Assembly: GCF_040675855.1 (NCBI RefSeq)
Contig: NZ_JBEGIK010000001.1
Coordinates: 868,001-932,000, forward strand
DNA: 64,000 nt
Direction: 5' to 3'
Source of the DNA: Microbacterium sp. LWH3-1.2
Lineage (GTDB): Bacteria; Actinomycetota; Actinomycetes; Actinomycetales; Microbacteriaceae
Positions 1 to 64,000 of this stretch are shown one piece after another. The position numbers and the translations under genes were made by a program. Under the pieces are notes generated by a model. It did not search any database and was not told where the DNA came from. It saw only the letters and a list, made by a program, of their open reading frames with translations. Numbering within the stretch: the stretch's first letter is position 1; every line of letters starts with the position of its first letter.

Positions 1-524
1 TAGCGCGTCAGCTGCTCGACTCCGTCGATGTCGCCACGGCGCTTCACCTCGACGGCGATCGTGCCGCCCTCGGGATCGCGCAGCAGCAGGTCGACCGGGC
101 CGATCGCCGTCGGGAACTCACGGCGCACCAGCGTGAGGTTGTCTCCGATCACGTCGACCTGCTCGGCGAGGAGGCGCTGCAGGTCGGCTTCGACGCCGTC
201 CTTCTGCAGACCCGGGTCGATGCCGAGCTCGTGCGACGAGTCGTGGATGACCTCGTAGATGCGCACCAGCAGTGCGTCCCCGGTCTTGGCGTGGGTCACG
301 CGCCAGTGCTCGAGCACTCCGGCGGACGCCGCCTCCTCGTCGGGCACCTCGACGTCGAGCCGGCACGGCGGGCTCATCCAGTTGAGCGGCTTGTACGACC
401 CGCCGTCGGAGTGCACCAGAAGCGACCCGTCCCCCTTGTGCACCAGCAGGCGGGTGGCGAGGGGCAGGTGGGCGTTGAGCCGCCCGGTGTAGTCGACCGA
501 GCAGCGGGCGATGACGAGACGCAC
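1..524 (-). CDS. nucS: Endonuclease NucS (partial, 3' end outside window)
   Basis: Mismatch-specific endonuclease of the DUF91/NucS family, which replaces MutS-MutL repair in many actinobacteria and cleaves mismatched duplex DNA. About 174 codons are present, beginning [20 protein letters not shown] after a GTG start, the conserved N-terminal signature of the family. The PD-(D/E)xK nuclease core begins at the window edge, with an Asp in GPVDLLLRD and the ExK of IAVEVKRRG visible. GTG at 524 was chosen because a TAGGCT box sits 6 nt upstream with no Shine-Dalgarno sequence, so the message is probably leaderless. Identification is confident; the C terminus is not visible. Confidence 0.93.
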
Positions 525-530
525 CCGAAG

Positions 531-536
531 AGCCTA
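531..536 (-). promoter_or_regulatory. -10 box of leaderless nucS promoter
   Basis: TAGGCT on the minus strand, 6 nt before the GTG start of nucS. This spacing puts the transcription start at or next to the start codon. Seen in sequence; activity inferred. Confidence 0.55.
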
Positions 537-664
537 GCCTCCCGCATCAGCTCGCCCGCAGGCTCGTCGGATAGCCTTTGCCCTCGTTGCGCGCACTGCT
601 GTGCTTTCCGTGCGACCCTCAGACCACGGCCCCCCACGCCGTCCCTTCCTCCGGAGAAGAACCG

Positions 665-1972
665 ATGAACTCTCGTCACCCCGACGCGACCGTCCACATC
701 CTGTCCAGCACCGTCGCCGAGCTCCACGTCGGCAGCGAGGTGGCGGAGGTCGTCGCCCCCGACAGCCTCGCCCTGCGCGACCGCGTGGTCGAGGAGATCC
801 GCCAGCTCGCAGCATCCGCCGGAGAACCGGCCCACGCGACGCTCGTCGAGGGCTCGTCCCGCTGGCCTCTCGTCGTTCATCCGGACGGCACGTTCGACGA
901 GGCGCTGGAGGAGGCGGCGGTGGACACGACGGCGGTTCCCGCGGTCGCTCCTGCCCCGGTGGCGGCCGTCCCGGTCACGGCGCCGACGCCGGTGGCAGCG
1001 GTGCCGACGCTCGCGCCCGTGGTGGAGGATGCGGCGCGGCCGACCGTGCAGGATCTGCTCGATTCGCGCGGCGGTGTCGGCGCCCGCCCGCGCGCGACGA
1101 CGGGCTGGCAGGGTGCTGTGCGCCGGGCGACGGGAGGCCTCATCTCTCCCGCACCCGGCCGCGTCGAGCGGTCGCGGCTCGACCGCGAGAAGCGGGTTCA
1201 GCGTCGTCTCGACGCCCCGCGCACGATCGTCGTGCTCAACCCGAAGGGCGGCGCGCACAAGACGACGAGCACCCTGCTGCTGGCCGCGACCTTCGGGACG
1301 CTGCGCGGCGGGGCGACCCTCGCGTGGGACAACAATGAGACCCGCGGCACGCTCGGGTGGCGCGCGCAGCACGCCCCGCACCACCGCACCGCCGTCGACC
1401 TGCTCGAGGACCTCGACGAGGCGTCGAACTTCCGCGGGTCGAGCCTCGCGGCGCTCGATCACTACGTCCGCACACAGGTCGACGCGCGCTTCGACGTGCT
1501 CGCCTCCGACGAGGACGCCGCGGCCTCCTCGACGATCGACGCGGCCGCCTTCGATCGGCTCCACGCACTTCTGCGCCGGTACTACCGCCTGATGATCGTC
1601 GACACCGGCAACAACATGCGCGCGTCGAACTGGGTCGCGGCCGTCGCCGCCGCCGACCAGCTCGTGATCGTGTCGACCGTCCGCGAGGACACGGCCGCCA
1701 GCGCCGCGTGGCTGCTCGACGGCCTGCGCGAGAAGGGCTTCGGCAGGAAGATCGACGAGGCGGTGACCGTGCTCACGGCGCCGTCCTCGCGCCCGGATCG
1801 CAAGCTCGAGTCGCGCCTCTCGCAGCACTTCGAGCGGGTGACGTCCGCCGTCGTGAACGCACCGTTCGATCCGTCGCTGGTCGACGGCGGGCCCATCGAC
1901 TTCGACGCGCTGTCGCCAGAGACCCGCGACGCGTGGCTCACGGTCGCGGCGACGGTGACGGACCGCCTCTGA
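665..1972 (+). CDS. ParA/MinD-like P-loop ATPase with disordered N-terminal half
   Basis: A 435-aa protein. The C-terminal half (about residue 185 onward) is a SIMIBI-class ATPase: the Walker A region NPKGGAHKTT (192-201) is the deviant KGGxxKTT form of ParA/MinD proteins, with His at a variable position, and LMIVDTGNNMRASNW is the Walker B/switch region. The N-terminal part starts with about 80 folded-looking residues and then an Ala/Pro/Val-rich linker (residues 100-150), as in the type VII secretion-associated EspI-like ATPases. ATG 665 has an upstream GGAGAAG; an earlier in-frame start at 578 lacks one. No parB or secretion gene is adjacent, so the cargo is unknown. It converges on the MFS gene, with a 36-bp gap. 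Confidence 0.8.
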   Translation: MNSRHPDATVHILSSTVAELHVGSEVAEVVAPDSLALRDRVVEEIRQLAASAGEPAHATLVEGSSRWPLVVHPDGTFDEALEEAAVDTTAVPAVAPAPVAAVPVTAPTPVAAVPTLAPVVEDAARPTVQDLLDSRGGVGARPRATTGWQGAVRRATGGLISPAPGRVERSRLDREKRVQRRLDAPRTIVVLNPKGGAHKTTSTLLLAATFGTLRGGATLAWDNNETRGTLGWRAQHAPHHRTAVDLLEDLDEASNFRGSSLAALDHYVRTQVDARFDVLASDEDAAASSTIDAAAFDRLHALLRRYYRLMIVDTGNNMRASNWVAAVAAADQLVIVSTVREDTAASAAWLLDGLREKGFGRKIDEAVTVLTAPSSRPDRKLESRLSQHFERVTSAVVNAPFDPSLVDGGPIDFDALSPETRDAWLTVAATVTDRL

Positions 1973-2008
1973 CCCGTTCGGTGAGATCCGACCGGGATCG
2001 GCGCCGGC

Positions 2009-3238
2009 TCAGTGGTGGGCGTGCCCCGCGCCGACCTTCGATCCGGCGATCGGCTTCGCGGCGCCGGAGGCGAGTCCCGAGATCGCGATGAGACCCACGA
2101 TGATCCAGAGCGTGGGCAGGATGCCGATCTCGTGGCTGATCCAGCCGAGGATCGGCGGACCGCACAGGAACGCGAGGTACCCGATGGTCGCGGCGGCCGA
2201 GACCGACGCAGCCGCCTTGCCGGGGTCGTCCGCCGCCGCCGACATGCCGAGAGGGAAGCCGAGCGAGGCCCCAGCGCCCCACAGCGCGATGCCGATGAAG
2301 GCGATCGGCAGGTTCGGCGCGAGGATGAACATGACCAGGCCCACGCCGGCCGCGATCGACAGGATGCGCAGCGACCACACGCGGCCGATCCGGTCCACGA
2401 GCGGACCGCCCAGGATGCGGAACGTCGTCATCGCGACCGAGAACACGGTCAGCGCGATGGCGCCGACGGCCTCGGTCTGGTCATGGCCGTCCACCATCGC
2501 GATCGTGAGCCAGTCGTTGGCGCTGCCCTCGGCGAAGGCCATGCCCAGCATGATGGCGCCGATGGCGTAGGTGCGCGGATCGCGCCAGACGGCCAGGACC
2601 TCGGCGAAGCGCTCGCGGCGCGTGCTGCTCGTCGCGGGGTCGTCGTGCATGCTCTCGCGCACGGGGACGGCGCGCAGCGACACCAGTCCGGCAACAACGA
2701 CGAGCAGGCCGGCGGCGGCGAGGTGCCAGCCGACTCCGATGCCGAGGGCCGCCATCGCGACACCGAGTCCGGCGCCCGCGACCGTGCCGAGGCTGAAGAA
2801 CGCGTGGAACAGCGGCATGAGTGTGCGCTCGAACGCCTGCTCCACTGCGGCCGCCTCGACGTTCATCATGACGTCGGTGGCGCTCATGCCGAGACCCATG
2901 AGTCCGAGCCCGACGGCGGCGACGACGTACGACTGCGTGAACTCCACGCCGACGCCGGCGAGCGCGACGCCGAGCGCAAACGTGATGATCGTCGCGAACA
3001 TGCCCCGTCGCGCGCCCCAGCGCGCGACGATCACATTGGCCAGCGACAGGCCCACGATCGAGGTGGCGCCCGCCACGAACAGCAGGACGCCCACCTGGAG
3101 GTCGTTGATGCCCAGGTCCACCTTCACCGCGGGCAGGCGGGACGCCCACGACGCGAAGCCCACTCCCATGATGAGGAAGATCGTGAAGATCGCGGTGCGC
3201 CAGGCGACCAGCTGCCGACGGGTGAGCGCGGTGTCCAT
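2009..3238 (-). CDS. MFS transporter (YbjJ-like)
   Basis: Major facilitator superfamily permease of about 409 aa with 12 predicted membrane segments, starting MDTALTRRQLVAWRTAIFTI. It carries the WASRLP segment after helix 1, the ARWGARRG loop between helices 2 and 3, and a cytoplasmic middle loop rich in charged residues, as in YbjJ-type putative sugar or drug efflux proteins. The substrate is unknown. It is divergent from a LacI-family gene, and two identical palindromes lie in the 82-bp gap, so the exporter is probably the repressor's target. ATG 3238 is 6 nt from a TAGCAT box (leaderless); GTG 3244 is a weaker alternative. The C terminus ends in a short His-containing tail, GHAHH. Confidence 0.85.
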   Translation of the reverse strand: MDTALTRRQLVAWRTAIFTIFLIMGVGFASWASRLPAVKVDLGINDLQVGVLLFVAGATSIVGLSLANVIVARWGARRGMFATIITFALGVALAGVGVEFTQSYVVAAVGLGLMGLGMSATDVMMNVEAAAVEQAFERTLMPLFHAFFSLGTVAGAGLGVAMAALGIGVGWHLAAAGLLVVVAGLVSLRAVPVRESMHDDPATSSTRRERFAEVLAVWRDPRTYAIGAIMLGMAFAEGSANDWLTIAMVDGHDQTEAVGAIALTVFSVAMTTFRILGGPLVDRIGRVWSLRILSIAAGVGLVMFILAPNLPIAFIGIALWGAGASLGFPLGMSAAADDPGKAAASVSAAATIGYLAFLCGPPILGWISHEIGILPTLWIIVGLIAISGLASGAAKPIAGSKVGAGHAHH

Positions 3239-3251
3239 CCGCACATGCTAG

Positions 3252-3263
3252 CGAATCGATTCG
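3252..3263. promoter_or_regulatory. LacI-type operator, copy 1
   Basis: Perfect 12-bp palindrome CGAATCGATTCG, overlapping the start of the MFS promoter (its TAGCAT box is at 3245-3250). Confidence 0.75.
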
Positions 3264-3271
3264 GCGATGCC

Positions 3272-3283
3272 CGAATCGATTCG
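3272..3283. promoter_or_regulatory. LacI-type operator, copy 2
   Basis: Second identical CGAATCGATTCG, centred 20 bp (about two helical turns) from the first, between the two divergent starts. The twin arrangement suits a LacI dimer pair or tetramer controlling both genes. Confidence 0.75.
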
Positions 3284-3320
3284 ACAACACCTGTTCGCGA
3301 CGGGCTACGATCGTGACAGC

Positions 3321-4388
3321 ATGAGCCGTCAGGACACCGGCATCCGCCGCGCCACGATCTCGGACGTCGCCCGTGAGGCAGGCGTCTCGCCGTCGACCGC
3401 CTCCGTGGTGTTCAGCGGCAAGACGCCGGTGTCGGACTCGACCCGCCGCCGCGTGCTGGACGCTGCCGCCGCGCTCGGCTACACCGGCCCCGACCCGCGC
3501 GCGGCGTCGCTGCGCCGAGGCCGCTCGGGGATCGTGGGCGTGGTGTTCGAGGAGCACCTGGGCACCGCGTTCCTCGACCCGGTGAAGACCCTCATGATGG
3601 ACGGCCTCGCCGATGCGGTCACCCCACTCGGCGCTGGCCTGCTGCTCCTCCGTGACCACGAACCGACCGGGAGCGGGCCTTCGCTCACCACCGCGCCGCT
3701 GGACGCCGCTGTGCTCATCGGCTGCAGCGGTCTGCTGCGCGAGTCGCTCGAGACCGTCAAAGCGCGCCGCATCCCCGTCGTCGTCATCGAAGGGGATGCC
3801 GGCGACGACGTGCCGCGAATCGGGCTCGACAACCGCGAGGCCCAGCGCCAGGCCGCGAGTCATCTGCGTGCGCTGGGACACCGCGAAGCCGCCGTCGTGA
3901 CGCTGCCCGCACGGGTCGACTGGAAGCGCGGCTGGTTGCACGACGACACGGGGGTCACCGTGGACGTCACCCGCGAGCGGCTCGCCGGCGCCCTCGACGT
4001 CTTCCCGGACGCTGCCGCCTTCGCCGCCGCGGGCAGCTTCATCGACGAGGGGTTCGCGGCCGGCCGCGAGATCTTCGCCGACCCCGACCGGCGACCGACC
4101 GCGGTCATCGCGCAGAGCGACCTGCTCGCGGCCGGGGTCATCCGGGCGGCCGAAGAAGCTGGTCTGCGCGTGCCGGAGGACGTCAGCGTCACCGGCTTCG
4201 ACGGCATCGTCGTCGACGGCCTCGCTCCGTACGAGCTCACCACCCTCGTGCAGCCCGCCACCGACAAGGGGCGCGCGGCCGGCGCCGCCGTCGCAGCGAT
4301 GCTCGAGGGCACCCCTGCGGCGTCGATCCGGTTCACCTGCACCTTCCGCGAGGGCAACACCACGGGGCCGGCACCCACGCGCGCCTGA
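3321..4388 (+). CDS. LacI-family transcriptional regulator
   Basis: A 355-aa repressor: N-terminal LacI helix-turn-helix (ATISDVAREAGVSPSTAS, about residues 9-26) with hinge helix (LGYTGPDPRAASLRRGRSG), then a periplasmic-binding-protein-like effector domain containing IGLDNREAQRQAASHL and the terminal GFDGIVVDGLAPYELTTLVQP segment. ATG 3321 was chosen: it lies 9 nt after a TACGAT box, and the in-frame ATG at 3267 sits inside the operator region and adds an unfolded extension. It is divergent from the MFS transporter and probably represses both. The inducer is unknown, probably a sugar or nucleoside. Confidence 0.9.
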   Translation: MSRQDTGIRRATISDVAREAGVSPSTASVVFSGKTPVSDSTRRRVLDAAAALGYTGPDPRAASLRRGRSGIVGVVFEEHLGTAFLDPVKTLMMDGLADAVTPLGAGLLLLRDHEPTGSGPSLTTAPLDAAVLIGCSGLLRESLETVKARRIPVVVIEGDAGDDVPRIGLDNREAQRQAASHLRALGHREAAVVTLPARVDWKRGWLHDDTGVTVDVTRERLAGALDVFPDAAAFAAAGSFIDEGFAAGREIFADPDRRPTAVIAQSDLLAAGVIRAAEEAGLRVPEDVSVTGFDGIVVDGLAPYELTTLVQPATDKGRAAGAAVAAMLEGTPAASIRFTCTFREGNTTGPAPTRA

Positions 4389-4433
4389 ACAGCCCGCAAC
4401 ACCCCCGGACGGGGCTGCGATGTATGCCGTTCG

Positions 4434-4485
4434 GGCGATCGGGCGCGACACGCCCGTTAGGATGGGTTTCGACACCCCGATCGCC
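4434..4485. promoter_or_regulatory. mrp operon promoter framed by an inverted repeat
   Basis: GGCGATCGGG (4434-4443) and its exact complement CCCGATCGCC (4476-4485) enclose a TAGGAT box (4458-4463). This is the only promoter-like signal before mrpA. The symmetry could be an operator or an mRNA 5' structure; which one is not known. Confidence 0.45.
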
Positions 4486-4542
4486 TGGGCTTTGCGCCGT
4501 CGTCCTCTGATGTGCGTTGCCGACGACCCCGAGGAGGCCCGA

Positions 4543-7473
4543 ATGCTCCTCGTTCTCGGCGCGTTCGCGGTCGTCCCGGTCCTTCTGCCGTGGCTGGTGG
4601 CGCGCATCGGCGCCCGCGCGTTCTACGTCGCCGCGGTCCTCCCGATCGCGGGATTCGTCTACGCCGCCTTGCTCACGCCGCAGGTGCTGGCGGGTGATAT
4701 TCCGTTCGAGACATACGCTTGGATCCCACCTCTCGGCATCGAGCTCTCGATGCGCATGGACACGCTGTCGTGGCTCATGACGCTGGTCGTCACCGGGGTC
4801 GGTGCGCTCGTGATGATCTACTGCCGCTGGTACTTCCGAGGCAAGAAGGAGAATCTCGGCCAGTTCGCCGCCGTGCTCCTCGCCTTCGCGGGCGCGATGT
4901 ACGGACTGGTCCTCACCGACGACCTCGTTGTCCTCGTGATGTTCTGGGAAGTCACCAGCGTGCTGTCGTACCTCCTCATCGGGTACTACAACAAGCGTGC
5001 GGCGAGCCGTCGTGCGGCCCTTCAGGCCCTCCTCGTGACGACGCTCGGCGGACTCGTCATGCTCATCGGCGTCGTGCTGCTCGTGGTCGACGCCGGCACC
5101 TCCAGCATCTCGACGATCCTCGCCGAAGCGCCGTCCGGCCCGATCGTCGACGCCGCGCTGGTGATGATCCTCGTCGGAGCGCTCAGCAAGTCGGCGATCT
5201 TCCCGTTCCACTTCTGGCTTCCGGGTGCCATGGCGGCGCCCACTCCGGTGAGCGCCTACCTGCACGCAGCGGCCATGGTGAAAGCGGGCATCTATCTGAT
5301 CGCCCGCTTCGCCCCGGTCTTCGCCATCGCTCCGACGTGGCGGCCGATCGTCGTCGCGCTGGGGGTCTTCACGATGCTGCTCGGCGGCTTCCAGGCGCTG
5401 CGCGAGACCGACCTCAAGCGCGTGCTCGCCTTCGGCACCGTGAGCCAGCTCGGCCTTCTGACAGTCGTGCTCGGCTACGGGACCAGGGATGCTGCGCTCG
5501 CAGGTCTCGCGCTGCTGCTGAGTCACGCCCTCTTCAAGTCGGCGCTGTTCCTCGTGGTCGGCGTCATCGACCGACAACTGTCGACACGCGACCTGACCGA
5601 GCTCTCGGGGGTGGGTAGGCAGGCACCGGTCATGGCGACGTTCTCGATCATCGCCGTCGCGTCGATGATCGGCGTCATCCCCACGATCGGCTTCGTCGCG
5701 AAGGAGGGCGCGCTCGCCTCACTGCTGCACGAGGCCCTGGGCGGCGCGGTGTGGGGGATCGTCGCGCTGGTCGGCGTCGCCCTGGGCTCGGTATTGACCG
5801 CGGGGTACGGCATCCGCTTCCTGTGGGGCGCCTTCTCAACCAAGCGCGCGGCGAGCGGCGACCGTATGCCCGATACGGAATGGCCCGACCCGCCGATCGG
5901 ATTCCTCGTCGCGCCGATCGTGCTCTCGGGCCTCACCGTCGTCGCAGGAGCCTTCGCGCCGTGGCTCGACAAGGTCTTCGCGCCCTATGCCGACCAGGCG
6001 CCGCCGTCGACTCCGGGCGTCGCTGCTCCCGAACACCCTGCGCACCTCGCGCTGTGGCACGGCCTCGAGCCGGCGCTGTGGATCTCGCTCGCCACGATCG
6101 CGATCGGCGTGCTCGTGTTCTGGCTGACGCCGAGCTGGCGTCCGGCGAGGCGCCTGCTGCCCTTCACCGCGGCGGAAGCGTACAACGGCACGCTGCGCGT
6201 GGTCGCGCGCCTCTCGGTGATCACCACGAGCCTCACGCAGCGCGGTTCGCTGCCGGTGTACGTCGGCACGATCTTCGTCGTGTTCGTCGCGGCCGAGGCG
6301 ACTGCGCTGCTCGCGAGCGACGACTGGCAGGCGAAGCTCGACGCGTACCAGACGCCCACGCAGCTGCTCGTCGCTCCGATCATGATCGCCGCGGGGCTCA
6401 TCGCGATCCGTGCGCGAAAGCGGTACACCGGCGTCGTGCTGGTGTCGGTCACGGGCGTCGGCATGGTGCTGCTCTTCGCGACCAGCGGCGCGCCCGATCT
6501 CGCGCTCACGCAGATCCTCGTCGAGACGGTCACGCTCGTCGCGTTCGCACTCGTCCTGCGGCGCATTCCGTCGCGCCTCGGCGAGCACAATGCCTCGGTG
6601 TGGCCCGTGGCCCGGGCTGTGCTGGGCGCGGCGGTCGGCATCACGATGGCCCTCGTGGCGATCGTCGCCACCAGTGCCCGTGTCGAGAAGCCGATCTCGG
6701 ACTCCTTCCCCGACCTGGCGTACGAGCTCGGCCATGGCAAGAACGTCGTCAACGTCGCCCTCGTCGACCTGCGCGGCTGGGACACCATGGGCGAGCTGTC
6801 GGTGCTGATCCTCGCAGCGACGGGCGTGGCGTCCCTCGTGTTCGTCACCCACCGCGCCGACACGCTCTCCAGGGCGATCTCGTCACTGCCCACCGGTGCG
6901 ATCCGCACGCGGCGTCCGCTGGTCGAGACCGCGGAGGGCGTGCGGCCGCGCGGCGCCGGCGGCGGCCGCATGGCGTGGCTCGTCGGCGGCCAGCGCGTGC
7001 GGCCCGAGAACCGCTCGATCATGCTCGAGGTGATCGTGCGGATCCTCTTCCACACGATCATCATCGTCTCGCTGTATCTGCTCTTCGCCGGCCACAACCT
7101 GCCGGGAGGAGGGTTCGCCGGCGGTCTCGTCGCGGGCATGGCCCTCGTCATGCGCTACATCGCGGGCGGCCGCTACGAGCTCGGCGCCGCCGCGCCCACC
7201 GACGCCGGACGACTGCTGGGCACGGGCATGTCGATCGCGGTCGCGTGTGCGATCGTGCCGGTGTTCCTCGGCGACCAGCCGCTCACGAGCTACTTCTGGG
7301 TGTGGGACGTGCCGCTGCTCGGACACGTCGAGTTCGTCACCTCGACGCTGTTCGACATCGGCGTGTACCTGGTCGTCATCGGCCTCGTGCTGGACGTGCT
7401 GCGCAGCCTCGGCGCCGAGGTCGACCGCCAGGCGCAGGAAGCACGCGAGCAGCAGGGGGTGATGGTCTCGTGA
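4543..7473 (+). CDS. mrpA: Na+/H+ antiporter subunit A (MrpA with fused MrpB domain)
   Basis: Largest subunit of the Mrp (Mnh/Sha) cation/proton antiporter, 976 aa and polytopic. The first ~500 residues are the NuoL/MrpA proton-antiporter core, with the Lys-containing stretches KSAIFPFHFWLPGAMAAPTPVSAYLHAA and SHALFKSALFLVVG (quoted in part). The C-terminal ~130 residues (IMLEVIVRILFHTIIIVSLY onward, with the GHNLPGGGFAGGL loop) are the MrpB module, so no separate mrpB gene is needed. ATG 4543 has a good Shine-Dalgarno (CGAGGAGG); upstream in-frame ATGs give a soluble extension unlike the family. It is the first gene of a six-gene operon and overlaps mrpC by 4 nt. Confidence 0.95.
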   Translation: MLLVLGAFAVVPVLLPWLVARIGARAFYVAAVLPIAGFVYAALLTPQVLAGDIPFETYAWIPPLGIELSMRMDTLSWLMTLVVTGVGALVMIYCRWYFRGKKENLGQFAAVLLAFAGAMYGLVLTDDLVVLVMFWEVTSVLSYLLIGYYNKRAASRRAALQALLVTTLGGLVMLIGVVLLVVDAGTSSISTILAEAPSGPIVDAALVMILVGALSKSAIFPFHFWLPGAMAAPTPVSAYLHAAAMVKAGIYLIARFAPVFAIAPTWRPIVVALGVFTMLLGGFQALRETDLKRVLAFGTVSQLGLLTVVLGYGTRDAALAGLALLLSHALFKSALFLVVGVIDRQLSTRDLTELSGVGRQAPVMATFSIIAVASMIGVIPTIGFVAKEGALASLLHEALGGAVWGIVALVGVALGSVLTAGYGIRFLWGAFSTKRAASGDRMPDTEWPDPPIGFLVAPIVLSGLTVVAGAFAPWLDKVFAPYADQAPPSTPGVAAPEHPAHLALWHGLEPALWISLATIAIGVLVFWLTPSWRPARRLLPFTAAEAYNGTLRVVARLSVITTSLTQRGSLPVYVGTIFVVFVAAEATALLASDDWQAKLDAYQTPTQLLVAPIMIAAGLIAIRARKRYTGVVLVSVTGVGMVLLFATSGAPDLALTQILVETVTLVAFALVLRRIPSRLGEHNASVWPVARAVLGAAVGITMALVAIVATSARVEKPISDSFPDLAYELGHGKNVVNVALVDLRGWDTMGELSVLILAATGVASLVFVTHRADTLSRAISSLPTGAIRTRRPLVETAEGVRPRGAGGGRMAWLVGGQRVRPENRSIMLEVIVRILFHTIIIVSLYLLFAGHNLPGGGFAGGLVAGMALVMRYIAGGRYELGAAAPTDAGRLLGTGMSIAVACAIVPVFLGDQPLTSYFWVWDVPLLGHVEFVTSTLFDIGVYLVVIGLVLDVLRSLGAEVDRQAQEAREQQGVMVS

Positions 7474-8027
7474 GCGTGTCGCTCGTCCTCATCGTCGTGA
7501 TGGCCGTGCTCTTCGCGTGCGGGGTCTACGCCATGCTCGAGCGCAGCCTCACCCGTGTGCTCATCGGGTTCCTGCTCCTGGGCAACGCGACCAACCTGCT
7601 CCTCCTGATCGTGATGGGTCGCCCGGGCGTCGCACCGTTCTTCGGCGCGGCATCCGTCGACGAGATGTCGGATCCGCTCCCGCAGGCGCTCACGCTCACC
7701 GCCATCGTGATCACCTTCGCCGTCTCGGCGTTCCTTCTCGCCCTCATCTACCGCTCCTGGCAGCTCGGTCAGGCCGACACCGTCACCGACGACGAAGCCG
7801 ATATCGAGGTGCGCTCTCGCGGGGCCGCCGACGAGGACACCATGGACGTGGAAACCGAGATCGAAGACGCTGACGACGATGCCACCACCGACTTCGTGGG
7901 CACCGCGACCGCGCCGATCATGATCCTCGGCGCGAAGGACATCGCGGGTGTGCGCGACGACGCGCCCGTCGATCGCCCCGACGGGCACGACGGCGCTGGT
8001 TCCCGTGACAGGGGCGACGGCGCATGA
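7470..8027 (+). CDS. mrpC: Na+/H+ antiporter subunit C
   Basis: NuoK-like membrane subunit of the Mrp complex, 185 aa. Three transmembrane segments fill residues 1-105 (SVSLVLIVVMAVLFACGVY, the glycine-rich LIGFLLLGNATNLLLL, and LTAIVITFAVSAFLLALIY). The family's core ends there; here an acidic cytoplasmic tail of about 75 residues, rich in Asp/Glu, extends it. The GTG start overlaps the mrpA stop (GTGA), giving translational coupling, and its own stop overlaps the mrpD ATG. Confidence 0.93.
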   Translation: MSVSLVLIVVMAVLFACGVYAMLERSLTRVLIGFLLLGNATNLLLLIVMGRPGVAPFFGAASVDEMSDPLPQALTLTAIVITFAVSAFLLALIYRSWQLGQADTVTDDEADIEVRSRGAADEDTMDVETEIEDADDDATTDFVGTATAPIMILGAKDIAGVRDDAPVDRPDGHDGAGSRDRGDGA

Positions 8028-9607
8028 TCGAGCTCGCTCCCGCCCTCGTCCCGCTGCTCGTGACGCTGCCCCTCCTCGGTGCCGCCGTCGCCCTCATCGC
8101 GGGTCGCCATCGCAAGACGCAGGTGGCGGTCTCGGTCGTGACGCTCACCGCCGTGACGGTGATAGCAGCGATCCTGCTCTACGTGGTCGACGCGGGCGAC
8201 AAGCCGATCGCCGTGTCGGTCGGCGGCTGGCCGATCCCGTTCGGCATCGTGCTCTACGTGGACCGGCTCGCGGCGCTCCTCGTGGTCGTGTCGAGCATCG
8301 TGCTGCTCGCCGTCCTTCTCTTCTCCGTCGGACAGGGTGCGGCCGACGGCGACGACGACACCCCGGTCTCGATCTTCCACCCCTCGTACCTGATCCTCGG
8401 CGCCGGCATCTTCAACGCGTTCATCGCGGGCGACCTCTTCAACCTGTACGTCGGCTTCGAGATCCTGCTCGTCGCCTCATACGTGCTGATCACGCTCGGC
8501 TCGACCGAGTCGCGCATCCGCACCGGTGTGGTCTACATCGTCGTCTCGCTGGTGTCGTCGATCCTCTTCCTCGCGGCGATCGCCATGATCTACGGCGCGC
8601 TCGGCACCGTGAACATGGTGCAGATCTCCGAGCGCATGGGCGAGCTGCCGCAGGAGACGCAGCTCATCCTGCATCTCATGCTGCTGCTCGCGTTCAGTAT
8701 CAAGGCCGCCGTCTTCCCGCTGTCGTTCTGGCTGCCCGACTCGTACCCGACCGCGCCCGCCCCGGTCACCGCGGTCTTCGCGGGCCTGCTGACCAAGGTC
8801 GGCGTCTACGCGATCATCCGCACCGAGACCGAGCTGTTCCTCGACAACGACGTGAACCAGCTGCTCATGTGGGTGGCGCTCGCGACCATGATCGTCGGAG
8901 TGCTCGGCGCGGTGGCCCAGGCGGAGCTCAAACGAATCCTGTCGTTCACGCTCGTGAGCCACATCGGCTACATGATCTTCGGGCTCGCGATCGCGACGCC
9001 CGCAGCCATCGGCGCGACGATCTACTACATGGTCCACCACATCGTGGTGCAGACGACGCTGTTCCTCGCGGTCGGCCTCGTCGAGCGTCGCGCGGGATCG
9101 ACGTCGATACTCCGGGTCAAGGGCCTGATGAAGGCGGCGCCTGTCATCGCGGTCCTGTACTTCATCCCCGCGGTCAACCTGGGCGGCCTGCCGCCGTTCT
9201 CCGGCTTCATCGGCAAGTTCGCGCTGTTCGACGCCGCCGCGCAGGTCGGCACGCCGATCATGATGGTGCTGATGGTGGGCGGCATCCTGACCAGCCTCCT
9301 CACGTTGTATGCGCTCATGCGGGCGTGGAACCTCTCCTTCTGGCGAGAGGACGAGGATTCGGCCGAGACCGAGGCGCGTATCTCCTACCTCGGCTCGGCG
9401 CCCGCCGCCGGTGTCGAGACCGAGCGCCGCGTCATCCCGAAGATCATGACCGCCGCGACCACCGGAATGGTCGCGATCACCGTTGCCCTCACGATCTTCG
9501 CCGGGCCGCTCTATGACGTGTGCACGCGCATCGGCGAGGCGCTGCTGCAGCCGGTGTCGCTGACCCAGCTCGAAGACGACGCCGCGGGAACGGAGAAGAC
9601 CCCGTGA
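8024..9607 (+). CDS. mrpD: Na+/H+ antiporter subunit D
   Basis: NuoN/NuoM-like antiporter subunit, 527 aa with about 14 membrane helices. It has the conserved motifs of the proton-conducting core: LFNLYVGFEILLVASYVL with its intramembrane Glu, KAAVFPLSFWLPDSYPTAPA with its Lys, and the second Lys region AELKRILSFTLVSHIGYM. With MrpA it forms the likely proton/cation translocation path. The ATG overlaps the mrpC stop by 4 nt, and the stop overlaps the GTG of mrpE. Confidence 0.95.
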   Translation: MIELAPALVPLLVTLPLLGAAVALIAGRHRKTQVAVSVVTLTAVTVIAAILLYVVDAGDKPIAVSVGGWPIPFGIVLYVDRLAALLVVVSSIVLLAVLLFSVGQGAADGDDDTPVSIFHPSYLILGAGIFNAFIAGDLFNLYVGFEILLVASYVLITLGSTESRIRTGVVYIVVSLVSSILFLAAIAMIYGALGTVNMVQISERMGELPQETQLILHLMLLLAFSIKAAVFPLSFWLPDSYPTAPAPVTAVFAGLLTKVGVYAIIRTETELFLDNDVNQLLMWVALATMIVGVLGAVAQAELKRILSFTLVSHIGYMIFGLAIATPAAIGATIYYMVHHIVVQTTLFLAVGLVERRAGSTSILRVKGLMKAAPVIAVLYFIPAVNLGGLPPFSGFIGKFALFDAAAQVGTPIMMVLMVGGILTSLLTLYALMRAWNLSFWREDEDSAETEARISYLGSAPAAGVETERRVIPKIMTAATTGMVAITVALTIFAGPLYDVCTRIGEALLQPVSLTQLEDDAAGTEKTP

Positions 9608-10203
9608 GCCCCGACCTGCCTCAGGGCCGGCTCCGCCGCGGGTTCGTGACCGCGTGGCGGCAGCTGCCGTTCTTCGTATGGCTCATCGCCCTGTGGATGC
9701 TGCTGTGGGGCCAGTTCACGTGGCTCGCGTTCGTCACGGGGCTTGTCGCCGCCCTCGTCGTCACGCGCATCTTCCGGCTGCCGCCCGTCGAGCTGTCGGG
9801 CCGCGTGAACATCTGGTGGGGACTCGTGTTCGTCGTGGAGTTCCTGGTGGCCGTGGTCCTCGGCTCGCTGACGGTGGCGTGGCAGGTGCTCGACTTCCGC
9901 CGGCAGCCCGGGTCCGCGATCATCGCCGCGCAGCTCGTCACCGACGACGACCTCATCATGACCCACGTCGGTGTGACGTGCTCGCTCATCCCCGGTTCGC
10001 TGATCGTCGACACCGACCGCGACCGTCGTATCCTGTACCTCCACGTCATCGGCGTGCGCGACGACGCCGACGTCGAGAAGCAGCGCGCGAGCGTGCATCA
10101 CTGGGAGGAGCGCATCGTGAGAGCGGTCGGCTCGCGCGCCCAGCTCCAGGCGATGAGGGATGCCGCCCCCCATGGCTCCCTGGCCCGAGGGGGTTCCCGA
10201 TGA
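9604..10203 (+). CDS. mrpE: Na+/H+ antiporter subunit E
   Basis: MrpE subunit, 199 aa. Two or three hydrophobic segments near the N terminus (residues 22-95) precede the conserved cytoplasmic domain, with TCSLIPGSLIVDTDRDRRIL and the terminal basic region typical of MrpE. It is unique to Mrp complexes and needed for assembly or full activity. Starts at a GTG overlapping the mrpD stop; its TGA overlaps the mrpF ATG. Confidence 0.93.
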   Translation: MSPDLPQGRLRRGFVTAWRQLPFFVWLIALWMLLWGQFTWLAFVTGLVAALVVTRIFRLPPVELSGRVNIWWGLVFVVEFLVAVVLGSLTVAWQVLDFRRQPGSAIIAAQLVTDDDLIMTHVGVTCSLIPGSLIVDTDRDRRILYLHVIGVRDDADVEKQRASVHHWEERIVRAVGSRAQLQAMRDAAPHGSLARGGSR

Positions 10204-10466
10204 ACGTGCTGCTGCTGGCGATCTACGTGATCTTCGCGGTCGCGGCGCTGCTCACGTTGTGGCGCATCGTCATCGGGCCCTCGATCCTCGACCGGGCCGT
10301 AGCATCCGATGTCCTGCTCACCCTGGTGATGTGCGTGCTCGGCGCGGAGATGGCCATCAACCACCACACCCGCACGCTGCCGGTGCTGCTGATCATCGCG
10401 GCTGTCGGGGTGTTCGGGTCGATCTCGATCGCGCGATTCGTCGCGAGAAGGGACCAGGACCGCTGA
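10200..10466 (+). CDS. mrpF: Na+/H+ antiporter subunit F
   Basis: Small 88-aa membrane subunit with three transmembrane helices, close to the family's usual length. The diagnostic segment is LWRIVIGPSILDRAVASDVL, containing the conserved GPxxxDR. It overlaps mrpE by 4 nt (ATGA), and its TGA shares one base with the mrpG ATG. Confidence 0.93.
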   Translation: MNVLLLAIYVIFAVAALLTLWRIVIGPSILDRAVASDVLLTLVMCVLGAEMAINHHTRTLPVLLIIAAVGVFGSISIARFVARRDQDR

Positions 10467-10822
10467 TGGCCGCCATGCTCGACCTCGCCGCCGTGATCCT
10501 GATCCTGATCGGCGCGCTCCTCTGCCTCACCGCCGCGATCGGCGTGCTGCGCTTTCGCGATGTGCCGACCCGCCTGCATGCCGCGACCAAGCCGCAGGTG
10601 CTCGGGATGATCCTCATCTGCCTCGCGATCGCGCTGTCGCTGCGGTCGTGGCCGGTGGTCGCGTTCCTCGTGCCGGTCGTGCTCGTCCAGCTCGCGACGG
10701 CGCCTCTCTCGGCGCACATGGTCGGCCGGCAGGCGTACCGCAACGGCACCATCGACGAGGCGGCGCTGCACGTCGACGAGCTCGCCGAGTCCAAGCGCAC
10801 TCCGCCCGCCTCCGGCGGCTGA
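10466..10822 (+). CDS. mrpG: Na+/H+ antiporter subunit G
   Basis: Last gene of the Mrp operon, 118 aa with three membrane helices. It carries the MrpG signature GVLRFRDVPTRLHAATKPQV, with the conserved D-PTRLHAATK run and a polar C-terminal tail. The set A(B)-C-D-E-F-G therefore encodes a complete complex, which exports Na+ (or Li+/K+) in exchange for protons and supports alkali and salt tolerance. Confidence 0.93.
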   Translation: MAAMLDLAAVILILIGALLCLTAAIGVLRFRDVPTRLHAATKPQVLGMILICLAIALSLRSWPVVAFLVPVVLVQLATAPLSAHMVGRQAYRNGTIDEAALHVDELAESKRTPPASGG

Positions 10823-11012
10823 CCCTGCCCAGGCAGTGCCCTCCTTCCGCTCGCGGTAGGCCTTGGCCTGGGCCGGCACCGAAGCGCGCTCTCGCTTCGA
10901 GACTGAAGAGCTGGGCGGGGTCTACGACGAGGCGTGGCCCCGGTGGTGCGCCGCCTTCATGGCCGATACCCTCGCCGAGGACGGCTACGTCATCGAGCGC
11001 GTCACCTGAGCG
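10823..11012 (+). other. Intergenic stretch with an unrecognised open fragment
   Basis: Between mrpG and the convergent acylase gene. A plus-strand reading frame is open from 10860 to a TGA at 11007-11009; it contains FETEELGGVYDEAWPRWC and looks protein-like in composition, but has no ATG/GTG start. It may be the 3' remnant of a lost gene. No homologue was recognised. Confidence 0.3.
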
Positions 11013-13613
11013 TCAGGGCGTGAGCACGAGGGTGTCGGTCGTGGCCGCCTCGACCGCGTCGGGCGTGTACGCCCAGGGGGTCAGCTCGACCTTCTGCCAC
11101 GACTCCACCTGGTCGATGTAGTTCGTGTGGAAGGCGTGGCCGCTCTGGCCCGTGAGCTGGTTCCAGCGCGAATCGTCGAAATCGGACAGGTCGATGATCA
11201 TGCGCATCGACGGAACGGTGACGGTCGAGAAGCTCTGGGTCAGGTCCCACCCCGTCGCGTTCACGACGGACGAGCCGCCGCCGACCGGGAACGGACCGCG
11301 GTTGAAGAGCCACTCGATGGCGGCGATGCCCGAGGTGCCGAAGCTGCCGTTCTCGAGCGGGAGGGCGTGCAGGCTGCCCCAGTTCCAGCGCGAAGCGTTG
11401 TCACCCTGGTCGTCGACGAGTCGCTCGTAGGCATCGATGGCGGAGCGCTTCAGCATGTCGGCCATGCCGTCGACGCCGAGCTCGTCGTTGGTCCACCAGG
11501 GCGAGGTCTCGTCCTCGAGCAGCGCGTCCATCACGAGGAACTGACGGCCCTGACCGCTCATCGGCGCCGAGCGCTCGCGCCCATCGACGAACACGTTCTC
11601 GGCGAGAGTGTCCCACAGCACGTTGGCGTACGCGGCCGCCGCGGAGTCCGCGTCGTTCTGAGCGTCCCACTCCCGCAGGAGGTCGAGCGCGGCATCCGTC
11701 TCGTCGTCGCCCGTGGTGACGTCGGCGTAGGCCGCCGTGAGGCGCATGCCGATGAAGGAGTAGTTGTCGGCCTGGACGGCGTTGAGGTCGTCCGCGGTGA
11801 CCGGGCCCTTCGCGATCGCCCGCTCGATCAGTTCGGTGATGCGGGCTGCGCGCCAGCCGTAGTCCCAGTCGCGCGTGAGCGGATGGGTGTAGTCCTGTCC
11901 CGCGATGGCATTGTTCGCGGTGACGATGTACCCCTCGGTCGGGTTGTACGAGACCGGGAGCTCCTCGAACGGGATATAGCCCCGCCACGCATACGTCGAG
12001 TCCCACCCTGGCTGCGGCATCGAGCCGTCGCCGGCGCCGCGGATCGGCAGCCTGCCCGGCGTCTGGTAACCGATGTTGCCGTCCACGTCGGCGTAGATGA
12101 GGTTCTGCGCCGGCACGTCGAAGAGGGCCGCCGCGCCGCGGAAGTCGTCGAAGTCCTTGGCGGTGTTGAGGGCGAAGATCGCGGATGCCGTGGTTCCGGG
12201 CTGCAGTGCGGTCCAGCGCAGGCTCACCGCATCGTCGCCCTCGGGTGCGTCGGCCGGCGTCTCTGTCACGGTGCCGCCCGTCCCGACGGAGGGAGCCTCG
12301 GCGATCGACGTGAAGTCGCCGGTGAGGCCGGACACGATCGGGCCGTTGACCGTGGAACGGACTTCGAGCTCGACGTCGTCAGAACCCGCGACCTTGAACG
12401 TCTCGGTGTGCGTCTCGAGCGGCACCAACGCGCCGTCGTACCAGTACGAGTCGCCGTCCACCTTCTCGAGATAGAGGTCCGTGACGTCGGTGGTGAGGTT
12501 CGTGAAGCCCCACGCGATGCGCTCGTTGTGGCCGATCACGACGCCGGGAAGCCCCGAGAAGCCGAATCCGGCCACATCGAACGGGCACTCTTCAGTGACC
12601 GTCGAGCACTTCAGCTGGATCTGGTGCCACACGCTCGGCAGCGACGCGCCGAGGTGCGGGTCGTTGGCGAGAAGCGGCATTCCGGTGTCGGTGACGTTGC
12701 CCGACACCACCCATGAGTTCGATCCGATGCCCTCACCGGCGCCGCCGACCAGTTCGCCGACGGCTTCGATCACGCTGCCGACCTCCGTCCACTCGATCGA
12801 CGAGGCGGTCGCATCCGTCTCAGGAGGGTCGGGAGCTGTGCCGAGCGCGGGCACCGCCGAGATCTTCGGCACGATGACCGGGTTCCGGTCGAACGGGTAG
12901 CCGGGGTAGAGCTGGTCGATCTCGGCCTCGGAGAAGTCCGGCGCCATGACCGCGCGCTCCGTCTCGCTCTCGATATTGCTGCGGAGGTCCCAGGCCATCG
13001 CCTTGAGCCACGCGACAGAGTCGGCCGGAGTCCACGGCTCGATCGCGTAGTCGGAGTTCTGCAGGCCCAGCACGGCGTACTCGAACGAGGCGTCGGGGCC
13101 CTGGTGGTCGGCGAGGTAGGCGTTCACGCCGTCGGCGTAGGCGTCGTAGTAGGCGCGCTCCGTGGCGTCGAGGGCGTCCACCTCCTGTTCGGCGATCTCA
13201 TGCCAGCCGAGCGTGCGCAGGAACTTGTCGGTGCCGAGCTGCGACGCGCCGAACATCTCGGAGAGGCGCCCGCTCGTGACGTGCCGGCGGAAGTCCATCT
13301 CCCAGAACCGATCCTGCGCGTGCACGTAACCCTGGGCGAAGAAGAGGTCGTGCGACGAATCCGCGGTGAGCGTGGGGATGCCGAGCGCATCCCGCTGCAC
13401 CGTCACGTCGGCCTCGAGCCCGGCCGCCTCCACCTCGCCGCTCAGCTGCGGGAACGAGCGCTGCGCGGTGTACGCGACGAAGCCGACCGCGATCAGGGCG
13501 AGCACCACGATCCCCGCGAGGATACTGAAGAGGGTGATCCCGATGATCCGCCCCACGGGCCGGCGATGGACGGTGTCGTCGACGGCATAGGGCGAGGGCT
13601 GGGGCTTCGTCAT
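11013..13613 (-). CDS. Penicillin acylase family protein (Ntn hydrolase)
   Basis: An 866-aa precursor of the penicillin G acylase / acyl-homoserine-lactone acylase family. A cytoplasmic N terminus is followed by one transmembrane anchor (about residues 24-47), so the enzyme probably faces outward. The alpha-chain motif YVHAQDRFWEMDF is near residue 95. Autocleavage should occur before Ser298 in IGSNSWVVSG, the new N-terminal nucleophile of the beta chain; the downstream ANDPHLGASLPSVWHQIQL is the conserved oxyanion-hole region. Substrate is unknown (beta-lactam side chains, acyl-homoserine lactones and other amides are all possible). ATG 13613 is chosen over an upstream extension without membrane or signal character. 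A small palindrome abuts the ATG. Confidence 0.9.
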   Translation of the reverse strand: MTKPQPSPYAVDDTVHRRPVGRIIGITLFSILAGIVVLALIAVGFVAYTAQRSFPQLSGEVEAAGLEADVTVQRDALGIPTLTADSSHDLFFAQGYVHAQDRFWEMDFRRHVTSGRLSEMFGASQLGTDKFLRTLGWHEIAEQEVDALDATERAYYDAYADGVNAYLADHQGPDASFEYAVLGLQNSDYAIEPWTPADSVAWLKAMAWDLRSNIESETERAVMAPDFSEAEIDQLYPGYPFDRNPVIVPKISAVPALGTAPDPPETDATASSIEWTEVGSVIEAVGELVGGAGEGIGSNSWVVSGNVTDTGMPLLANDPHLGASLPSVWHQIQLKCSTVTEECPFDVAGFGFSGLPGVVIGHNERIAWGFTNLTTDVTDLYLEKVDGDSYWYDGALVPLETHTETFKVAGSDDVELEVRSTVNGPIVSGLTGDFTSIAEAPSVGTGGTVTETPADAPEGDDAVSLRWTALQPGTTASAIFALNTAKDFDDFRGAAALFDVPAQNLIYADVDGNIGYQTPGRLPIRGAGDGSMPQPGWDSTYAWRGYIPFEELPVSYNPTEGYIVTANNAIAGQDYTHPLTRDWDYGWRAARITELIERAIAKGPVTADDLNAVQADNYSFIGMRLTAAYADVTTGDDETDAALDLLREWDAQNDADSAAAAYANVLWDTLAENVFVDGRERSAPMSGQGRQFLVMDALLEDETSPWWTNDELGVDGMADMLKRSAIDAYERLVDDQGDNASRWNWGSLHALPLENGSFGTSGIAAIEWLFNRGPFPVGGGSSVVNATGWDLTQSFSTVTVPSMRMIIDLSDFDDSRWNQLTGQSGHAFHTNYIDQVESWQKVELTPWAYTPDAVEAATTDTLVLTP

Positions 13614-13627
13614 TGAAAGGGCTTTCA
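13614..13627. promoter_or_regulatory. Palindrome at the acylase start codon
   Basis: TGAAAG-GG-CTTTCA directly upstream of the acylase ATG. It resembles LacI-family (cre-like) operators and could also hide the ribosome binding site in a hairpin. A TAGCAT box on the minus strand near 13706-13711 may be the promoter. Confidence 0.4.
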
Positions 13628-13799
13628 GGCGAGGGGGGATACGCGGTTCCGTACACCGCGATGTTCGGTGCCGCGTGCGGTCGGGTCGCAGCAGCACCAA
13701 TCCGCATGCTAACCCCGAGCCGCGCCCCAGGCCGAATCACGCTGGGCCTTCATCGCCCGACCGGCCCCTCGGGGCGTGGGTCCCCCTGTGCCACTCCCG

Positions 13800-15653
13800 C
13801 TATCCGATCACGCTGGGCTGCAGGTCGCGCAGGGTGCGGAAGTGGGTCATGCGGGTGACCCCGATCGCGGCGATCACGCCTGCGCCGACGAGCCAGGCGA
13901 GCAGCACGGCGAGGTCGAGCCAGACGCGGTCGGCGCTGCCGCCGTACATGACCTGGCGCATCGCGTCGACGACGTAGCCCATCGGCAGTACGTGGTGCAG
14001 CGCCGCCAGCGGCGCAGGCAGCGTCTGCCACGGGAACGTCCCGCCCGCGGTCACGAGCTGCAGCACCATGAGCACGAGGCCGAGGAACTGCCCGACCGAG
14101 CCGAGCCAGACGTTGAGCGCGAGCACGATCGCGGCGTACGTGGCCGAGGCCAGCAGCAGGATGCCGAGTGTCGCGAGGGGGTGGGCGAATGAGAAGCCGA
14201 GCGCGAGCGACAGCACGCCGAACAGGCCCAGCATCTGCACGCCGCCGAGGAGGGCTGGGGTCGCCCATCCGGCCAGCGTGATGCGGATCGGCGAATGCAG
14301 CGCCGTGACCGCGCGCTTGGAGACCGGCTTGACGATGAGGAACAGTGCGTAGATGCCGATCCAACCCGCGAGGGCCGCAAAGAACGGGGCGAGTCCTGCG
14401 CCGTAGTTCTGCGCCTGCGTGAGCGACGAGCGCTCGACGTCGACCGGGGCCGCGAGGGTGTCGGCCTGTGCCTGACGGGTCTCGGAGTCGTACGAGGGCA
14501 GCTGGGCGGCACCCTCGGAGAGACCGTCGCGGAGCCGCGAGGCGCCGTCCTCGAGCTGCGTGAGGCCGCTGCCGAGCGTCGCCGCGCCATCGCGCAGCTC
14601 TGCCGCGCCGTCCGCGGCGGTCGCGGTTCCCGATGCGAGCGTGGCGGAGCCGGCGGCGACCGATGCCGCGCCCGCCGAGACCTGCTGGGCGCCGGAGTTC
14701 AGCCGGTCGATCTGGGCGACGGCGCCCTGCACGCGGCTGTCCACCGCGTCGAGGCCGTCGCCCACCGGATCCAGCGCGGCGAGCACATCGTCGATCTTCT
14801 CCTGGTCGAGTCCGGCTTCAGCGAGCTTCGCGGCGATATCGTCTCGCACCTCGGGCAGTGTCGAGATCGCGGACGCGGATGCTGCGCCGATCCGGTCCGC
14901 GATGGCGTCGAGCTGTGCGGTGCCGCCGGCCACTTGGGCCGCGCCGTCCGAGACCTGGGCGGCACCGTCGGAGAGCCGGGCGGCGCCGTCCCGCAGCTGG
15001 GCGGTTCCAGCCGCGAGCTGGGCAGCGCCGTCGGTCAGCTGCGACGCGCCGTCACCGGCCTGGGCGAGACCGCCGACCAGCTGAGAAGCGCCGGCGGCGG
15101 CATCCGTCAACTGCACACGGATCGTGTCGAGGGCGTCGAGCATCGTGAGCCCGGCCTCGGCCACGACCTTCTCGGTGATCGTCGCCTGGATGCGCTCGAC
15201 CGCCTGCGTGCCGATGGTGGAGGCGAGGTAGTTGTTGGCGTCGCTGGTGTGCAGGATGATGTCGGCCGGGCGCGGGTCACCGGTCGTGATCGACGCGATC
15301 GCCGCGGTGAAGTCGGCGGGCAGCTCGACGGCGAAGTCGTAGCTGCCGTCGTCGAGACCCGCGTCGGCCTCCTCGGCGGTGGCCAGGTGCCAGTCGAACG
15401 TGCCGTCCTCGATGAGCTCTTGCGCGACCTCGTCGCCGAGATTGCGCGCGGTGCCGTTGAGCTCGGCGCCTGCGTCGGCGACGATGAGCGCCGCCGGGAC
15501 CTGGTCGAGTTGCCCATACGGGTCGCGGTTCGCCCAGAGGTACAGGCCGCCGTAGAGGATCGGCACGACCATGAGCGCGATGAGGGCGATGAGCGACATA
15601 CGGGTGGATCCGAGGCGCCGGAGCTCGGCGAGGATCATCTGGGGGACCTTCAC
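13800..15653 (-). CDS. YhgE/Pip domain membrane protein (ABC-2 type)
   Basis: A 617-aa membrane protein: one helix at about residues 20-40, a large extracytoplasmic region, and about five helices at the C terminus (TALHSPIRITLAGWATPALL onward, with the conserved PLAALHHVLPMGYVVDAMRQ-type ABC-2 ending). Residues about 185-260 and 310-370 contain a repeating pattern (SQLTDGAAQLAAGTAQLRDG and variants), a long coiled-coil-like segment found in YhgE/Pip proteins. Family members include the phage infection protein receptor and ESX-like or lipid exporters; the function here is unknown. The GTG start overlaps the stop of the ABC-like gene by 4 nt, so the two are coupled. Confidence 0.85.
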   Translation of the reverse strand: MKVPQMILAELRRLGSTRMSLIALIALMVVPILYGGLYLWANRDPYGQLDQVPAALIVADAGAELNGTARNLGDEVAQELIEDGTFDWHLATAEEADAGLDDGSYDFAVELPADFTAAIASITTGDPRPADIILHTSDANNYLASTIGTQAVERIQATITEKVVAEAGLTMLDALDTIRVQLTDAAAGASQLVGGLAQAGDGASQLTDGAAQLAAGTAQLRDGAARLSDGAAQVSDGAAQVAGGTAQLDAIADRIGAASASAISTLPEVRDDIAAKLAEAGLDQEKIDDVLAALDPVGDGLDAVDSRVQGAVAQIDRLNSGAQQVSAGAASVAAGSATLASGTATAADGAAELRDGAATLGSGLTQLEDGASRLRDGLSEGAAQLPSYDSETRQAQADTLAAPVDVERSSLTQAQNYGAGLAPFFAALAGWIGIYALFLIVKPVSKRAVTALHSPIRITLAGWATPALLGGVQMLGLFGVLSLALGFSFAHPLATLGILLLASATYAAIVLALNVWLGSVGQFLGLVLMVLQLVTAGGTFPWQTLPAPLAALHHVLPMGYVVDAMRQVMYGGSADRVWLDLAVLLAWLVGAGVIAAIGVTRMTHFRTLRDLQPSVIG

Positions 15654-16327
15654 GCCCCGCCACCCTTCGTGCGGGCGGTGAACCTGCGCACGTGGGGTCG
15701 ACCGATGGTTCGGGGCGTCTTGACGGCGCGTTCCGACTCGCCCGCCCGCTCGATTCGCTGCGAGGCCTGCCCCGCGATCACGAGCACCGCGAAGCCGCGC
15801 CCGGCGAAGTCCTCGGCGACGGCCCACCAGGCGGCGGGCGCGCCACCGTGGCGGTCGGGGGAGACCAGCACGATCCCCTCGACGCCCTTGCGCAGCACCG
15901 CCAGTTCGCACAGCGCACGCACGCGGCCTGCGGGGTCGACGTTCGAGACGGGGACGGATGCCTCGTCCCCGAGACCCTGCTCCTCGAGCCAGCGTCGCAC
16001 CGCGACGGGGTCGGAGCGGCGTCCGGCGAACATGAGCTCCTCACTGGTCACACCGGCGAGCGTGACGTTGGGCTCGGGTTCCGACACCTCGGGAGCGTCG
16101 ACCAGGGCGACCCGGCGGCGGAGGGCCGAGGCATCCGTCCGCCCGTCCAGCTCCACGCGGCCCGTGTCGGGGCGCATGCGGCCGGAGGCGATGAGACCGA
16201 GCACCGTCGGCCGCTGCGCCGTCTCGGCGGCGACCAGTGTGGCGCGGCCGGACTCGAAGGAGGCCGAGGTCACCGGCAGCGCGTGCTCGCGCCGGCCCTT
16301 GCCGATCGCGTCGAGCACGACTCTCAC
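15650..16327 (-). CDS. Degenerate ABC-transporter ATPase-like protein
   Basis: A 225-aa protein with the outline of an ABC ATPase, including a Q-loop-like middle and a VRALCELAVLRKGVEGIVLVSPD stretch (quoted in part) where signature and Walker B should be. The Walker A position (residues 33-41) reads AAETAQRPT instead of GxxGxGKST, so nucleotide binding is doubtful. It lies in a tight TetR / ABC-like / YhgE operon with 4-nt overlaps, where it takes the place of an ATPase partner. The C-terminal tail overlaps a REP-like sequence. It may be a structural or regulatory subunit, or a decaying ATPase. Confidence 0.65.
   Translation of the reverse strand: MRVVLDAIGKGRREHALPVTSASFESGRATLVAAETAQRPTVLGLIASGRMRPDTGRVELDGRTDASALRRRVALVDAPEVSEPEPNVTLAGVTSEELMFAGRRSDPVAVRRWLEEQGLGDEASVPVSNVDPAGRVRALCELAVLRKGVEGIVLVSPDRHGGAPAAWWAVAEDFAGRGFAVLVIAGQASQRIERAGESERAVKTPRTIGRPHVRRFTARTKGGGA
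15728..15757. repeat. Degenerate REP-like element inside a CDS
   Basis: GCGTTCCGACTCGCCCGCCC-GCTCGATTCGC, a weak match to the family consensus (intact copy at 17051), encoding part of the C terminus of the ABC-like protein. Confidence 0.35.
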
Positions 16328-16965
16328 GCGCTCGCCGCCTCGGGGCTCGCCAGGACCTCGGGATGCGCCCCGAGCAGCGCGTCAGCCTGCCGCCACGAGA
16401 GGCCGGCGATGCTGAGCACCGCGCGCACCGCGAGGTCGCGGGCGGCGGGAGACGAGGCGTCGATGCGGGTGATGACGGTGCGGGCGGTCTCTTCGATGAG
16501 GCGGGCGAGCGTCGGCGCGGCGACGTCGGTGCGGAGCACCTCGGCGTCCTGCCCGTCGCGCACGATGCGCACGACGGCGCGGCGGAGCGGCGCGAGGGCC
16601 GTCGCGGTCTCTTCGAGGTGCGCCTCGTCGAGGGCGATCGCCGCGAGCACCTGCACGTGCGCGGCCTCGTTCCAGAGGGCAGCGGCGAGGCGGGCGAGCG
16701 CTACCCGCGCGTCGGCATCGTCGATCGAGTCGGCCACCGCGTTGAACCGCGTCGCACCCTGCGCGACGAGCTCGCGCACCAGCGCATCGCGGTCGTCGAA
16801 GTGCCCGTAGAGCGCTCGGCGCGACAGGCCGGCCTGGCGGGCGATGGCATCGACGGACGCGCGGGGGTCGTGCGCGAGGGCGACATGAGCCGCGGCGAGG
16901 ATGCCCGCGCGGTTCTCGAGAGCGTCGCGCCGCGGACGGCGCGCAGCATCGATCGGGGAGGTCAT
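16324..16965 (-). CDS. TetR-family transcriptional regulator
   Basis: A 213-aa repressor, first gene of the TetR/ABC-like/YhgE operon. The N-terminal helix-turn-helix is clear: ASVDAIARQAGLSRRALYGHF (in part), about residues 40-60. The C-terminal ligand domain is unassigned. A Shine-Dalgarno (GTGGAGG) precedes the ATG. A perfect 14-bp inverted repeat begins 11 bp upstream and almost certainly is its operator, so the operon is autoregulated. Confidence 0.92.
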   Translation of the reverse strand: MTSPIDAARRPRRDALENRAGILAAAHVALAHDPRASVDAIARQAGLSRRALYGHFDDRDALVRELVAQGATRFNAVADSIDDADARVALARLAAALWNEAAHVQVLAAIALDEAHLEETATALAPLRRAVVRIVRDGQDAEVLRTDVAAPTLARLIEETARTVITRIDASSPAARDLAVRAVLSIAGLSWRQADALLGAHPEVLASPEAASA

Positions 16966-16976
16966 GCCTCCACGTT

Positions 16977-17008
16977 AGATAAGTTGCACAACAGTGTGCA
17001 ACTTATCT
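16977..17008. promoter_or_regulatory. TetR operator (perfect inverted repeat)
   Basis: AGATAAGTTGCACA (16977-16990) and TGTGCAACTTATCT (16995-17008), exact complements separated by ACAG. The element covers the region where the TetR promoter must lie. Confidence 0.85.
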
Positions 17009-17050
17009 CAGGAGTTCACGGCCGGGACCCAGGTTGCGACCGCGCCGCGG

Positions 17051-17084
17051 GCGTTTCGACTCGCAAGCTCGCTCAACGACCGGG
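17051..17084. repeat. REP-like element
   Basis: GCGTTTCGACTCGC-AA-GCTCGCTCAACG followed by ACCGGG. Clearest copy of a family seen also at 34218, 35135, 36310, 36369 and 57031. It lies between tetR and the argG stop. Confidence 0.7.
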
Positions 17085-17095
17085 AAAGGGCCGAT

Positions 17096-18625
<1,530 letters not shown>

Positions 18626-18628
18626 TCA

Positions 18629-19363
18629 TCAGATCAACAGCGTGTGGCGCGCGACCGGTGCACCGTGGCGTGTGGACCGCTTCTCGCGGTACCGGCCGAT
18701 CAGGATGATGATCGTGCCGATCGCCAGGAAGCCGACCAGGATCACGCCGATGTAGGTGAACGCCGACGAGTAGCCGCCTGCGCCGTGCGGGTCGAGGAAC
18801 GGGTACGGGTACCACCACGGTGTGGTGCCGTCGGGGTTCGCGACGCGCTCGCCGCGGACCATCGTGTACGTCGTCCATGCCAGCGGGTAGCCGACCAGCA
18901 CGGCGAGCGACCACCAGGGCAGCGCCCGCCGGCGGGGGGCCAGCAGCAGGTCCAGCACGAAGTAGATCGGCAGGACCACGTGCAGCACCTCGGCCGCGTA
19001 CTTGTCGAGCATCGCGATCCCGGCGGAGTCGCCGAGCGCGACGGCCGACGGCAGTCCGCGCAGCAGCGCGTTGTAGACCAGCCCGAGCAGCAGCACGGGA
19101 CCCGTGACCGCCGCCAGAGCCAGTGCGACGCCGAACGGCTCGCGCGAGGAGCCCGGGTGCCGCATCGCCCATGACGCGGCCACGAACAGTGTGACGATGC
19201 TGAGCAGCGTCGACACGATCGTGAACAGGCTGAAGTAGTTCGCCAGCACATCGCCGAGGCCGTGCCCCTGGCGCGCTGCGCGGTCTACGTTGACGATGAA
19301 ACCCGCGACGACTCCGGAGATCCCGGTGAGTGCCGCGGCGATTCGGAACCATGCCCAGTGCAT
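18629..19363 (-). CDS. Pr6Pr family membrane protein (copy 1)
   Basis: A 244-aa integral membrane protein with six transmembrane segments. Characteristic motifs of the Pr6Pr (FAR-17a/AIG1-like) family: NYFSLFTIVSTLLS near residue 42, LVYNALLRG, EVLHVVLPIYFVLDLLL, and WWYPYPFLDP near residue 190. No biochemical function is established for the family; some relatives are hydrolases or reductase-like. A second, more divergent copy lies upstream on the same strand at 19617, suggesting tandem duplication. The upstream region holds two hairpin-forming dyads. Confidence 0.85.
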   Translation of the reverse strand: MHWAWFRIAAALTGISGVVAGFIVNVDRAARQGHGLGDVLANYFSLFTIVSTLLSIVTLFVAASWAMRHPGSSREPFGVALALAAVTGPVLLLGLVYNALLRGLPSAVALGDSAGIAMLDKYAAEVLHVVLPIYFVLDLLLAPRRRALPWWSLAVLVGYPLAWTTYTMVRGERVANPDGTTPWWYPYPFLDPHGAGGYSSAFTYIGVILVGFLAIGTIIILIGRYREKRSTRHGAPVARHTLLI

Positions 19364-19516
19364 GTCCTACCCCTTTCGACATCACGCGTAGTGCGTGTCG
19401 CTTTCTGCCCCGAGCACAGATGTACTCCCGCGGATACGGGGGTGTATCAAACCTTTGTGTGGGCAACGTGCGGAAAACGCGCGCCCGGGACCCCGCGTTG
19501 TCAGGAAGCTACAACG

Positions 19517-19536
19517 TGTCCACCGTTTGGTGGACA
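19517..19536. promoter_or_regulatory. Dyad 1 upstream of Pr6Pr copy 1
   Basis: TGTCCACC-GTTT-GGTGGACA, perfect 8-bp arms with a 4-nt centre. Confidence 0.5.
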
Positions 19537-19566
19537 ACGTCGACAAAAGCCGCGGAAATCCGGGCG

Positions 19567-19586
19567 TGTCCGCCGTTCGGGGGACA
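19567..19586. promoter_or_regulatory. Dyad 2 upstream of Pr6Pr copy 1
   Basis: TGTCCGCC-GTTC-GGGGGACA, the same element with one arm mismatch, exactly 50 bp from the first. Either paired operators or paired RNA hairpins in the 253-bp gap between the two Pr6Pr genes. Confidence 0.5.
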
Positions 19587-19616
19587 TGATTCAGCCTGTG
19601 GGAACGGCTGGTGGAT

Positions 19617-20372
19617 TCAGTCCGACGCGACGGAGGAGGGGACGGATGCCGCCTCCCCGGCGTCATCCGACGCACTCGCGGCTGCCCCTCGGCGCCGTCC
19701 CCAGCACACGACGAAGGCGCCGACCGCGACGATCGCGGCCGCGATCCCGATGACGTAGAGGACCACCGAGGGCCAGCCGCCGGGGTTGTTCGGGTTGAGG
19801 AACGGGTACGGGTACCAGAACGGATCACCGCTGACCGGGTTGGTGATGAGGGGTCCGCGGATCATCGTGTAGATCACCCAGACGATCGGGAACGCGACCA
19901 CGGCCCAGAGGGTGCGCCAGGGGAGGGCTCGGCGGAGCGGTCCGAGGAACACGTCGAGGAGCAGGAAGATCGGGCCGATCAGGTGCAGCACCTCGTTCGA
20001 CCACGGGATCGGCGCACTGCCCGTCGGCAGCTCGATGCCCCGCAGCAGGGTGTTGTAGACGATGCCCGTGATGATCATGTACGTGCTGACGCACGCCAGT
20101 GCGACCGCGGGACCGTGGGGCTCAGCATCCGTTCTCCGTCCCTTGAACAGGTACCAGAGCGCGATGCAGGCGAGCACGACCGCGGCGGCGGCGTTGGAGA
20201 GGATCGTGAAGAAGCTGAAGAAGTTCGCGATCGTCGTCGGGACGTCGCGGCCGAGCTCGATGGCCGTGCCGATGGACTTGGTCAGCTGGGCCGAGATCGC
20301 GGCGACCGTCACCCCCGCCATCGCGAGTCGCAGCACCGTCCACACCGTCGCCCATCCCCGCGTGCGCGTCAT
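19617..20372 (-). CDS. Pr6Pr family membrane protein (copy 2)
   Basis: A 251-aa protein homologous to its neighbour at 18629, sharing TIANFFSFFTILSN, TGIVYNTLLRGIE, SNEVLHLIGPIFLLLDVFL and the PFWYPYPFLNPNNPGG segment. Six membrane segments, with a polar C-terminal tail rich in Ala/Ser/Asp. ATG 20372 was chosen because a TATGGT box stands 6 nt upstream and the hydrophobic region begins about 10 residues in. The long upstream open frame overlaps an HNH remnant and is not expected to be translated. Confidence 0.83.
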   Translation of the reverse strand: MTRTRGWATVWTVLRLAMAGVTVAAISAQLTKSIGTAIELGRDVPTTIANFFSFFTILSNAAAAVVLACIALWYLFKGRRTDAEPHGPAVALACVSTYMIITGIVYNTLLRGIELPTGSAPIPWSNEVLHLIGPIFLLLDVFLGPLRRALPWRTLWAVVAFPIVWVIYTMIRGPLITNPVSGDPFWYPYPFLNPNNPGGWPSVVLYVIGIAAAIVAVGAFVVCWGRRRGAAASASDDAGEAASVPSSVASD

Positions 20373-20425
20373 GCGCTCACCATACCGACCGGGGTGTGTC
20401 GCGGTGCGTCGCCGTGGTCCGTCGA

Positions 20426-20620
20426 ACGGAACACGGGGACGGCACGCTCCGGCTTGACGAGGTACCGGCGGCCGGCGGGAGAGGTCCACGGGATGGCGCC
20501 ACCCGGCATCCCGCAGCCGGGCCCCATGCACCGATCCGCCCGCCACTTCACCAGCTTCGCCAGCGCCGGTGGAGGCCGGTACTGGTCGCGGCCGACGGAC
20601 AGGATGATCGAGCTCATCCG
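20426..20620 (-). pseudogene. Remnant of a DUF222/HNH endonuclease gene
   Basis: A minus-strand open stretch contains SVGRDQYRPPPALAKLVKWR and then ADRCMGPGCGMPG, which is the region just before the HNH motif of the DUF222-type HNH endonucleases common in Microbacteriaceae. The expected xxDH...H...KHH nuclease residues do not follow: after GCGMPG the frame runs into unrelated sequence, so the catalytic part is deleted. The ~500-aa N-terminal DUF222 region is also missing. Family recognition is from memory of the motif. Confidence 0.6.
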
Positions 20621-21009
20621 GGAGCAGCTGGTGGGGGGAGCTCGGGGTCGGTGAACATGCTTCCACACGAGGACTTACCGGCCGATCAGCACCGGCTCCG
20701 GGTCCACGGAGGGCACGATCGCGACCGGAGTGGCGTACTCGGCGCCGCTCTTGCGCCCATCATTACGACGAACCGCGTCCGGCGCGACCGGGGGCGCAGC
20801 ATCCGTTCTCCGGATCACGAGATCTGTCCCGCGCAGGACGATCCGAGCCGAATCGTCCTGCCGCCCTCAGATCGCCTGATCTCGCCAAGCGACGTCGGGC
20901 CGCGAGTCCGCCGGCCGCACCCCGCTCCGGCACGACCCGACAAGAAGGTGGTGAGACGGGGAGTCTCAATGATGCATGATGGGGTTCAGCATGCACGAGG
21001 GGAGCATCC
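20621..21009. other. Intergenic region upstream of the D,D-carboxypeptidase
   Basis: About 390 bp with no convincing gene. It contains one copy of the dispersed motif (GCAGCATCCGT at 20796-20806) and the TGAGAC dyad at 20952. A minus-strand frame ending near 20683 is open for about 55 codons without a start and may be more remnant. Confidence 0.4.
20952..20968. promoter_or_regulatory. Dyad upstream of D,D-carboxypeptidase
   Basis: TGAGAC-GGGGA-GTCTCA, perfect 6-bp arms, 42 bp before the proposed ATT start. Candidate operator. Confidence 0.4.
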
Positions 21010-22365
21010 ATTTCGACGCCGCAGCAGCCCACGGATGAGTTCTCCGACCTCGCCGAGCTGCTCAATGACGAGCGCGAGGTCCTGGGGCGCCGCTGGGTCG
21101 ATCCGCAGGTGCGGCGCCGTCGCCGACGCATCGGGCTGATCGTCACCGCGATCGTGCTCTTCGTGCTGCTCGCGGTCCCCGGCGGGTACGTGTGGTGGGC
21201 GCTGACGGCACCGGTGAGCGCTCCTGTCGTCGAGACGCACGAGCCGCCCGTGACGGTGCCGGCGGCCGCCGCTGTCGCCCTCCCGTCCACCGGCGCGTCC
21301 GCGATAGCGATCGCCGGCGGCGACGCGTACCTCGGGACGGACGCGAGCGGCATCTGGGCGACGAGCGGGACCGGCGAGCCGCGGTCGATCGCGAGCATCA
21401 CGAAGGTCATCACGGCGCTCGTGATCCTCGATCGGCATCCGCTGGCGGACGCCTCGGATCCCGGCCCCACGATCACCTTCAGCAAGGCCGACCACGACCT
21501 CTACGACCAGTACTACGTGCGGGGCGCCACGATCGCGGCGATGCCGACCGGCAGCTCGATGTCGCTGCACGACGCGATCGCGACGATGCTCATCCCCTCG
21601 GCGAGCAACTACGCGGAGGCCGTCTCGACATGGGCCTTCGGATCGCAAAGCGCCTTCCGCGGTGCCGCGCAGCGGTGGCTCGCGGCGAACGGGCTCACCG
21701 GCACGACGCTCGTCGAGCCCACCGGCCTGGATGCACGCAACACCAGCACCCCGGCCGACCTCATCGCGCTCGGCAAGCTCGCCGCCGCGAATCCGACGAT
21801 CGCGAGCGTCGCCGCGACGTCGTCCCTCTCGCTGCCCGGTCCGGGCCGCATCGTGAACACCAACGACCTTCTCGGGAGCAACGGGATCACCGGCCTCAAG
21901 ACGGGAAACCTCGGAGAGGGCACCTACAACCTGCTGTTCACCGCATCCGTCCCCGTCGGGACGGCGGAGCCGCTCAGCGTGACCGGAGTGGTGCTCGGGG
22001 GCTACACCCGCGCGAACGTCAATCACGACGTCATGGCGCTGATCGACAGCATCCGTGCCGGCTTCCACGAGGTGCCGGTGGCCGAGCGAGATCAGCAGAT
22101 CGGCACCATCACGGCGCCGTGGGGCTCGTCGGCGCAGGTCGTCGTCTCCGACTACACGACGATCTTCACGTGGTCCGACACCCCGATCGCCGTGGAGATG
22201 ACGACGACGACGCCGAAGACCTACACGGACGGCGAAGTGATCGGCACCATCACATGGACGGCAGGGCCGAACACGGCGACGTCTCCGATCGAGATCGACG
22301 GCACCATCGTCCCGCCGACTGACACATGGCGCCTCACGAATCCTGGCGAGCTCGGCGGCCAGTAG
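21010..22365 (+). CDS. D-alanyl-D-alanine carboxypeptidase family protein, apparent ATT start
   Basis: Membrane-anchored penicillin-binding-protein-like enzyme that would trim peptidoglycan stem peptides. 451 aa: a charged cytoplasmic N terminus, one transmembrane helix (about residues 42-62), and the catalytic domain. SxxK is S129-I-T-K132, and KTG is at 297-299. The second motif reads PSASNYAE (S197-A-S-N), so the usual SxN Asn appears shifted or replaced. No ATG, GTG or TTG lies between the preceding in-frame stop and the helix except a GTG at 21109 without a ribosome binding site. The ATT at 21010 follows GAGGGGAG at good spacing and yields a natural N terminus, STPQQPTDEFSDLAELL. The GTG start (418 aa) is the conventional alternative. 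Confidence 0.8.
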   Translation: MSTPQQPTDEFSDLAELLNDEREVLGRRWVDPQVRRRRRRIGLIVTAIVLFVLLAVPGGYVWWALTAPVSAPVVETHEPPVTVPAAAAVALPSTGASAIAIAGGDAYLGTDASGIWATSGTGEPRSIASITKVITALVILDRHPLADASDPGPTITFSKADHDLYDQYYVRGATIAAMPTGSSMSLHDAIATMLIPSASNYAEAVSTWAFGSQSAFRGAAQRWLAANGLTGTTLVEPTGLDARNTSTPADLIALGKLAAANPTIASVAATSSLSLPGPGRIVNTNDLLGSNGITGLKTGNLGEGTYNLLFTASVPVGTAEPLSVTGVVLGGYTRANVNHDVMALIDSIRAGFHEVPVAERDQQIGTITAPWGSSAQVVVSDYTTIFTWSDTPIAVEMTTTTPKTYTDGEVIGTITWTAGPNTATSPIEIDGTIVPPTDTWRLTNPGELGGQ

Positions 22366-22374
22366 AGGGGTCGC

Positions 22375-22887
22375 TCAGCGCGCCGCGCGGACGCGCAGCG
22401 CGCGAAGGTAGCGGCGGCGGGCGACCGCCTGCGCCAGGAGGAGCACCGGGTACATCACGCGCCAGTGCCCGCGACCCGGGCGCGTCAACGAGCGGATGGT
22501 CAGCAGCACCGAGCTGCCGTCGCGGTGCACGATGAACGCTTCCTCGCCCGTGACCGGGTGGCCGGGGAGCGTCCGGTAAGCGAAGCCCACGCGGTCGCTC
22601 TCGTCGACGACGGCGACGACCTCGACGGGCTCGCGCACCGACAGCCCGAACGGGTGCGCCACGATCACCGGCCGGTCGCCGGGACGAACCGCGGTCGCCT
22701 TCGGCCTGACGCTGAAGCCGCTGCGGGTCTTGACGCCCCACCGCAGCACCTCGGTCCCCGCCCAATCCCAGACCGCCGGTCCGTCGCCGAGATGGGTCGA
22801 CGTCTCCCAGCGTCGAAAGCCCCCCGGGCGCTCGCGCCACTCCGCGCTCGCCGGGTTCGTCCAGGACGCACGTTCGCCGTCGGCCAC
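22375..22887 (-). CDS. DUF1990 family protein
   Basis: A 170-aa soluble protein matching the DUF1990 family: WETSTHLGDGPAVWDWAGT near residue 27, VRPGDRPVIVAHPFGLSVR (in part), and FAYRTLPGHPVTGEEAFIVH at about 100-120. The fold is SRPBCC-like by family knowledge, and function is unknown. GTG start; a CAGGAT box lies 6-7 nt upstream. It converges on the carboxypeptidase with 9 bp between stops and is divergent from the small membrane protein at 22959. Confidence 0.85.
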   Translation of the reverse strand: MADGERASWTNPASAEWRERPGGFRRWETSTHLGDGPAVWDWAGTEVLRWGVKTRSGFSVRPKATAVRPGDRPVIVAHPFGLSVREPVEVVAVVDESDRVGFAYRTLPGHPVTGEEAFIVHRDGSSVLLTIRSLTRPGRGHWRVMYPVLLLAQAVARRRYLRALRVRAAR

Positions 22888-22958
22888 CCCTCGATCCTGC
22901 CACCGCCCGGTTCGACGGGGCCTGTCGCCAGGGGAGCCGCGACCCTAGAGTCGGGACC

Positions 22959-23159
22959 GTGAAGCGAATGTGGCCGTTCCTCGTGCCCGGCGTGATCCTG
23001 GGCGCTGTCGGGCTGCTGTGGACCCTCCAGGGGGTCGGCGTGCTGCAGGGGTCGTCGATGACCGGGTCCACGCTGTGGGCCACGATCGGTCCGATCGTGC
23101 TCGTGATCGGCCTGGTGCTGATCTGGATCGGGATCGCCCGCCGCCGTCGCACTCGCTGA
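22959..23159 (+). CDS. Small two-helix membrane protein
   Basis: A 66-aa protein with two hydrophobic helices (VPGVILGAVGLLWTLQGVG and IGPIVLVIGLVLIWIGIA) and a basic C-terminal tail. Such small proteins are common in actinobacteria; no function is known. GTG 22959 lies 7 nt after TAGAGT (22946-22951), consistent with a leaderless transcript divergent from DUF1990. Confidence 0.75.
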   Translation: MKRMWPFLVPGVILGAVGLLWTLQGVGVLQGSSMTGSTLWATIGPIVLVIGLVLIWIGIARRRRTR

Positions 23160-23220
23160 TCGGCGGGAATCGGCCGACCTGCGGCGACCGGTGCGCCCCA
23201 GGGTGACCTATCGCGACCGG

Positions 23221-23310
23221 GTGACCTCGATCGACATTCAGCGCTGGACGGCCTTCTCGTCCGACCCCGCGGGCGGCAATCCCGCCGGCGTCGTGCTGGA
23301 TGCAGCCGTC
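23221..23310 (+). pseudogene. N-terminal remnant of a PhzF-family isomerase
   Basis: GTG followed by TSIDIQRWTAFSSDPAGGNP and AGVVLDA, the N-terminal signature of PhzF/YddE-like isomerases (the DAF...F.GNPAGV motif). After about 28 codons the sequence becomes unrelated and low in coding character. The remaining ~250 residues of the family are absent, so this is a truncated relict. Confidence 0.6.
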
Positions 23311-23408
23311 CGCCGAGGATCGCGTCCTCGAACGCGGCCCGGTGCCGTTCCTCGTGCCTCGAGCCCGGGAGCCCCACCCGACGGCGGGCTCCCGAGCCGT
23401 GCCTGCGA

Positions 23409-24230
23409 TCAGTTCGCGATGAAGGCGAGGATGTCGGCGATGAGCGCCTTCTGGTACTCGCCCGAGATGCCGTGCGGGGCGCCCTTGTAGACCTTCAGGG
23501 TGCCGTCGGCGACGAGCCCGATGGACTTCTCGGCAGCCGCGGCGATCGGCACGATCTGGTCGTCCGAGCCGTGGGCGAGCAGGATCGGCACGTCGAGCGC
23601 CTTCAGGTCCTCGGTGAAGTCGGTCTCGGAGAAGACCTTGACGCACTCGTACGCCGCGGCGAGACCGGCGAGCATGCCCTGGCGCTGGAAGTCGTCGATG
23701 AGGCCCTGCGAGACCGCGGCGCCCTCGCGGTTGAAGCCGTAGAACGGCACGGCGAGATCCTTGTAGAACTGCGAGCGGTCGGCCAGCACGCCGGCGCGGA
23801 TGCCGTCGAAGGCCTCGATCGGGGTGCCCTCGGGGTTCATGTCGGACTTCACCATGATCGGCGGCACGCCGCCGGCGGTGACGACCTTGCGGACACGGCC
23901 CTGGCCGTGCTGCGCGGCGTAGCGCACGACCTCGCCGCCGCCGGTCGAATGACCGATCACGACGAGCTCGGTGAGGTCGAGGTGCTCGATGAGCTCGGCG
24001 AGGTCGCGGGCGTAGGTGTCCATGTCATGCCCGCGGTCGGTGTTGGTCGAGCGGCCGTGACCGCGGCGGTCGTGCGCGATGGCCCGGTAGCCGGCATCCG
24101 CCAGCAGCTTGGACTCGACGGCCCATGCGTCGGAGCTCAGCGGCCAGCCGTGGCTCAGCACGACCGGCTTCCCGGCGCCCCAGTCGGTGTAGTGGATCTC
24201 GGTGCCGTCGGAAGTGGTGAAGGTCGGCAT
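23409..24230 (-). CDS. Alpha/beta hydrolase (non-heme chloroperoxidase-like)
   Basis: A 273-aa cytoplasmic hydrolase. HGWPLSSDAW supplies the oxyanion-hole HG, GHSTGGGE is the nucleophile elbow (about residue 95), DVPILLAHGSDDQIVPI carries the acid Asp (about residue 225), and HGISGEY carries the catalytic His (about 255). This set is typical of arylesterase/non-heme haloperoxidases of the EstB/Cpo type; the natural substrate is unknown. ATG 24230 has AAGGAG upstream. It is divergent from the GlxA-type regulator, which may control it. Confidence 0.88.
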   Translation of the reverse strand: MPTFTTSDGTEIHYTDWGAGKPVVLSHGWPLSSDAWAVESKLLADAGYRAIAHDRRGHGRSTNTDRGHDMDTYARDLAELIEHLDLTELVVIGHSTGGGEVVRYAAQHGQGRVRKVVTAGGVPPIMVKSDMNPEGTPIEAFDGIRAGVLADRSQFYKDLAVPFYGFNREGAAVSQGLIDDFQRQGMLAGLAAAYECVKVFSETDFTEDLKALDVPILLAHGSDDQIVPIAAAAEKSIGLVADGTLKVYKGAPHGISGEYQKALIADILAFIAN

Positions 24231-24381
24231 GGCGGACTCCTTGCGATCGTCGGGCCGACCCGTCGCCCCACTCGCCGGAGCCGTCACGGGCGACGGCGCC
24301 ACCATCGAGCCTCCACGATCTGCGCCCGCGGCGCCCCGCTCCAGCGGCCTCGCATCCCACGATTCGGGACAGGATGGAGGG

Positions 24382-25395
24382 ATGCACTCGACCTCCGTCC
24401 CACGGCGAATCGCGTTCCTGCTGTTCGACGGCGTGAAGAGCCTCGATTACGTCGGCCCGGCCGAGGTGTTCGTCGAAGCCAATCAGGCCGTGCAGGGATA
24501 CGAGGTCGTGCTGCTCTCGCCCGACGGGCGCGACGTCATGACGTCGCTCGGCGGCACGGTCTCGGTGCACGGTGCGGCGCGGGAAGCCGGGGACTTCGAC
24601 ACCGTGATCGTGCCGGGCAGCGAGCTGCCGCCTCGCGACTTCGCACAGGGGCCGTTGACGGATGCTGCGGCCGCCCTCGCCGCGCGAGCACGCCGTGTGG
24701 TCTCCATCTGCAGCGGCGCCTTCGTGCTCGCCGAGATCGGCGCGCTCGACGGCAGGCGTGCCACGACGCACTGGAAGTTCGCGCCGGAACTGGAACGGCG
24801 TTACCCCGGGGTGCGCGTCGAGTCGGACGCGATCTTCGTGCGCGACGGCGACGTCTCGACGTCGGCCGGGGTCGCGGCGGGCATCGATCTGGCGCTCGCC
24901 CTCGTCGAGGACGACCACGGCGCCGACGTCGCGCGGCAGGTCGCCCAGCTGCTGCTGGTGTACCTGCAGCGTTCGGGCGGCCAGTCCCAGTACTCGGTGC
25001 CGCTGCGCGCCCGCGCGCAGCCCGCGTCGATTGTGCGCCGTGCCACCGACCTCGTCGACGCGGATCCGGCCCGGGCGTGGACCGTGCCGGCGCTCGCCGC
25101 CCTGGTGGCCGTGAGCCCTCGGCATCTGACCCGCCGGTTCCGCGAGGAGCTCGACCAGTCGCCGGCGGAGTACGTCATGGCGGTGCGGTTCGATCTGGCC
25201 CGCGTTCACCTCGAAGCAGGGACGAACGTGACCGAGACCGCCGCGCAGGCGGGCTACGGCAGTGCGGAGGCCCTGCGCCGCGCGTTCATTGCGCGCCTGG
25301 GCATCTCGCCCTCGCAGTACCAGCGCCGGTTCCGCTCCGCGCATGCGTCGGTGCAGGATCGGCGCAAGGAGGACGGGTTCGAACTCGCCTCCTGA
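24382..25395 (+). CDS. GlxA-family transcriptional regulator (DJ-1/PfpI plus AraC HTH)
   Basis: A 337-aa regulator with two domains: residues about 1-180 are a DJ-1/PfpI-like domain with the nucleophile-elbow Cys in VVSICSGAFVLAE, and residues about 225-325 an AraC double helix-turn-helix (LAALVAVSPRHLTRRFREEL and the second motif GYGSAEALRRAF). Members sense small amides or amino-acid derivatives and activate adjacent genes. ATG 24382 has a GGAGG Shine-Dalgarno; a longer frame upstream is disordered. The divergent hydrolase is a plausible target. Confidence 0.9.
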   Translation: MHSTSVPRRIAFLLFDGVKSLDYVGPAEVFVEANQAVQGYEVVLLSPDGRDVMTSLGGTVSVHGAAREAGDFDTVIVPGSELPPRDFAQGPLTDAAAALAARARRVVSICSGAFVLAEIGALDGRRATTHWKFAPELERRYPGVRVESDAIFVRDGDVSTSAGVAAGIDLALALVEDDHGADVARQVAQLLLVYLQRSGGQSQYSVPLRARAQPASIVRRATDLVDADPARAWTVPALAALVAVSPRHLTRRFREELDQSPAEYVMAVRFDLARVHLEAGTNVTETAAQAGYGSAEALRRAFIARLGISPSQYQRRFRSAHASVQDRRKEDGFELAS

Positions 25396-25591
25396 TCGCA
25401 CGGCGGCAGGGCTGACTCCGGCCCGCGCTCCGCGAGCCGCCGCGCAATGGCGTGCCCGTCTCGGCACGCGACCTGCGTCGCGTGCGGCCTCCTTCGCACG
25501 AGGCGATCCGCCCCTCACCGTTCCCGCGGCGTCATACGTGCGTCCCACATCGGATGCCACGGGAGGACTCACGGCGCCGGAAGGCGTCACG

Positions 25592-25627
25592 AACCGTCCC
25601 GATAGGATGGGGTGTAACCGTCCGATA
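25592..25627 (+). promoter_or_regulatory. purA promoter with flanking direct repeats
   Basis: TAGGAT (25603-25608) is the likely -10 box. It is flanked by AACCGTCCCGATA (25592-25604) and AACCGTCCGATA (25616-25627), a near-perfect direct repeat with a 24-bp period. The leader to the ATG is short, with GGGGGAG as ribosome binding site. Confidence 0.5.
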
Positions 25628-25642
25628 ACGGGGGAGTAGCCC

Positions 25643-26929
25643 ATGCCAGGCATCGTGATCGTCGGAGTCCAGTGGGGAGACGAGGGCAAGGGCAAGGCCA
25701 CCGATCTTCTCGGTGAGCGCACCGACTGGGTGGTCAAGTTCAACGGCGGCAACAACGCCGGCCACACGGTCGTCATCGGCGACGAGAAGTACGCGCTGCA
25801 CCTGCTGCCCTCCGGCATCCTGTCTCCGGGCGTGAACGCGGTCATCGGCAACGGCGTCGTCATCGACCTCGAGGTGCTCTTCTACGAGCTCGAGGCGCTC
25901 CACGCCCGCGGTCTCGACACCTCGCGCCTGCGCGTCAGCGCGAACGCTCACATCATCACGCAGTACCACCGCACCCTCGACAAGGTCACCGAGCGCTTCC
26001 TCGGCAAGCGCCAGATCGGCACCACCGGTCGCGGTATCGGCCCGGCCTACGCCGACAAGATCAACCGCGTCGGCATCCGCGTGCAGGACCTCTTCGACGA
26101 GAACATCCTGCGCCAGAAGGTCGAGGGCGCCCTCGACCAGAAGAACCACCTGCTGGTCAAGATCTTCAACCGCCGCGCGATCACCGCCGACGAGATCGTC
26201 GAGGACCTGCTGTCGTACGCCGAGCGCCTGCGGCCGATGGTCGCCGATACGTCGCTGCTGCTCAACGACGCCCTCGACGCAGGGGACGTGGTCGTCTTCG
26301 AGGGCGGCCAGGCGACGATGCTCGACGTCGACCACGGCACCTACCCGTTCGTGACATCCTCGTCGGCCACGGCCGGGGGTGCGGCGACGGGCTCGGGCGT
26401 CGGCCCCAACCGCCTCGACCGCATCGTCGGCATCGTGAAGGCCTACACGACGCGCGTCGGCTCGGGCCCGTTCCCGACCGAGCTGTTCGACGAGAACGGC
26501 GACTTCCTGCGCTCGCGCGGCTTCGAGTTCGGCACCACCACCGGCCGCCCGCGCCGTGTCGGCTGGTACGACGCGCCGATCACCCGCTACGCCACGCGCA
26601 TCAACGGCATCACCGACCTCGTGCTGACCAAGCTCGACATCCTCACCGGCCTCGACGAGATCCCGGTGTGCGTCGCGTACGAGGTCGAGGGCGAGCGGTT
26701 CGACGAGGTCCCGGTGAACCAGTCCGACTTCCACCACGCGAAGCCGATCCTCGAGTACTTCCCCGGCTGGAAGCAGGACATCTCCGGCGCCCGCACCTTC
26801 GACGAACTCCCCCTCGAGGCGCAGCAGTACGTCCTCGCGCTCGAGGCGATGAGCGGCACCCGCATCTCGGTGATCGGCGTGGGCGCCGCTCGCGACGCCG
26901 TCATCGTGCGTCACGACCTCGTCGACTGA
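25643..26929 (+). CDS. purA: Adenylosuccinate synthetase
   Basis: Converts IMP plus aspartate and GTP to adenylosuccinate, the first committed step of AMP synthesis. 428 aa, the family's usual size. The GTP-binding loop is [14 protein letters not shown] with the catalytic Asp13, and His41 lies in NNAGHTVV. The IMP loop [13 protein letters not shown] and the segment [15 protein letters not shown] are conserved, as is the C-terminal [17 protein letters not shown]. Monocistronic; the other purine gene here, purL, is 12 kb away. Confidence 0.98.
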
Positions 26930-26940
26930 CGCTCGCCCAC

Positions 26941-26975
26941 CCGGTCGTTGAGCGACACCTCGACTCGCTTCGCTC
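26941..26975. repeat. Degenerate REP-like element
   Basis: CCGGTCGTTGAGCGACACCT followed by CGACTCGC, an inverted-orientation and decayed member of the family in the purA-lactonase gap. Confidence 0.4.
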
Positions 26976-27026
26976 GCCCAGTGCAGGTCTACGCGTGACG
27001 AGACGCCCCGAGCCTTACGGAGACGC

Positions 27027-28214
27027 ATGAAGTTCTGGCTGGGCGGCTACACCGCCGACATGGGCGGTAGTGCGTCCGGATTCGGGATGCTGCTCGCCGG
27101 CGTCGCCGACGAGGCCTCGGCGGGCGGCCCGCTCGCGTTCGCCGGTGAGGTCGCCACGACCGACTCGCCGTCATGGCTGGTGCCGCACCCGGGTTCCCTG
27201 ACCGTCTCCCCGGGCGATGTCGTGTACGCGGCGCTCGAGGCTCGGCAGCAGGTGCAGGCGTTCCGCCGCATCGGGGAGGCGACGTTCGCCCCGCTCGGCG
27301 CGCCCGTCGCCGCGGGCGAGGCCGTGTGCCACGCCGCGGTGTCGCCCGACGGCCGCTTCCTCGTCGCCAGCTGCTGGGGCGACGGACGCGTGGTCCGGAT
27401 GGACCTGGATGCTGCGGGCCGACCTTCGTCGCCGGTGATCGCTCCCGCGGCCGTCGACCCGTACGGACCCGACGGCCCGCCGGAGCAGGCCGGCGACATC
27501 GACCTCGCGGCGGCCGCCCGCGCGCTGCGTGAGGCCGCCGGCGCGGAGTACGCGCACCTCGTCCCCGACCACGACCGCGCCGCCGCCGCAGCCGACGAAG
27601 CCGCGGCCGAGGCATCCGGCTCCCGTCCCTCTCGTGCTCACGAGGCGGCGTTCCTGCCGGGCGGTATCATCGCGACGACCGACCTCGGCTACGACGTCGT
27701 ACGGTTCTGGCGCGACGGGACGAACGGACTGCGGCAGGTGCAGCAGGTCGCGCTGCCGCAAGGCAGCGGTCCGCGGCACATGGTGTGGCACCCGAGCGGG
27801 CATCTGTATGTTGTCACCGAGTTCTCGTGCGAGCTGTTCGTGCTCGCTCCCGCGGCCGACGGCACCTGGGGCCTCGTCGGCGGCACGTCGCTGGGTGCCC
27901 TTCCCGGCGACAGTGGCGCCGAGCTTGCGGCGTCGCGCGACGGCGAGTTCGTCTACGCCGGCGTCCGCGGCAGCAACACGCTCGCGACGCTCCGGGTTCG
28001 CGGCGCCGGCGAGTTCGTCCAGCCGGTCGCCCTCGTGGACGCCGGGGTGGACTGGCCGCGGCACCACGTGGTCGTGCGCGACATCCTGCTCGTCGCCGGG
28101 CAGCTGTCGAACGAGGTCGCCTCGCTCACGCTCGACGTGCGCACGGGCGTGCCGGGCCGCGTGCGGCACCGCACCGAGGTCCCCTCGCCGACGTGCCTGC
28201 TCCCCGTGCGCTGA
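27027..28214 (+). CDS. Lactonase family beta-propeller (6-phosphogluconolactonase-like)
   Basis: A 395-aa protein of the lactonase/YVTN beta-propeller type. Beginning FWLGGYTADMGGSASGFGM, it has blades with repeated xPSGxxLYVVxE-type motifs (HAAVSPDGRFLVASCWGDG, HMVWHPSGHLYVVTEFSCEL, ELAASRDGEFVYAGVRGSN). Prokaryotic relatives (YbhE type) hydrolyse 6-phosphogluconolactone; the substrate here is not proven. A GYGD-free Ala/Asp-rich insert at about 160-205 is less conserved. A weak RBS (CGGAGACGC) precedes ATG 27027. Confidence 0.83.
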   Translation: MKFWLGGYTADMGGSASGFGMLLAGVADEASAGGPLAFAGEVATTDSPSWLVPHPGSLTVSPGDVVYAALEARQQVQAFRRIGEATFAPLGAPVAAGEAVCHAAVSPDGRFLVASCWGDGRVVRMDLDAAGRPSSPVIAPAAVDPYGPDGPPEQAGDIDLAAAARALREAAGAEYAHLVPDHDRAAAAADEAAAEASGSRPSRAHEAAFLPGGIIATTDLGYDVVRFWRDGTNGLRQVQQVALPQGSGPRHMVWHPSGHLYVVTEFSCELFVLAPAADGTWGLVGGTSLGALPGDSGAELAASRDGEFVYAGVRGSNTLATLRVRGAGEFVQPVALVDAGVDWPRHHVVVRDILLVAGQLSNEVASLTLDVRTGVPGRVRHRTEVPSPTCLLPVR

Positions 28215-28267
28215 CCGGGACCGACGTCGCTGCCTCTGGTGGTCGTCTCGCCTCGGACCCTCTCGCT

Positions 28268-28279
28268 CCTCAATTGAGG
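28268..28279. repeat. CCTCAATTGAGG palindrome, copy 1
   Basis: Perfect 12-bp palindrome. Confidence 0.6.
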
Positions 28280-28399
28280 TGTCCACGATGACCTCCTTCC
28301 TCACGTCAGGAGTGGCCGCCGCCGGTCCGAATCGGTAGAACTGACCGATTCCGCCGGGCCGTAGCATCCGTCCTCTGCTCCGTCTGAGTCGATGCGGAT

Positions 28400-28411
28400 C
28401 CTCGATTGAGG
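28400..28411. repeat. CCTCGATTGAGG palindrome, copy 2
   Basis: Same element with one base changed, preceded by GAT like copy 3. Confidence 0.6.
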
Positions 28412-28466
28412 AGCGTTGCCGGGACGCGGAGCGAAATGCCGGGCCGGGCTCCTCATCTCGGCCCAG

Positions 28467-28478
28467 ATCCTCAATTGA
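28467..28478. repeat. CCTCAATTGAGG palindrome, copy 3
   Basis: Identical to copy 1; GAT precedes and GAG/GAA follows as in copy 2. Confidence 0.6.
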
Positions 28479-28644
28479 GGAACGCACGGAGGTCTCAGGT
28501 GGTGGAGGCGAGGTCGGGCTCGAACGCGTCGGCGGCGGCGGAGCGGCTGGGCGCGCCGAGCTCGACGATGGCCCCGCACAGAAGCGCGCGGCCTCGGGCG
28601 CCGACAACCCCCGCGCCCGCGGTGCGGGCACGGCGTTCGCAGTG

Positions 28645-29868
28645 TCAGATCTTGGCGTCCTGCTTGGGGATGAAGACCTGTTTGATGATCAGGAGGATCG
28701 ATGCGGTCACCGGGATGGCGACCAGCGCGCCGAGGAGGCCGAGCAGCGTTCCGCCGACCATCGCACCGATCACGACGAGGGCACCCGGCACCGAGATCGC
28801 CTTGTTCATGACCTTCGGCGTGAGCACGTATGCCTCGAGCTGCATGTAGATGAGGTAGATGATCGCGAAGATCAGCGCAGGCACCCAGCCGCCGGTGAAG
28901 AGCGCGATCGTCGTGGCCGTGATCCAGTAGAGCACCGAACCGATGAGCGGGATCAGGGTGATGAGGAATGCCAGCACGCCCATCAGCGCCGGGAACGGCA
29001 GCCCGAGGAAAAGGTGCAGCAGGAAGGCGACCACCGAGTTGCAGAACGCCAGCACCACCATGCCCATCAGGTAGGCGCCGATGGAGTCGGTGATCTGGTC
29101 GGTCATAGCCGCCGCCTTCTTGCGGTTGCGGGCAGCGACGAAGCGGTTGAAGGCCACCTTCATGGCGGGGAGGCCCGCGAGGAAGTACAGGCTCAGCACG
29201 AGCACGATGATGAGGCCCGAGATCGTCGTGCCCACGCTCACGGCGAAGTTCACCACGCCGCCGCCGATGGCGGCGATGTTCGCGGGGTTGGTCAGGAACT
29301 TCTCCACCTGGTCGGTGATCTGGCCGACCTGCGACCCGAACGTGTCGCTGAGCCAGCCGTAGAAGTCGGACTTCTGGAAGTTCGCGATGGTCGTCGGCAG
29401 GTCGGTGAAGAAAGCGCTGATCTGCTTGATCAGGGTCGGCACGACGAGGAGCAGGATGCCGGTGAGCACCAGCGCGAACGCCGTGTAGACGATCACGATC
29501 GCCCACGGCCGCGACACGTTGTGCCGCCCGAACCAGCGCACGACCGGATCGAGGCCGAGCGCCGCGAACAGCGCGAACACGACGTAGATGATGATCGTCG
29601 AGAGGTTCCAGAACGCCAGGCCCAGGGCGATCGCCGCGAGTCCGCCGAGCGTCAGCACCAGGCCCAACCGGAACGGGCTGTTGAGGTTCGCCCAGAACGT
29701 CTTGCCCTCCGGTGCTTCACCGGTGAAGACCGGGGCGGCGTCGGGCGCGGTCTCCGCGGGGGCGGCGGCGGTGGTCGGGAAACCGTCCGTGCCCGCCGCG
29801 GCATCGGCGGACAGGGGATCAGCAGCCTCGGCGGCGGTGGCACCGAGGGTGGGCGAGGCATCGGTCAT
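28645..29868 (-). CDS. AI-2E family transporter (PerM/YdiK-type)
   Basis: A 407-aa membrane protein. An Ala/Pro-rich cytoplasmic N terminus of about 60 residues precedes seven or eight transmembrane helices with the family's features: ALFAALGLDPVVRW, a helical extracytoplasmic section, GVLAFLITLIPLIGSVLYW (conserved P-IG motif) and the terminal LVVIGAMVGGTLLGLLGALVAIP (in part). Members export autoinducer-2, Na+ or other small molecules; substrate unknown. ATG 29868 follows TAGAGT by 7 nt, so the message is probably leaderless. Divergent from chorismate mutase. Confidence 0.88.
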   Translation of the reverse strand: MTDASPTLGATAAEAADPLSADAAAGTDGFPTTAAAPAETAPDAAPVFTGEAPEGKTFWANLNSPFRLGLVLTLGGLAAIALGLAFWNLSTIIIYVVFALFAALGLDPVVRWFGRHNVSRPWAIVIVYTAFALVLTGILLLVVPTLIKQISAFFTDLPTTIANFQKSDFYGWLSDTFGSQVGQITDQVEKFLTNPANIAAIGGGVVNFAVSVGTTISGLIIVLVLSLYFLAGLPAMKVAFNRFVAARNRKKAAAMTDQITDSIGAYLMGMVVLAFCNSVVAFLLHLFLGLPFPALMGVLAFLITLIPLIGSVLYWITATTIALFTGGWVPALIFAIIYLIYMQLEAYVLTPKVMNKAISVPGALVVIGAMVGGTLLGLLGALVAIPVTASILLIIKQVFIPKQDAKI

Positions 29869-30001
29869 GGGTCACACTCTAGGGCTGGGCGGTGCGCGCG
29901 ACGAGGGCGCGCGGCAACTTCACCCGGATCGGGTGACGCCTCGTCATCACGGCGGGGGCGCTCAGCCGCTCGGGTATCGTCGAGGGGCGAGAAGGAGCGC
30001 C

Positions 30002-30295
30002 ATGACCGAAGACCCCACCACGACGCTGGCGCGGCTGCGCAGCAGCATCGACAACATCGACGCCGCCCTGGTGTATCTGCTCGCGGAGCGCTTCAAGGCG
30101 ACCAAGCAGGTAGGCCATCTGAAGGCCGAGCACGGAATGCCCGCCTCCGATCCGGCGCGCGAGGAGCAGCAGACCGCGCGCCTGCGCAGTCTCGCCGAGC
30201 AGGCGGACCTCGACCCGGCCTTCGCCGAGAAGTGGTTCAACTTCGTGGTCGCCGAGGTCATCCGCCACCACACCGAGGCCGCCGACTCGCGCTGA
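30002..30295 (+). CDS. Chorismate mutase (AroQ type)
   Basis: A 97-aa all-helical protein of the AroQ class, converting chorismate to prephenate for phenylalanine and tyrosine synthesis. LARLRSSIDNIDAALVYLLA is the conserved first helix with its active-site Arg, ATKQVGHLKAEHGMP contains the second-helix Lys, and EEQQTARLRSLA follows. It has no signal peptide, so it is cytosolic. ATG has GAAGGAG upstream and a TATCGT box about 20 nt earlier. A strong hairpin follows the stop. Confidence 0.9.
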   Translation: MTEDPTTTLARLRSSIDNIDAALVYLLAERFKATKQVGHLKAEHGMPASDPAREEQQTARLRSLAEQADLDPAFAEKWFNFVVAEVIRHHTEAADSR

Positions 30296-30301
30296 CTTCC
30301 C

Positions 30302-30327
30302 GTTCACGTGGAACGTTCACGTGGAAC
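30302..30327. repeat. Tandem 13-bp repeat, parS-like
   Basis: GTTCACGTGGAAC occurs twice without spacing. It resembles the ParB site consensus (GTTTCACGTGRAAC) but lacks one base, so ParB binding is doubtful. Confidence 0.4.
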
Positions 30328-30371
30328 ACGGATGCTGCCACCCGGCCTGATCGTCGGGTGGCAGCATCCGT
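30328..30371 (+). terminator. Terminator-like hairpin built from facing GGATGC motifs
   Basis: Arms of 17 bp that are exact complements (ACGGATGCTGCCACCCG at 30328-30344; partner at 30355-30371) with a 10-nt loop, 32 bp after the chorismate mutase stop. Confidence 0.7.
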
Positions 30372-30386
30372 CGTCTCCCTCTGATC

Positions 30387-30680
30387 ATGGAACCGTGCGC
30401 CGCAGCGTGAGGTAGGAGATCCCGCCGATCGCGACGGTGAGGACGAGCCCCCCGCGGCCAACCCGACCGCCCCGAGGCCCACCAGGGAAGACATGACCCG
30501 GCCCCACACCTCGAAGCGGGTGATCGCCCGGCGAGCATGAGGACGCGGAGGACGGTGACGGATGCGACGTTCCCCCGGCTCTCGCGGTGGATCACCTGAC
30601 GCCCGGCGACGAAGGCGTCGACGGCGCTCGCGTCGCCCAGTAACCATGGAAGCCGGTGCGCCGTCAACTCCGCCCGTGTG
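30387..30680 (-). pseudogene. Frameshifted membrane-protein gene
   Basis: Minus-strand coding character continues across three frames: HRLPWLLGDASAVDAFVAGR and VIHRESRGNVASVTVLRVLM in the first, then AITRFEVWGRVMSSLVGLGA and VGLAAGG in the second, then LVLTVAIGGISYLTLRRTVP and a stop at 30387 in the third. Joining them gives a plausible protein with two C-terminal membrane helices. Two indels (near 30530 and 30450) explain the breaks. The family is not recognised, and the 5' boundary is uncertain. Sequencing error is the main alternative. Confidence 0.5.
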
Positions 30681-30934
30681 ATATCGCGCGTGCGCGAGCT
30701 ACCGAAACGGCCAGCCGGTGTCGAATTTGCCGCCCCCGTGGGCGCGTGAAACGGTGGTTGAGGCCCTTCTCGGGCCCCTCCCGACCAGTCCGCGGTCGCT
30801 GGTGTCGCCTGAGCGTCAGACCGGCGAGCGTATGGTCGGCGGCCGTCGCGCGGATCCGACATCCGGCGCGGGGACGGCCGTCACCCGGGCGTGACCGATG
30901 CAGCCCCCGCACACCGGAGCTGCCGAGGTGCACA

Positions 30935-32284
30935 GTGACCGTTCCGCCTGCCATCGAGGCGAGGAATCTCTTCAAGGTCTTCGGACGCAATCCCCAGGAC
31001 GCCGTCAAACGCCTGCGGGCCGGTGCGACGCGCGCCGACGTCGCCGACGCCGGCTCGGCCGCGGTGATCGACGCGAGCCTCCTCGTGCAGCCCGGCGAGA
31101 TCTTCGTGATCATGGGGCTGTCAGGCTCCGGCAAGTCCACCGTGCTGCGCATGCTCAACGGGCTGCTGCCACCCACGACCGGCGACGTCTTCGTCCAGGG
31201 ACAGAGCGTCACCAAGGCGTCCGCGAAGGCCCTGCGCGGCATCCGTCAGCGCTCCATCTCGATGGTGTTCCAGCACTTCGCGCTGCTGCCGCACCTCACC
31301 GTGCTCGACAACGCCGCCTACGCCCTCGAGATCCAGGGCATCGGGCGCGACGAGCGGCGCGCGCGGGCGCGCGAGATCCTCGAGAAGGTCGGCCTCGCCG
31401 ATCGTGCCCTCGCAATGCCCGACGAGCTCTCGGGCGGCATGCGCCAGCGCGTCGGTCTCGCCCGGGCGCTCACCTCGGGCACCGACATCCTCCTCATGGA
31501 CGAGGCCTTCTCGGCGCTCGACCCGCTCATCCGTCGCGAGATGCAGGAGCAGCTCGTCGAGCTGCAGCGCGAGCTCGGCCGGACCATCGTCTTCATCACG
31601 CACGACCTCAACGAGGCGATGTTCCTCGGCGACCGCATCGCCGTGATGCGCGACGGCCGCATCGTGCAGAACGGCACGCCGGAGGAGATCCTCACCGACC
31701 CGGCGAACGACTACGTCGCACAGTTCGTGCAGGACGTCGACCGCGCCCGCGTGCTGACCGCCGGCTCGGTCATGGCACCGCCTGTCGCGACGACGCCGGT
31801 GAGCGCGGGCGTGCGCGGAGCGCTCCGCGTCATGCGCGACCTGCAGGTGGGGTCGGTTTCGGTCATCGAGAACCGCCGGTTCCTCGGCTCGGTCACCGAC
31901 CGCGCCGTCATCCGCGCCGTCAAGGACGGCCGCACCGATCTGCGATCGCTGGTGCGGGGCAGCCGGCCCGCCGTGCATGTCGACGACCCTCTCACCGACG
32001 TGGTGGAGCGCGCCGTCGAGAGCCCGGTTCCGGTCGCCGTCATCGACGACGCCGGGCGCCTCGTCGGCACGATCCCTCGCGTGACGCTGCTCGCCGCCCT
32101 CGGCGACATCCCGCCCGTGACCCGTGAGAACCCCATCATCGACGCGCCTGCCACGGTGCCGGCGGGCGTCATCACGCAGACGCTCGAGGTGGTCGACCAA
32201 CCCGCGGCCGCGGGCCGCGCCGCGCCTCCGACGCAGGTCGGCGCCCACCAGGCCGCCCCCGCCACGGAAGGAGCCCAGCGATGA
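30935..32284 (+). CDS. proV: Glycine betaine/choline ABC transporter ATPase (ProV-type)
   Basis: ATP-binding subunit of a quaternary-amine importer, 449 aa. It has the ProV hallmark N-terminal region (IEARNLFKVFGRNPQDAVKR, the KxFG element), Walker A GLSGSGKST with Lys67, Q-loop QHFALLPH, signature LSGGMRQRVGLARAL, and Walker B ILLMDEAFSALDPL. Two CBS motifs follow from about residue 275 (GSVMAPPVATTPVSAGVRGA; ESPVPVAVIDDAGRLVGTIP), the osmosensing module of this family, then a disordered Pro/Ala tail. GTG 30935 follows CCGAGG; upstream sequence is not coding. ATGA overlap with proW. Confidence 0.93.
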   Translation: MTVPPAIEARNLFKVFGRNPQDAVKRLRAGATRADVADAGSAAVIDASLLVQPGEIFVIMGLSGSGKSTVLRMLNGLLPPTTGDVFVQGQSVTKASAKALRGIRQRSISMVFQHFALLPHLTVLDNAAYALEIQGIGRDERRARAREILEKVGLADRALAMPDELSGGMRQRVGLARALTSGTDILLMDEAFSALDPLIRREMQEQLVELQRELGRTIVFITHDLNEAMFLGDRIAVMRDGRIVQNGTPEEILTDPANDYVAQFVQDVDRARVLTAGSVMAPPVATTPVSAGVRGALRVMRDLQVGSVSVIENRRFLGSVTDRAVIRAVKDGRTDLRSLVRGSRPAVHVDDPLTDVVERAVESPVPVAVIDDAGRLVGTIPRVTLLAALGDIPPVTRENPIIDAPATVPAGVITQTLEVVDQPAAAGRAAPPTQVGAHQAAPATEGAQR

Positions 32285-33282
32285 GCGACCCGATCCGTCT
32301 TCCGCTGGGCGATGTCGTCGAGACCGGCGTGCGCTGGGTGATCCACGCCCTCGGCGGGTTCTTCGACGTCGTCGCGGTGATCTTCCGCGGGCTGTACGAC
32401 TGGCTCGACGCCTCGCTGTCGACCCCGCCGTTCTGGGCCGTGATCCCCGTCATCGCCGCGTTCGCCTACTGGTCGAAGGGTCTCGTGCTGGCCCTCGGCA
32501 GCGCCGTCGGGCTCCTCGTCATCGTTGCGGTCGGCCAGTGGGGCAACGCGATGGACTCCCTCGCGCTGGTGATCCTCGCCGCGGTCGTCGCGATCGCGAT
32601 CGCGGTGCCGATGGGCATCTGGGCCGCGCGCAGCGACCGCGTGTCCGCGGTCCTGCGGCCCGTGCTCGACTTCCTGCAGACGATGCCCGCGTTCGTCTAT
32701 CTCATCCCGGCGATGCTCATCTTCGGGGTCGGCCCCGTGCCCGGCATGGTCGCGACCATCGCGTTCGCGCTCGCCCCCGGCGTGCGCCTCACCGAGCTCG
32801 GCATCCGCGGCGTCGACCCCGAGATCGTCGAGGCCGGCCACGCCTTCGGCGCCTCGCCTGGGCGCATCCTGCGCCAGATCCAGCTGCCGCTCGCCCTTCC
32901 GAGCATCATGGCCGGCGTCAACCAGGTCATCATGCTGAGCCTGTCGATGGTCGTCATCGCGGGCATGGTCGGCGCCGGCGGCCTCGGCGGCCAGGTCGTG
33001 CAGAGCCTCAGCCGCATCGACATCGGCCTCGGCGTCGAAGCCGGCCTCTCGGTCGTCATCCTGGCGATGATCCTCGACCGCGTCACGTCGGGCTTCTCCC
33101 AGCCCCGCGCCCGCAAGGCTCGCGCCCGAAGCGTCACGAACAGGGAAACGGATGCTGCCGCCCCGGCGCCCGTGAACACCAGGCCGGTCGCGACGGCCGA
33201 GGGCGCAGCATCCGTTCCCGATGCTCCCGCCGAGCGGCCCGAGCCCGTCCCGGCCTCAGGCGACAGAGGGGAATCGACATGA
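32281..33282 (+). CDS. proW: Glycine betaine/choline ABC transporter permease (ProW-type)
   Basis: A 333-aa permease with six or seven helices. The EAA loop is EIVEAGHAFGASPGRILRQI (in the conserved EAGxAFGAspxqil form), followed by LPLALPSIMAGVNQVIMLSL and MVGAGGLGGQVVQSL. The N-terminal FWAVIPVIAAFAYWSKGLVL matches ProW rather than OpuBB. A polar tail of about 55 residues contains one ACGGATGCTGC motif (33148) and one GCAGCATCCGT motif (33205), encoding a variable Ala/Pro stretch. It overlaps both neighbours by 4 nt. Confidence 0.93.
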   Translation: MSDPIRLPLGDVVETGVRWVIHALGGFFDVVAVIFRGLYDWLDASLSTPPFWAVIPVIAAFAYWSKGLVLALGSAVGLLVIVAVGQWGNAMDSLALVILAAVVAIAIAVPMGIWAARSDRVSAVLRPVLDFLQTMPAFVYLIPAMLIFGVGPVPGMVATIAFALAPGVRLTELGIRGVDPEIVEAGHAFGASPGRILRQIQLPLALPSIMAGVNQVIMLSLSMVVIAGMVGAGGLGGQVVQSLSRIDIGLGVEAGLSVVILAMILDRVTSGFSQPRARKARARSVTNRETDAAAPAPVNTRPVATAEGAASVPDAPAERPEPVPASGDRGEST

Positions 33283-34166
33283 CCAAGCGACGCATCATCG
33301 CGGCCGGACTCGCCCTGGCCGGAACCGCCGCACTGCTCGTCGACGGCGCGCTCGTGCAGACGGGCGTCGGCGGCCCCGGCAAGGGCCACCTGAAGATCGC
33401 CGTGTTCAACGGCTGGGACGAGGGCATCGCCGCGTCCGAGCTGTGGAAGGCGGTGCTCGAGGAGAAGGGCTACGCCGTCGACCTCGAATACGCCGACCCC
33501 GCGGCCGCCTACACCGGCATCGCCAAGGGCGATTACGATCTGACGCTCGACACGTGGCTGCCGCTCACGCACGCCGAGTACCTGGAGACGTACGGCGACG
33601 AGCTCGTCGACCTGGGTGCCTGGAACGACGAGGCCCGGCTCACCATCGCGGTGAACGAGGACGCCCCCATCGACTCGCTCACCGAGCTCGCCGCGAATGC
33701 CGACGTGTTCGGCGACCGTCTCGTGGGCATCGAGGCGGGGTCGGGGCTCGTCACCGTCACGCAGAACGACGTCATCCCCGGGTACGGTCTCGAAGGCATG
33801 GAGTTCGTGACGTCGTCGACGCCCGCGATGCTCACCGAGCTGCAGGCCGCGACGGATGCCGGACGCGACGTGGCAGTGACGCTCTGGCGGCCGCACTGGG
33901 CGTACAACGCGTTCCCGCTGAAGGACCTCGAAGACCCCGACGGTCTGCTCGGCGACGCCGAGGGGATCCACACGGTGGCGTCGACCTCGTTCGCGGACGA
34001 GTTCCCCGAGATCTCGGACTGGCTCGAGGAGTTCCGCATGGACAACGAGCTGCTGTACTCGCTCGAGGACGCCATGTTCGGCCAGTACGACGGCGACGAC
34101 TACGGCCGGGTCGTGGCGGAGTGGATCGCCGACAACCGGGAGTACGTAGACACGCTCGCCCGCTGA
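33279..34166 (+). CDS. proX: Glycine betaine ABC transporter substrate-binding protein (ProX/OpuAC-type)
   Basis: A 295-aa binding protein with an OpuAC domain from about residue 37 (LKIAVFNGWDEGIAASELWK). Aromatic residues in TLDTWLPLTHAEYLETYGDE and VTLWRPHWAYNAF are candidate cation-pi box residues for a trimethylammonium ligand. The N-terminal hydrophobic segment (AAGLALAGTAALLVDGALV) has no Cys, so the usual lipobox is absent: it would be released or held by an uncleaved signal anchor. Third gene of the proVWX operon; ATG overlaps the proW stop. Confidence 0.92.
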   Translation: MTKRRIIAAGLALAGTAALLVDGALVQTGVGGPGKGHLKIAVFNGWDEGIAASELWKAVLEEKGYAVDLEYADPAAAYTGIAKGDYDLTLDTWLPLTHAEYLETYGDELVDLGAWNDEARLTIAVNEDAPIDSLTELAANADVFGDRLVGIEAGSGLVTVTQNDVIPGYGLEGMEFVTSSTPAMLTELQAATDAGRDVAVTLWRPHWAYNAFPLKDLEDPDGLLGDAEGIHTVASTSFADEFPEISDWLEEFRMDNELLYSLEDAMFGQYDGDDYGRVVAEWIADNREYVDTLAR

Positions 34167-34217
34167 CGGCCGTCGCGCCGGACAGGCCCCGGGTCGGTGC
34201 TGCTCGCCGATCCGGGG

Positions 34218-34250
34218 CGTTTCGACTCGCACGCCCGCTCGACGTCCGGG
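34218..34250. repeat. REP-like element
   Basis: GCGTTTCGACTCGC-ACGCC-CGCTCGACG-TCCGGG, a slightly decayed copy between proX and the patatin-like gene. Confidence 0.55.
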
Positions 34251-34289
34251 ATCGCGGTCCGGCGGCCGGCGTCGCAATAGGGTGTGGGC

Positions 34290-35198
34290 ATGACGGTGGC
34301 CTTCGTTCTCGGCGGCGGGGGTGTGCGCGGCGCCGTCGAGATCGGGATGCTGCGGGCCCTGCTGGAGTCCGGAATCCGCCCCGATGTCGTGGTCGGCACG
34401 TCGATCGGCGCGATCAACGGCGCGCTCGTCGCGAGCGACCCGACGCCCGCGGTGATCGAGCGCCTGCTCGACGCGTGGACCTCGCCCGAGGCGAACGCGG
34501 TGTACGGGGACTCGCTGTTCGCGCAGTTCACGCGACTCGTGAAGACCAAGACGCACCTCAACTCGCCCGCGCCGCTTCAGCACCTCCTCGAGCGGGCGCT
34601 CGGCGCCGACACGACGTTCGAAGACCTCGCCGTGCGCCTGCGCGTGGTTGCCGCGAGCATCGAGCGCGCGGCGGAGCACGTGTTCGAGTCGGGGCCGCTC
34701 ATCGAGGCGATCCTCGCGTCGGCGTCGGTGCCCGGCCTGCTGCCGCCCACCCGCATCGGCGATGAGCACTTCATCGACGGCGGGATCGTCAACTCGATCC
34801 CGATCGAACAAGCGGTGGCGGTGGGCGCCACCACGGTCTACGTGCTGCAGGTCGGCCGCATCGAGACCCCGCTCGTCGCGCCGAAGTCCGCGGTCGACAC
34901 CGCGCGCGTGGCCTTCGAGATCGCCCGCCGGCACCGCTACGCTCGCGACGTCGCGACCCTGCCCACCGGCGTCGCCCTGCATGTGCTGCCCAGCGGCGGT
35001 GGGATCGAGGGCGACGACTCGCTCATGTCGTACCGCCGGATGGACACCGTCCGCCGCCGCATCGACGCCGCCTACGACGCCGGCCGCGTGTTCCTCGCGG
35101 ACCGCGGGCTGGATGCCGGGAGCACCTCCCCGTTCGTTGAGCGAGCTCGCGAGTCGAACGGCGGAGACGAAACGCCCCGAGCCGACGAGGAGACCTGA
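34290..35198 (+). CDS. Patatin-like phospholipase/esterase
   Basis: A 302-aa patatin-fold lipid acyl hydrolase. The oxyanion glycine loop is LGGGGVRGAVEIG (residues 6-18), the nucleophile Ser is in GTSIG (about 40), and the partner Asp is in DGGIVNSIP (about 165), completing the Ser-Asp dyad. It belongs to the short bacterial RssA-like group. TAGGGT lies 6 nt before ATG 34290 (leaderless). The last ~25 codons (PFVERARESNGGDETP region) read through a REP-like element, so the C terminus is probably acquired. Its stop overlaps the acyltransferase ATG, coupling two lipid-related enzymes. Confidence 0.88.
   Translation: MTVAFVLGGGGVRGAVEIGMLRALLESGIRPDVVVGTSIGAINGALVASDPTPAVIERLLDAWTSPEANAVYGDSLFAQFTRLVKTKTHLNSPAPLQHLLERALGADTTFEDLAVRLRVVAASIERAAEHVFESGPLIEAILASASVPGLLPPTRIGDEHFIDGGIVNSIPIEQAVAVGATTVYVLQVGRIETPLVAPKSAVDTARVAFEIARRHRYARDVATLPTGVALHVLPSGGGIEGDDSLMSYRRMDTVRRRIDAAYDAGRVFLADRGLDAGSTSPFVERARESNGGDETPRADEET
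35135..35185. repeat. REP-like element within the patatin-like CDS end
   Basis: CGTTGAGCGAGCTCGCGAGT then CGAAC, followed by GACGAAACGCC. Inverted orientation relative to the copy at 34218; it supplies the last coding triplets of the patatin-like gene. Confidence 0.55.
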
Positions 35199-36265
35199 TG
35201 CGGATGCTCCCGACGTGGCTGCGTCGCTTCCTTCTCGCTCCGCTCGTCATCGTGGCGGCGCTCCTCATGCTGGCCCTCACGCCGCTGTGGCTGCTCGTCG
35301 CCCTCGCGCTCACGTCGCTCGTTCCGGGGCGCTTCCGGCTGCCCCGCGTGCTGTGGCTCGTGACCGTGTACCTGCTGTGGGACGCGATGCTCGTGATCGC
35401 GCTCTTCGCACTGTGGATCGCGTCGGGCTTCGGGTACGCCCTGCGCCGACCCGCCTTCGTGACCGCCCACTACCGGCTCGGTGCCTGGGCGCTGCGCGTG
35501 CTCTTCTGGATCTTCGGCGGCGTATTGCGGCTCACCATCACGACGACGGGATCGGAGGGAACGGATGCTGCGACCGGCCGCGCCGCTTTCGACACGCTGT
35601 TCGCCCCCGGCACCCCGCTCGTGGTGGCGAGCCGGCATGGCGGCCCGGGCGACTCGTTCATCCTCATCCACACGCTGCTCAACGAGGTCGGGCGCCGTCC
35701 GCGCATCGTGCTGAAGTACACGCTGCAGTGGGATCCCGCGATCGACATCCTCCTGCACCGGATCCCCGCTCGATTCATCGTGCCGTCCGGGTTCGGCCAC
35801 GGTCGCAGCGGCGGCGGCTCACGGGTCGAGGACGCGCTCGGCGAGCTCGCGGCCGGGCTCGGTCCCGAAGACGCGTTCGTCATCTTCCCCGAGGGCGGTC
35901 AGGTCAGTCCGACCCGCCGCCGCTCCCGCATCAAGAGGCTGCGCGACGCGGGCCGCGAGGCGATGGCCGAACGGGCCGAGGCGATGACGCACGTCATGGC
36001 GCCTCAGCCGGGCGGCATGCACGCGGCGCTGGATGACGCCCCCGACGCCGACGTCGTGTTCATCGCGCACACGGGCCTCGAGCGGCTCCACACCCTCCGC
36101 GACATCTGGCGTGAGCTGCCGATGGACAAGGGCATCACGATGCGCGCGTGGCGCGTGCCCCGGTCGGAGATCCCCGACGACCTCGACGCGCGCGCCGCGT
36201 GGCTCTTCGAGTGGTTCGCCCGCATCGATGGCTGGATCGACGCCCACCCCGAGCTCGCCGCCTGA
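35198..36265 (+). CDS. 1-acyl-sn-glycerol-3-phosphate acyltransferase-like protein
   Basis: A 355-aa membrane protein. Two or three N-terminal helices (residues 10-75) are followed by a PlsC domain: VASRHGGPGD provides the HxxxxD catalytic pair (His about residue 146), and FVIFPEGGQVSPTRR is the substrate-binding EGG/T block. A role in phospholipid synthesis is likely; the acyl donor and acceptor are unknown. It overlaps the patatin-like stop by one base, suggesting a two-gene unit for acyl-chain remodelling. Confidence 0.85.
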   Translation: MRMLPTWLRRFLLAPLVIVAALLMLALTPLWLLVALALTSLVPGRFRLPRVLWLVTVYLLWDAMLVIALFALWIASGFGYALRRPAFVTAHYRLGAWALRVLFWIFGGVLRLTITTTGSEGTDAATGRAAFDTLFAPGTPLVVASRHGGPGDSFILIHTLLNEVGRRPRIVLKYTLQWDPAIDILLHRIPARFIVPSGFGHGRSGGGSRVEDALGELAAGLGPEDAFVIFPEGGQVSPTRRRSRIKRLRDAGREAMAERAEAMTHVMAPQPGGMHAALDDAPDADVVFIAHTGLERLHTLRDIWRELPMDKGITMRAWRVPRSEIPDDLDARAAWLFEWFARIDGWIDAHPELAA

Positions 36266-36309
36266 CGCGGAGGGACGACTCGGACCGGCGCTGCTCGCTG
36301 GGTTCGGCG

Positions 36310-36342
36310 GGTTTCGACTCGCAGGCTCGCTCAAGGGCCGGG
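36310..36342. repeat. REP-like element, forward
   Basis: GGTTTCGACTCGCAGGCTCG-CTCAAGGGCCGGG between two convergent genes. Confidence 0.6.
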
Positions 36343-36368
36343 ATGAGCGCGGGTCGACGCTGACTTCC

Positions 36369-36409
36369 CCGTTGAGCGGAGGGCGCTCCCGCGCCCGGAG
36401 TCGAAACGC
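36369..36409. repeat. REP-like element, reverse
   Basis: CCGTTGAGCGGAGGGCGCTC then CCGCGCCCGGAGTCGAAACG. It faces the copy at 36310, so the transcript of the pair can fold on itself, which may terminate both flanking genes. Confidence 0.55.
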
Positions 36410-36424
36410 CTCGGCGCGGGGTGG

Positions 36425-37381
36425 TCAGCGGTGGGGTTTGGGGTGCGTCACGCGGCCCGGCGAATCTCCGCTGCCGCGGGACGGCACCGGCCACGTCGCG
36501 GCGGGCGGAGGGGTGGTGCTCGGGCGCTTCGGCGCGGGAAGCGGCTCGGGCTCGGGCTCGGGCGATGCCGAGGTCTCCGCACGGGGCGGGGGCGCGGCAT
36601 CCGCCGCCGTCGACGTGGTGTTGGTGACAGGGCCCAGCTCGAGCATGACCTTGTTCTCGAGCACCTCGATCGCTTCGTCGGAGATCGAGATGAGCCCGTC
36701 GAGCTCTTCGCGCACGCGGCGGTACGCGAGCTGGCGCTCGGCCGGCGTCGCGGCCTCGTCGATTGCGACGGTCAGCAGCTTCTTGGCGGTGTCGAGGCGT
36801 TTGCGCTCGTCCTCGGTGAACGTCGAGTCGCGGAGGCGTCGCGCGTCTCGCTCGGCGACGTCGAAGGCCACCTCGAAGTCGGCCACCGCGTTGCGGTACT
36901 CGGCGAGCTGATCCTTCGACAGGCGCGCCTTGGCGGAGGCGGGACGCAGCCCGTCGGCGATGCGCTTGGCGCGCAGGAATGCGGCGGTGAGCGGCTGACG
37001 CCCGTCGCTCATGGCCGGGAACGCGATGATCTTCGCGACGTCGAGCTCATACTCGAGCCAGCGCGCGGTGACGGCGTCATGCGTCGCGAACAGGCGTTCC
37101 AGCTGGGTCACCTGCGTCTCGCGGGACGCCGACGCGCCGTGTGCAGAAGCAGCGGTCGCCGTCGGTGCGGTGATCGGAGGGAGCGCAGCCGCGGGCACGG
37201 CCTTTCCGCGGGCAGCGGCTTGGGCGGCCTTCAGCTCGGCCTTCGCGTGCATCACCTCGAGGCGGCGCTTGTGGCGCATGCGCGCGCCACGCTCCCAGGC
37301 ATTGCCGACCATGCCCAGGATGCCCATAAGCGGGAAGACGAGCCACCAGAAGTTGCCCGCGAACTCCCAGAACTGCTGCAC
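36425..37381 (-). CDS. Membrane-anchored protein of unknown function (paralogue A)
   Basis: A 318-aa protein with one N-terminal transmembrane helix (FAGNFWWLVFPLMGILGMVG), a basic helical stretch, an Ala-rich linker, a conserved helical domain (about residues 94-180, LERLFATHDAVTARWLEYEL then DVAKIIAFPAMSDGRQPLTA), a charged coiled-coil-like region (about 190-245) and a Pro/Glu-rich tail. The conserved domain is shared with the neighbouring gene at 37421 (RWLxYExDxxKxxAxPxMxDxRQ). No known family was recognised. The Trp/Pro-rich anchor near the N terminus is also present in the neighbour. Confidence 0.75.
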   Translation of the reverse strand: MQQFWEFAGNFWWLVFPLMGILGMVGNAWERGARMRHKRRLEVMHAKAELKAAQAAARGKAVPAAALPPITAPTATAASAHGASASRETQVTQLERLFATHDAVTARWLEYELDVAKIIAFPAMSDGRQPLTAAFLRAKRIADGLRPASAKARLSKDQLAEYRNAVADFEVAFDVAERDARRLRDSTFTEDERKRLDTAKKLLTVAIDEAATPAERQLAYRRVREELDGLISISDEAIEVLENKVMLELGPVTNTTSTAADAAPPPRAETSASPEPEPEPLPAPKRPSTTPPPAATWPVPSRGSGDSPGRVTHPKPHR

Positions 37382-37420
37382 ACTGTCATGCTAACGGCCG
37401 GTCGCCGCCGCGTGGTCGGC

Positions 37421-38227
37421 TCAGGGCACCCTGCCAGCGGGCGGCTCGCTCGCGCGGGGCGGAGGGATCCGTGCGATCAGCGCGGGAAGGCGGTCGGCGA
37501 TCTCGGCGAGCACCGCCGCCGCGGCGGTGAGCCCGGCGGCGGCCGTCGCGCCCGCCGAGGAGGGGGGCGCCGCGCCGGGAACCCCCGCCTGCCGCTCGGC
37601 CTCGGCGAACGTCGCCTCGAGGTGGCTCACCGCGACCCGGTACTCCAGGAACTGCTGCGGCGTCACGCGGTCGCGAAGGGTCGGGCGCTTCGCGAGGGCC
37701 TCGCGCTGCGCGCGCAGGAAGACGACGGTCGCCGCCTGCCGCGGGTCGGTCATCTGCGGATACGCCAGCGCCTTATCGATGTCGGTCTCGTAGGCCAGCC
37801 ATCGCGTGTTGACGCTGTCGTGGACGGCGTACAGGCGGTCGATCGGCAGCGGGTCGCGCGAGGAGGCGGCGCGGTACTGCGCGTAGCCCGCCTTCACGCG
37901 GGTGCGGCTCGCGCGCAGCGCCAGAGATGCGGTCTTCTCGTCCTGCCTCGCCGCCTGCAGCTCGCGCCGCGCCTCGGCGGCATGAGTGGGCAGGACGGAG
38001 GAGCGCGACTTCGCGGTCAGCAGGTCGGCCTGCGCGGTGCGGAGGCGGGCCTTGGCCGCGACCAGGTCGCGATACGCCTGGGATTCCTCTGCGCGGGCGG
38101 CATCGAGTTCCAGGCGACGTGCCCGGCGGCTGCGCGTCGTCATGCCCGCATAGGTCGCCGCCCCGGCGCCCGCGGCTGCCGGAGCGATCCACCAGAAGCT
38201 CGACATGATGAGGAGGAGGGGCTCCAC
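37421..38227 (-). CDS. Membrane-anchored protein of unknown function (paralogue B)
   Basis: A 268-aa protein with one N-terminal helix (IMSSFWWIAPAAAGAGAATY), a long Arg/Ala/Glu coiled coil (about residues 30-110), then the domain shared with paralogue A: IDRLYAVHDSVNTRWLAYET, then DIDKALAYPQMTDPRQAATV and FLEYRVAVSHLEATFAEAER. Tail Ala/Pro-rich. A TATCAT box lies about 6 nt before GTG 38227, favouring a leaderless start there over ATG 38206. It precedes paralogue A with a 39-bp gap, so they are probably cotranscribed. Confidence 0.75.
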   Translation of the reverse strand: MEPLLLIMSSFWWIAPAAAGAGAATYAGMTTRSRRARRLELDAARAEESQAYRDLVAAKARLRTAQADLLTAKSRSSVLPTHAAEARRELQAARQDEKTASLALRASRTRVKAGYAQYRAASSRDPLPIDRLYAVHDSVNTRWLAYETDIDKALAYPQMTDPRQAATVVFLRAQREALAKRPTLRDRVTPQQFLEYRVAVSHLEATFAEAERQAGVPGAAPPSSAGATAAAGLTAAAAVLAEIADRLPALIARIPPPRASEPPAGRVP

Positions 38228-38299
38228 TCTGCCATGATAAACGCGATATAGCGCGGTTGTCGCCGGGAGTCCGCTGACACCTCGGCCATCCGCGCGACG

Positions 38300-38437
38300 T
38301 CAGCCGAAGAGGAGGGCGAAGACGGTGGCGCCGCCGCCGACGAGGATCAGGGCGACGATGGTCACCCATGCGATGATCTTGACGCGCCGCTGCCGGGTGT
38401 CGTTGAAACCGCTGTACTCGTCGTCTTCCGCCGCCAT
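38300..38437 (-). CDS. 45-aa single-pass membrane protein
   Basis: Short gene between paralogue B and purL. Protein begins MAAEDDEYSGFNDTRQRRVK and has one helix (IIAWVTIVALILVGGGATVF) near the C terminus. TAGGAT (38445-38450, minus strand) precedes the ATG by 7 nt, giving a leaderless promoter, which supports the gene despite its size. Function unknown. Confidence 0.65.
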   Translation of the reverse strand: MAAEDDEYSGFNDTRQRRVKIIAWVTIVALILVGGGATVFALLFG

Positions 38438-38543
38438 GCGCCCCATCCTACTTGTGGGTTCGGGGCGCACCGCTCGCGTTCGGGGCGCATCGCGCGCGCC
38501 CCGACCGTGCGCCGTACGCCCCGAACGGGCAGCTCGACGTGCG

Positions 38544-40877
38544 TCAGGCGGTGTGCTCGGTGACGATCGGGCCGAAGGCGTCGGGCAGCGTGGAGGTCGA
38601 GAGGTCGCGCAGCTCCGCGAGCGGCACCGTGAACAGGCCCTGCACCTCGAGCGCCGGCTCGTCGCCGTCCGCCGCCGAGTCCGTCACGCCGATGCGCAGC
38701 ACCGGGTAGCCCCGGCCGTCGCACAGGCCGCGGAACTTGACGTCGTCCTCGCGCGGCACCGAGACGATGACACGGCCCGTGGACTCCGAGAACAGTGCGG
38801 TGGCGGCATCCACACCGTCCCGCTCCATGATCTCGTTCAGCCACACGCGGGCGCCGACGCCGAAGCGCATGACGGTCTCGGCGAGGGCCTGCGCCAGGCC
38901 GCCCGACGAGAGGTCGTGCGCCGACGAGACGAGCGACTGCTGGCCCGCGGCGTGCAGCAGCTCGGCGAGCTTCTTCTCCTGCGCCAGGTCGACCGCCGGT
39001 GGGCGACCGCCGAGGTGGTCGTGGATCGTGCCCGCCCACTGCGAGCCCGACAACTCGGTCGAGGTGACGCCGAGGAGGTAGATGTTCTCGCCGGCGTCCT
39101 GCCAGCCCGAGGGGATCCGGCGCGCGACGTCGTCGATGATGCCGAGCACGCCGACGACGGGGGTCGGGAAGATCGGCTGGTCGCCGGTCTGGTTGTAGAA
39201 CGAGACGTTGCCGCCGGTGACGGGAACGCCGAGTTCGAGGCATCCGTCCGACAGACCGTCCACGGCCTGCGAGAACTGCCACATGACCTCGGGGTTCTCG
39301 GGAGAGCCGAAGTTCAGGCAGTCGGTGACGGCGGTCGGCTCGGCCCCGCTCACGGCGACGTTGCGGTACGCCTCGGCGAGGGCGAGCTTGGCGCCCTGGT
39401 ACGGATCGAGCTGGCAGTAGCGGCCGTTGCAGTCGGTGGCGATCGCGAAGCCGAGGCCGGAGTGCTCGTCGACGCGGATCATGCCCGCGTCGTCCGGGAA
39501 CGACAGCGCCGTGTTGCCCATGACGTAGTAGTCGTACTGGTTCGTGATCCACGACGTGTCGGCGAGGTTGGGGCTCGCCACGAGCTTCGTGAACTGCTCG
39601 CGCAGCGTCTCTGAGTCGGTCGGACGCGGGAGGGCGGATGCCGAGTCCTCGCGCAGCGCGTCGATCCAGGTGGGGTAGGCCACGGGGCGCTCGTACACGG
39701 GACCGTCGACCGCGACCGTCGAGGGGTCGACGTCGACGATCTGCTCGCCGTGCCAGAAGATCTGCAGGCGCCCGTCGCCGGTCACCTCGCCGAGCACGGA
39801 GGTCTCGACGTCCCACTTGCCGACGACCTCGAGGAACGCGTCGAGCTTCTCCGGCGCGACGATCGCCATCATGCGCTCCTGGCTCTCGCTCATGAGGATC
39901 TCCTCCGGCGTGAGCGTGGGGTCGCGCAGCAGCACCTTCTCGAGGTCCACGCGCATGCCCGAGCCGCCGTTCGCGGCGAGCTCCGACGTGGCGCAGGAGA
40001 TGCCGGCCGCGCCGAGATCCTGGATGGCCTCGACGAGCTCGTCGCGGTAGAGCTCGAGGCAGCACTCGATGAGCACCTTCTCGGCGAACGGGTCGCCCAC
40101 CTGCACCGCGGGGCGCTTGGTGGGGCCGCCGTCGGCGAACGTGTCGGAGGCGAGGATGGATGCCCCGCCGATGCCGTCGCCGCCGGTGCGGGCGCCGAAC
40201 AGCACGACCTTGTTGCCGGCACCGGTGGCGTTCGCGAGCTTGAGGTCCTCGTGGCGGAGGACACCGACCGCGAGGGCGTTCACGAGCGGATTTCCCTGGT
40301 ATACAGCGTCGAACACGGTCTCGCCGCCGATGTTGGGGAGCCCGAGACAGTTGCCGTAGAAGCTGATGCCGCTCACCACGCCGTGCACCACGCGCGCCGT
40401 GTCGGGGTTGTCGATGGCCCCGAAGCGCAGCTGGTCCATGACCGCGACCGGGCGCGCGCCCATCGAGATGATGTCGCGCACGATGCCGCCGACGCCCGTC
40501 GCGGCGCCCTGGAACGGCTCGATGTAGCTCGGGTGGTTGTGCGACTCGACCTTGAAGGTGACGGCCCAGCCCTCGCCGATGTCGACGACGCCGGCGTTCT
40601 GGCCCATGCCGACCATGAGGCGGGTCCTCATCTCGTCCGAGACCTTCTCGCCGAACTTGCGGAGGTAGATCTTCGAGGACTTGTACGAGCAGTGCTCCGA
40701 CCACATGACGGAGTACATCGCCAGCTCGCCCGACGTGGGGCGGCGGCCGAGGATCTCGCGGATCCTGTCGTACTCGTCCGGCTTGAGACCGAGCGCCGCG
40801 TACGGCTGCTCCCTCTCCGGGGTGGCGGTGGCGTTCTCGACGGTATCGGCGACAGCGGTCGAAGCGGGGGTGGTCAC
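38544..40877 (-). CDS. purL: Phosphoribosylformylglycinamidine synthase subunit PurL
   Basis: The large subunit that converts FGAR to FGAM with ammonia from glutamine supplied by PurQ and with PurS, in purine synthesis. 777 aa, the small PurL type. Key blocks: [12 protein letters not shown], the conserved His motif [40 protein letters not shown], and the second half [20 protein letters not shown] and [20 protein letters not shown] 40877 has GGAG upstream at nine bases; the upstream extension has no homology. Not adjacent to purQ or purS in this window. Confidence 0.97.
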
Positions 40878-40939
40878 GCGGCTCAGCTCCAGAAATTCGG
40901 GGATGCCGGACCTGAACAGTCTATTCGGCTCGTCGTCCG

Positions 40940-41893
40940 TCACTTCGCCCGCCCGCTGGCGTGCGGGCCGGGCCCCTGGTCGGGGGAGTCCTCGGGCCAT
41001 CGGCTGCCGAGGTCCAGCACGACGTTCTGGAACGCCACCTCAGCGGGAGCCCGCAGCCGATCGCGCCGCTGCGCGAGCAGCACGCGCCGTTGAGGGGCGT
41101 CCCCGCCGAGCCCCAGGGCGCGCACGCCGGGATGCCGCGTCACGACCGCCGAGTGCGGAGCGAGCGCGATCCCGATCCCCGCGCTCACCATCGCCTGCGC
41201 CTCGAGATAGTCGTTTGCGCGGAACGCGATGCGCGGCGTGAATCCCGCCGCGGTGCACGTGCGCTGGAGCAGCTCGGCGACGGGGTGGTCGTCGGCACGG
41301 ATGATCCACGGTTCGTCGCCGAACTCCCGCATGCGCACGGTGGTGCGGTCGGCGAGCGGGTGATCGCGCGCGACGAGCAGCACAGTCGGCTCCTCGAAGA
41401 CCCGGGTCAGCTCGAACTGCCGCGGATCGAGGGGACTCCAGTCGTACTCCCACAGCAGCGCCAGGCCGATATCGCCGCGCGCGAGCATGTCGATGAGCCC
41501 CTCGATACGACTGGAGCGCACCTCCACCGTGATCGACGGGTTCTCCTTGCGGAACCGGCTGATGGCGAGGGGCAGGAAGGAGCTGCCGAGCGTCGGGAAT
41601 GTCCCCACGCTCACCGAGCCGCCGTCGAGCCCGGCCAGGCGACGCAGGTCGGACTCCGCAGCATCCATCTGCCTCAGGATCGAGCGGGCGTGCGCGGCCA
41701 GGATGTTCCCCGCATCGGTCGGCACGATGCCGTCGGTGCGGCGGTGCAGGAGGGGCTGGCCCACCTCCGTCTCGAGCTTGCGCAGCTGTTGAGAGATGGC
41801 TGAGGGGGAGTTGTAGAGGCTCTCCGCCGCCGCTGTCATCGAGCCCAGCTCGATCACCCGCAGCAGCACGCGCATGCGATTCAGGTCCAGCAT
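40940..41893 (-). CDS. LysR-family transcriptional regulator
   Basis: A 317-aa regulator with an N-terminal winged helix-turn-helix ([20 protein letters not shown], then [11 protein letters not shown]) and a LysR substrate-binding domain. It is divergent from prpF-tctC-tctA, so it most likely senses the transported carboxylate or a breakdown product and activates that operon. The intergenic region contains T-N11-A type sequences. C-terminal tail is Gly/Pro rich. Confidence 0.92.
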
Positions 41894-42112
41894 GTCCGCT
41901 CCTTCACGTGAAGCGCTCCTTAACGGGCGTTGAGTGACGTAAGTGCCTGATTCCAGGCTATCGCAGTCACTATGGGCACCTCACCGCACAGATCCGTGAT
42001 GCATGCGTAAGAAGTGCTTAAAGGATGTTCGCACTTTCGACCTGGTGATTAACGGATCGTGCCTTCACCATCGAGTCATCGACCCGCTCACGCGACCGTT
42101 CGACGGAGGATC
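41894..42112. promoter_or_regulatory. lysR/prpF divergent control region
   Basis: 219 bp between two divergent genes, distinctly less GC-rich than neighbouring coding DNA. TAAGAAGTGCTTA (42008-42020) is a T-N11-A inverted repeat suited to a LysR dimer. TTAACGGG and TTAACGGATC recur on both sides, and CTTAACGGGCGTTGAG at 41920-41935 is another imperfect dyad. Confidence 0.55.
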
Positions 42113-43204
42113 ATGACCCACTACATCGCCGCATCGTGGATGCGCGGAGGCACCAGCAAGTGCTGGGTGTTCGAGCGCGACGCCCTCGCCGTGCCCGGGT
42201 CCACGGTCGACGAGGTCCTCCTCCGCCTTTACGGCAGCCCGGATCACCGTCAGGTCGACGGCATCGGCGGCGCCACCTCGACGACGAGCAAGGCGGTGAT
42301 CGTCGCGCCCTCTGAGGATGACGATGTCGACGTGGACTACACCTTCGCGCAGGTCGGCATCGACGAACCGCGCGTGGATTGGGGCTCCAACTGCGGCAAC
42401 TGCTCCGCGGTGGTCGCACCGTACGCGCTCGAGCATGCGTGGGTGCGGCCCGTGGGCGACGTCACGACCGTGCGCGTGCGCAACACCAACACGGGACAGG
42501 TGCTCATCCAGCGCGTCGCCACACCCGACGGACGCTGGGAGCCCGAGCTCGACACCGTCATCCCCGGAGTTCCCTTCCCGGGCATCGCCGTTGGTCTCGG
42601 CTTCGAGAACCCCGCCGGCCAGACGACGGGGCACCTCCTGCCCACGGGCCGGGCCCGGGAGACCTTGAGCGTCGGAGGCCGAGCCGTCGAGGCATCCCTC
42701 GTCGACGCGGGCGCTCCCGTGGTGGTCGTGCCCGCGGCGGCCGCGGGGCTCGCGGGAGTGCCGTACGACGACTGGATCGTCGCGGTCCGACCCGAGCTGG
42801 AGTTCCTGGATGCCGTGCGCCGCGCCGCAGCGGTTGCGATGGGTCTGGCGGAGACGCGAGAGAGCGCACCGCGCGCGGTCCCGAAGCTCGCGATCGTCGA
42901 GTCGCCTCAGGACGCCGAGATCTCGGACATCGACGTGCTCATGCTGTCGATGGGCGCGCCGCATCCGGCGCTCGCCATCACCGGAAGCGTCGCCATCACG
43001 ATGGCCGCCGACATCGCGGGCTCGCTGGTCGAGCGCGCCGCGCTCGCCGGCGGCACCGACCTCCGCATCCGCACCCCCGCGGGCGTCGTCGGCACCTGGC
43101 GCCGCACCGACGGCGAAAGAGACGTCGTCGGAACCGTCCGCACGGCCCGGCTGCTCGCCCGGGCCCAAGTCCCCCTCCCTGCAGTCGCGCTCGCGTACGC
43201 GTAA
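42113..43204 (+). CDS. prpF: PrpF-family isomerase
   Basis: A 363-aa member of the PrpF/DUF453 family (aconitate or oxalomesaconate/methylitaconate-type isomerases of the diaminopimelate-epimerase fold). Signatures: IAASWMRGGTSKCWVF at the N terminus, GIGGATSTTSKAVIV, and NCGNCSAVVAPYALE, with the Ser/Cys pairs expected near the active site. Adjacency to TctC and TctA suggests that it processes the imported di- or tricarboxylate, perhaps by moving a double bond. ATG 42113 has CGGAGG upstream. Confidence 0.88.
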   Translation: MTHYIAASWMRGGTSKCWVFERDALAVPGSTVDEVLLRLYGSPDHRQVDGIGGATSTTSKAVIVAPSEDDDVDVDYTFAQVGIDEPRVDWGSNCGNCSAVVAPYALEHAWVRPVGDVTTVRVRNTNTGQVLIQRVATPDGRWEPELDTVIPGVPFPGIAVGLGFENPAGQTTGHLLPTGRARETLSVGGRAVEASLVDAGAPVVVVPAAAAGLAGVPYDDWIVAVRPELEFLDAVRRAAAVAMGLAETRESAPRAVPKLAIVESPQDAEISDIDVLMLSMGAPHPALAITGSVAITMAADIAGSLVERAALAGGTDLRIRTPAGVVGTWRRTDGERDVVGTVRTARLLARAQVPLPAVALAYA

Positions 43205-43230
43205 AGTCTGCACCGCACCAAGGAGCAACG

Positions 43231-44406
43231 ATGCCCTCCACCACGGACACGGAAGTCCCGGTCACATCCTCGGTCCCGGCCGACCCGCCCCCGCACAAGC
43301 CCGGGGTGGTCGCCGCCTTCGTGGCGATCACCGCGATCGTCGGTGTCGTCACGACCGCAGTGGCCGGCGGCATCCTCAATCCGCCGTCCGCAACCGAGGA
43401 CGGCGACTTCGCCGGCGAGACCCTCGAGGTGATGATCCCCCTCGCCGAAGGCGGCGGCACAGACACATGGGCGCGGTTCGTCGGGCAGGACATGGCGCAC
43501 TTCATCCCGGGCAACCCGGGCTTCGCGCCCGTCAACGAGGCGGGCGGAGAGGGCATCACGGGCTCCAACCACTTCGCGCAGAACGCCGAGCCGACCGGGA
43601 CCGAGCTGCTCGTCAGCACCGCCACGACGGTCGTCCCGTGGGTGCTCGACCGCGACGTCGTGAAGTACTCGTTCGCCGACATGATCCCGATCCTCGTCAA
43701 CGGCACCGGCGGCGTCATCTACGCCCGCTCGGGTGCGGGAGTCACCGGCGTGGAAGACCTCGTCGACCGAGACACCCCGCTCGTCTTCGGCGGGATCACC
43801 GCGACCGGTCTCGACCTCACGACCCTCGTCGCCTTCGACCTCCTCGGCGCGGACGTCTCATCGACGTTCGGGTTCGAGGGGCGCGGTCCCGTCAACCTCG
43901 CCCTCCAGCGCGGCGAGATCGACATCGACTACACCACCACGAGCGCATACCACTCGGCCGTCGAGCCGCTCATCGCCGACGGATCGGCCGTCGCGCTCAT
44001 GAGCTTCGGGCAGCTCGACGACAAGGGCGACGTGGTGCGCGACCCCAACTTCCCCGACGTGCCGACGGTCGTCGAGGTGTACGAGCAGCTCAACGGCGAA
44101 GCGCCGTCGGGTGACGCCTACGAGGCCTACAAGACCCTCCTCGGGCTGACGTACACGTACCAGAAGGGACTCTGGGTACCCCAGGGCACCCCCGACGCGG
44201 CCGTCGAGCTCCTGCGCGAGAGCGCACGCAAGATGGCCGGCGACCCCGACTTCAACGAGAAGGCGGCCGAGGTGCTCGGAGGCTATCCGATCCTCGCCGA
44301 CGACGAAGTCGCCGAACAGGTCGCCAAGGCCTACACGGTCTCGGCGGCCACCCGCGAGTACGTCTCCGACCTGCTCGAGAACGACTACGACATCACCGTG
44401 CACTGA
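43231..44406 (+). CDS. tctC: Tripartite tricarboxylate transporter substrate-binding protein (TctC/BUG)
   Basis: A 391-aa extracytoplasmic binding protein. A cytoplasmic N terminus of about 25 residues precedes a hydrophobic segment (VVAAFVAITAIVGVVTTAVA) and the Bug-fold domain, with VMIPLAEGGGTDTWARFVGQ at about residue 69 (the GG-D ligand-binding loop) and AEPTGTELLVSTATT. No Cys follows the hydrophobic segment, so it is not a lipoprotein. AGGAG at good spacing supports ATG 43231. Second gene of prpF-tctC-tctAB. Confidence 0.9.
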   Translation: MPSTTDTEVPVTSSVPADPPPHKPGVVAAFVAITAIVGVVTTAVAGGILNPPSATEDGDFAGETLEVMIPLAEGGGTDTWARFVGQDMAHFIPGNPGFAPVNEAGGEGITGSNHFAQNAEPTGTELLVSTATTVVPWVLDRDVVKYSFADMIPILVNGTGGVIYARSGAGVTGVEDLVDRDTPLVFGGITATGLDLTTLVAFDLLGADVSSTFGFEGRGPVNLALQRGEIDIDYTTTSAYHSAVEPLIADGSAVALMSFGQLDDKGDVVRDPNFPDVPTVVEVYEQLNGEAPSGDAYEAYKTLLGLTYTYQKGLWVPQGTPDAAVELLRESARKMAGDPDFNEKAAEVLGGYPILADDEVAEQVAKAYTVSAATREYVSDLLENDYDITVH

Positions 44407-44428
44407 CGCACCGGAACAAGGAACGATC

Positions 44429-46600
44429 ATGCTCGACTCAGCCATGGCAGCGCTCGCGTCGTTCGCCGACCCGCACTTGCTGCTCATGATGCTCGCCGGG
44501 GTCCTCGCGGGCCTCGTCATGGGCCTCATCCCCGGCCTCGGCGGCACCGCCGCCGTCGCGATCCTCCTGCCGATCACCTTCGGCATGGACCCCGCGTCCG
44601 CCCTCGCCCTGCTCATCGGCGCGCTGGCGGTCGTGCACACCTCCGACACGGTCTCGGCCGTGCTGCTCGGCGCGCCGGGCTCGGCATCCGCGTCCGTCAC
44701 GATGCTCGACGGGTACTCGATGGCGAGGAAGGGCCAAGCCAAGCGCGCGCTGAGCCTCGCGTTCCTCTCGTCGATGGCCGGCGGCATCATCGGTGCGATC
44801 GGCCTGACCCTCGCCATCCCGCTCGCCCGCCCCCTCGTGCTGTCGTTCGCGAGCCCCGAGCTGTTCATGCTCACGGTGCTGGGCGTCGCGCTCGCGGCCG
44901 TCCTGTCGCGCGGCAACCTCGTGAAGGGTCTCGTCTCGGGCCTCTTGGGCCTGCTGGTCGGCATGGTCGGCATCGCGCCCACGACGGCCGAGGAGCGCTT
45001 CACGTTCGGGAGCCTGTTCCTCGGTGACGGGCTCTCGCTCGTCGCGATCGCCCTCGGCGTCTTCGGCCTCGCCGAGATCGCGTCTCGCGCTTCGCAGCGC
45101 CGCCCCGACGGCACGCCGGTCAAGGTGACCGGCGGCTGGGGGAGCGGCATCCGAGAATGGCTCACTCACTGGACGCAGGTGATCCGCGGGTCGCTCATCG
45201 GCATCGTCGCGGGCGTGCTTCCCGGCGTCGGGGCGACCGCGGGCACATGGATGGCCTACGGCCAGGCCGTTGCGACCGCGAAGGACAAGCGCCAGTTCGG
45301 AAAGGGCGACCCCCGCGGCATCGTCGGTCCGGAGAGCGCGAACAACTCCGTCGAGGCGGGCGACCTCATCCCGACGTTCCTCTTCGGCATCCCCGGCGGC
45401 GTGCCGTCGGCGATGCTCCTCGGGATGCTGCTCACCTATGGCATCCAGCCGGGGCCGAACATCATCGGCGAGCACCTCGATCTGATGTACCTCATCATCT
45501 GGACCTTCGCGATCGCGTCGGTGCTGGGCGCCCTGCTCTGCTTCCTGTCCGTCAAGCCGCTGTCGTCCCTCACGAAGGTGCCGTTCGCGGCGCTCGCCGC
45601 CGGGCTCGTGGTGGTGATGTTCCTGGGTTCGTTCCAGGAGGGCGGCCAGCTCGGCGACCTGTGGATCATGCTTCTGCTCGGCATCGCCGGCTGGATCCTC
45701 AAGTCGATCGACATGCCGCGCGCCCCGTTCCTCATCGGCTTCGTGCTCGCGATCCCGATGGAGCGCTACTACTTCCTCACGGAGAGCCTGTACGACGGGT
45801 TCGAATGGATGCTGCGCCCCGGCACGCTGGTCTTCTTCGCGGTGCTCGTGCTCCCCATCATCTGGGTGCTCGTCAAGGCCATCCGCACGAAGCTCAGGGC
45901 CCCGTCGGCCAAGGAGATCGCGACCCACAACGCGATCGACGCCGAGGCCCCGCTCAAGGGCACCGTGTGGTCGCGGTGGACCGCCGTCGGCGCCGTCGTG
46001 ATCTTCGCCGGGTCGCTCGTGATGTCGTCGTCGTACTCTCCCGAGGCGCGCCTCCTGCCGCAGCTCATCGGCTGGATCGGCCTCGCGCTCTCGATCCTCT
46101 TCCTGGTCAACGAGCTGCGGCTGTGGCGTACGTCGAAGGCCGCAGCAGCCCGGGTCGCCGAGGGCGACGCCGGAGGAGAGGATGCCTCGTCCGAGGTCGT
46201 GCCGGCGGGCGGCCCCGCGGTCGCGGCGGCGCAGGGCGGCGACCGCCCGGCCGGGTCGTCCTCGACCGCCGACGGCGCCGACAGTGCCTACGACCCCGAC
46301 ACGGGCCTCGTGCTCACGGAGCTGTCGGAGGAGATCGTCCACCCTGAGGCCCGCGACCCGCACCGCACGCGCCACGCGTTCCTCACCTTCGCGTGGATGG
46401 GGGCCTTCCTCGTGCTGGTGTCGCTGCTCGGCTACCTCGCGGCATCCATGATCTTCGTCCCCGCCTTCCTGCTGCTGCAGGCGCGGGTGCGGATCAAGAC
46501 CGCCGTCATCTACACCGCCGCGATCTTCCTCTTCCTGCTGGTGCTCCCCTCGCTCGTGCCGGTGGACCTGCCGCAGGGGCTCCTGACCGCGCTCATCTGA
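44429..46600 (+). CDS. tctA: Tripartite tricarboxylate transporter, TctA fused to TctB
   Basis: A 723-aa permease. Residues about 1-500 are TctA with about 11 helices and the conserved glycine-rich blocks LIPGLGGTAAVAILLPITFG and GVLPGVGATAGTWMAYGQAV. The C-terminal ~200 residues resemble the small TctB subunit: about four helices, with an Ala/Gly/Asp-rich linker around 560-620. The fusion explains why no tctB gene is present. It completes the uptake system with TctC; substrate range unknown. AAGGAAC serves as Shine-Dalgarno. Confidence 0.9.
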   Translation: MLDSAMAALASFADPHLLLMMLAGVLAGLVMGLIPGLGGTAAVAILLPITFGMDPASALALLIGALAVVHTSDTVSAVLLGAPGSASASVTMLDGYSMARKGQAKRALSLAFLSSMAGGIIGAIGLTLAIPLARPLVLSFASPELFMLTVLGVALAAVLSRGNLVKGLVSGLLGLLVGMVGIAPTTAEERFTFGSLFLGDGLSLVAIALGVFGLAEIASRASQRRPDGTPVKVTGGWGSGIREWLTHWTQVIRGSLIGIVAGVLPGVGATAGTWMAYGQAVATAKDKRQFGKGDPRGIVGPESANNSVEAGDLIPTFLFGIPGGVPSAMLLGMLLTYGIQPGPNIIGEHLDLMYLIIWTFAIASVLGALLCFLSVKPLSSLTKVPFAALAAGLVVVMFLGSFQEGGQLGDLWIMLLLGIAGWILKSIDMPRAPFLIGFVLAIPMERYYFLTESLYDGFEWMLRPGTLVFFAVLVLPIIWVLVKAIRTKLRAPSAKEIATHNAIDAEAPLKGTVWSRWTAVGAVVIFAGSLVMSSSYSPEARLLPQLIGWIGLALSILFLVNELRLWRTSKAAAARVAEGDAGGEDASSEVVPAGGPAVAAAQGGDRPAGSSSTADGADSAYDPDTGLVLTELSEEIVHPEARDPHRTRHAFLTFAWMGAFLVLVSLLGYLAASMIFVPAFLLLQARVRIKTAVIYTAAIFLFLLVLPSLVPVDLPQGLLTALI

Positions 46601-46629
46601 CCTGTCCGACCTGAAACATGGGGAACACG

Positions 46630-46923
46630 ATGCACACATCACGCGAGAAGCTCGGCACCGAAGTGAGCGGCACGGTCGCGACGCCGGTCACGCTGATCTA
46701 CCGGCTGCCGGACAAGGTGCCGCACGCGTCGTTCGGGATATCGCGGGACGGCCGCCTGGCGTACGCCGTGCACGTCACCGGATCCCTCGCACAGCGAGCG
46801 CGCACCGCCGTCGCGAAGGGTGACCGGGTGACGATCACGGCCGGTCGCCTCCGCCCCCGCGGGGACGCGGTGGCGATCGTAGACCTGGAAGCCGAGGCAC
46901 TCACGGTGGACCTCGGCCGGTAG
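46630..46923 (+). CDS. Small OB-fold (SSB-like) protein
   Basis: A 97-aa protein. VSGTVATPVTLIYRLPDKVP then GRLAYAVHVTGSLAQRARTA and KGDRVTITAGRLRPRGD gives the alternating strand pattern and the GDRV.ItGrL core of single-stranded-DNA-binding proteins. It is shorter than true SSB and lacks a C-terminal acidic tip, so it is a paralogue-like protein of unknown role. ATG 46630 follows GGGGAA; ATG 46618 would add four residues. It stands 17-30 bp after tctAB and may be cotranscribed. Confidence 0.7.
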   Translation: MHTSREKLGTEVSGTVATPVTLIYRLPDKVPHASFGISRDGRLAYAVHVTGSLAQRARTAVAKGDRVTITAGRLRPRGDAVAIVDLEAEALTVDLGR

Positions 46924-47032
46924 CGCGCTCCCGCGCGATCGGCCGATGGCCGCGGTGGGTGGGATTCCAACCGCTGCCGCGGCTTCTGGGCCGTGTTGAT
47001 CACGTGGTGCCTCGCAGCGGCCCTGATGTGGA

Positions 47033-47836
47033 TCAAGACCGACTGATCTTCACGGGCTGGTGGTCGGCTGCGGCTTCGTCGGCGGCACGCACGCTGCGGA
47101 AGGTGAACCAGACCGTGGCGAGCGCAAGCACGCCGATGCCCATCTGTACCAGACCGAGCGAGTGAACCACAGTGCTCGGATCGCCGTGCCCGACAGCGAA
47201 GACGGAGAAGTCCCATACTGCGTGCAGCACCATCGCCCAGATGAGCGTCCCGGTCGTGCGCCGAACGATGTAGAACACCGTCCCGATGGCGAACGCGCTA
47301 CCCACCTGCACGAGGGTGGGCACGAGGTCCTGACCCAGAAAGAAGTTCATGAAGTGCATCAGACCGAACGCGGCGGAGCTGATGAACCACACCCACACCT
47401 CGGACAGGCGACTGCGTAACGCGACCACCATCAGACCGCGAGAGGTCATCTCCTCAGTGAAACCGACGAGAAGAAGCACCAGCGACGCCGCGAAGAACGC
47501 CCCGTCGTAGGCCGCCCAATCCGTCAGAACCAACGTCAGAACCGCAGTGAGCGCAAGAAGGATCGGCACGAAGATCGGCCACCGGTGACGACTCCGAGCA
47601 TCCTCGAACAGCGCGGGGCGCCACCACCCGAGAACGGAGGTCGTGACAGCGAGGAGGATGGTCGCGACGATGAGGGAGACGCCACCTCCCCAGAACAGGT
47701 TGCTGCCGCTGTCACCCCACTGGTCATAAGGGATCCCGCTCGCCACCTGCACGCCGAAGACAACCGCGACGTAGGCGAGCCAGATAGCGAAACCTATCCA
47801 AACGCGGGGTCGAACACGAAGCGAGGCGGGATTCAT
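47033..47836 (-). CDS. CPBP family intramembrane metalloprotease
   Basis: A 267-aa membrane protein with seven or eight helices. The CPBP/Abi motifs are FTEEMTSRG (EExxxR, about residue 135), FGLMHFMN (the HxxxN-type metal-binding His) and VLHAVWD near the C terminus. Family members cleave prenylated or membrane substrates, or act in bacteriocin self-immunity. CATACT stands 6 nt before ATG 47836. The gene and its flanks look clearly lower in GC than their surroundings, which suggests recent acquisition. Confidence 0.85.
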   Translation of the reverse strand: MNPASLRVRPRVWIGFAIWLAYVAVVFGVQVASGIPYDQWGDSGSNLFWGGGVSLIVATILLAVTTSVLGWWRPALFEDARSRHRWPIFVPILLALTAVLTLVLTDWAAYDGAFFAASLVLLLVGFTEEMTSRGLMVVALRSRLSEVWVWFISSAAFGLMHFMNFFLGQDLVPTLVQVGSAFAIGTVFYIVRRTTGTLIWAMVLHAVWDFSVFAVGHGDPSTVVHSLGLVQMGIGVLALATVWFTFRSVRAADEAAADHQPVKISRS

Positions 47837-48021
47837 ACGTGGAGTATGACAGTGCGCCACGAGCGAAGACGCACATCAACGCCGCGTCCGCCAGTCGGCT
47901 GACGCTCCGGCCGCTGTTCTCGTCGTGCTTCATCGAGCAACGTGATCAACACGCCCTGGGCGTGCTGCGCCGCGGTGAGTTCCCGACAGGAGATGCGGTT
48001 GACGGATGCTGCCAGCGGGGC

Positions 48022-48046
48022 TAACCTACAACCAAATGGTTGTAGG
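48022..48046. promoter_or_regulatory. ArsR-type promoter and operator
   Basis: CCTACAACCA-AA-TGGTTGTAGG (48025-48046), perfect 10-bp arms, lies on the -10 box TAACCT (48022-48027) and on the start codon of the ArsR gene, an ideal position for autorepression. Confidence 0.75.
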
Positions 48047-48434
48047 AATTGGGCTCAGCGATGACGAGATCGACCGCGTGTTCCACGCACTGGCGGCGGC
48101 GACCCGGCGCGACATCCTGCGTCGGACGCTCTCGGGCGAGTACTCCGTGTCGGCGCTCGCCCGCGAGTACGACATGTCGTTCGCCGCGGTGCAGAAGCAC
48201 GTCACCGTGCTCGAGGCGGCCGGCCTCATCGTCAAGCGCGCCGAGGGGCGCGAACGCCTCGTCCGGGCGGATCCCGAGATGATCGCCCGCGCGCGCGCAC
48301 TGCTCGCCCGCTACGAGGAGATGTGGCGTGCCCGCATCGACCGGCTCGACGCGCTGCTCGCCGAGCCTGCCGGATCGTCCGGCACCACCACCGAAGGACC
48401 GAAGCACGATCAACGCAGGAACGAAGGAGAATGA
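48036..48434 (+). CDS. ArsR-family winged-helix repressor
   Basis: A 132-aa regulator (HTH_20 type). DEIDRVFHALAAATRRDILR opens the fold, EYSVSALAREYDMSFAAVQK is the recognition helix, and HVTVLEAAGLIVKRAEGRER the wing. No metal-binding CxC motif is present, so it belongs to the non-metal group that regulates SRPBCC genes. ATG 48036 is 8 nt after TAACCT and inside the operator. It overlaps the downstream SRPBCC gene by 4 nt (ATGA), forming the common ArsR/AHSA1 regulatory pair. Confidence 0.9.
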   Translation: MVVGIGLSDDEIDRVFHALAAATRRDILRRTLSGEYSVSALAREYDMSFAAVQKHVTVLEAAGLIVKRAEGRERLVRADPEMIARARALLARYEEMWRARIDRLDALLAEPAGSSGTTTEGPKHDQRRNEGE

Positions 48435-49417
48435 CGATGCCCGTCACCGACGTCACCACCGATCCGGAAGCGCTCACCATGACGCTCACGGCCGAGTTCG
48501 CCGCTCCGGTCGAGCGGCTGTGGGAGGCCTTCACCGAACCGCGACAGCTCGAGCGGTTCTGGGGCCCTCCCGGGTACCCCGCCACCTTCACGGAGTTCGA
48601 CCTCACCGCCGGCGGCCGCGCCAGGTACCACATGACCAGCCCCAGGGGCGAGCAGTACCACGGGGTGTGGGAGTTCCTCGAGATCGACGGTCCGCGCACG
48701 TTCACCGCTCTCGACTCATTCGCCGACGGCGAGGGAAAGGTGCTGCCTGAGATGCCGACCTCGCGCATGGTGTTCGCGTTCGACCCGACGCCGACGGGGT
48801 CGCGTCTGGTGAACACCACCCACTTCGACTCGGCCGAGGCACTCGAGAAGGTCGTTTCGATGGGCGCCGTCGAGGGCTCGACGATGGCGATCAACCAGCT
48901 CGACCGCGTGCTCGAGGGTCTGCGCGCCTTCTCCGCCGGCAAGGGCACGCAGACCGAGATCCTCGACGACACCCACGTGCGCATCACGCGGCTCATCGAG
49001 GGCCCGATCGACCTCGTGTGGCGCGCCCACCAGGAGCCCGAGCTCCTCGAGAAGTGGATGCTCGGCCCCGACGGCTGGCGCATGTCGGTGTGCGAGGTCG
49101 ACCCGTCGGTGGGCGGCAGATATCGCTACCAGTGGGAGCCGGTCGCAGACACCGAGGGCGAGACCTTCGGATTCGACGGCGAGACGGTGCTGTCCGAGGC
49201 GCCGCGCCGCGCCGTCACCACCGAGCACATGACGGGCACCGACTACCCGTCGACGCTCAACGACCTCAACCTCTATGAGGAGGACGGCGCCACCCTCATC
49301 ACCCTCCTCATCGAGTATCCCGACAAGGAGACCCGAGACATCGTCCTCGCCACCGGTATGACCGACGGCATGGAGGCCAGCTACGGCCGCCTCGAGGGCG
49401 TCCTGGCGCAGGTCTGA
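48431..49417 (+). CDS. Double-SRPBCC (AHSA1-like) protein
   Basis: A 328-aa protein with two START/AHSA1-type domains in tandem: residues about 10-160 (APVERLWEAFTEPRQLERFW) and 170-325 (GPIDLVWRAHQEPELLEKWM). Each has the typical WxxxxxPxxLxxW start and a C-terminal helix (TMAINQLDRVLEGL; GMEASYGRLEGVL). Usually these domains occur singly; here they are fused. They bind hydrophobic ligands, role unknown. First codons overlap the ArsR stop. Confidence 0.88.
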   Translation: MTMPVTDVTTDPEALTMTLTAEFAAPVERLWEAFTEPRQLERFWGPPGYPATFTEFDLTAGGRARYHMTSPRGEQYHGVWEFLEIDGPRTFTALDSFADGEGKVLPEMPTSRMVFAFDPTPTGSRLVNTTHFDSAEALEKVVSMGAVEGSTMAINQLDRVLEGLRAFSAGKGTQTEILDDTHVRITRLIEGPIDLVWRAHQEPELLEKWMLGPDGWRMSVCEVDPSVGGRYRYQWEPVADTEGETFGFDGETVLSEAPRRAVTTEHMTGTDYPSTLNDLNLYEEDGATLITLLIEYPDKETRDIVLATGMTDGMEASYGRLEGVLAQV

Positions 49418-49435
49418 GTCGGAGGAACAGCCGAG

Positions 49436-50314
49436 ATGACCGAGAGCACCGTCGAGCGGACCGTCGCCACCCACGTCGTGGGAACGGGCGAGGACGCGAT
49501 CACGTACGACATCCACGGGGATCTGAGCGCGGCCACCGCGGACCGGCCGGCGCTGTTCCTCTTCGCCGCGCCGATGGACGCCGGCGGACTGGCACTGCTG
49601 GCCGAGCAGTTCGCGGATCGCCCCGTGGTGACCTACGACCCGCGCGGCGCCGGACGCAACCCGGCGGGCACGGCCGACATCACGGTCGAGCAGCACGCGG
49701 CGGATCTGCATCGCGTGATCGCGGCGCTGGACTGCGGCCCCGTCGATGCGTTCGGCACCAGCGGCGGGGCGGTCAACCTGCTCGCGCTGGTCACGGCTCA
49801 CCCCGAGGACGTGCGCATCGCCGTCGTGCACGAGCCTCCTCTCGCGGAGGTGCTCCCCGACCGGGACGCAGTGCTCGCGGTGGTCGCCCACATGAAGCGC
49901 ACCTACGCCGAACAGGGCGACGGCGCCGCCATGGCGACGTTCATCCCGTTCGTCATGCTCGACGGTCCGGTGCCCGACGACTATCTCGATCAGCCCGCGC
50001 CCGACCCCGCGATGTTCGGCATGTCGGCGGAGGACGACGGCACCCGCACGAACCCGCTGCTGCGGAACATGCCGGCGACCATCGTCTACCGGGTCGACGG
50101 CGACCGGCTGCGGGGGCTGGGCGACCGGCTCGTGATCGCGGCGGGTGTGGAATCCGGCGACACGCTCGCCGCGCGCGGCGCCCGCGGAGTCGCCGCCCTG
50201 CTCGACCGGCCGGTCGCCGACTTCCCGAGCCATCACGCGGGCTTCACGGATCAGCCGGGGTTTCCGGGCGACCCCGCCGGCTTCGCGGTACGCCTCCGGG
50301 AGATCCTCGACTGA
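49436..50314 (+). CDS. Alpha/beta hydrolase
   Basis: A 292-aa hydrolase in the ArsR/SRPBCC unit. GTSGGAV supplies the nucleophile Ser (about residue 105); DPRGAGRNPAG follows the oxyanion strand, and HHAGF near the C terminus provides the His. The acid residue is less clear. The 18-bp gap and GGAGGA ribosome binding site suggest cotranscription with the SRPBCC gene. Substrate unknown. A strong palindromic terminator follows. Confidence 0.85.
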   Translation: MTESTVERTVATHVVGTGEDAITYDIHGDLSAATADRPALFLFAAPMDAGGLALLAEQFADRPVVTYDPRGAGRNPAGTADITVEQHAADLHRVIAALDCGPVDAFGTSGGAVNLLALVTAHPEDVRIAVVHEPPLAEVLPDRDAVLAVVAHMKRTYAEQGDGAAMATFIPFVMLDGPVPDDYLDQPAPDPAMFGMSAEDDGTRTNPLLRNMPATIVYRVDGDRLRGLGDRLVIAAGVESGDTLAARGARGVAALLDRPVADFPSHHAGFTDQPGFPGDPAGFAVRLREILD

Positions 50315-50338
50315 GTGCCGCGCCGACTGAGGTATGAG

Positions 50339-50368
50339 GGAGACGGATGCTGCGCAGCATCCGTCTCC
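50339..50368. terminator. Bidirectional terminator, 30-bp perfect palindrome from facing motifs
   Basis: The stem GGAGACGGATGCTGC is followed directly by its exact complement, then by a T-rich tract on the plus strand. It sits between convergent genes (stops at 50314 and 50374) and is made from two facing ACGGATGCTGC motifs. Confidence 0.8.
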
Positions 50369-50373
50369 TCTTT

Positions 50374-51048
50374 TCATCCGCTGACGAGCCGCACGGTCCC
50401 GATCGCGATCAACAGCGCGCCCACGAGGACGCCGACGACCTGCAGCACCGCCGACGCGTGGTCGACGAGGAAGACTCGCACGCGGTCCAGTCCCGGACGC
50501 ACCCGGGTCCTGCCGACGGCGCAGACGACCACCAGCCCGGCGACGGTGGACGCGGCCACGACCGTGAAGATGACGACGATCGTCGAGGTTGCGACGAGGT
50601 CCAGCGCGGCCGCGCCGATCGCGAGACCGCCCGCGACCGTCAGGACGATGTTCTTCGGCCGGACGTTCATCATGAGTCCGAACGCGAACGCGCGCGGGCC
50701 CGTCATCCCGTTCGCGAGGCCCGACAGGTCGAGACTCTTCGCCGTGTCGGCTCGACGGGCGCGCCGGCCGACGACCAGCGTCATGACGATCAGGACGACG
50801 CCGATGACGATCTCGACCACATGAGCCCAGGGCGGGAACGGGCCGCGCGCCTCGTCCGGGATGAGCGCCGCACCGATGGTGAAAGCGGCGACGAGCACGA
50901 GGAGTCCGCCGAACCACCCGCCGGTGAACAGCACGCTGCGCCTCATCGGGTCGGGGGCGAGCAGCAGCACCAGCACCGAGACGATCGGGAACACGCTCAG
51001 CGCGATCGCCAGGGCGATCGGGATCGTATACCAGAGCACGGTGCCCAT
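50374..51048 (-). CDS. GAP (Sap/LysE-like) family membrane protein
   Basis: A 224-aa, six-helix protein of the GAP family (Sap, named for a sulfolipid-addressing protein), related to LysE exporters. Features: IPIALAIALSVFPIVSVLVL at the N terminus, GWFGGLLVLVAAFTIGAALI, and the conserved FGLMMNVRPKNIVLTVAGGL block. Family members affect lipid export or cell-surface composition; no specific substrate is known. ATG 51048 chosen because the upstream frame is unconserved and basic. It is divergent from terC. Confidence 0.85.
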   Translation of the reverse strand: MGTVLWYTIPIALAIALSVFPIVSVLVLLLAPDPMRRSVLFTGGWFGGLLVLVAAFTIGAALIPDEARGPFPPWAHVVEIVIGVVLIVMTLVVGRRARRADTAKSLDLSGLANGMTGPRAFAFGLMMNVRPKNIVLTVAGGLAIGAAALDLVATSTIVVIFTVVAASTVAGLVVVCAVGRTRVRPGLDRVRVFLVDHASAVLQVVGVLVGALLIAIGTVRLVSG

Positions 51049-51194
51049 GTGCGACCTCGACCCCCCGTCTCCCTCGCGGCGGGACGAGGGCGCGTCCTCA
51101 TCCTGCCGCACGGCGCCGCCGACCGCCTCCGGGTGCGCGCGCAACGCTTCCTCCGCCGGGCGGCCCGTTCACCGCGGCCTCGTACGATGGCGGC

Positions 51195-52097
51195 GTGGAC
51201 TTCTCCTTCGCTTTCACGCCCGATCTGATCGCCGTGTTCCTGACGCTGTTCGTGCTCGAGGTCGTTCTCGGCGTCGACAACGTCATCTTCATCTCGATCC
51301 TCGCGTCCAAGCTGCCCAAGGAGCAGCAGGCCAAGGCGCGCAACCTCGGCCTCACGCTCGCAATGCTCATGCGGGTGATCCTGGTGCTGTTCGCCGGGTG
51401 GATCGTCACCCTCAAGGAGGAGGTCTTCTTCATCGGCGAGCTCGGCTTCTCGTGGAAGGACATCATCCTCATCGCCGGTGGCCTCTTCCTGGTCTACAAG
51501 GCCGTGACCGAGATCCATCACAAGCTCGAGGGCGCCGAGGACGAGCACGGCGCCGGCGGGGGCAAGAGCGTCACGTTCGGCTCGGTGATCGCGCAGATCC
51601 TCGTGCTCGATCTCGTGTTCTCGCTCGACTCCGTCATCACCGCCGTCGGCATGACCGAGAACCTCGTCGTGATCATCACGGTCGTCGTGCTGTCGTTCGG
51701 CATCATGCTCTTCGCGTCGCGCTACATCTTCGCGTTCGTGAACAAGCACCCCACGGTGAAGATGCTGGCGCTGTCGTTCCTCCTGCTGATCGGCGTCTTC
51801 CTGGTCGCGGAGGGCTTCGGCTTCCACATCGACAAGGCGTTCATCTACGGCCCGATGGCGTTCGCGATCTTCGTCGAGGCGCTCAACCTGTGGGCCGCGG
51901 CGCGCAAGGCCAAGCGCGAGCAGCGCCGCCGCGTCCCGGTGCAGCTGCGCCCGCAGTACCCCGACGTCGACGAGTCGGTCGCCGTCGCCGCCGCCCTCTC
52001 GAAGGACCCCGGCGCCGGTTCGGTGGGTCTCTCGTCGAAGCCCGTGGCGGGCGACGCGGTGCCGTCGGCTGCCGAGGAGCGCCAGGGCCTCGGCTGA
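51195..52097 (+). CDS. TerC family membrane protein
   Basis: A 300-aa protein with seven or eight helices. Two conserved acidic repeats are visible: EVVLGVDNVIFISILASKLP near residue 21 and DLVFSLDSVITAVGMTENLV near 145. These pairs of Asp residues bind cations in the TerC/Alx family. Recent family work links members to Mn2+ export and to metallation of exoenzymes; no yybP-ykoY-like riboswitch was recognised here. A polar C-terminal tail of ~60 residues is variable. GTG 51195 is 6 nt after TACGAT (leaderless). Confidence 0.92.
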   Translation: MDFSFAFTPDLIAVFLTLFVLEVVLGVDNVIFISILASKLPKEQQAKARNLGLTLAMLMRVILVLFAGWIVTLKEEVFFIGELGFSWKDIILIAGGLFLVYKAVTEIHHKLEGAEDEHGAGGGKSVTFGSVIAQILVLDLVFSLDSVITAVGMTENLVVIITVVVLSFGIMLFASRYIFAFVNKHPTVKMLALSFLLLIGVFLVAEGFGFHIDKAFIYGPMAFAIFVEALNLWAAARKAKREQRRRVPVQLRPQYPDVDESVAVAAALSKDPGAGSVGLSSKPVAGDAVPSAAEERQGLG

Positions 52098-52165
52098 GAA
52101 ACCGAGAACGTGCGGGAAAACCGCGTCCCGCGTGGTTTGTGCGCCGGATCGTGGTCTCTCGGACG

Positions 52166-52198
52166 GGGACGGATGCGGCGGAGCGCAGCATCCATCCC
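52166..52198. terminator. Terminator-like hairpin from imperfect facing motifs
   Basis: GGGACGGATGCGGC (52166-52179) and GCAGCATCCATCCC (52185-52198), 14-bp arms with two mismatches and a 5-nt loop, between the convergent terC and kdpE stops. Confidence 0.6.
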
Positions 52199-52237
52199 TG
52201 ACCGCCGCGCCGTACGGCGCCCGGCGGGCGCACCGGC

Positions 52238-52921
52238 TCAGGCGGCGGTGTCGGCGAGCAGTCGGTATCCCATGCCCGACTCGGTGAGCAGGTGCGCGGG
52301 GTTGCCCGGGTCGGACTCGAGCTTCTTGCGCAGCTGCGACATGTAGAGCCGAAGGTAGCCGGTGTCGGCGACCTGCTCTGTGCCCCAGATGTGCTTGAGG
52401 AGCGCCTGCCTCGTCACGAGCGAGCCGGGGTTGCGGGCGAGGAACTCGAGGATCTTCCACTCCGTCGGCGTGAGGTGCACGCGCTCGCCCGAGCGCGTGA
52501 CCGTCTTGATCGACAGATCGACGACGACGTCCCCGAAGGCGACCACGGGGACACCGGATGCTGCGGTCACGCGCCGCGACAGCGCCCGGAGCCGTGCGAG
52601 CAGCTCGTCGATCTGGAACGGCTTGGTGACGTAGTCGTCCGCGCCGGCGTCCAGTGCCTCGACCTTGTCGGCGGAGCCGGTGCGGCCCGACACCACGATG
52701 ATCGGGACCGTCGTCCAGCCCCGCAGCGCCTCGATGACCTGCACGCCGTCCAGGCGCGGCATCCCGAGGTCCACCATCACGATGTCGGGATGCTCCTTGG
52801 CGGCGAGGGCGATCGCTGCGGCCCCGTCGGGTGCGGCGATGACCTCGTAGCCGTGCGCGGCGAGCGTGATGCGCAGCGCCCGGACGAGCTGGGGATCGTC
52901 GTCGGCGATCAGGACCTTCAC
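52238..52921 (-). CDS. kdpE: Response regulator KdpE
   Basis: A 227-aa OmpR/PhoB-type regulator. Receiver domain residues 1-118 with phosphoacceptor Asp51 (MVDLGMPRLDG), acidic pocket DDD at 7-9, and conserved Lys in DYVTKPFQ. The DNA-binding winged helix (about 130-225) ends with TGYLRLYMSQLRKKLESDPG. The partner kinase overlaps by 4 nt (GTGA). Normally it activates kdpFABC at low K+; those genes are not near it here. Confidence 0.95.
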   Translation of the reverse strand: MKVLIADDDPQLVRALRITLAAHGYEVIAAPDGAAAIALAAKEHPDIVMVDLGMPRLDGVQVIEALRGWTTVPIIVVSGRTGSADKVEALDAGADDYVTKPFQIDELLARLRALSRRVTAASGVPVVAFGDVVVDLSIKTVTRSGERVHLTPTEWKILEFLARNPGSLVTRQALLKHIWGTEQVADTGYLRLYMSQLRKKLESDPGNPAHLLTESGMGYRLLADTAA

Positions 52922-55443
52922 GTGAGCGACCTCTCTCGGGCGGTGATCGCGTCCGCGACCGGCAGAGCGATGACCATCGTGAGGCCTCCTCCCGGGGTGT
53001 CCTCGGGGGCGAGCGTACCGCCCATGCCCTCGGTGAAACCCTTCGACAGGGCCAGTCCCAGCCCCAGACCCGCGGTGTTGTCGGTGTCGCCGAGCCGCTG
53101 GAACGGCACGAACATGTCGTCGCGGCGCTCCGGCGAGACGCCCGTGCCGTGGTCGATCACGCGGATCTCGGCCGTGCGGCCCAGGCGGCTCGTGGAGACC
53201 CGCACGTGCGAGCCCGCCGGGGAGTGGCGCGCGGCATTGGCGAGCACATTCACGAGCACGCGCTGAAGCAGCACCGGATCGGCCTCCACGAGCGGAAGCT
53301 CCGGGTCGAGCGCGAGCTCGAATCGGTCGGGGCTGCCGTCGAGTTCGTCGAGAGCGGCCAGCACGACGCCGGCGCTGTCGACGGGCTGCAGCGACACCGC
53401 GAGCACGCCCGCCTGCACGCGGCTGACGTCGAGCAGGTCGGTGACGAGGGCGGCCAGCGTGGTCAGCGACTCGTCGGCCGTCGCGAGCAGTTCGGCCCGG
53501 TCTTCGCGCGAGAGGTTCGGCCCCGCCGCCCGGAGCCCGCCCACGGCGGCGACGGCGGCGGCCAGCGGGCGGCGCAGGTCGTGGCTCACCGCAGACAGCA
53601 GCGCGCTGCGCACCTGGTCCGTCTCGGCCAGCGCCCCGGCCTGCCGCGCCGTCGCCGTGAGGTCGGTGTGTTCGAGGGCAGCGGAGAGCTGGGCCGCGAC
53701 GGCGTCGATGAGCCGGCGCTCTGAGGCATCGAGCACGTGGCCGTGCAGCTCGAGCATCGCCGGCGGGCCGCCGTTGCGGCGCGCGACCGTGACAGCCTCG
53801 TACCGGCCGTCGCGCACGGGCTCGCCGTCGGTCGCGACGACGGTGCCGTCGGCATCGACGAGGCGCACGCCGGCGAGGCCGAGCGACTCGCGCGTGCGGC
53901 TGATCAGAGCGGGCACGGCGGACTCCCCGCGCAGCACGCTGCCCGCGACGTTCGCGAGCAGCTCGGCTTCGGCCTCGGCGCGGCGGGCGGATCGCGCCGC
54001 GCGCGCGGCGCGGTCGACGATGAAGCTCACCAGCACGGCGATCACGACGTAGAGGATGAGCGCCCAGACGTTCCGTGGGTCGGCGACCGACACGGTGTAG
54101 TAAGGGGCGACGAAGAAGTAGTTCAGGGTGAACCCCGACATCACCGCGGCGAAGACCGCGGGCCAGATGCCGCCGACGAGGGACACCACCACGACGAGCA
54201 GCTGGTACGCCAGCACGTCGCTCGTGATCGTGTCCTCGCTGCGGATCGACACCAGCAGCCAGGTCAGCAGCGGTCCGCCGATCAGGGCGAGCGCGAACCC
54301 GAGCACGCGGCGGCGCACGCTGAGGGCGCCACCGGTCACGCGCGGCAGCGGGAACCGGTCGCCCGCCGCGTCGTGCGTCACGATGTGCACGTCGATGTCG
54401 CCCGATTCGCGGATCACCGTCGCCCCGATGCCGGGTCCGGTGAACAGCGTCGTGAGGCGGCCGCGCCGGCTCACGCCGATCACGAGCTGCGTCGCGTTCA
54501 CCGAGCGGGCGAACTCGACGAGCGCTCGCGGGATGTCGTCGCCGACCACCTGGTGATACGTGCCGCCGAGAGACTCGACCAGCGCCCGCTGCGCCGTGAG
54601 GGCACCGGGGTCTCCCGCGCGCAGGCCGTCCTGGCTCGACACATGCACGGCGAGCAGTTCGCCGCCCGCCGACCGCGCGGCGATGCGGGCGCCGCGGCGC
54701 AGCAGCGTCTCGCCCTCCGAGCCGCCGGTGAGGGCGACGACCACGCGCTCCCGCGCCTGCCACGCGCCCTCGATGCCGTGCTCGGCGCGATAGGACTTCA
54801 GGGCGCTGTCGACCTCGTCGGCGAGCCAGAGCAGGGCGAGCTCGCGCAGGGCCGTGAGGTTGCCGAGCCGGAAGTAGTTCGAGAGCGCCGCGTCGATCCG
54901 CTCGGCCGGGTAGACGAGCCCGGCCGACAGGCGGTCCCGCAGCGATTGTGGCGAGAGGTCGACGACCTCGACCTGGTCGGCGCCTCGCACGACGGCATCC
55001 GGAACCGTCTCGCGCTGCGCGATCCCCGTGATCTGCTCGACGACCCCGCCGAGCGACTCGATGTGCTGCACGTTCACCGTCGTGATGACGTCGATGCCCG
55101 CGTCGAGCAGGTCGGCGACGTCCTGCCAGCGCTTCGCATGCCAGAGGCCCGGCGCGTTCGTGTGGGCGAGCTCGTCGACGAGCGCGATCTCGGGGCTGCG
55201 CTCGAGCACCGCTTCGAGGTCCATGTCGCTGAGCTCGACGCCGCGGTGCGACACCACCGTGCGGGGCACGGCGGGCAGCCCGTCCATGAGCGCGGCGATG
55301 GCCGCCCGCCCGTGCGTCTCGACGACGGCGATCACGACGTCGCGGCCGTCGTCGGCGAGGCGGCGGCCCTCTTCGAGCATCTCGTACGTCTTGCCGACGC
55401 CCGGCGCCGCGCCGAGCAGCACCCGCAGCTTCCCGCGCTTCAC
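52918..55443 (-). CDS. kdpD: Sensor histidine kinase KdpD
   Basis: An 841-aa membrane sensor. The N-terminal KdpD domain has Walker A APGVGKT (13-19) and EIALVDELAHTNAPG; a USP-like domain follows (about 220-370, VIGVSRRGRLTTLFTGPG). Four helices cover about 370-490, then a GAF-like segment. The kinase core has His621 in SHDLRRPL, the N box NVLANAARHSPAG and G boxes including TAGLGLGLALSKGF. GTG 55443 chosen at MKRGKLRVLLGA. It senses K+ limitation or ionic strength and phosphorylates KdpE. It appears as a stand-alone kdpDE pair without kdpFABC. Confidence 0.95.
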   Translation of the reverse strand: MKRGKLRVLLGAAPGVGKTYEMLEEGRRLADDGRDVVIAVVETHGRAAIAALMDGLPAVPRTVVSHRGVELSDMDLEAVLERSPEIALVDELAHTNAPGLWHAKRWQDVADLLDAGIDVITTVNVQHIESLGGVVEQITGIAQRETVPDAVVRGADQVEVVDLSPQSLRDRLSAGLVYPAERIDAALSNYFRLGNLTALRELALLWLADEVDSALKSYRAEHGIEGAWQARERVVVALTGGSEGETLLRRGARIAARSAGGELLAVHVSSQDGLRAGDPGALTAQRALVESLGGTYHQVVGDDIPRALVEFARSVNATQLVIGVSRRGRLTTLFTGPGIGATVIRESGDIDVHIVTHDAAGDRFPLPRVTGGALSVRRRVLGFALALIGGPLLTWLLVSIRSEDTITSDVLAYQLLVVVVSLVGGIWPAVFAAVMSGFTLNYFFVAPYYTVSVADPRNVWALILYVVIAVLVSFIVDRAARAARSARRAEAEAELLANVAGSVLRGESAVPALISRTRESLGLAGVRLVDADGTVVATDGEPVRDGRYEAVTVARRNGGPPAMLELHGHVLDASERRLIDAVAAQLSAALEHTDLTATARQAGALAETDQVRSALLSAVSHDLRRPLAAAVAAVGGLRAAGPNLSREDRAELLATADESLTTLAALVTDLLDVSRVQAGVLAVSLQPVDSAGVVLAALDELDGSPDRFELALDPELPLVEADPVLLQRVLVNVLANAARHSPAGSHVRVSTSRLGRTAEIRVIDHGTGVSPERRDDMFVPFQRLGDTDNTAGLGLGLALSKGFTEGMGGTLAPEDTPGGGLTMVIALPVADAITARERSLT

Positions 55444-55489
55444 GTGCTCACCCTACGTCTCCCCCCGGGCCGACGGCCTGCGCCCTTCT

Positions 55490-55544
55490 CTGCTCGCCTG
55501 TCACGATGTGTCGCGTCGCCCGGCGGTTTGTGACAGGTGAGCAG
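55490..55544. promoter_or_regulatory. Long inverted repeat upstream of kdpD
   Basis: CTGCTCGCCTGTCAC (55490-55504) pairs with GTGACAGGTGAGCAG (55530-55544) with one mismatch; the loop is 25 nt. It lies 46 bp before the kdpD start and also upstream of the RHH gene. Confidence 0.5.
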
Positions 55545-55610
55545 GAGAGGGACGGATGCTGCGGTCCGGGCCGACGCTCACGGGTTGTGGACGCGATTCA
55601 CGCGTGGCGT

Positions 55611-55645
55611 TGACATGACACCATGCTGATGTCACTCTGACGTCA
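55611..55645. promoter_or_regulatory. RHH-gene promoter with repeated half-sites
   Basis: TTGACA (55610-55615) is a possible -35 box. TGACATGA (55611-55618), TGATGTCA (55627-55634) and the perfect palindrome TGACGTCA (55638-55645) form a series; the last two are 11 bp apart and the last touches the ATG. Confidence 0.5.
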
Positions 55646-56139
55646 TGCAGATCGCCACGCATGTCCAGGAGCTTCAGCGGCAGCTCACGGCAGCTGCCGC
55701 CCCCGACACCGCCGAGGTCGCGGCGCGGATCGCGGCGGCGCTCGAACCCGCGGCGCGGCTCTCGATCCTCGAGGCGCTGTCCGAGGCGGCCGGTGAGATC
55801 ACGCGGGAGCTCGCGCCCGGGTCGGTCGATCTGCGCCTGCGCGGACGGGAGGTCGACTTCGTCGTCGTCCGCCCCGAGCCGGACTCTGCCACCGAGGCGG
55901 CACCCCACCCGAGCGGTCCCGTCGCACTCGCGGGTGCAGCATCCGACGATCCTGACGACGCGACCGCGCGCACGACCCTGCGCCTGCCCGACTCGCTCAA
56001 GGCGCGCGCCGAGGCGGCGGCCGCCGCCGAGGGGCTCTCGCTCAACACGTGGCTCGTGCGCGCCGTCGCAGCCGCCGTCGAGCCCGCACCCCCGCCGGCG
56101 CGCGGCTCGAGCTCCGCGTACACGGGCTGGGTGCGCTGA
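55645..56139 (+). CDS. Ribbon-helix-helix (CopG/HicB-like) protein
   Basis: A 164-aa protein with an N-terminal helical part and a C-terminal RHH DNA-binding domain: ARTTLRLPDSLKARAEAAAA followed by EGLSLNTWLVRAVAAA (about residues 115-150) is a clear Arc/MetJ-type strand and helix pair. The first 60 residues (IATHVQELQRQLTAAAAPDT) are predicted helical and not recognised. RHH proteins bind tandem short sites, which the repeats upstream could provide. The stop overlaps the ATG of the DUF4097 gene, so the two are translationally coupled. Confidence 0.8.
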   Translation: MQIATHVQELQRQLTAAAAPDTAEVAARIAAALEPAARLSILEALSEAAGEITRELAPGSVDLRLRGREVDFVVVRPEPDSATEAAPHPSGPVALAGAASDDPDDATARTTLRLPDSLKARAEAAAAAEGLSLNTWLVRAVAAAVEPAPPPARGSSSAYTGWVR

Positions 56140-56999
56140 TGCCGACGTTCCCGGTGTCGGGCCCGGCGGCCGTGCGCATCGAGCTGCAGACGGGCCGCAT
56201 CGACGTCGTCGCCGAGCGCCGTCGTGACCTCGCCGTCGACGTCGCGCCCGCGAATCCGCATCGCGCGGGCGACCGCAGCGCATCCGAGGCCGTCAGGGTG
56301 ACGCAGGCGGGATCCGACCTGCGCATCGTCGGCCCGGTGCGGTTCAACCTCTTCGGCTCGGGCGACTCGGTCGACGTGTCGGTGCGCATCCCCACCGGGT
56401 CGGACGTCTCACTCGCGCTCAAGTACGGCTCGATCCGCGTCGCGGGCGTCGTCGGCACCGCGCGCATCGCGCTGGACTACGGCGACGCGACCCTCGAGCG
56501 CACCGGCCGCGCCGATCTGGGCCTCGGCCACGGCGAGCTGCGCGTCGAGCACGTGCGCGGTGACGCCGATGTGGACATCACGTCCGGCCGTGCACGCATC
56601 GGCATCGTCGACGGAGCCCTGCGCCTCAAGGGATCGGACGCCGGGATCGACGTCGGCTCGGTCTCGGGCGCGGCCGACATCGCGACGTCGAGCGGAGTCG
56701 TGCATCTGGGCGATCCCGGCCCGGCCCTCACGGTGCGCTCGGCCTACGGTCCGGTGCGCATCGGCGACCTCAACGGCGGCACGGCGCGGGTCGAGGCGTC
56801 ATACGGGGCCGTCGACCTCGGCATCCGTTCAGGCACGGCCTGCTGGCTCGACGTGTCGAGCCGGCACGGTGTGGTGCGCAACGAGCTGGCCGCGGACGCC
56901 GGTCCCATCGAGGGGGAGGCATCGGTCGAGCTCTACGCCCGCGCCGGGTACGGCGACATCACGGTGCACCGCACGCATCCGGTCGCGGGCGGGGATTGA
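56139..56999 (+). CDS. DUF4097 family beta-strand repeat protein
   Basis: A 286-aa protein with right-handed beta-helix-like repeats of the DUF4097/DUF4098 type (adhesin-like): strands repeat as DVSLALKYGSIRVAGVVGTA, RIALDYGDATLERTGRADLG, GHGELRVEHVRGDADVDITS. There is no signal peptide or anchor, so it appears cytoplasmic, unlike exported adhesins. It is coupled to an RHH DNA-binding protein. Function unknown, perhaps a scaffold or ligand sensor. Confidence 0.85.
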   Translation: MPTFPVSGPAAVRIELQTGRIDVVAERRRDLAVDVAPANPHRAGDRSASEAVRVTQAGSDLRIVGPVRFNLFGSGDSVDVSVRIPTGSDVSLALKYGSIRVAGVVGTARIALDYGDATLERTGRADLGLGHGELRVEHVRGDADVDITSGRARIGIVDGALRLKGSDAGIDVGSVSGAADIATSSGVVHLGDPGPALTVRSAYGPVRIGDLNGGTARVEASYGAVDLGIRSGTACWLDVSSRHGVVRNELAADAGPIEGEASVELYARAGYGDITVHRTHPVAGGD

Positions 57000-57030
57000 G
57001 GATCGTCCGGCCCGGGGTTCGCTCGCGGGC

Positions 57031-57072
57031 CGCGTTTCGACTCGCTCGTTCGTCGCTCGCTCAACGGCCGGG
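57031..57072. repeat. REP-like element
   Basis: CGCGTTTCGACTCGCTCGTT then CGTCGCTCGCTCAACGGCCG, between the DUF4097 and sufU stops. Confidence 0.65.
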
Positions 57073-57091
57073 GGTCCGGCTACGCCGCTTC

Positions 57092-58845
<1,754 letters not shown>

Positions 58846-58933
58846 TCAAGGCTACGCGGGATGCCGCGACCCCGGGCGGGCACGGCCGACAGGGATCGAG
58901 CGAGCGCGTTCGGGTTCGCGCCCGGTGCCGGCG

Positions 58934-61060
58934 TCAGGGCTTGGTCGTGATCGATGGCTCCGCGGCGTCCGCCTTCTCGGGTGGGCCCGCGGGCCGGATC
59001 GCGCGGCGGCCGACCCGATGCACCTCGGGGGCGGCGGCGCGTCCGGCGCGGTCATCGCCGGGCAGCGCGCGCGAGCGGCGGCCGTAGATGAGCTCCGACG
59101 AGTCCAGCAGCCAGGGCACGAGCGTGATCGAGACGCCGTGCACGAGCATGAGCTGCTGCGCGATGCGGCGGGCGCGCCGGTTGTGCAGGAGCGACTCCCA
59201 CCAGTGGCCGACGATGTACTGCGGCAGGTAGACGGTGACCACCGCAGACCCGTGCTCCTCGCGGTACTTCTTCACGAACTCCGCGATGGGGCTCGCGTAT
59301 ATGCGGTACGGCGACTCGATGATCTTGAGCGGAATCGGCATGCGGTGCTCCCGCCATTCCGCCTCGAGGGCGGCCGCATCCTCCTTGGTCACGGAGACGT
59401 GCACCGCGAACGTCTTGTCGTGCTTGGCCGCGAGGGCGTAATCGACCGCCTTCACGACGGGCTTCTGCAGCTTGTTGACGAGGATGAGGGCGACGTCGCC
59501 CGTCGAGCCGAAGTGGATGTGGTCGTCCATCGCGATCTCGTGGTCGACGTCGCGGTAGTAGCGGTGCACGCCCACCATGAGGAACGACAGGATCGGGATC
59601 GCGAGGAAGACGAGCCATGCGCCATGCGTGAACTTCGTGATGGTCACGATGACGAGGACGGATGCCGTCATCGTCGCGCCGACCGAATTGATCACGAGCC
59701 CCTTGCGCAGCCCGAACAGTTCGGTGCGCGTCGAAGCGCTGCGGCGCGTGTCAGCCGGGAGCTCGCGGATGCCCCGGATCCCTCGGATCCAATGCCGGAT
59801 CATGCCGATCTGCCCGATCGTGAACGAGACGAACACGCCGATGATGTACAGCTGGATCAGGTTCGTGAGGTTCGCCTGATAGACGATCAGCACGCCGATG
59901 GCGACGAGGCCCAGGATGATCATGCCGTTGGAGTACACCAGGCGGTCGCCGCGGGTGTTGAGCGCCTTCGGCGCGTAGCCGTCGCGCGCGAGCACCGAGC
60001 CGAGCAGGGGGAACCCGTTGAAGGCCGTGTTGGCTGCCAGCAGCAGCACCACCGCGGTCGCCCCCTGGATGATGAAGAACGGGATCGAGTTCATCCCGAA
60101 CACCGCCGAAGACACCTGCGCCATGAGACTCGGCTGCGGGTTGGAGCAGTCGAAGCCGATGAGGTCACAAGGGTTCTCGGCGTAATGCACGCCGGAGACG
60201 AGTGCGATCGCCGTGAGCCCCGCGAACAGCAGGATCGCGATGCCGCCCATCATGGCGAGGGTGGACTGGGCGTTGCGCACCTTCGGCTGGCGGAACGCCT
60301 GCACGCCGTTCGAGACGGCCTCGACGCCGGTGAGGGCCGAGCAGCCGCTCGAGAACGCGCGCAGCACGAGCAGGATGACGGCGGCCTGCGTGAGGCTCTC
60401 CGTCTGCACCTCGTATTGGGCGCTGGAGGCGACGGGCGGGTTGCCGGTCACGATCTGGAAGAGGCCGACGACGATCATCACTCCGACCGACCCAATGAAG
60501 ATGTAGGTGGGGATCGCGAAGGCGCTCGACGCCTCGCGCACCCCGCGCAGGTTGACGACGACGATGAGGATGACGAAGCCGACAGCCAGCTCGATGCGCC
60601 AGGGGTTGAGGCCGGGCAGCGCAGAGATGATGTTGTCGACGCCGGAAGCGATCGACACGGCGACCGTGAGCACGTAGTCGACGAGGAGCGCCGATGCCAC
60701 GATCACGCCGGGGATCTCGCCGAGGTTCTTGCGGGCGACCTCGTAGTCGCCGCCGCCCGACGGGTAGGCCTTGATGAGCTGCCGGTAGCTGATCACCACG
60801 ACGGTCAGCAGGACGATGACCGCGGCGGCGACCCACGGCGCGAACGCCAGGAACGCCAGGCCGCCGGTCAGCAGGATGAGAAGCAGCTCCTGCGGAGCGT
60901 ACGCGACCGACGACAGCGCGTCGGAGGCGAAGATCGGCAGCGCCCTCTTCTTCGGAAGCAGATGCTCGTCGGAGTCGGTGGACGCGAGCGGGTCGCCCAG
61001 GATGAGGCGCTTGGCGATGGGCGTCTCATCCACCGACTGCTCGCGGCTTTCATTCGTCAC
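58934..61060 (-). CDS. APC-superfamily permease, KimA (YdaO)-like
   Basis: A 708-aa transporter of the amino-acid/polyamine/organocation superfamily: about 12 helices (residues 60-500) then a cytoplasmic domain. Early signature SSVAYAPQELLLILLTGGLA and IKAYPSGGGDYEVARKNLGE, with the APC pattern, match the KimA/YdaO group, known in Bacillus for K+ import and c-di-AMP binding via a USP-like C-terminal domain (about 505-650, FGSTGDVALILVNKLQKPVV). Potassium transport is an inference. No c-di-AMP riboswitch was recognised upstream. It is divergent from the VanZ-RDD gene. Confidence 0.85.
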   Translation of the reverse strand: MTNESREQSVDETPIAKRLILGDPLASTDSDEHLLPKKRALPIFASDALSSVAYAPQELLLILLTGGLAFLAFAPWVAAAVIVLLTVVVISYRQLIKAYPSGGGDYEVARKNLGEIPGVIVASALLVDYVLTVAVSIASGVDNIISALPGLNPWRIELAVGFVILIVVVNLRGVREASSAFAIPTYIFIGSVGVMIVVGLFQIVTGNPPVASSAQYEVQTESLTQAAVILLVLRAFSSGCSALTGVEAVSNGVQAFRQPKVRNAQSTLAMMGGIAILLFAGLTAIALVSGVHYAENPCDLIGFDCSNPQPSLMAQVSSAVFGMNSIPFFIIQGATAVVLLLAANTAFNGFPLLGSVLARDGYAPKALNTRGDRLVYSNGMIILGLVAIGVLIVYQANLTNLIQLYIIGVFVSFTIGQIGMIRHWIRGIRGIRELPADTRRSASTRTELFGLRKGLVINSVGATMTASVLVIVTITKFTHGAWLVFLAIPILSFLMVGVHRYYRDVDHEIAMDDHIHFGSTGDVALILVNKLQKPVVKAVDYALAAKHDKTFAVHVSVTKEDAAALEAEWREHRMPIPLKIIESPYRIYASPIAEFVKKYREEHGSAVVTVYLPQYIVGHWWESLLHNRRARRIAQQLMLVHGVSITLVPWLLDSSELIYGRRSRALPGDDRAGRAAAPEVHRVGRRAIRPAGPPEKADAAEPSITTKP

Positions 61061-61155
61061 GGCCCGTAACGCTACTCGTGAGAGGAACGTGAGGATGCAT
61101 CCAGACGGCCATCCTCACGAAATCCATGCGCGTGCCTCCCTGGGACACTCGTAGC

Positions 61156-62256
61156 GTGGACGAGCAGATCATCCTGGGTGTGCTCGCGATCACCCTCGGG
61201 CTGGTCGTGGGGGTGGTGCTCTTCGTCCCCTTCGTCGCGCTCAGCTACCGTCGACGCGGCGGATTCGGCGTCGGGCGCTTCGTGATCTGGGGCGCCGCGC
61301 TCGTCTCCGTGATGGCGATCTGGACCTACACGCTGGTGCCCCTGCCCGACCCCGACACGATCGCGTGCGTGGGCGTGAACACCGATGTGACCGCGATCGC
61401 CGACGACCTGCGCGGGGCCCTGGTGCGTCGCGGGGGCGCGTTCGCGACCGATCCCGCCGTGCTGCAGCTGCTTCTCAACGTCCTCCTCTTCGTGCCGCTC
61501 GGCTTCTTCCTGCGGGTGCTGGGCGGCCGCGGCGTGATCACGGCGCTCGTCGCCGGCCTTGGGCTGTCGGGCTTCGTCGAGGTCAGCCAGCTCACCGGCG
61601 TCTGGGGCCTCTACCCCTGCGCCTACCGCGTGTTCGACGTCGACGACCTGCTCACGAACACCCTGGGTGCGGTGCTCGGATCGCTGCTCGCGCTCGCCGT
61701 GCCGCGGCGATACCGCGGGTCGCCCCGCCTGTCCGATGCGGACCAGCCACAGCCGGTGACCCGCGGCCGACGCCTGCTGGGCATGCTGTGCGACGGGCTC
61801 GCGGCCTGGGTGCTCGGCCTCGTGGTGGTCGTCGTGGTGCAGCTCGTGCTCTATCTGCTCGGTGCGGACGCCGCCGTCCGCGACGGATCGGCCGCGCGCC
61901 TGATCGGCTCTGCCGTGCCGATCATCGTGTGGCTCGTGGCGACGCTCGCGACCGGGGGCACGATCGGCGACCACACGGTACAGCTGCGCTTCACCGGCGG
62001 GCCGCTCCCGGTGGGGCTTGCGCGCTTCCTGCGCTTCATCGGCGGGATCGGCGGCTACCTCGTGCTCAACGCCCTGCCCGGGGCATGGACTTTCGTGGCC
62101 ACGGTCTTCGCGGCCGTCTCGATCGTTCTGGTGCTCACGACCGATGGGCGTCGGGGCCTCCCGGGTCTCGCGTCGGGTCAGCGCCTCGCCGATGCGCGGG
62201 AGGGGGAGGAACCGGATGCCGCGCCCCCCGGCTCCGCCGCGCCCCCCGGTCGCTGA
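61156..62256 (+). CDS. VanZ-RDD fusion membrane protein
   Basis: A 366-aa protein joining two membrane domains. Residues about 5-190 are VanZ-like (LLNVLLFVPLGFFLRVLGGR; GFVEVSQLTGVWGLYPCAYR; FDVDDLLTNTLGAVLGSLLA). Residues about 205-345 are an RDD domain, with the R of RRLLGMLCDGLAAWVLGLVV, G-T-IGDHTVQLRF and RFLRFIGGIGGY. Roles are unknown; VanZ confers teicoplanin tolerance in other bacteria. GTG 61156 chosen (MDEQIILG); upstream start 61126 lacks support. Confidence 0.85.
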   Translation: MDEQIILGVLAITLGLVVGVVLFVPFVALSYRRRGGFGVGRFVIWGAALVSVMAIWTYTLVPLPDPDTIACVGVNTDVTAIADDLRGALVRRGGAFATDPAVLQLLLNVLLFVPLGFFLRVLGGRGVITALVAGLGLSGFVEVSQLTGVWGLYPCAYRVFDVDDLLTNTLGAVLGSLLALAVPRRYRGSPRLSDADQPQPVTRGRRLLGMLCDGLAAWVLGLVVVVVVQLVLYLLGADAAVRDGSAARLIGSAVPIIVWLVATLATGGTIGDHTVQLRFTGGPLPVGLARFLRFIGGIGGYLVLNALPGAWTFVATVFAAVSIVLVLTTDGRRGLPGLASGQRLADAREGEEPDAAPPGSAAPPGR

Positions 62257-62371
62257 CACCCGCGCCCCGACTGGCGGGGCCTTGGGGCGACGTGCGGTCC
62301 GGGAGTAGAATCCCGCTGATCACCGCCTGGGGTCGCCGAGGTCGACGAGCTGCGGGGATCGGGGGTGCGAT

Positions 62372-63106
62372 ATGGCTACCAGGCTGCCCTCCTCCGGAGC
62401 CATGCCGGAAGGGCAGGAACCCGGCTGTGACACGTCGGGCCTGATCCTCGTGCACAGGATCTTCCGCTGGCTGTACCGCGAGCTGCCGGAGCTCGTGCGC
62501 GGCGTGCCACCCGCCGACGTCGAACGTGCCGCGATCGTCGGCCGGTACGCCCACCTCGACTTCTACGCGCTGCACATGCACCACGAGACCGAGGACGCCG
62601 CGCTGTGGGACAAGCTCGTGTCGCGCGACCCCGGCTGCGCGCTGCACGTCGACCAGATGCGTGCGCAGCACGCCGAGGTCGCCGCGCAGCTCGCACGGAT
62701 CGAGCCGCAGCTCGAGCCGTGGCTCCGCACGGCGGATGCCGCGCTGCGCGATGCGTTCGCGCTCGACATCGAGCATCTCCGCGACACCCTCGTGGCGCAT
62801 CTGGGACAGGAAGAGGACGACATCATGCCGGTCGCCGGCGCCGTCCTCTCCCAGCAGGAGTGGGACTGGATGGAGGAGCACACGCGGGCCGAGCTGATGG
62901 CGCATCGGAAGGAGCTCGGCAAGGACATCATGTCGCTCCAGCTCGGGTTGCTGGTCGCCAGCGTGCCGGAGGGCGAGCGTGACGAGTGGATGCGCGCGAA
63001 CATCCCCGCGCCGATCCGGCTCCTTTACGGGCTGCTGATGAAGCGGCAGTACGACAGGGCGATGCGGGAGCTCTACCCCGACGGCCCGGTTCCGGCGATG
63101 GTGTGA
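62372..63106 (+). CDS. Hemerythrin-like domain protein
   Basis: A 244-aa soluble protein with a four-helix bundle: His residues in LVHRIFRWLY, HMHHETEDAALW (about residues 67-76), MRAQHAEVAAQL (about 110) and HLGQEEDDIMP (about 147) form the di-iron or metal site pattern of the hemerythrin HHE family. It might sense or bind oxygen or metal; role unknown. ATG 62372 is preceded by an AT-rich box (GATAT) but no ribosome binding site; ATG 62402 is a possible shorter start. Its stop overlaps the next gene. Confidence 0.83.
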   Translation: MATRLPSSGAMPEGQEPGCDTSGLILVHRIFRWLYRELPELVRGVPPADVERAAIVGRYAHLDFYALHMHHETEDAALWDKLVSRDPGCALHVDQMRAQHAEVAAQLARIEPQLEPWLRTADAALRDAFALDIEHLRDTLVAHLGQEEDDIMPVAGAVLSQQEWDWMEEHTRAELMAHRKELGKDIMSLQLGLLVASVPEGERDEWMRANIPAPIRLLYGLLMKRQYDRAMRELYPDGPVPAMV

Positions 63107-63582
63107 CGGCCATGTGGAGACGCGTGACGCTGGACGTGCATCTCGACCACCCGCCCGCTCGCGTCTTCCGGTACTTCGCCGACCCCGGCACCTGGCATGA
63201 GTGGGCGCCCGCGGTCGAACTCCGCCGGCGCGTCGGCGACGGGCCGCCGAGCGTGGGCAGCCGCTGGACGGCGGTCGACCGCATCACCGGCCCCTTTCGC
63301 GTCCGCTTCGAAGACGTTCTCGAGGTCGTCGAGCCCGAGGTGCGGGTCGTGTGGCACTCCACCTCGCCGTGGAACTCGCGTGTCGAGTACGCGTGCGCAC
63401 CCGAGGGCGGCGGCACCCGCGTGCTCGCCGATTACGGGGGCGACGTCGCGGGGTGGCTCAGACTCGTCGCGCTGCTGCCGACGTTCGTCCTCGCCCGCAT
63501 CCTCATGCGCGACTTCCGCGGTCTCCAGCGGCTGCTCGATGCCGAGGACGCGCGCGCGAGGGCCGTCGCCGGGTCCGACTGA
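63103..63582 (+). CDS. SRPBCC family protein
   Basis: A 159-aa START/polyketide-cyclase-like domain: LDVHLDHPPARVFRYFADPG, then TWHEWAP, the VGSRWTAVDRITGPFRVRFE strand, and the C-terminal helix LARILMRDFRGLQRLLDAE. Probably binds a hydrophobic ligand. GTG 63103 overlaps the hemerythrin stop (GTGA); ATG 63112 is an alternative in frame. The two are probably cotranscribed. Confidence 0.8.
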   Translation: MTAMWRRVTLDVHLDHPPARVFRYFADPGTWHEWAPAVELRRRVGDGPPSVGSRWTAVDRITGPFRVRFEDVLEVVEPEVRVVWHSTSPWNSRVEYACAPEGGGTRVLADYGGDVAGWLRLVALLPTFVLARILMRDFRGLQRLLDAEDARARAVAGSD

Positions 63583-63608
63583 CGCTGGCGGCGAGAAGGC
63601 CGGACGGA

Positions 63609-63635
63609 ACGGATGCTGCGGCCCGCGGCATCCGT
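63609..63635. terminator. Terminator-like hairpin from facing motifs
   Basis: ACGGATGCTGCGG and CCGCGGCATCCGT, 13-bp arms with one G-U pair and almost no loop, between the convergent SRPBCC and amidohydrolase stops. Confidence 0.7.
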
Positions 63636-63642
63636 CCAGCGC

Positions 63643-64000
63643 CTACGCCGTCGGGGTCCCGAGGAACTCGCGCGCGGCGACCACGAGCGCGTCGACGCCG
63701 CGGCTCAGCGTGGGCTGGAGCACCGGGGCGAAGAACGGCGAGTGGTTGGTCGGGATGTCGCGCTCGACCGTGCCCGCCGCGAACGCCTCCGCGAACTTCC
63801 GCGGATCCACGCCGCCCCAGAACCAGAAGACCAGCGGCACGCCGGCCTCGCGGGCGAACCACGACACGTCCTCGCTGCCGGTGAACATGCCGGGGTCGAT
63901 GACCGTCCCCTCGCCGAACGCCGCGTCGAACGCGAGGACCAGGCGTGCCGTCGCGTGCACATCGTTGATCGTCGGGGGGAGCGTGTGGTCGGTGACGATG
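63643..64000 (-). CDS. M20-family amidohydrolase, C-terminal part (5' end outside window)
   Basis: Only the last ~119 codons are present, continuing past the window's right edge. SEDVSWFAREAGVPLVFWFW supplies the metal-pocket Glu-Asp, and TNHSPFFAPVLQPTLSRGVD contains the terminal His typical of M20 amidohydrolases (hippurate/IAA-amino-acid hydrolase type), which act on N-acyl amino acids. Identification rests on this C-terminal signature. Confidence 0.8.
   Translation of the reverse strand, partial: IVTDHTLPPTINDVHATARLVLAFDAAFGEGTVIDPGMFTGSEDVSWFAREAGVPLVFWFWGGVDPRKFAEAFAAGTVERDIPTNHSPFFAPVLQPTLSRGVDALVVAAREFLGTPTA

Follow-up and report, generated by a model that had tools for sequence, protein, structure and literature searches.

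A short word, ACGGATGC (GCATCCGT on the other strand), occurs about once per two thousand letters in Microbacterium sp. LWH3-1.2. It is probably (at roughly 0.66) an actinobacterial (Microbacteriaceae) DNA uptake sequence, present here in the local dialect ACGGATGC[T/C]GC(G) and with a predicted Tad-pilus reader. This reading is supported by the high copy number of the word, its even use of both strands, its absence of polarity, its excess between genes, its hairpin pairs and its dialects.

Abundance of the word

The window, i.e. the whole stretch of 64,000 nt that was analysed, contains 35 copies of ACGGATGC, 15 on the + strand and 20 on the - strand (Table 1). These are the counts given in a preliminary description of the same DNA; a copy was found at each coordinate it listed, and its 8 and 6 extended copies were recovered as the longer form ACGGATGCTGC (8 on +, 6 on -). 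That description had expected about one copy per strand by chance, which holds for base composition alone; when trinucleotides are taken into account the expectation is 4.6 for both strands summed, and the excess in the window is therefore ∼7.6-fold rather than the ∼15-fold proposed. In 100 dinucleotide shuffles of the window, the mean number of copies was 4.96 and the maximum 12. Throughout the genome, ACGGATGCNGC was found 1,054 times (521 forward, 533 reverse), compared with 8 for the reversed control (4 and 4). A 464-kb sample of the 3.94 Mb genome, in which 20 stretches of 20 kb were added to the window, contained 210 copies of ACGGATGC against 32–38 expected, and no other 8-mer present 15 times or more had as high a z-score. 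The DUS/USS class is marked by a short word that recurs hundreds to thousands of times, far more than expected, and both counts are of this kind.

Table 1. Copies of ACGGATGC in the window; extensions of the word are given in brackets, and pairs list both members
Feature	Position	Strand	Location	Folding or conservation
ACGGATGC (+CGC)	7650..7657	-	in gene	
ACGGATGC	11692..11699	-	in gene	
ACGGATGC	12811..12818	-	in gene	
ACGGATGC	15100..15107	-	in gene	
ACGGATGC	15954..15961	+	in gene	
ACGGATGC	16131..16138	-	in gene	
ACGGATGC (+TGC)	17136..17143	-	in gene	
ACGGATGC	18561..18568	+	between genes	
ACGGATGC	19642..19649	+	in gene	unchanged in 2/2 aligning relatives
ACGGATGC	20125..20132	-	in gene	octamer altered in 3/3 aligning relatives, GGATGC retained in 1
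ACGGATGC (+TGC)	20799..20806	-	between genes	
ACGGATGC	21943..21950	-	in gene	
ACGGATGC	22049..22056	-	in gene	
ACGGATGC (+TGC)	24658..24665	+	in gene	
ACGGATGC	28364..28371	-	between genes	
Head-to-head pair, hairpin	30328..30371	30328 +, 30364 -	between genes	-42.5 kcal/mol, z -8.4
ACGGATGC	30558..30565	+	between genes	
ACGGATGC	31239..31246	-	in gene	GGATGC retained in 7/7 relatives, octamer in 4/7
Head-to-head pair	33148..33215	33148 +, 33208 -	within 3' end of gene 32281-33282	-52.3 kcal/mol, z -5.7
ACGGATGC	33852..33859	+	in gene	
ACGGATGC (+TGC)	35561..35568	+	in gene	
ACGGATGC	39240..39247	-	in gene	
ACGGATGC (+TGC)	48002..48009	+	between genes	
Head-to-head pair, hairpin	50343..50364	50343 +, 50357 -	convergent gap	-26.2 kcal/mol, z -5.7
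ACGGATGC	52169..52176	+	between genes	
ACGGATGC (+TGC)	55552..55559	+	between genes	
ACGGATGC	56821..56828	-	in gene	
ACGGATGC	57280..57287	-	in gene	
ACGGATGC (+TGC)	58310..58317	-	in gene	
ACGGATGC	59658..59665	+	in gene	
Head-to-head pair, hairpin	63609..63635	63609 +, 63628 -	convergent gap	-24.2 kcal/mol, z -3.7

Dialects in the Microbacteriaceae

The comparison with other Microbacteriaceae suggested in the preliminary description revealed variants of the word around a constant core, GGAT, of the sort expected of lineage dialects. GGAT was part of the top 8-mer in 17 of the 32 other family genomes sampled, whereas only 0–5% of the words considered contain it; a GGAT word ranked second or third in 2 of the 32 and was absent from the top three in 13. 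Some dialects are palindromic (CGGATCCG), of the GGATCC type. Among the 139 genomes counted from other families of the order, not all of which were at or below the control, nothing comparable was seen. In close relatives, GGATGC is retained at the same sites while the first two letters vary: its columns are 87–98% identical in the alignments and the adjacent ones mostly 68–86%. In G383, whose top GGAT word is GGATGCCG, GGATGC was kept without the first two letters at 7 of 10 aligned sites, and both G383 and G028 carry NNGGATGC at the two positions of the pair 30328..30371. The intergenic octamer was retained in 14 of 23 site-relative pairs, compared with 28% for composition-matched words; for coding copies the difference was small (34/64, or 53%, versus 42%). 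Eight of the window sites fall in its first 18.6 kb, almost all of which lacks an alignment to any relative. Foreign DNA such as that of phages would be expected to lack an uptake sequence. In six Microbacterium phage records pooled, ACGGATGC, which is the dialect of LWH3-1.2 and may differ from those of the phage hosts, was not in excess (8 copies, 6.6 expected), while phage Owens alone had 3 copies (0.4 expected) and 14 of CGGATGCC (0.9 expected). The hexamer GGATGC is raised 1.6-fold both in the phages (209 versus 132) and in the bacterium's own genome (846 versus 530).

Words that change between lineages would also be produced if, as for cyanobacterial HIP1, an orphan DNA methyltransferase marked the word while a repair bias coupled to it made and kept its copies; HIP1 too is lineage-wide and is swapped for other words in some genomes, with matching methyltransferases (PMC4390886). 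A match to PF01555 (E 1e-39 to 1e-47) was in fact detected in each of the first 14 genomes tested that carry the motif or a dialect, the copy in G061 is similar to RsrI and CcrM, and GGATCC palindromes occur among the dialects. However, ACGGATGC itself is not palindromic, 12 of the 13 family genomes that lack a clear word also gave a strong match to PF01555 (E below 1e-37; the exception being G084), and G148 has a strong GGATGCGC word with a weaker match (1.7e-28). Moreover, the available part of the HIP1 account gives no hairpin pairs at gene ends (PMC4390886). In searches with PF01555 and PF02086, no methyltransferase was found to accompany the word: two of the 15 genomes tested from other families also had strong PF01555 matches, and Dam-type enzymes (PF02086) were discarded as candidates with a match in just 1 of 14 genomes. 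A HIP1-like origin is thus considered improbable.

Strand use, placement and hairpin pairs

As the preliminary description stated, the two strands are used about equally, not only in the window and genome-wide but also when each half of the chromosome is taken separately (67/74 and 34/35, from the 464-kb sample, the halves being defined without a mapped origin or terminus). This chromosome-wide distribution without polarity is that of the DUS/USS class. Words such as KOPS/AIMS and Chi occur about once per few kb, a frequency that would also suit a motif for chromosome architecture or recombination (of the KOPS/AIMS or Chi type, or a site for a nucleoid protein). The even strand use in the sampled halves (origin not mapped) argues against this, there being no strand bias relative to replication; in addition, KOPS/AIMS, Chi and nucleoid-protein sites are not known to form head-to-head hairpin pairs or dialects, and pairs of this kind at gene ends would be unexpected for such a motif. 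Of the options raised in the preliminary description, the uptake sequence is backed by the anatomy of the word, while the architectural or repair motif is not supported and appears slightly less probable than the methyltransferase model.

Although intergenic DNA makes up 10.8% of the 464-kb sample, 46 of the 126 copies of ACGGATGCYGC in it lie between genes, and ACGGATGC is ∼3-fold denser between genes than within them. The density of the octamer was 2.89 per kb in convergent gaps, 1.20 in tandem gaps, 0.47 in divergent gaps and 0.36 in genes. Seven close Microbacterium relatives also showed a clear intergenic excess, but among the 18 genomes sampled from other genera about three alone did so (G076, G193 and G145); it was looked for in G206 and none was found. 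Neighbouring copies less than 50 bp apart were head-to-head in 14 cases, tail-to-tail in one and tandem in none, and the four head-to-head pairs of the window all fold as hairpins (Table 1), that at 50343..50364 being followed by CUCUUUUC in a terminator-like arrangement. An intergenic excess together with inverted pairs at gene ends is typical of DUS/USS, and both were observed in Microbacterium sp. LWH3-1.2.

The hairpin pairs and the high density in convergent gaps might also suggest a terminator element that spread as hairpins and then shed single copies. Against this, 148 of the 210 copies in the 464-kb sample are inside genes (78 sense, 70 antisense), and only 19 neighbour pairs are less than 100 bp apart, making such an origin very improbable. 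A bias of the octamer towards gene termini was rejected (16 copies within 100 bp of the stop, compared with 13.5); for the 11-mer there was a slight bias (13 versus 7.3 within 100 bp, P = 0.03).

Codon use, frequent amino-acid pairs or base composition can practically be dismissed as the source of the word, as the preliminary description had argued for codon bias, since, even though tri- and tetranucleotides alone push the expectation above its base-composition estimate, the word is denser between genes than inside them, and the 153 copies in coding sequence fell to 21.0 ± 2.9 when codons were shuffled (10 shuffles) with every protein and codon pool preserved. All six frames were individually enriched in this control. 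ACGGATGC had been chosen from the window, which itself belongs to the sample, before the codon-shuffle test was run; the corresponding factors for the dialect words are inflated, because the same samples served for choosing them, which does not apply to ACGGATGC.

Putative uptake machinery and candidate reader

A search for competence genes, likewise suggested by the preliminary description, identified comEA and comEC, two Tad-pilus clusters (tad-1, with separate tadB and tadC, and tad-2, which has a small Flp and in which tadB and tadC are fused into tadBC) and a T4P cluster with its ATPases, so that an apparatus of the kind that goes with DUS/USS is present. ComEC does not track the motif, being near-universal in the family (294 of 299 genomes, motif-bearing or not). 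The Tad-1 ATPase was compared with motif density using one genome per genus and genomes of at least 2.5 Mb, phylogeny being ignored and other dialects being undercounted by ACGGATGCNGC; at least 40 copies per Mb were found in 21 of 45 genomes with the ATPase and in 0 of 18 without it. Motif density thus follows the Tad-1 ATPase in part, with exceptions. The ATPase is present without this dialect in small genomes such as G066, G068 and G112 and in large ones such as G206 and G259, so it is insufficient for the motif. No close Tad-1 ATPase was found in any of the seven g32 genomes or in G195, yet these have 42–204 and 215 copies, respectively, and the ATPase is perhaps not necessary either. A canonical type IV pilus was rejected as the reader, since the PilB-type ATPase does not track the motif (52 genomes): no match to it was found in the motif-rich G251, G352, G010, G019, G187 and G310, while matches were found in the motif-poor g26, g50 and g84 genomes and in four of the five g54 genomes tested. 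A search for related TadA proteins on plasmids yielded no useful comparison. As a separate observation, TadE and TadF of G206, which has the GGATCC dialect, seem more diverged from those of other Microbacterium than its TadA predicts; pilin divergence was discarded as a sign of dialect change, this being a single genome with part of the pilin rows unassigned.

For the word as an uptake sequence, we propose that cells of Microbacterium sp. LWH3-1.2 would be naturally competent, and that word-bearing double-stranded DNA would be preferred by a surface receptor, for which a minor pilin of the Tad (Flp) pilus is the likeliest candidate. ComEA and ComEC would then import one strand, which recombination would install. 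Copies would build up genome-wide on both strands because word-bearing alleles would enter more often; they would be best tolerated between genes, and might be reused as terminator-like hairpins. A shift in the preference of the receptor would lead to the letters around the GGAT core being rewritten, giving rise to dialects. If so, high-GC Gram-positives would have evolved a preference for self-DNA anew, perhaps via another pilus, many Microbacteriaceae would trade DNA preferentially inside their own dialect group, and the family would provide a fresh test of whether biased uptake generates such words.

Comparison with known systems

In a few other bacteria, uptake sequences act as a self label that guides which free DNA is imported. 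The families named with uptake sequences in the available portions of the sources, the Pasteurellaceae and Neisseriaceae, are Gram-negative (PMC2346458, PMC3630211), and a literature search found no published uptake label in the same phylum (Actinomycetota). The GGAT dialects of the Microbacteriaceae could tentatively, at somewhat under even odds, constitute the first Gram-positive DNA uptake sequence system, with a Tad/Flp minor pilin as reader instead of a ComP-like type IV pilin and an independent origin within the type IV filament superfamily.

In Micrococcus luteus, both Tad clusters are needed for transformation (PMC4322843). Microbacterium sp. LWH3-1.2 resembles it in possessing comEA-comEC and in the make-up of tad-1 (tadB and tadC separate) and tad-2 (tadBC fused, with a small Flp), the correspondence of the clusters being based on arrangement rather than on sequence comparison, but differs in having an additional T4P cluster; the phrase 'uptake sequence' is absent from the main text of the M. 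luteus paper (PMC4322843). The likeness to cyanobacterial HIP1 lies in an octamer iterated genome-wide with alternates in some lineages, but HIP1 is palindromic and goes with its methyltransferases (PMC4390886), whereas the Microbacterium word is non-palindromic and does not track the methyltransferase tested.

Like the uptake sequences described for Pasteurellaceae, the word has a copy number in the hundreds to thousands and is found in either orientation, within and outside genes; the bias to gene termini reported there (PMC2346458) is not seen for the Microbacterium octamer and is slight for the 11-mer. The DUS of the Neisseriaceae, which is bound by the minor pilin ComP, is also a high-copy short word with dialects around a constant core, CTG there and GGAT here (PMC3630211). 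It belongs to another phylum and its letters are unrelated; its reader is a type IV pilin, while in Microbacterium the motif is tracked in part by the Tad-1 ATPase and not by the T4P assembly ATPase; and its uptake function has been demonstrated (PMC3630211), that of the Microbacterium word being predicted. In its even strands, intergenic excess and hairpin pairs, the anatomy of the word matches that of the uptake sequences of Neisseria and Haemophilus.

Over-representation and family-specific distribution of the word

A recount of the window gave 35 copies of ACGGATGC, 15 on the forward and 20 on the reverse strand, the same numbers as in the preliminary description, whose counts of 11-base extensions were also correct; dinucleotide shuffles gave 5 copies. 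Since 4.6 copies are expected when trinucleotides are taken into account, the excess in the window is ∼7.6-fold, rather than the ∼15-fold originally estimated. Across the entire genome (3,936,381 bases), the form ACGGATGCNGC appears 521 times forward and 533 times in reverse, compared with 4 + 4 for a reversed control. In a 464-kb sample (the window plus 20 stretches of the same genome), 210 copies of ACGGATGC were present versus 32–38 expected; no other 8-mer present in 15 or more copies had a higher z-score. In this sample the consensus reads (G)ACGGATGC[T/C]GC(G)n(C)C, preceded by a G-rich flank.

The word is real, genome-wide and specific to the Microbacteriaceae. Copies of ACGGATGCNGC ranged from 0 to 1,054 across 299 genomes of the family, with 27–485 in each of 34 other Microbacterium genomes, and from 3 to 28 in 23 genomes from other families of the order. 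A second count, in 149 genomes of the order, used the related word CGGATGCSGC. Nine of the 10 family members included had 417–2,608 copies (3 to 17 times the reversed control), the tenth (G206, a Microbacterium) having 109 (1.5 times). The 139 genomes from other families had 8–249 copies (at most ∼46 per Mb), no more than 3.4 times the reversed control and in many cases below it.

Dialects within the family

Dialects of the word exist within the family. They were surveyed in 32 genomes, using 80 kb from each of four with few copies of ACGGATGCNGC and 60 kb from each of 28 single-contig genomes (40 kb for four small ones). The top 8-mer contained GGAT in 17 of the 32; 0–5% of the words considered have GGAT. 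The leading words CGGATGCC, GGATGCGC, GGATGCCC, GGATGCCT and similar ones occur in many genera; others are CAGGATCC and CAGGATGC in genus g26, GCAGGATC in genus g65, TCCGGATC in G145, GCGGATCG in G104 and CCGGATCC in G206. In G088 a GGAT word ranked second; in G076, third. In this survey no leading GGAT 8-mer was found in four genomes of 1.4–1.8 Mb (G066, G068, G112, G084), nor in G078, G156, G256, G259, G335, G351, G072, G217 and G069. The words exceeded expectation in intergenic DNA in all seven close relatives (G380, G444, G383, G370, G367, G418, G028) and in about three of 18 genomes of other genera (G076, G193, G145); no intergenic excess of dialect words was found in G206.

Two side observations were made. 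GGATCC, with CGGATCCG, is over-represented in place of GGATGC in G206 (stretches L030–L033) and in G088 (genus g53; L093–L095); as GGATCC is palindromic, this is perhaps a different phenomenon. In G259 (genus g68; L142–L144), AGGCTCAG and CTTCGACA are over-represented, and may be pieces of one longer repeat.

Relation to a DNA methyltransferase

The rival taken seriously is a word of the HIP1 type, tied to a methyltransferase. The search covered the families PF01555 and PF02086, and a PF01555 match was obtained in 14 of 14 word-bearing genomes, that of G061 resembling RsrI and CcrM. However, strong PF01555 matches were also present in 12 of 13 family genomes with no clear word (the exception being G084) and in two of 15 genomes from other families, and G148 has a strong word yet a weaker match. 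Separately, this methyltransferase is near-universal across the Microbacteriaceae sampled, including those with small genomes.

Strand, placement and codon use

The equal strand use reported earlier holds genome-wide and in either chromosome half (strand counts of 67/74 and 34/35 in the sample), which counts against the word being KOPS, AIMS or Chi.

Genes were called with a purpose-made simple gene finder, by which 10.8% of the 464-kb sample is intergenic; these regions contain 59 of the 210 octamers and 46 of the 126 copies of ACGGATGCYGC. Within genes, 148 octamers lie 78 in sense and 70 in antisense. Octamers were densest in convergent gaps (2.89 per kb), followed by tandem (1.20) and divergent (0.47) gaps and by genes (0.36). 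Neighbouring copies less than 50 bp apart were head-to-head in 14 cases, tail-to-tail in one and tandem in none, and at all four head-to-head pairs in the window the hairpin folds outperformed shuffled sequences (z from -3.7 to -8.4).

Codon use was rejected as the origin of the word, in agreement with the preliminary description: when codons were permuted among the sampled genes, each protein and the codon pool being held constant, 21.0 ± 2.9 coding copies remained (10 shuffles) versus 153 observed. The excess was present in all six frames (e.g. Thr-Asp-Ala, 67 versus 10; Ala-Ser-Val on the opposite strand, 40 versus 2). Outside this genome, 25 of 26 genome-word pairs showed a 3- to 8-fold excess over codon shuffles and the word of G104 a 1.5-fold excess, the dialect words having been picked from the same data as were tested.

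Site-wise turnover and foreign DNA

The window was aligned to stretches of the seven close relatives (83–89% identity at one tested locus), and 87 of 245 site-relative pairs aligned. Identity was 87–98% in the GGATGC columns, 71% and 84% in the two motif columns ahead of them, and mostly 68–86% in neighbouring ones, the exceptions being Y (48%) and the C two positions beyond (94%). Among coding pairs, 34 of 64 had the octamer intact, compared with 42% for composition-matched words; among noncoding pairs the figures were 14 of 23 and 28%, even though flanking sequence was less conserved around motif sites than around control words. Among 10 aligned sites in G383, seven retained GGATGC with changed letters in front (once a gap), two were identical and one was lost; in G028, six of 10 had GGATGC with other letters and four were identical. 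The top GGAT word of G383 is GGATGCCG (68 versus 11.2). This is the pattern expected of a recognition shift affecting the word's 5′-end.

The longest motif-free gap in the window (39248–48001) is mostly filled by six genes (40940–47752, 6.8 kb) that align to no sampled stretch of these relatives. This would be expected if recently acquired DNA lacked the word, but is a single case; the first 18.6 kb of the window has eight motif sites though nearly all of it aligns to no relative. Six Microbacterium phage records (211 kb), whose hosts may have another dialect, contained eight copies of ACGGATGC versus 6.6 expected. Phage Owens (L186, 17 kb) is enriched for ACGGATGC and has 14 copies of CGGATGCC versus 0.9 expected, perhaps sharing its host's dialect; the five larger phages differ. 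The hexamer GGATGC is 1.6-fold up in the phages, and likewise in the genome under study.

Candidate machinery

Genes for competence and type IV pili, towards which the preliminary description had pointed, were found: comEA (SLBB and helix-hairpin-helix domains; 82% identity to a Microbacterium ureisolvens protein, closer records being possible, by which the genome is assigned to Microbacterium) adjoins comEC, and T4P-type ATPase genes cluster, as judged by eye, with pilin-like genes. There are also two Tad clusters.

Features of the word, its candidate machinery and PF01555 matches
Feature	Location	Content
Hairpin pair	window 50343-50364	followed by CUCUUUUC
PF01555 methyltransferase	G000:C1:362610-363347	
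PF01555 methyltransferase, RsrI/CcrM-like	L207 1471-2358 (G061)	
Tad cluster, fused TadBC type		80-residue DUF4244 protein; TadE-family protein; T2SSF-type protein like fused TadBC; Rv3654c-like protein, slightly below cut-off; neighbours topA- and tmk-like (by eye)
Tad-1 cluster		TadA-type ATPase; separate TadB- and TadC-like genes (by eye); 62-residue pilin-like protein with no domain match; two TadE-like proteins (one below cut-off); one TadE/G-like protein

comEC is present in 294 of the 299 family genomes, and the presence of a PilB-type T4P ATPase did not track the motif in 52 genomes. The Tad-1 ATPase, whose cluster has TadB and TadC as separate genes, tracks it in part. Its presence was scored by E-value (<1e-60, a few values being intermediate). 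Each genus was represented by a single genome (78 of the 299), and 63 of these were of at least 2.5 Mb; among the 63, densities of 40 copies per Mb or more were found in 21 of 45 genomes with this ATPase and in none of 18 without it (Fisher P = 0.0002, phylogeny not corrected for). Exceptions lacking the ATPase are all seven g32 genomes (42–204 copies) and G195 (215 copies); several genomes have it and lack the dialect studied here. In G034 (L190, ∼3000–5700), no pilin-like genes were seen after tadC of the Tad-1 cluster within the stretch, the genes there appearing mobile-element-like by eye.

Comparison with known systems

Among the papers listed on uptake sequences in Actinobacteria, Microbacteriaceae, Microbacterium or M. 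luteus, subscription journals being mostly uncovered, no report of the motif was found, and none of the matches listed for the word's strings concerned such a motif, judging by title; PMC6370729 mentions 'uptake sequence' twice. The anatomy and site-wise turnover of the word are those of a DNA uptake sequence, a putative function in a phylum for which none was found in print. The best lead to its readers is the Tad minor pilins. According to PMC4322843, transformation of M. luteus is abolished by deletions in two Tad clusters (one tadB deletion causing a reduction only), and T4P genes were not found there. Both Tad clusters described here match the arrangement of those clusters, of which they are probably the counterparts. 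Comparisons are offered by HIP1 of cyanobacteria (PMC4390886) and the uptake sequences of Pasteurellaceae (PMC2346458), and the closest model is that of the Neisseriaceae uptake-sequence dialects (PMC3630211).
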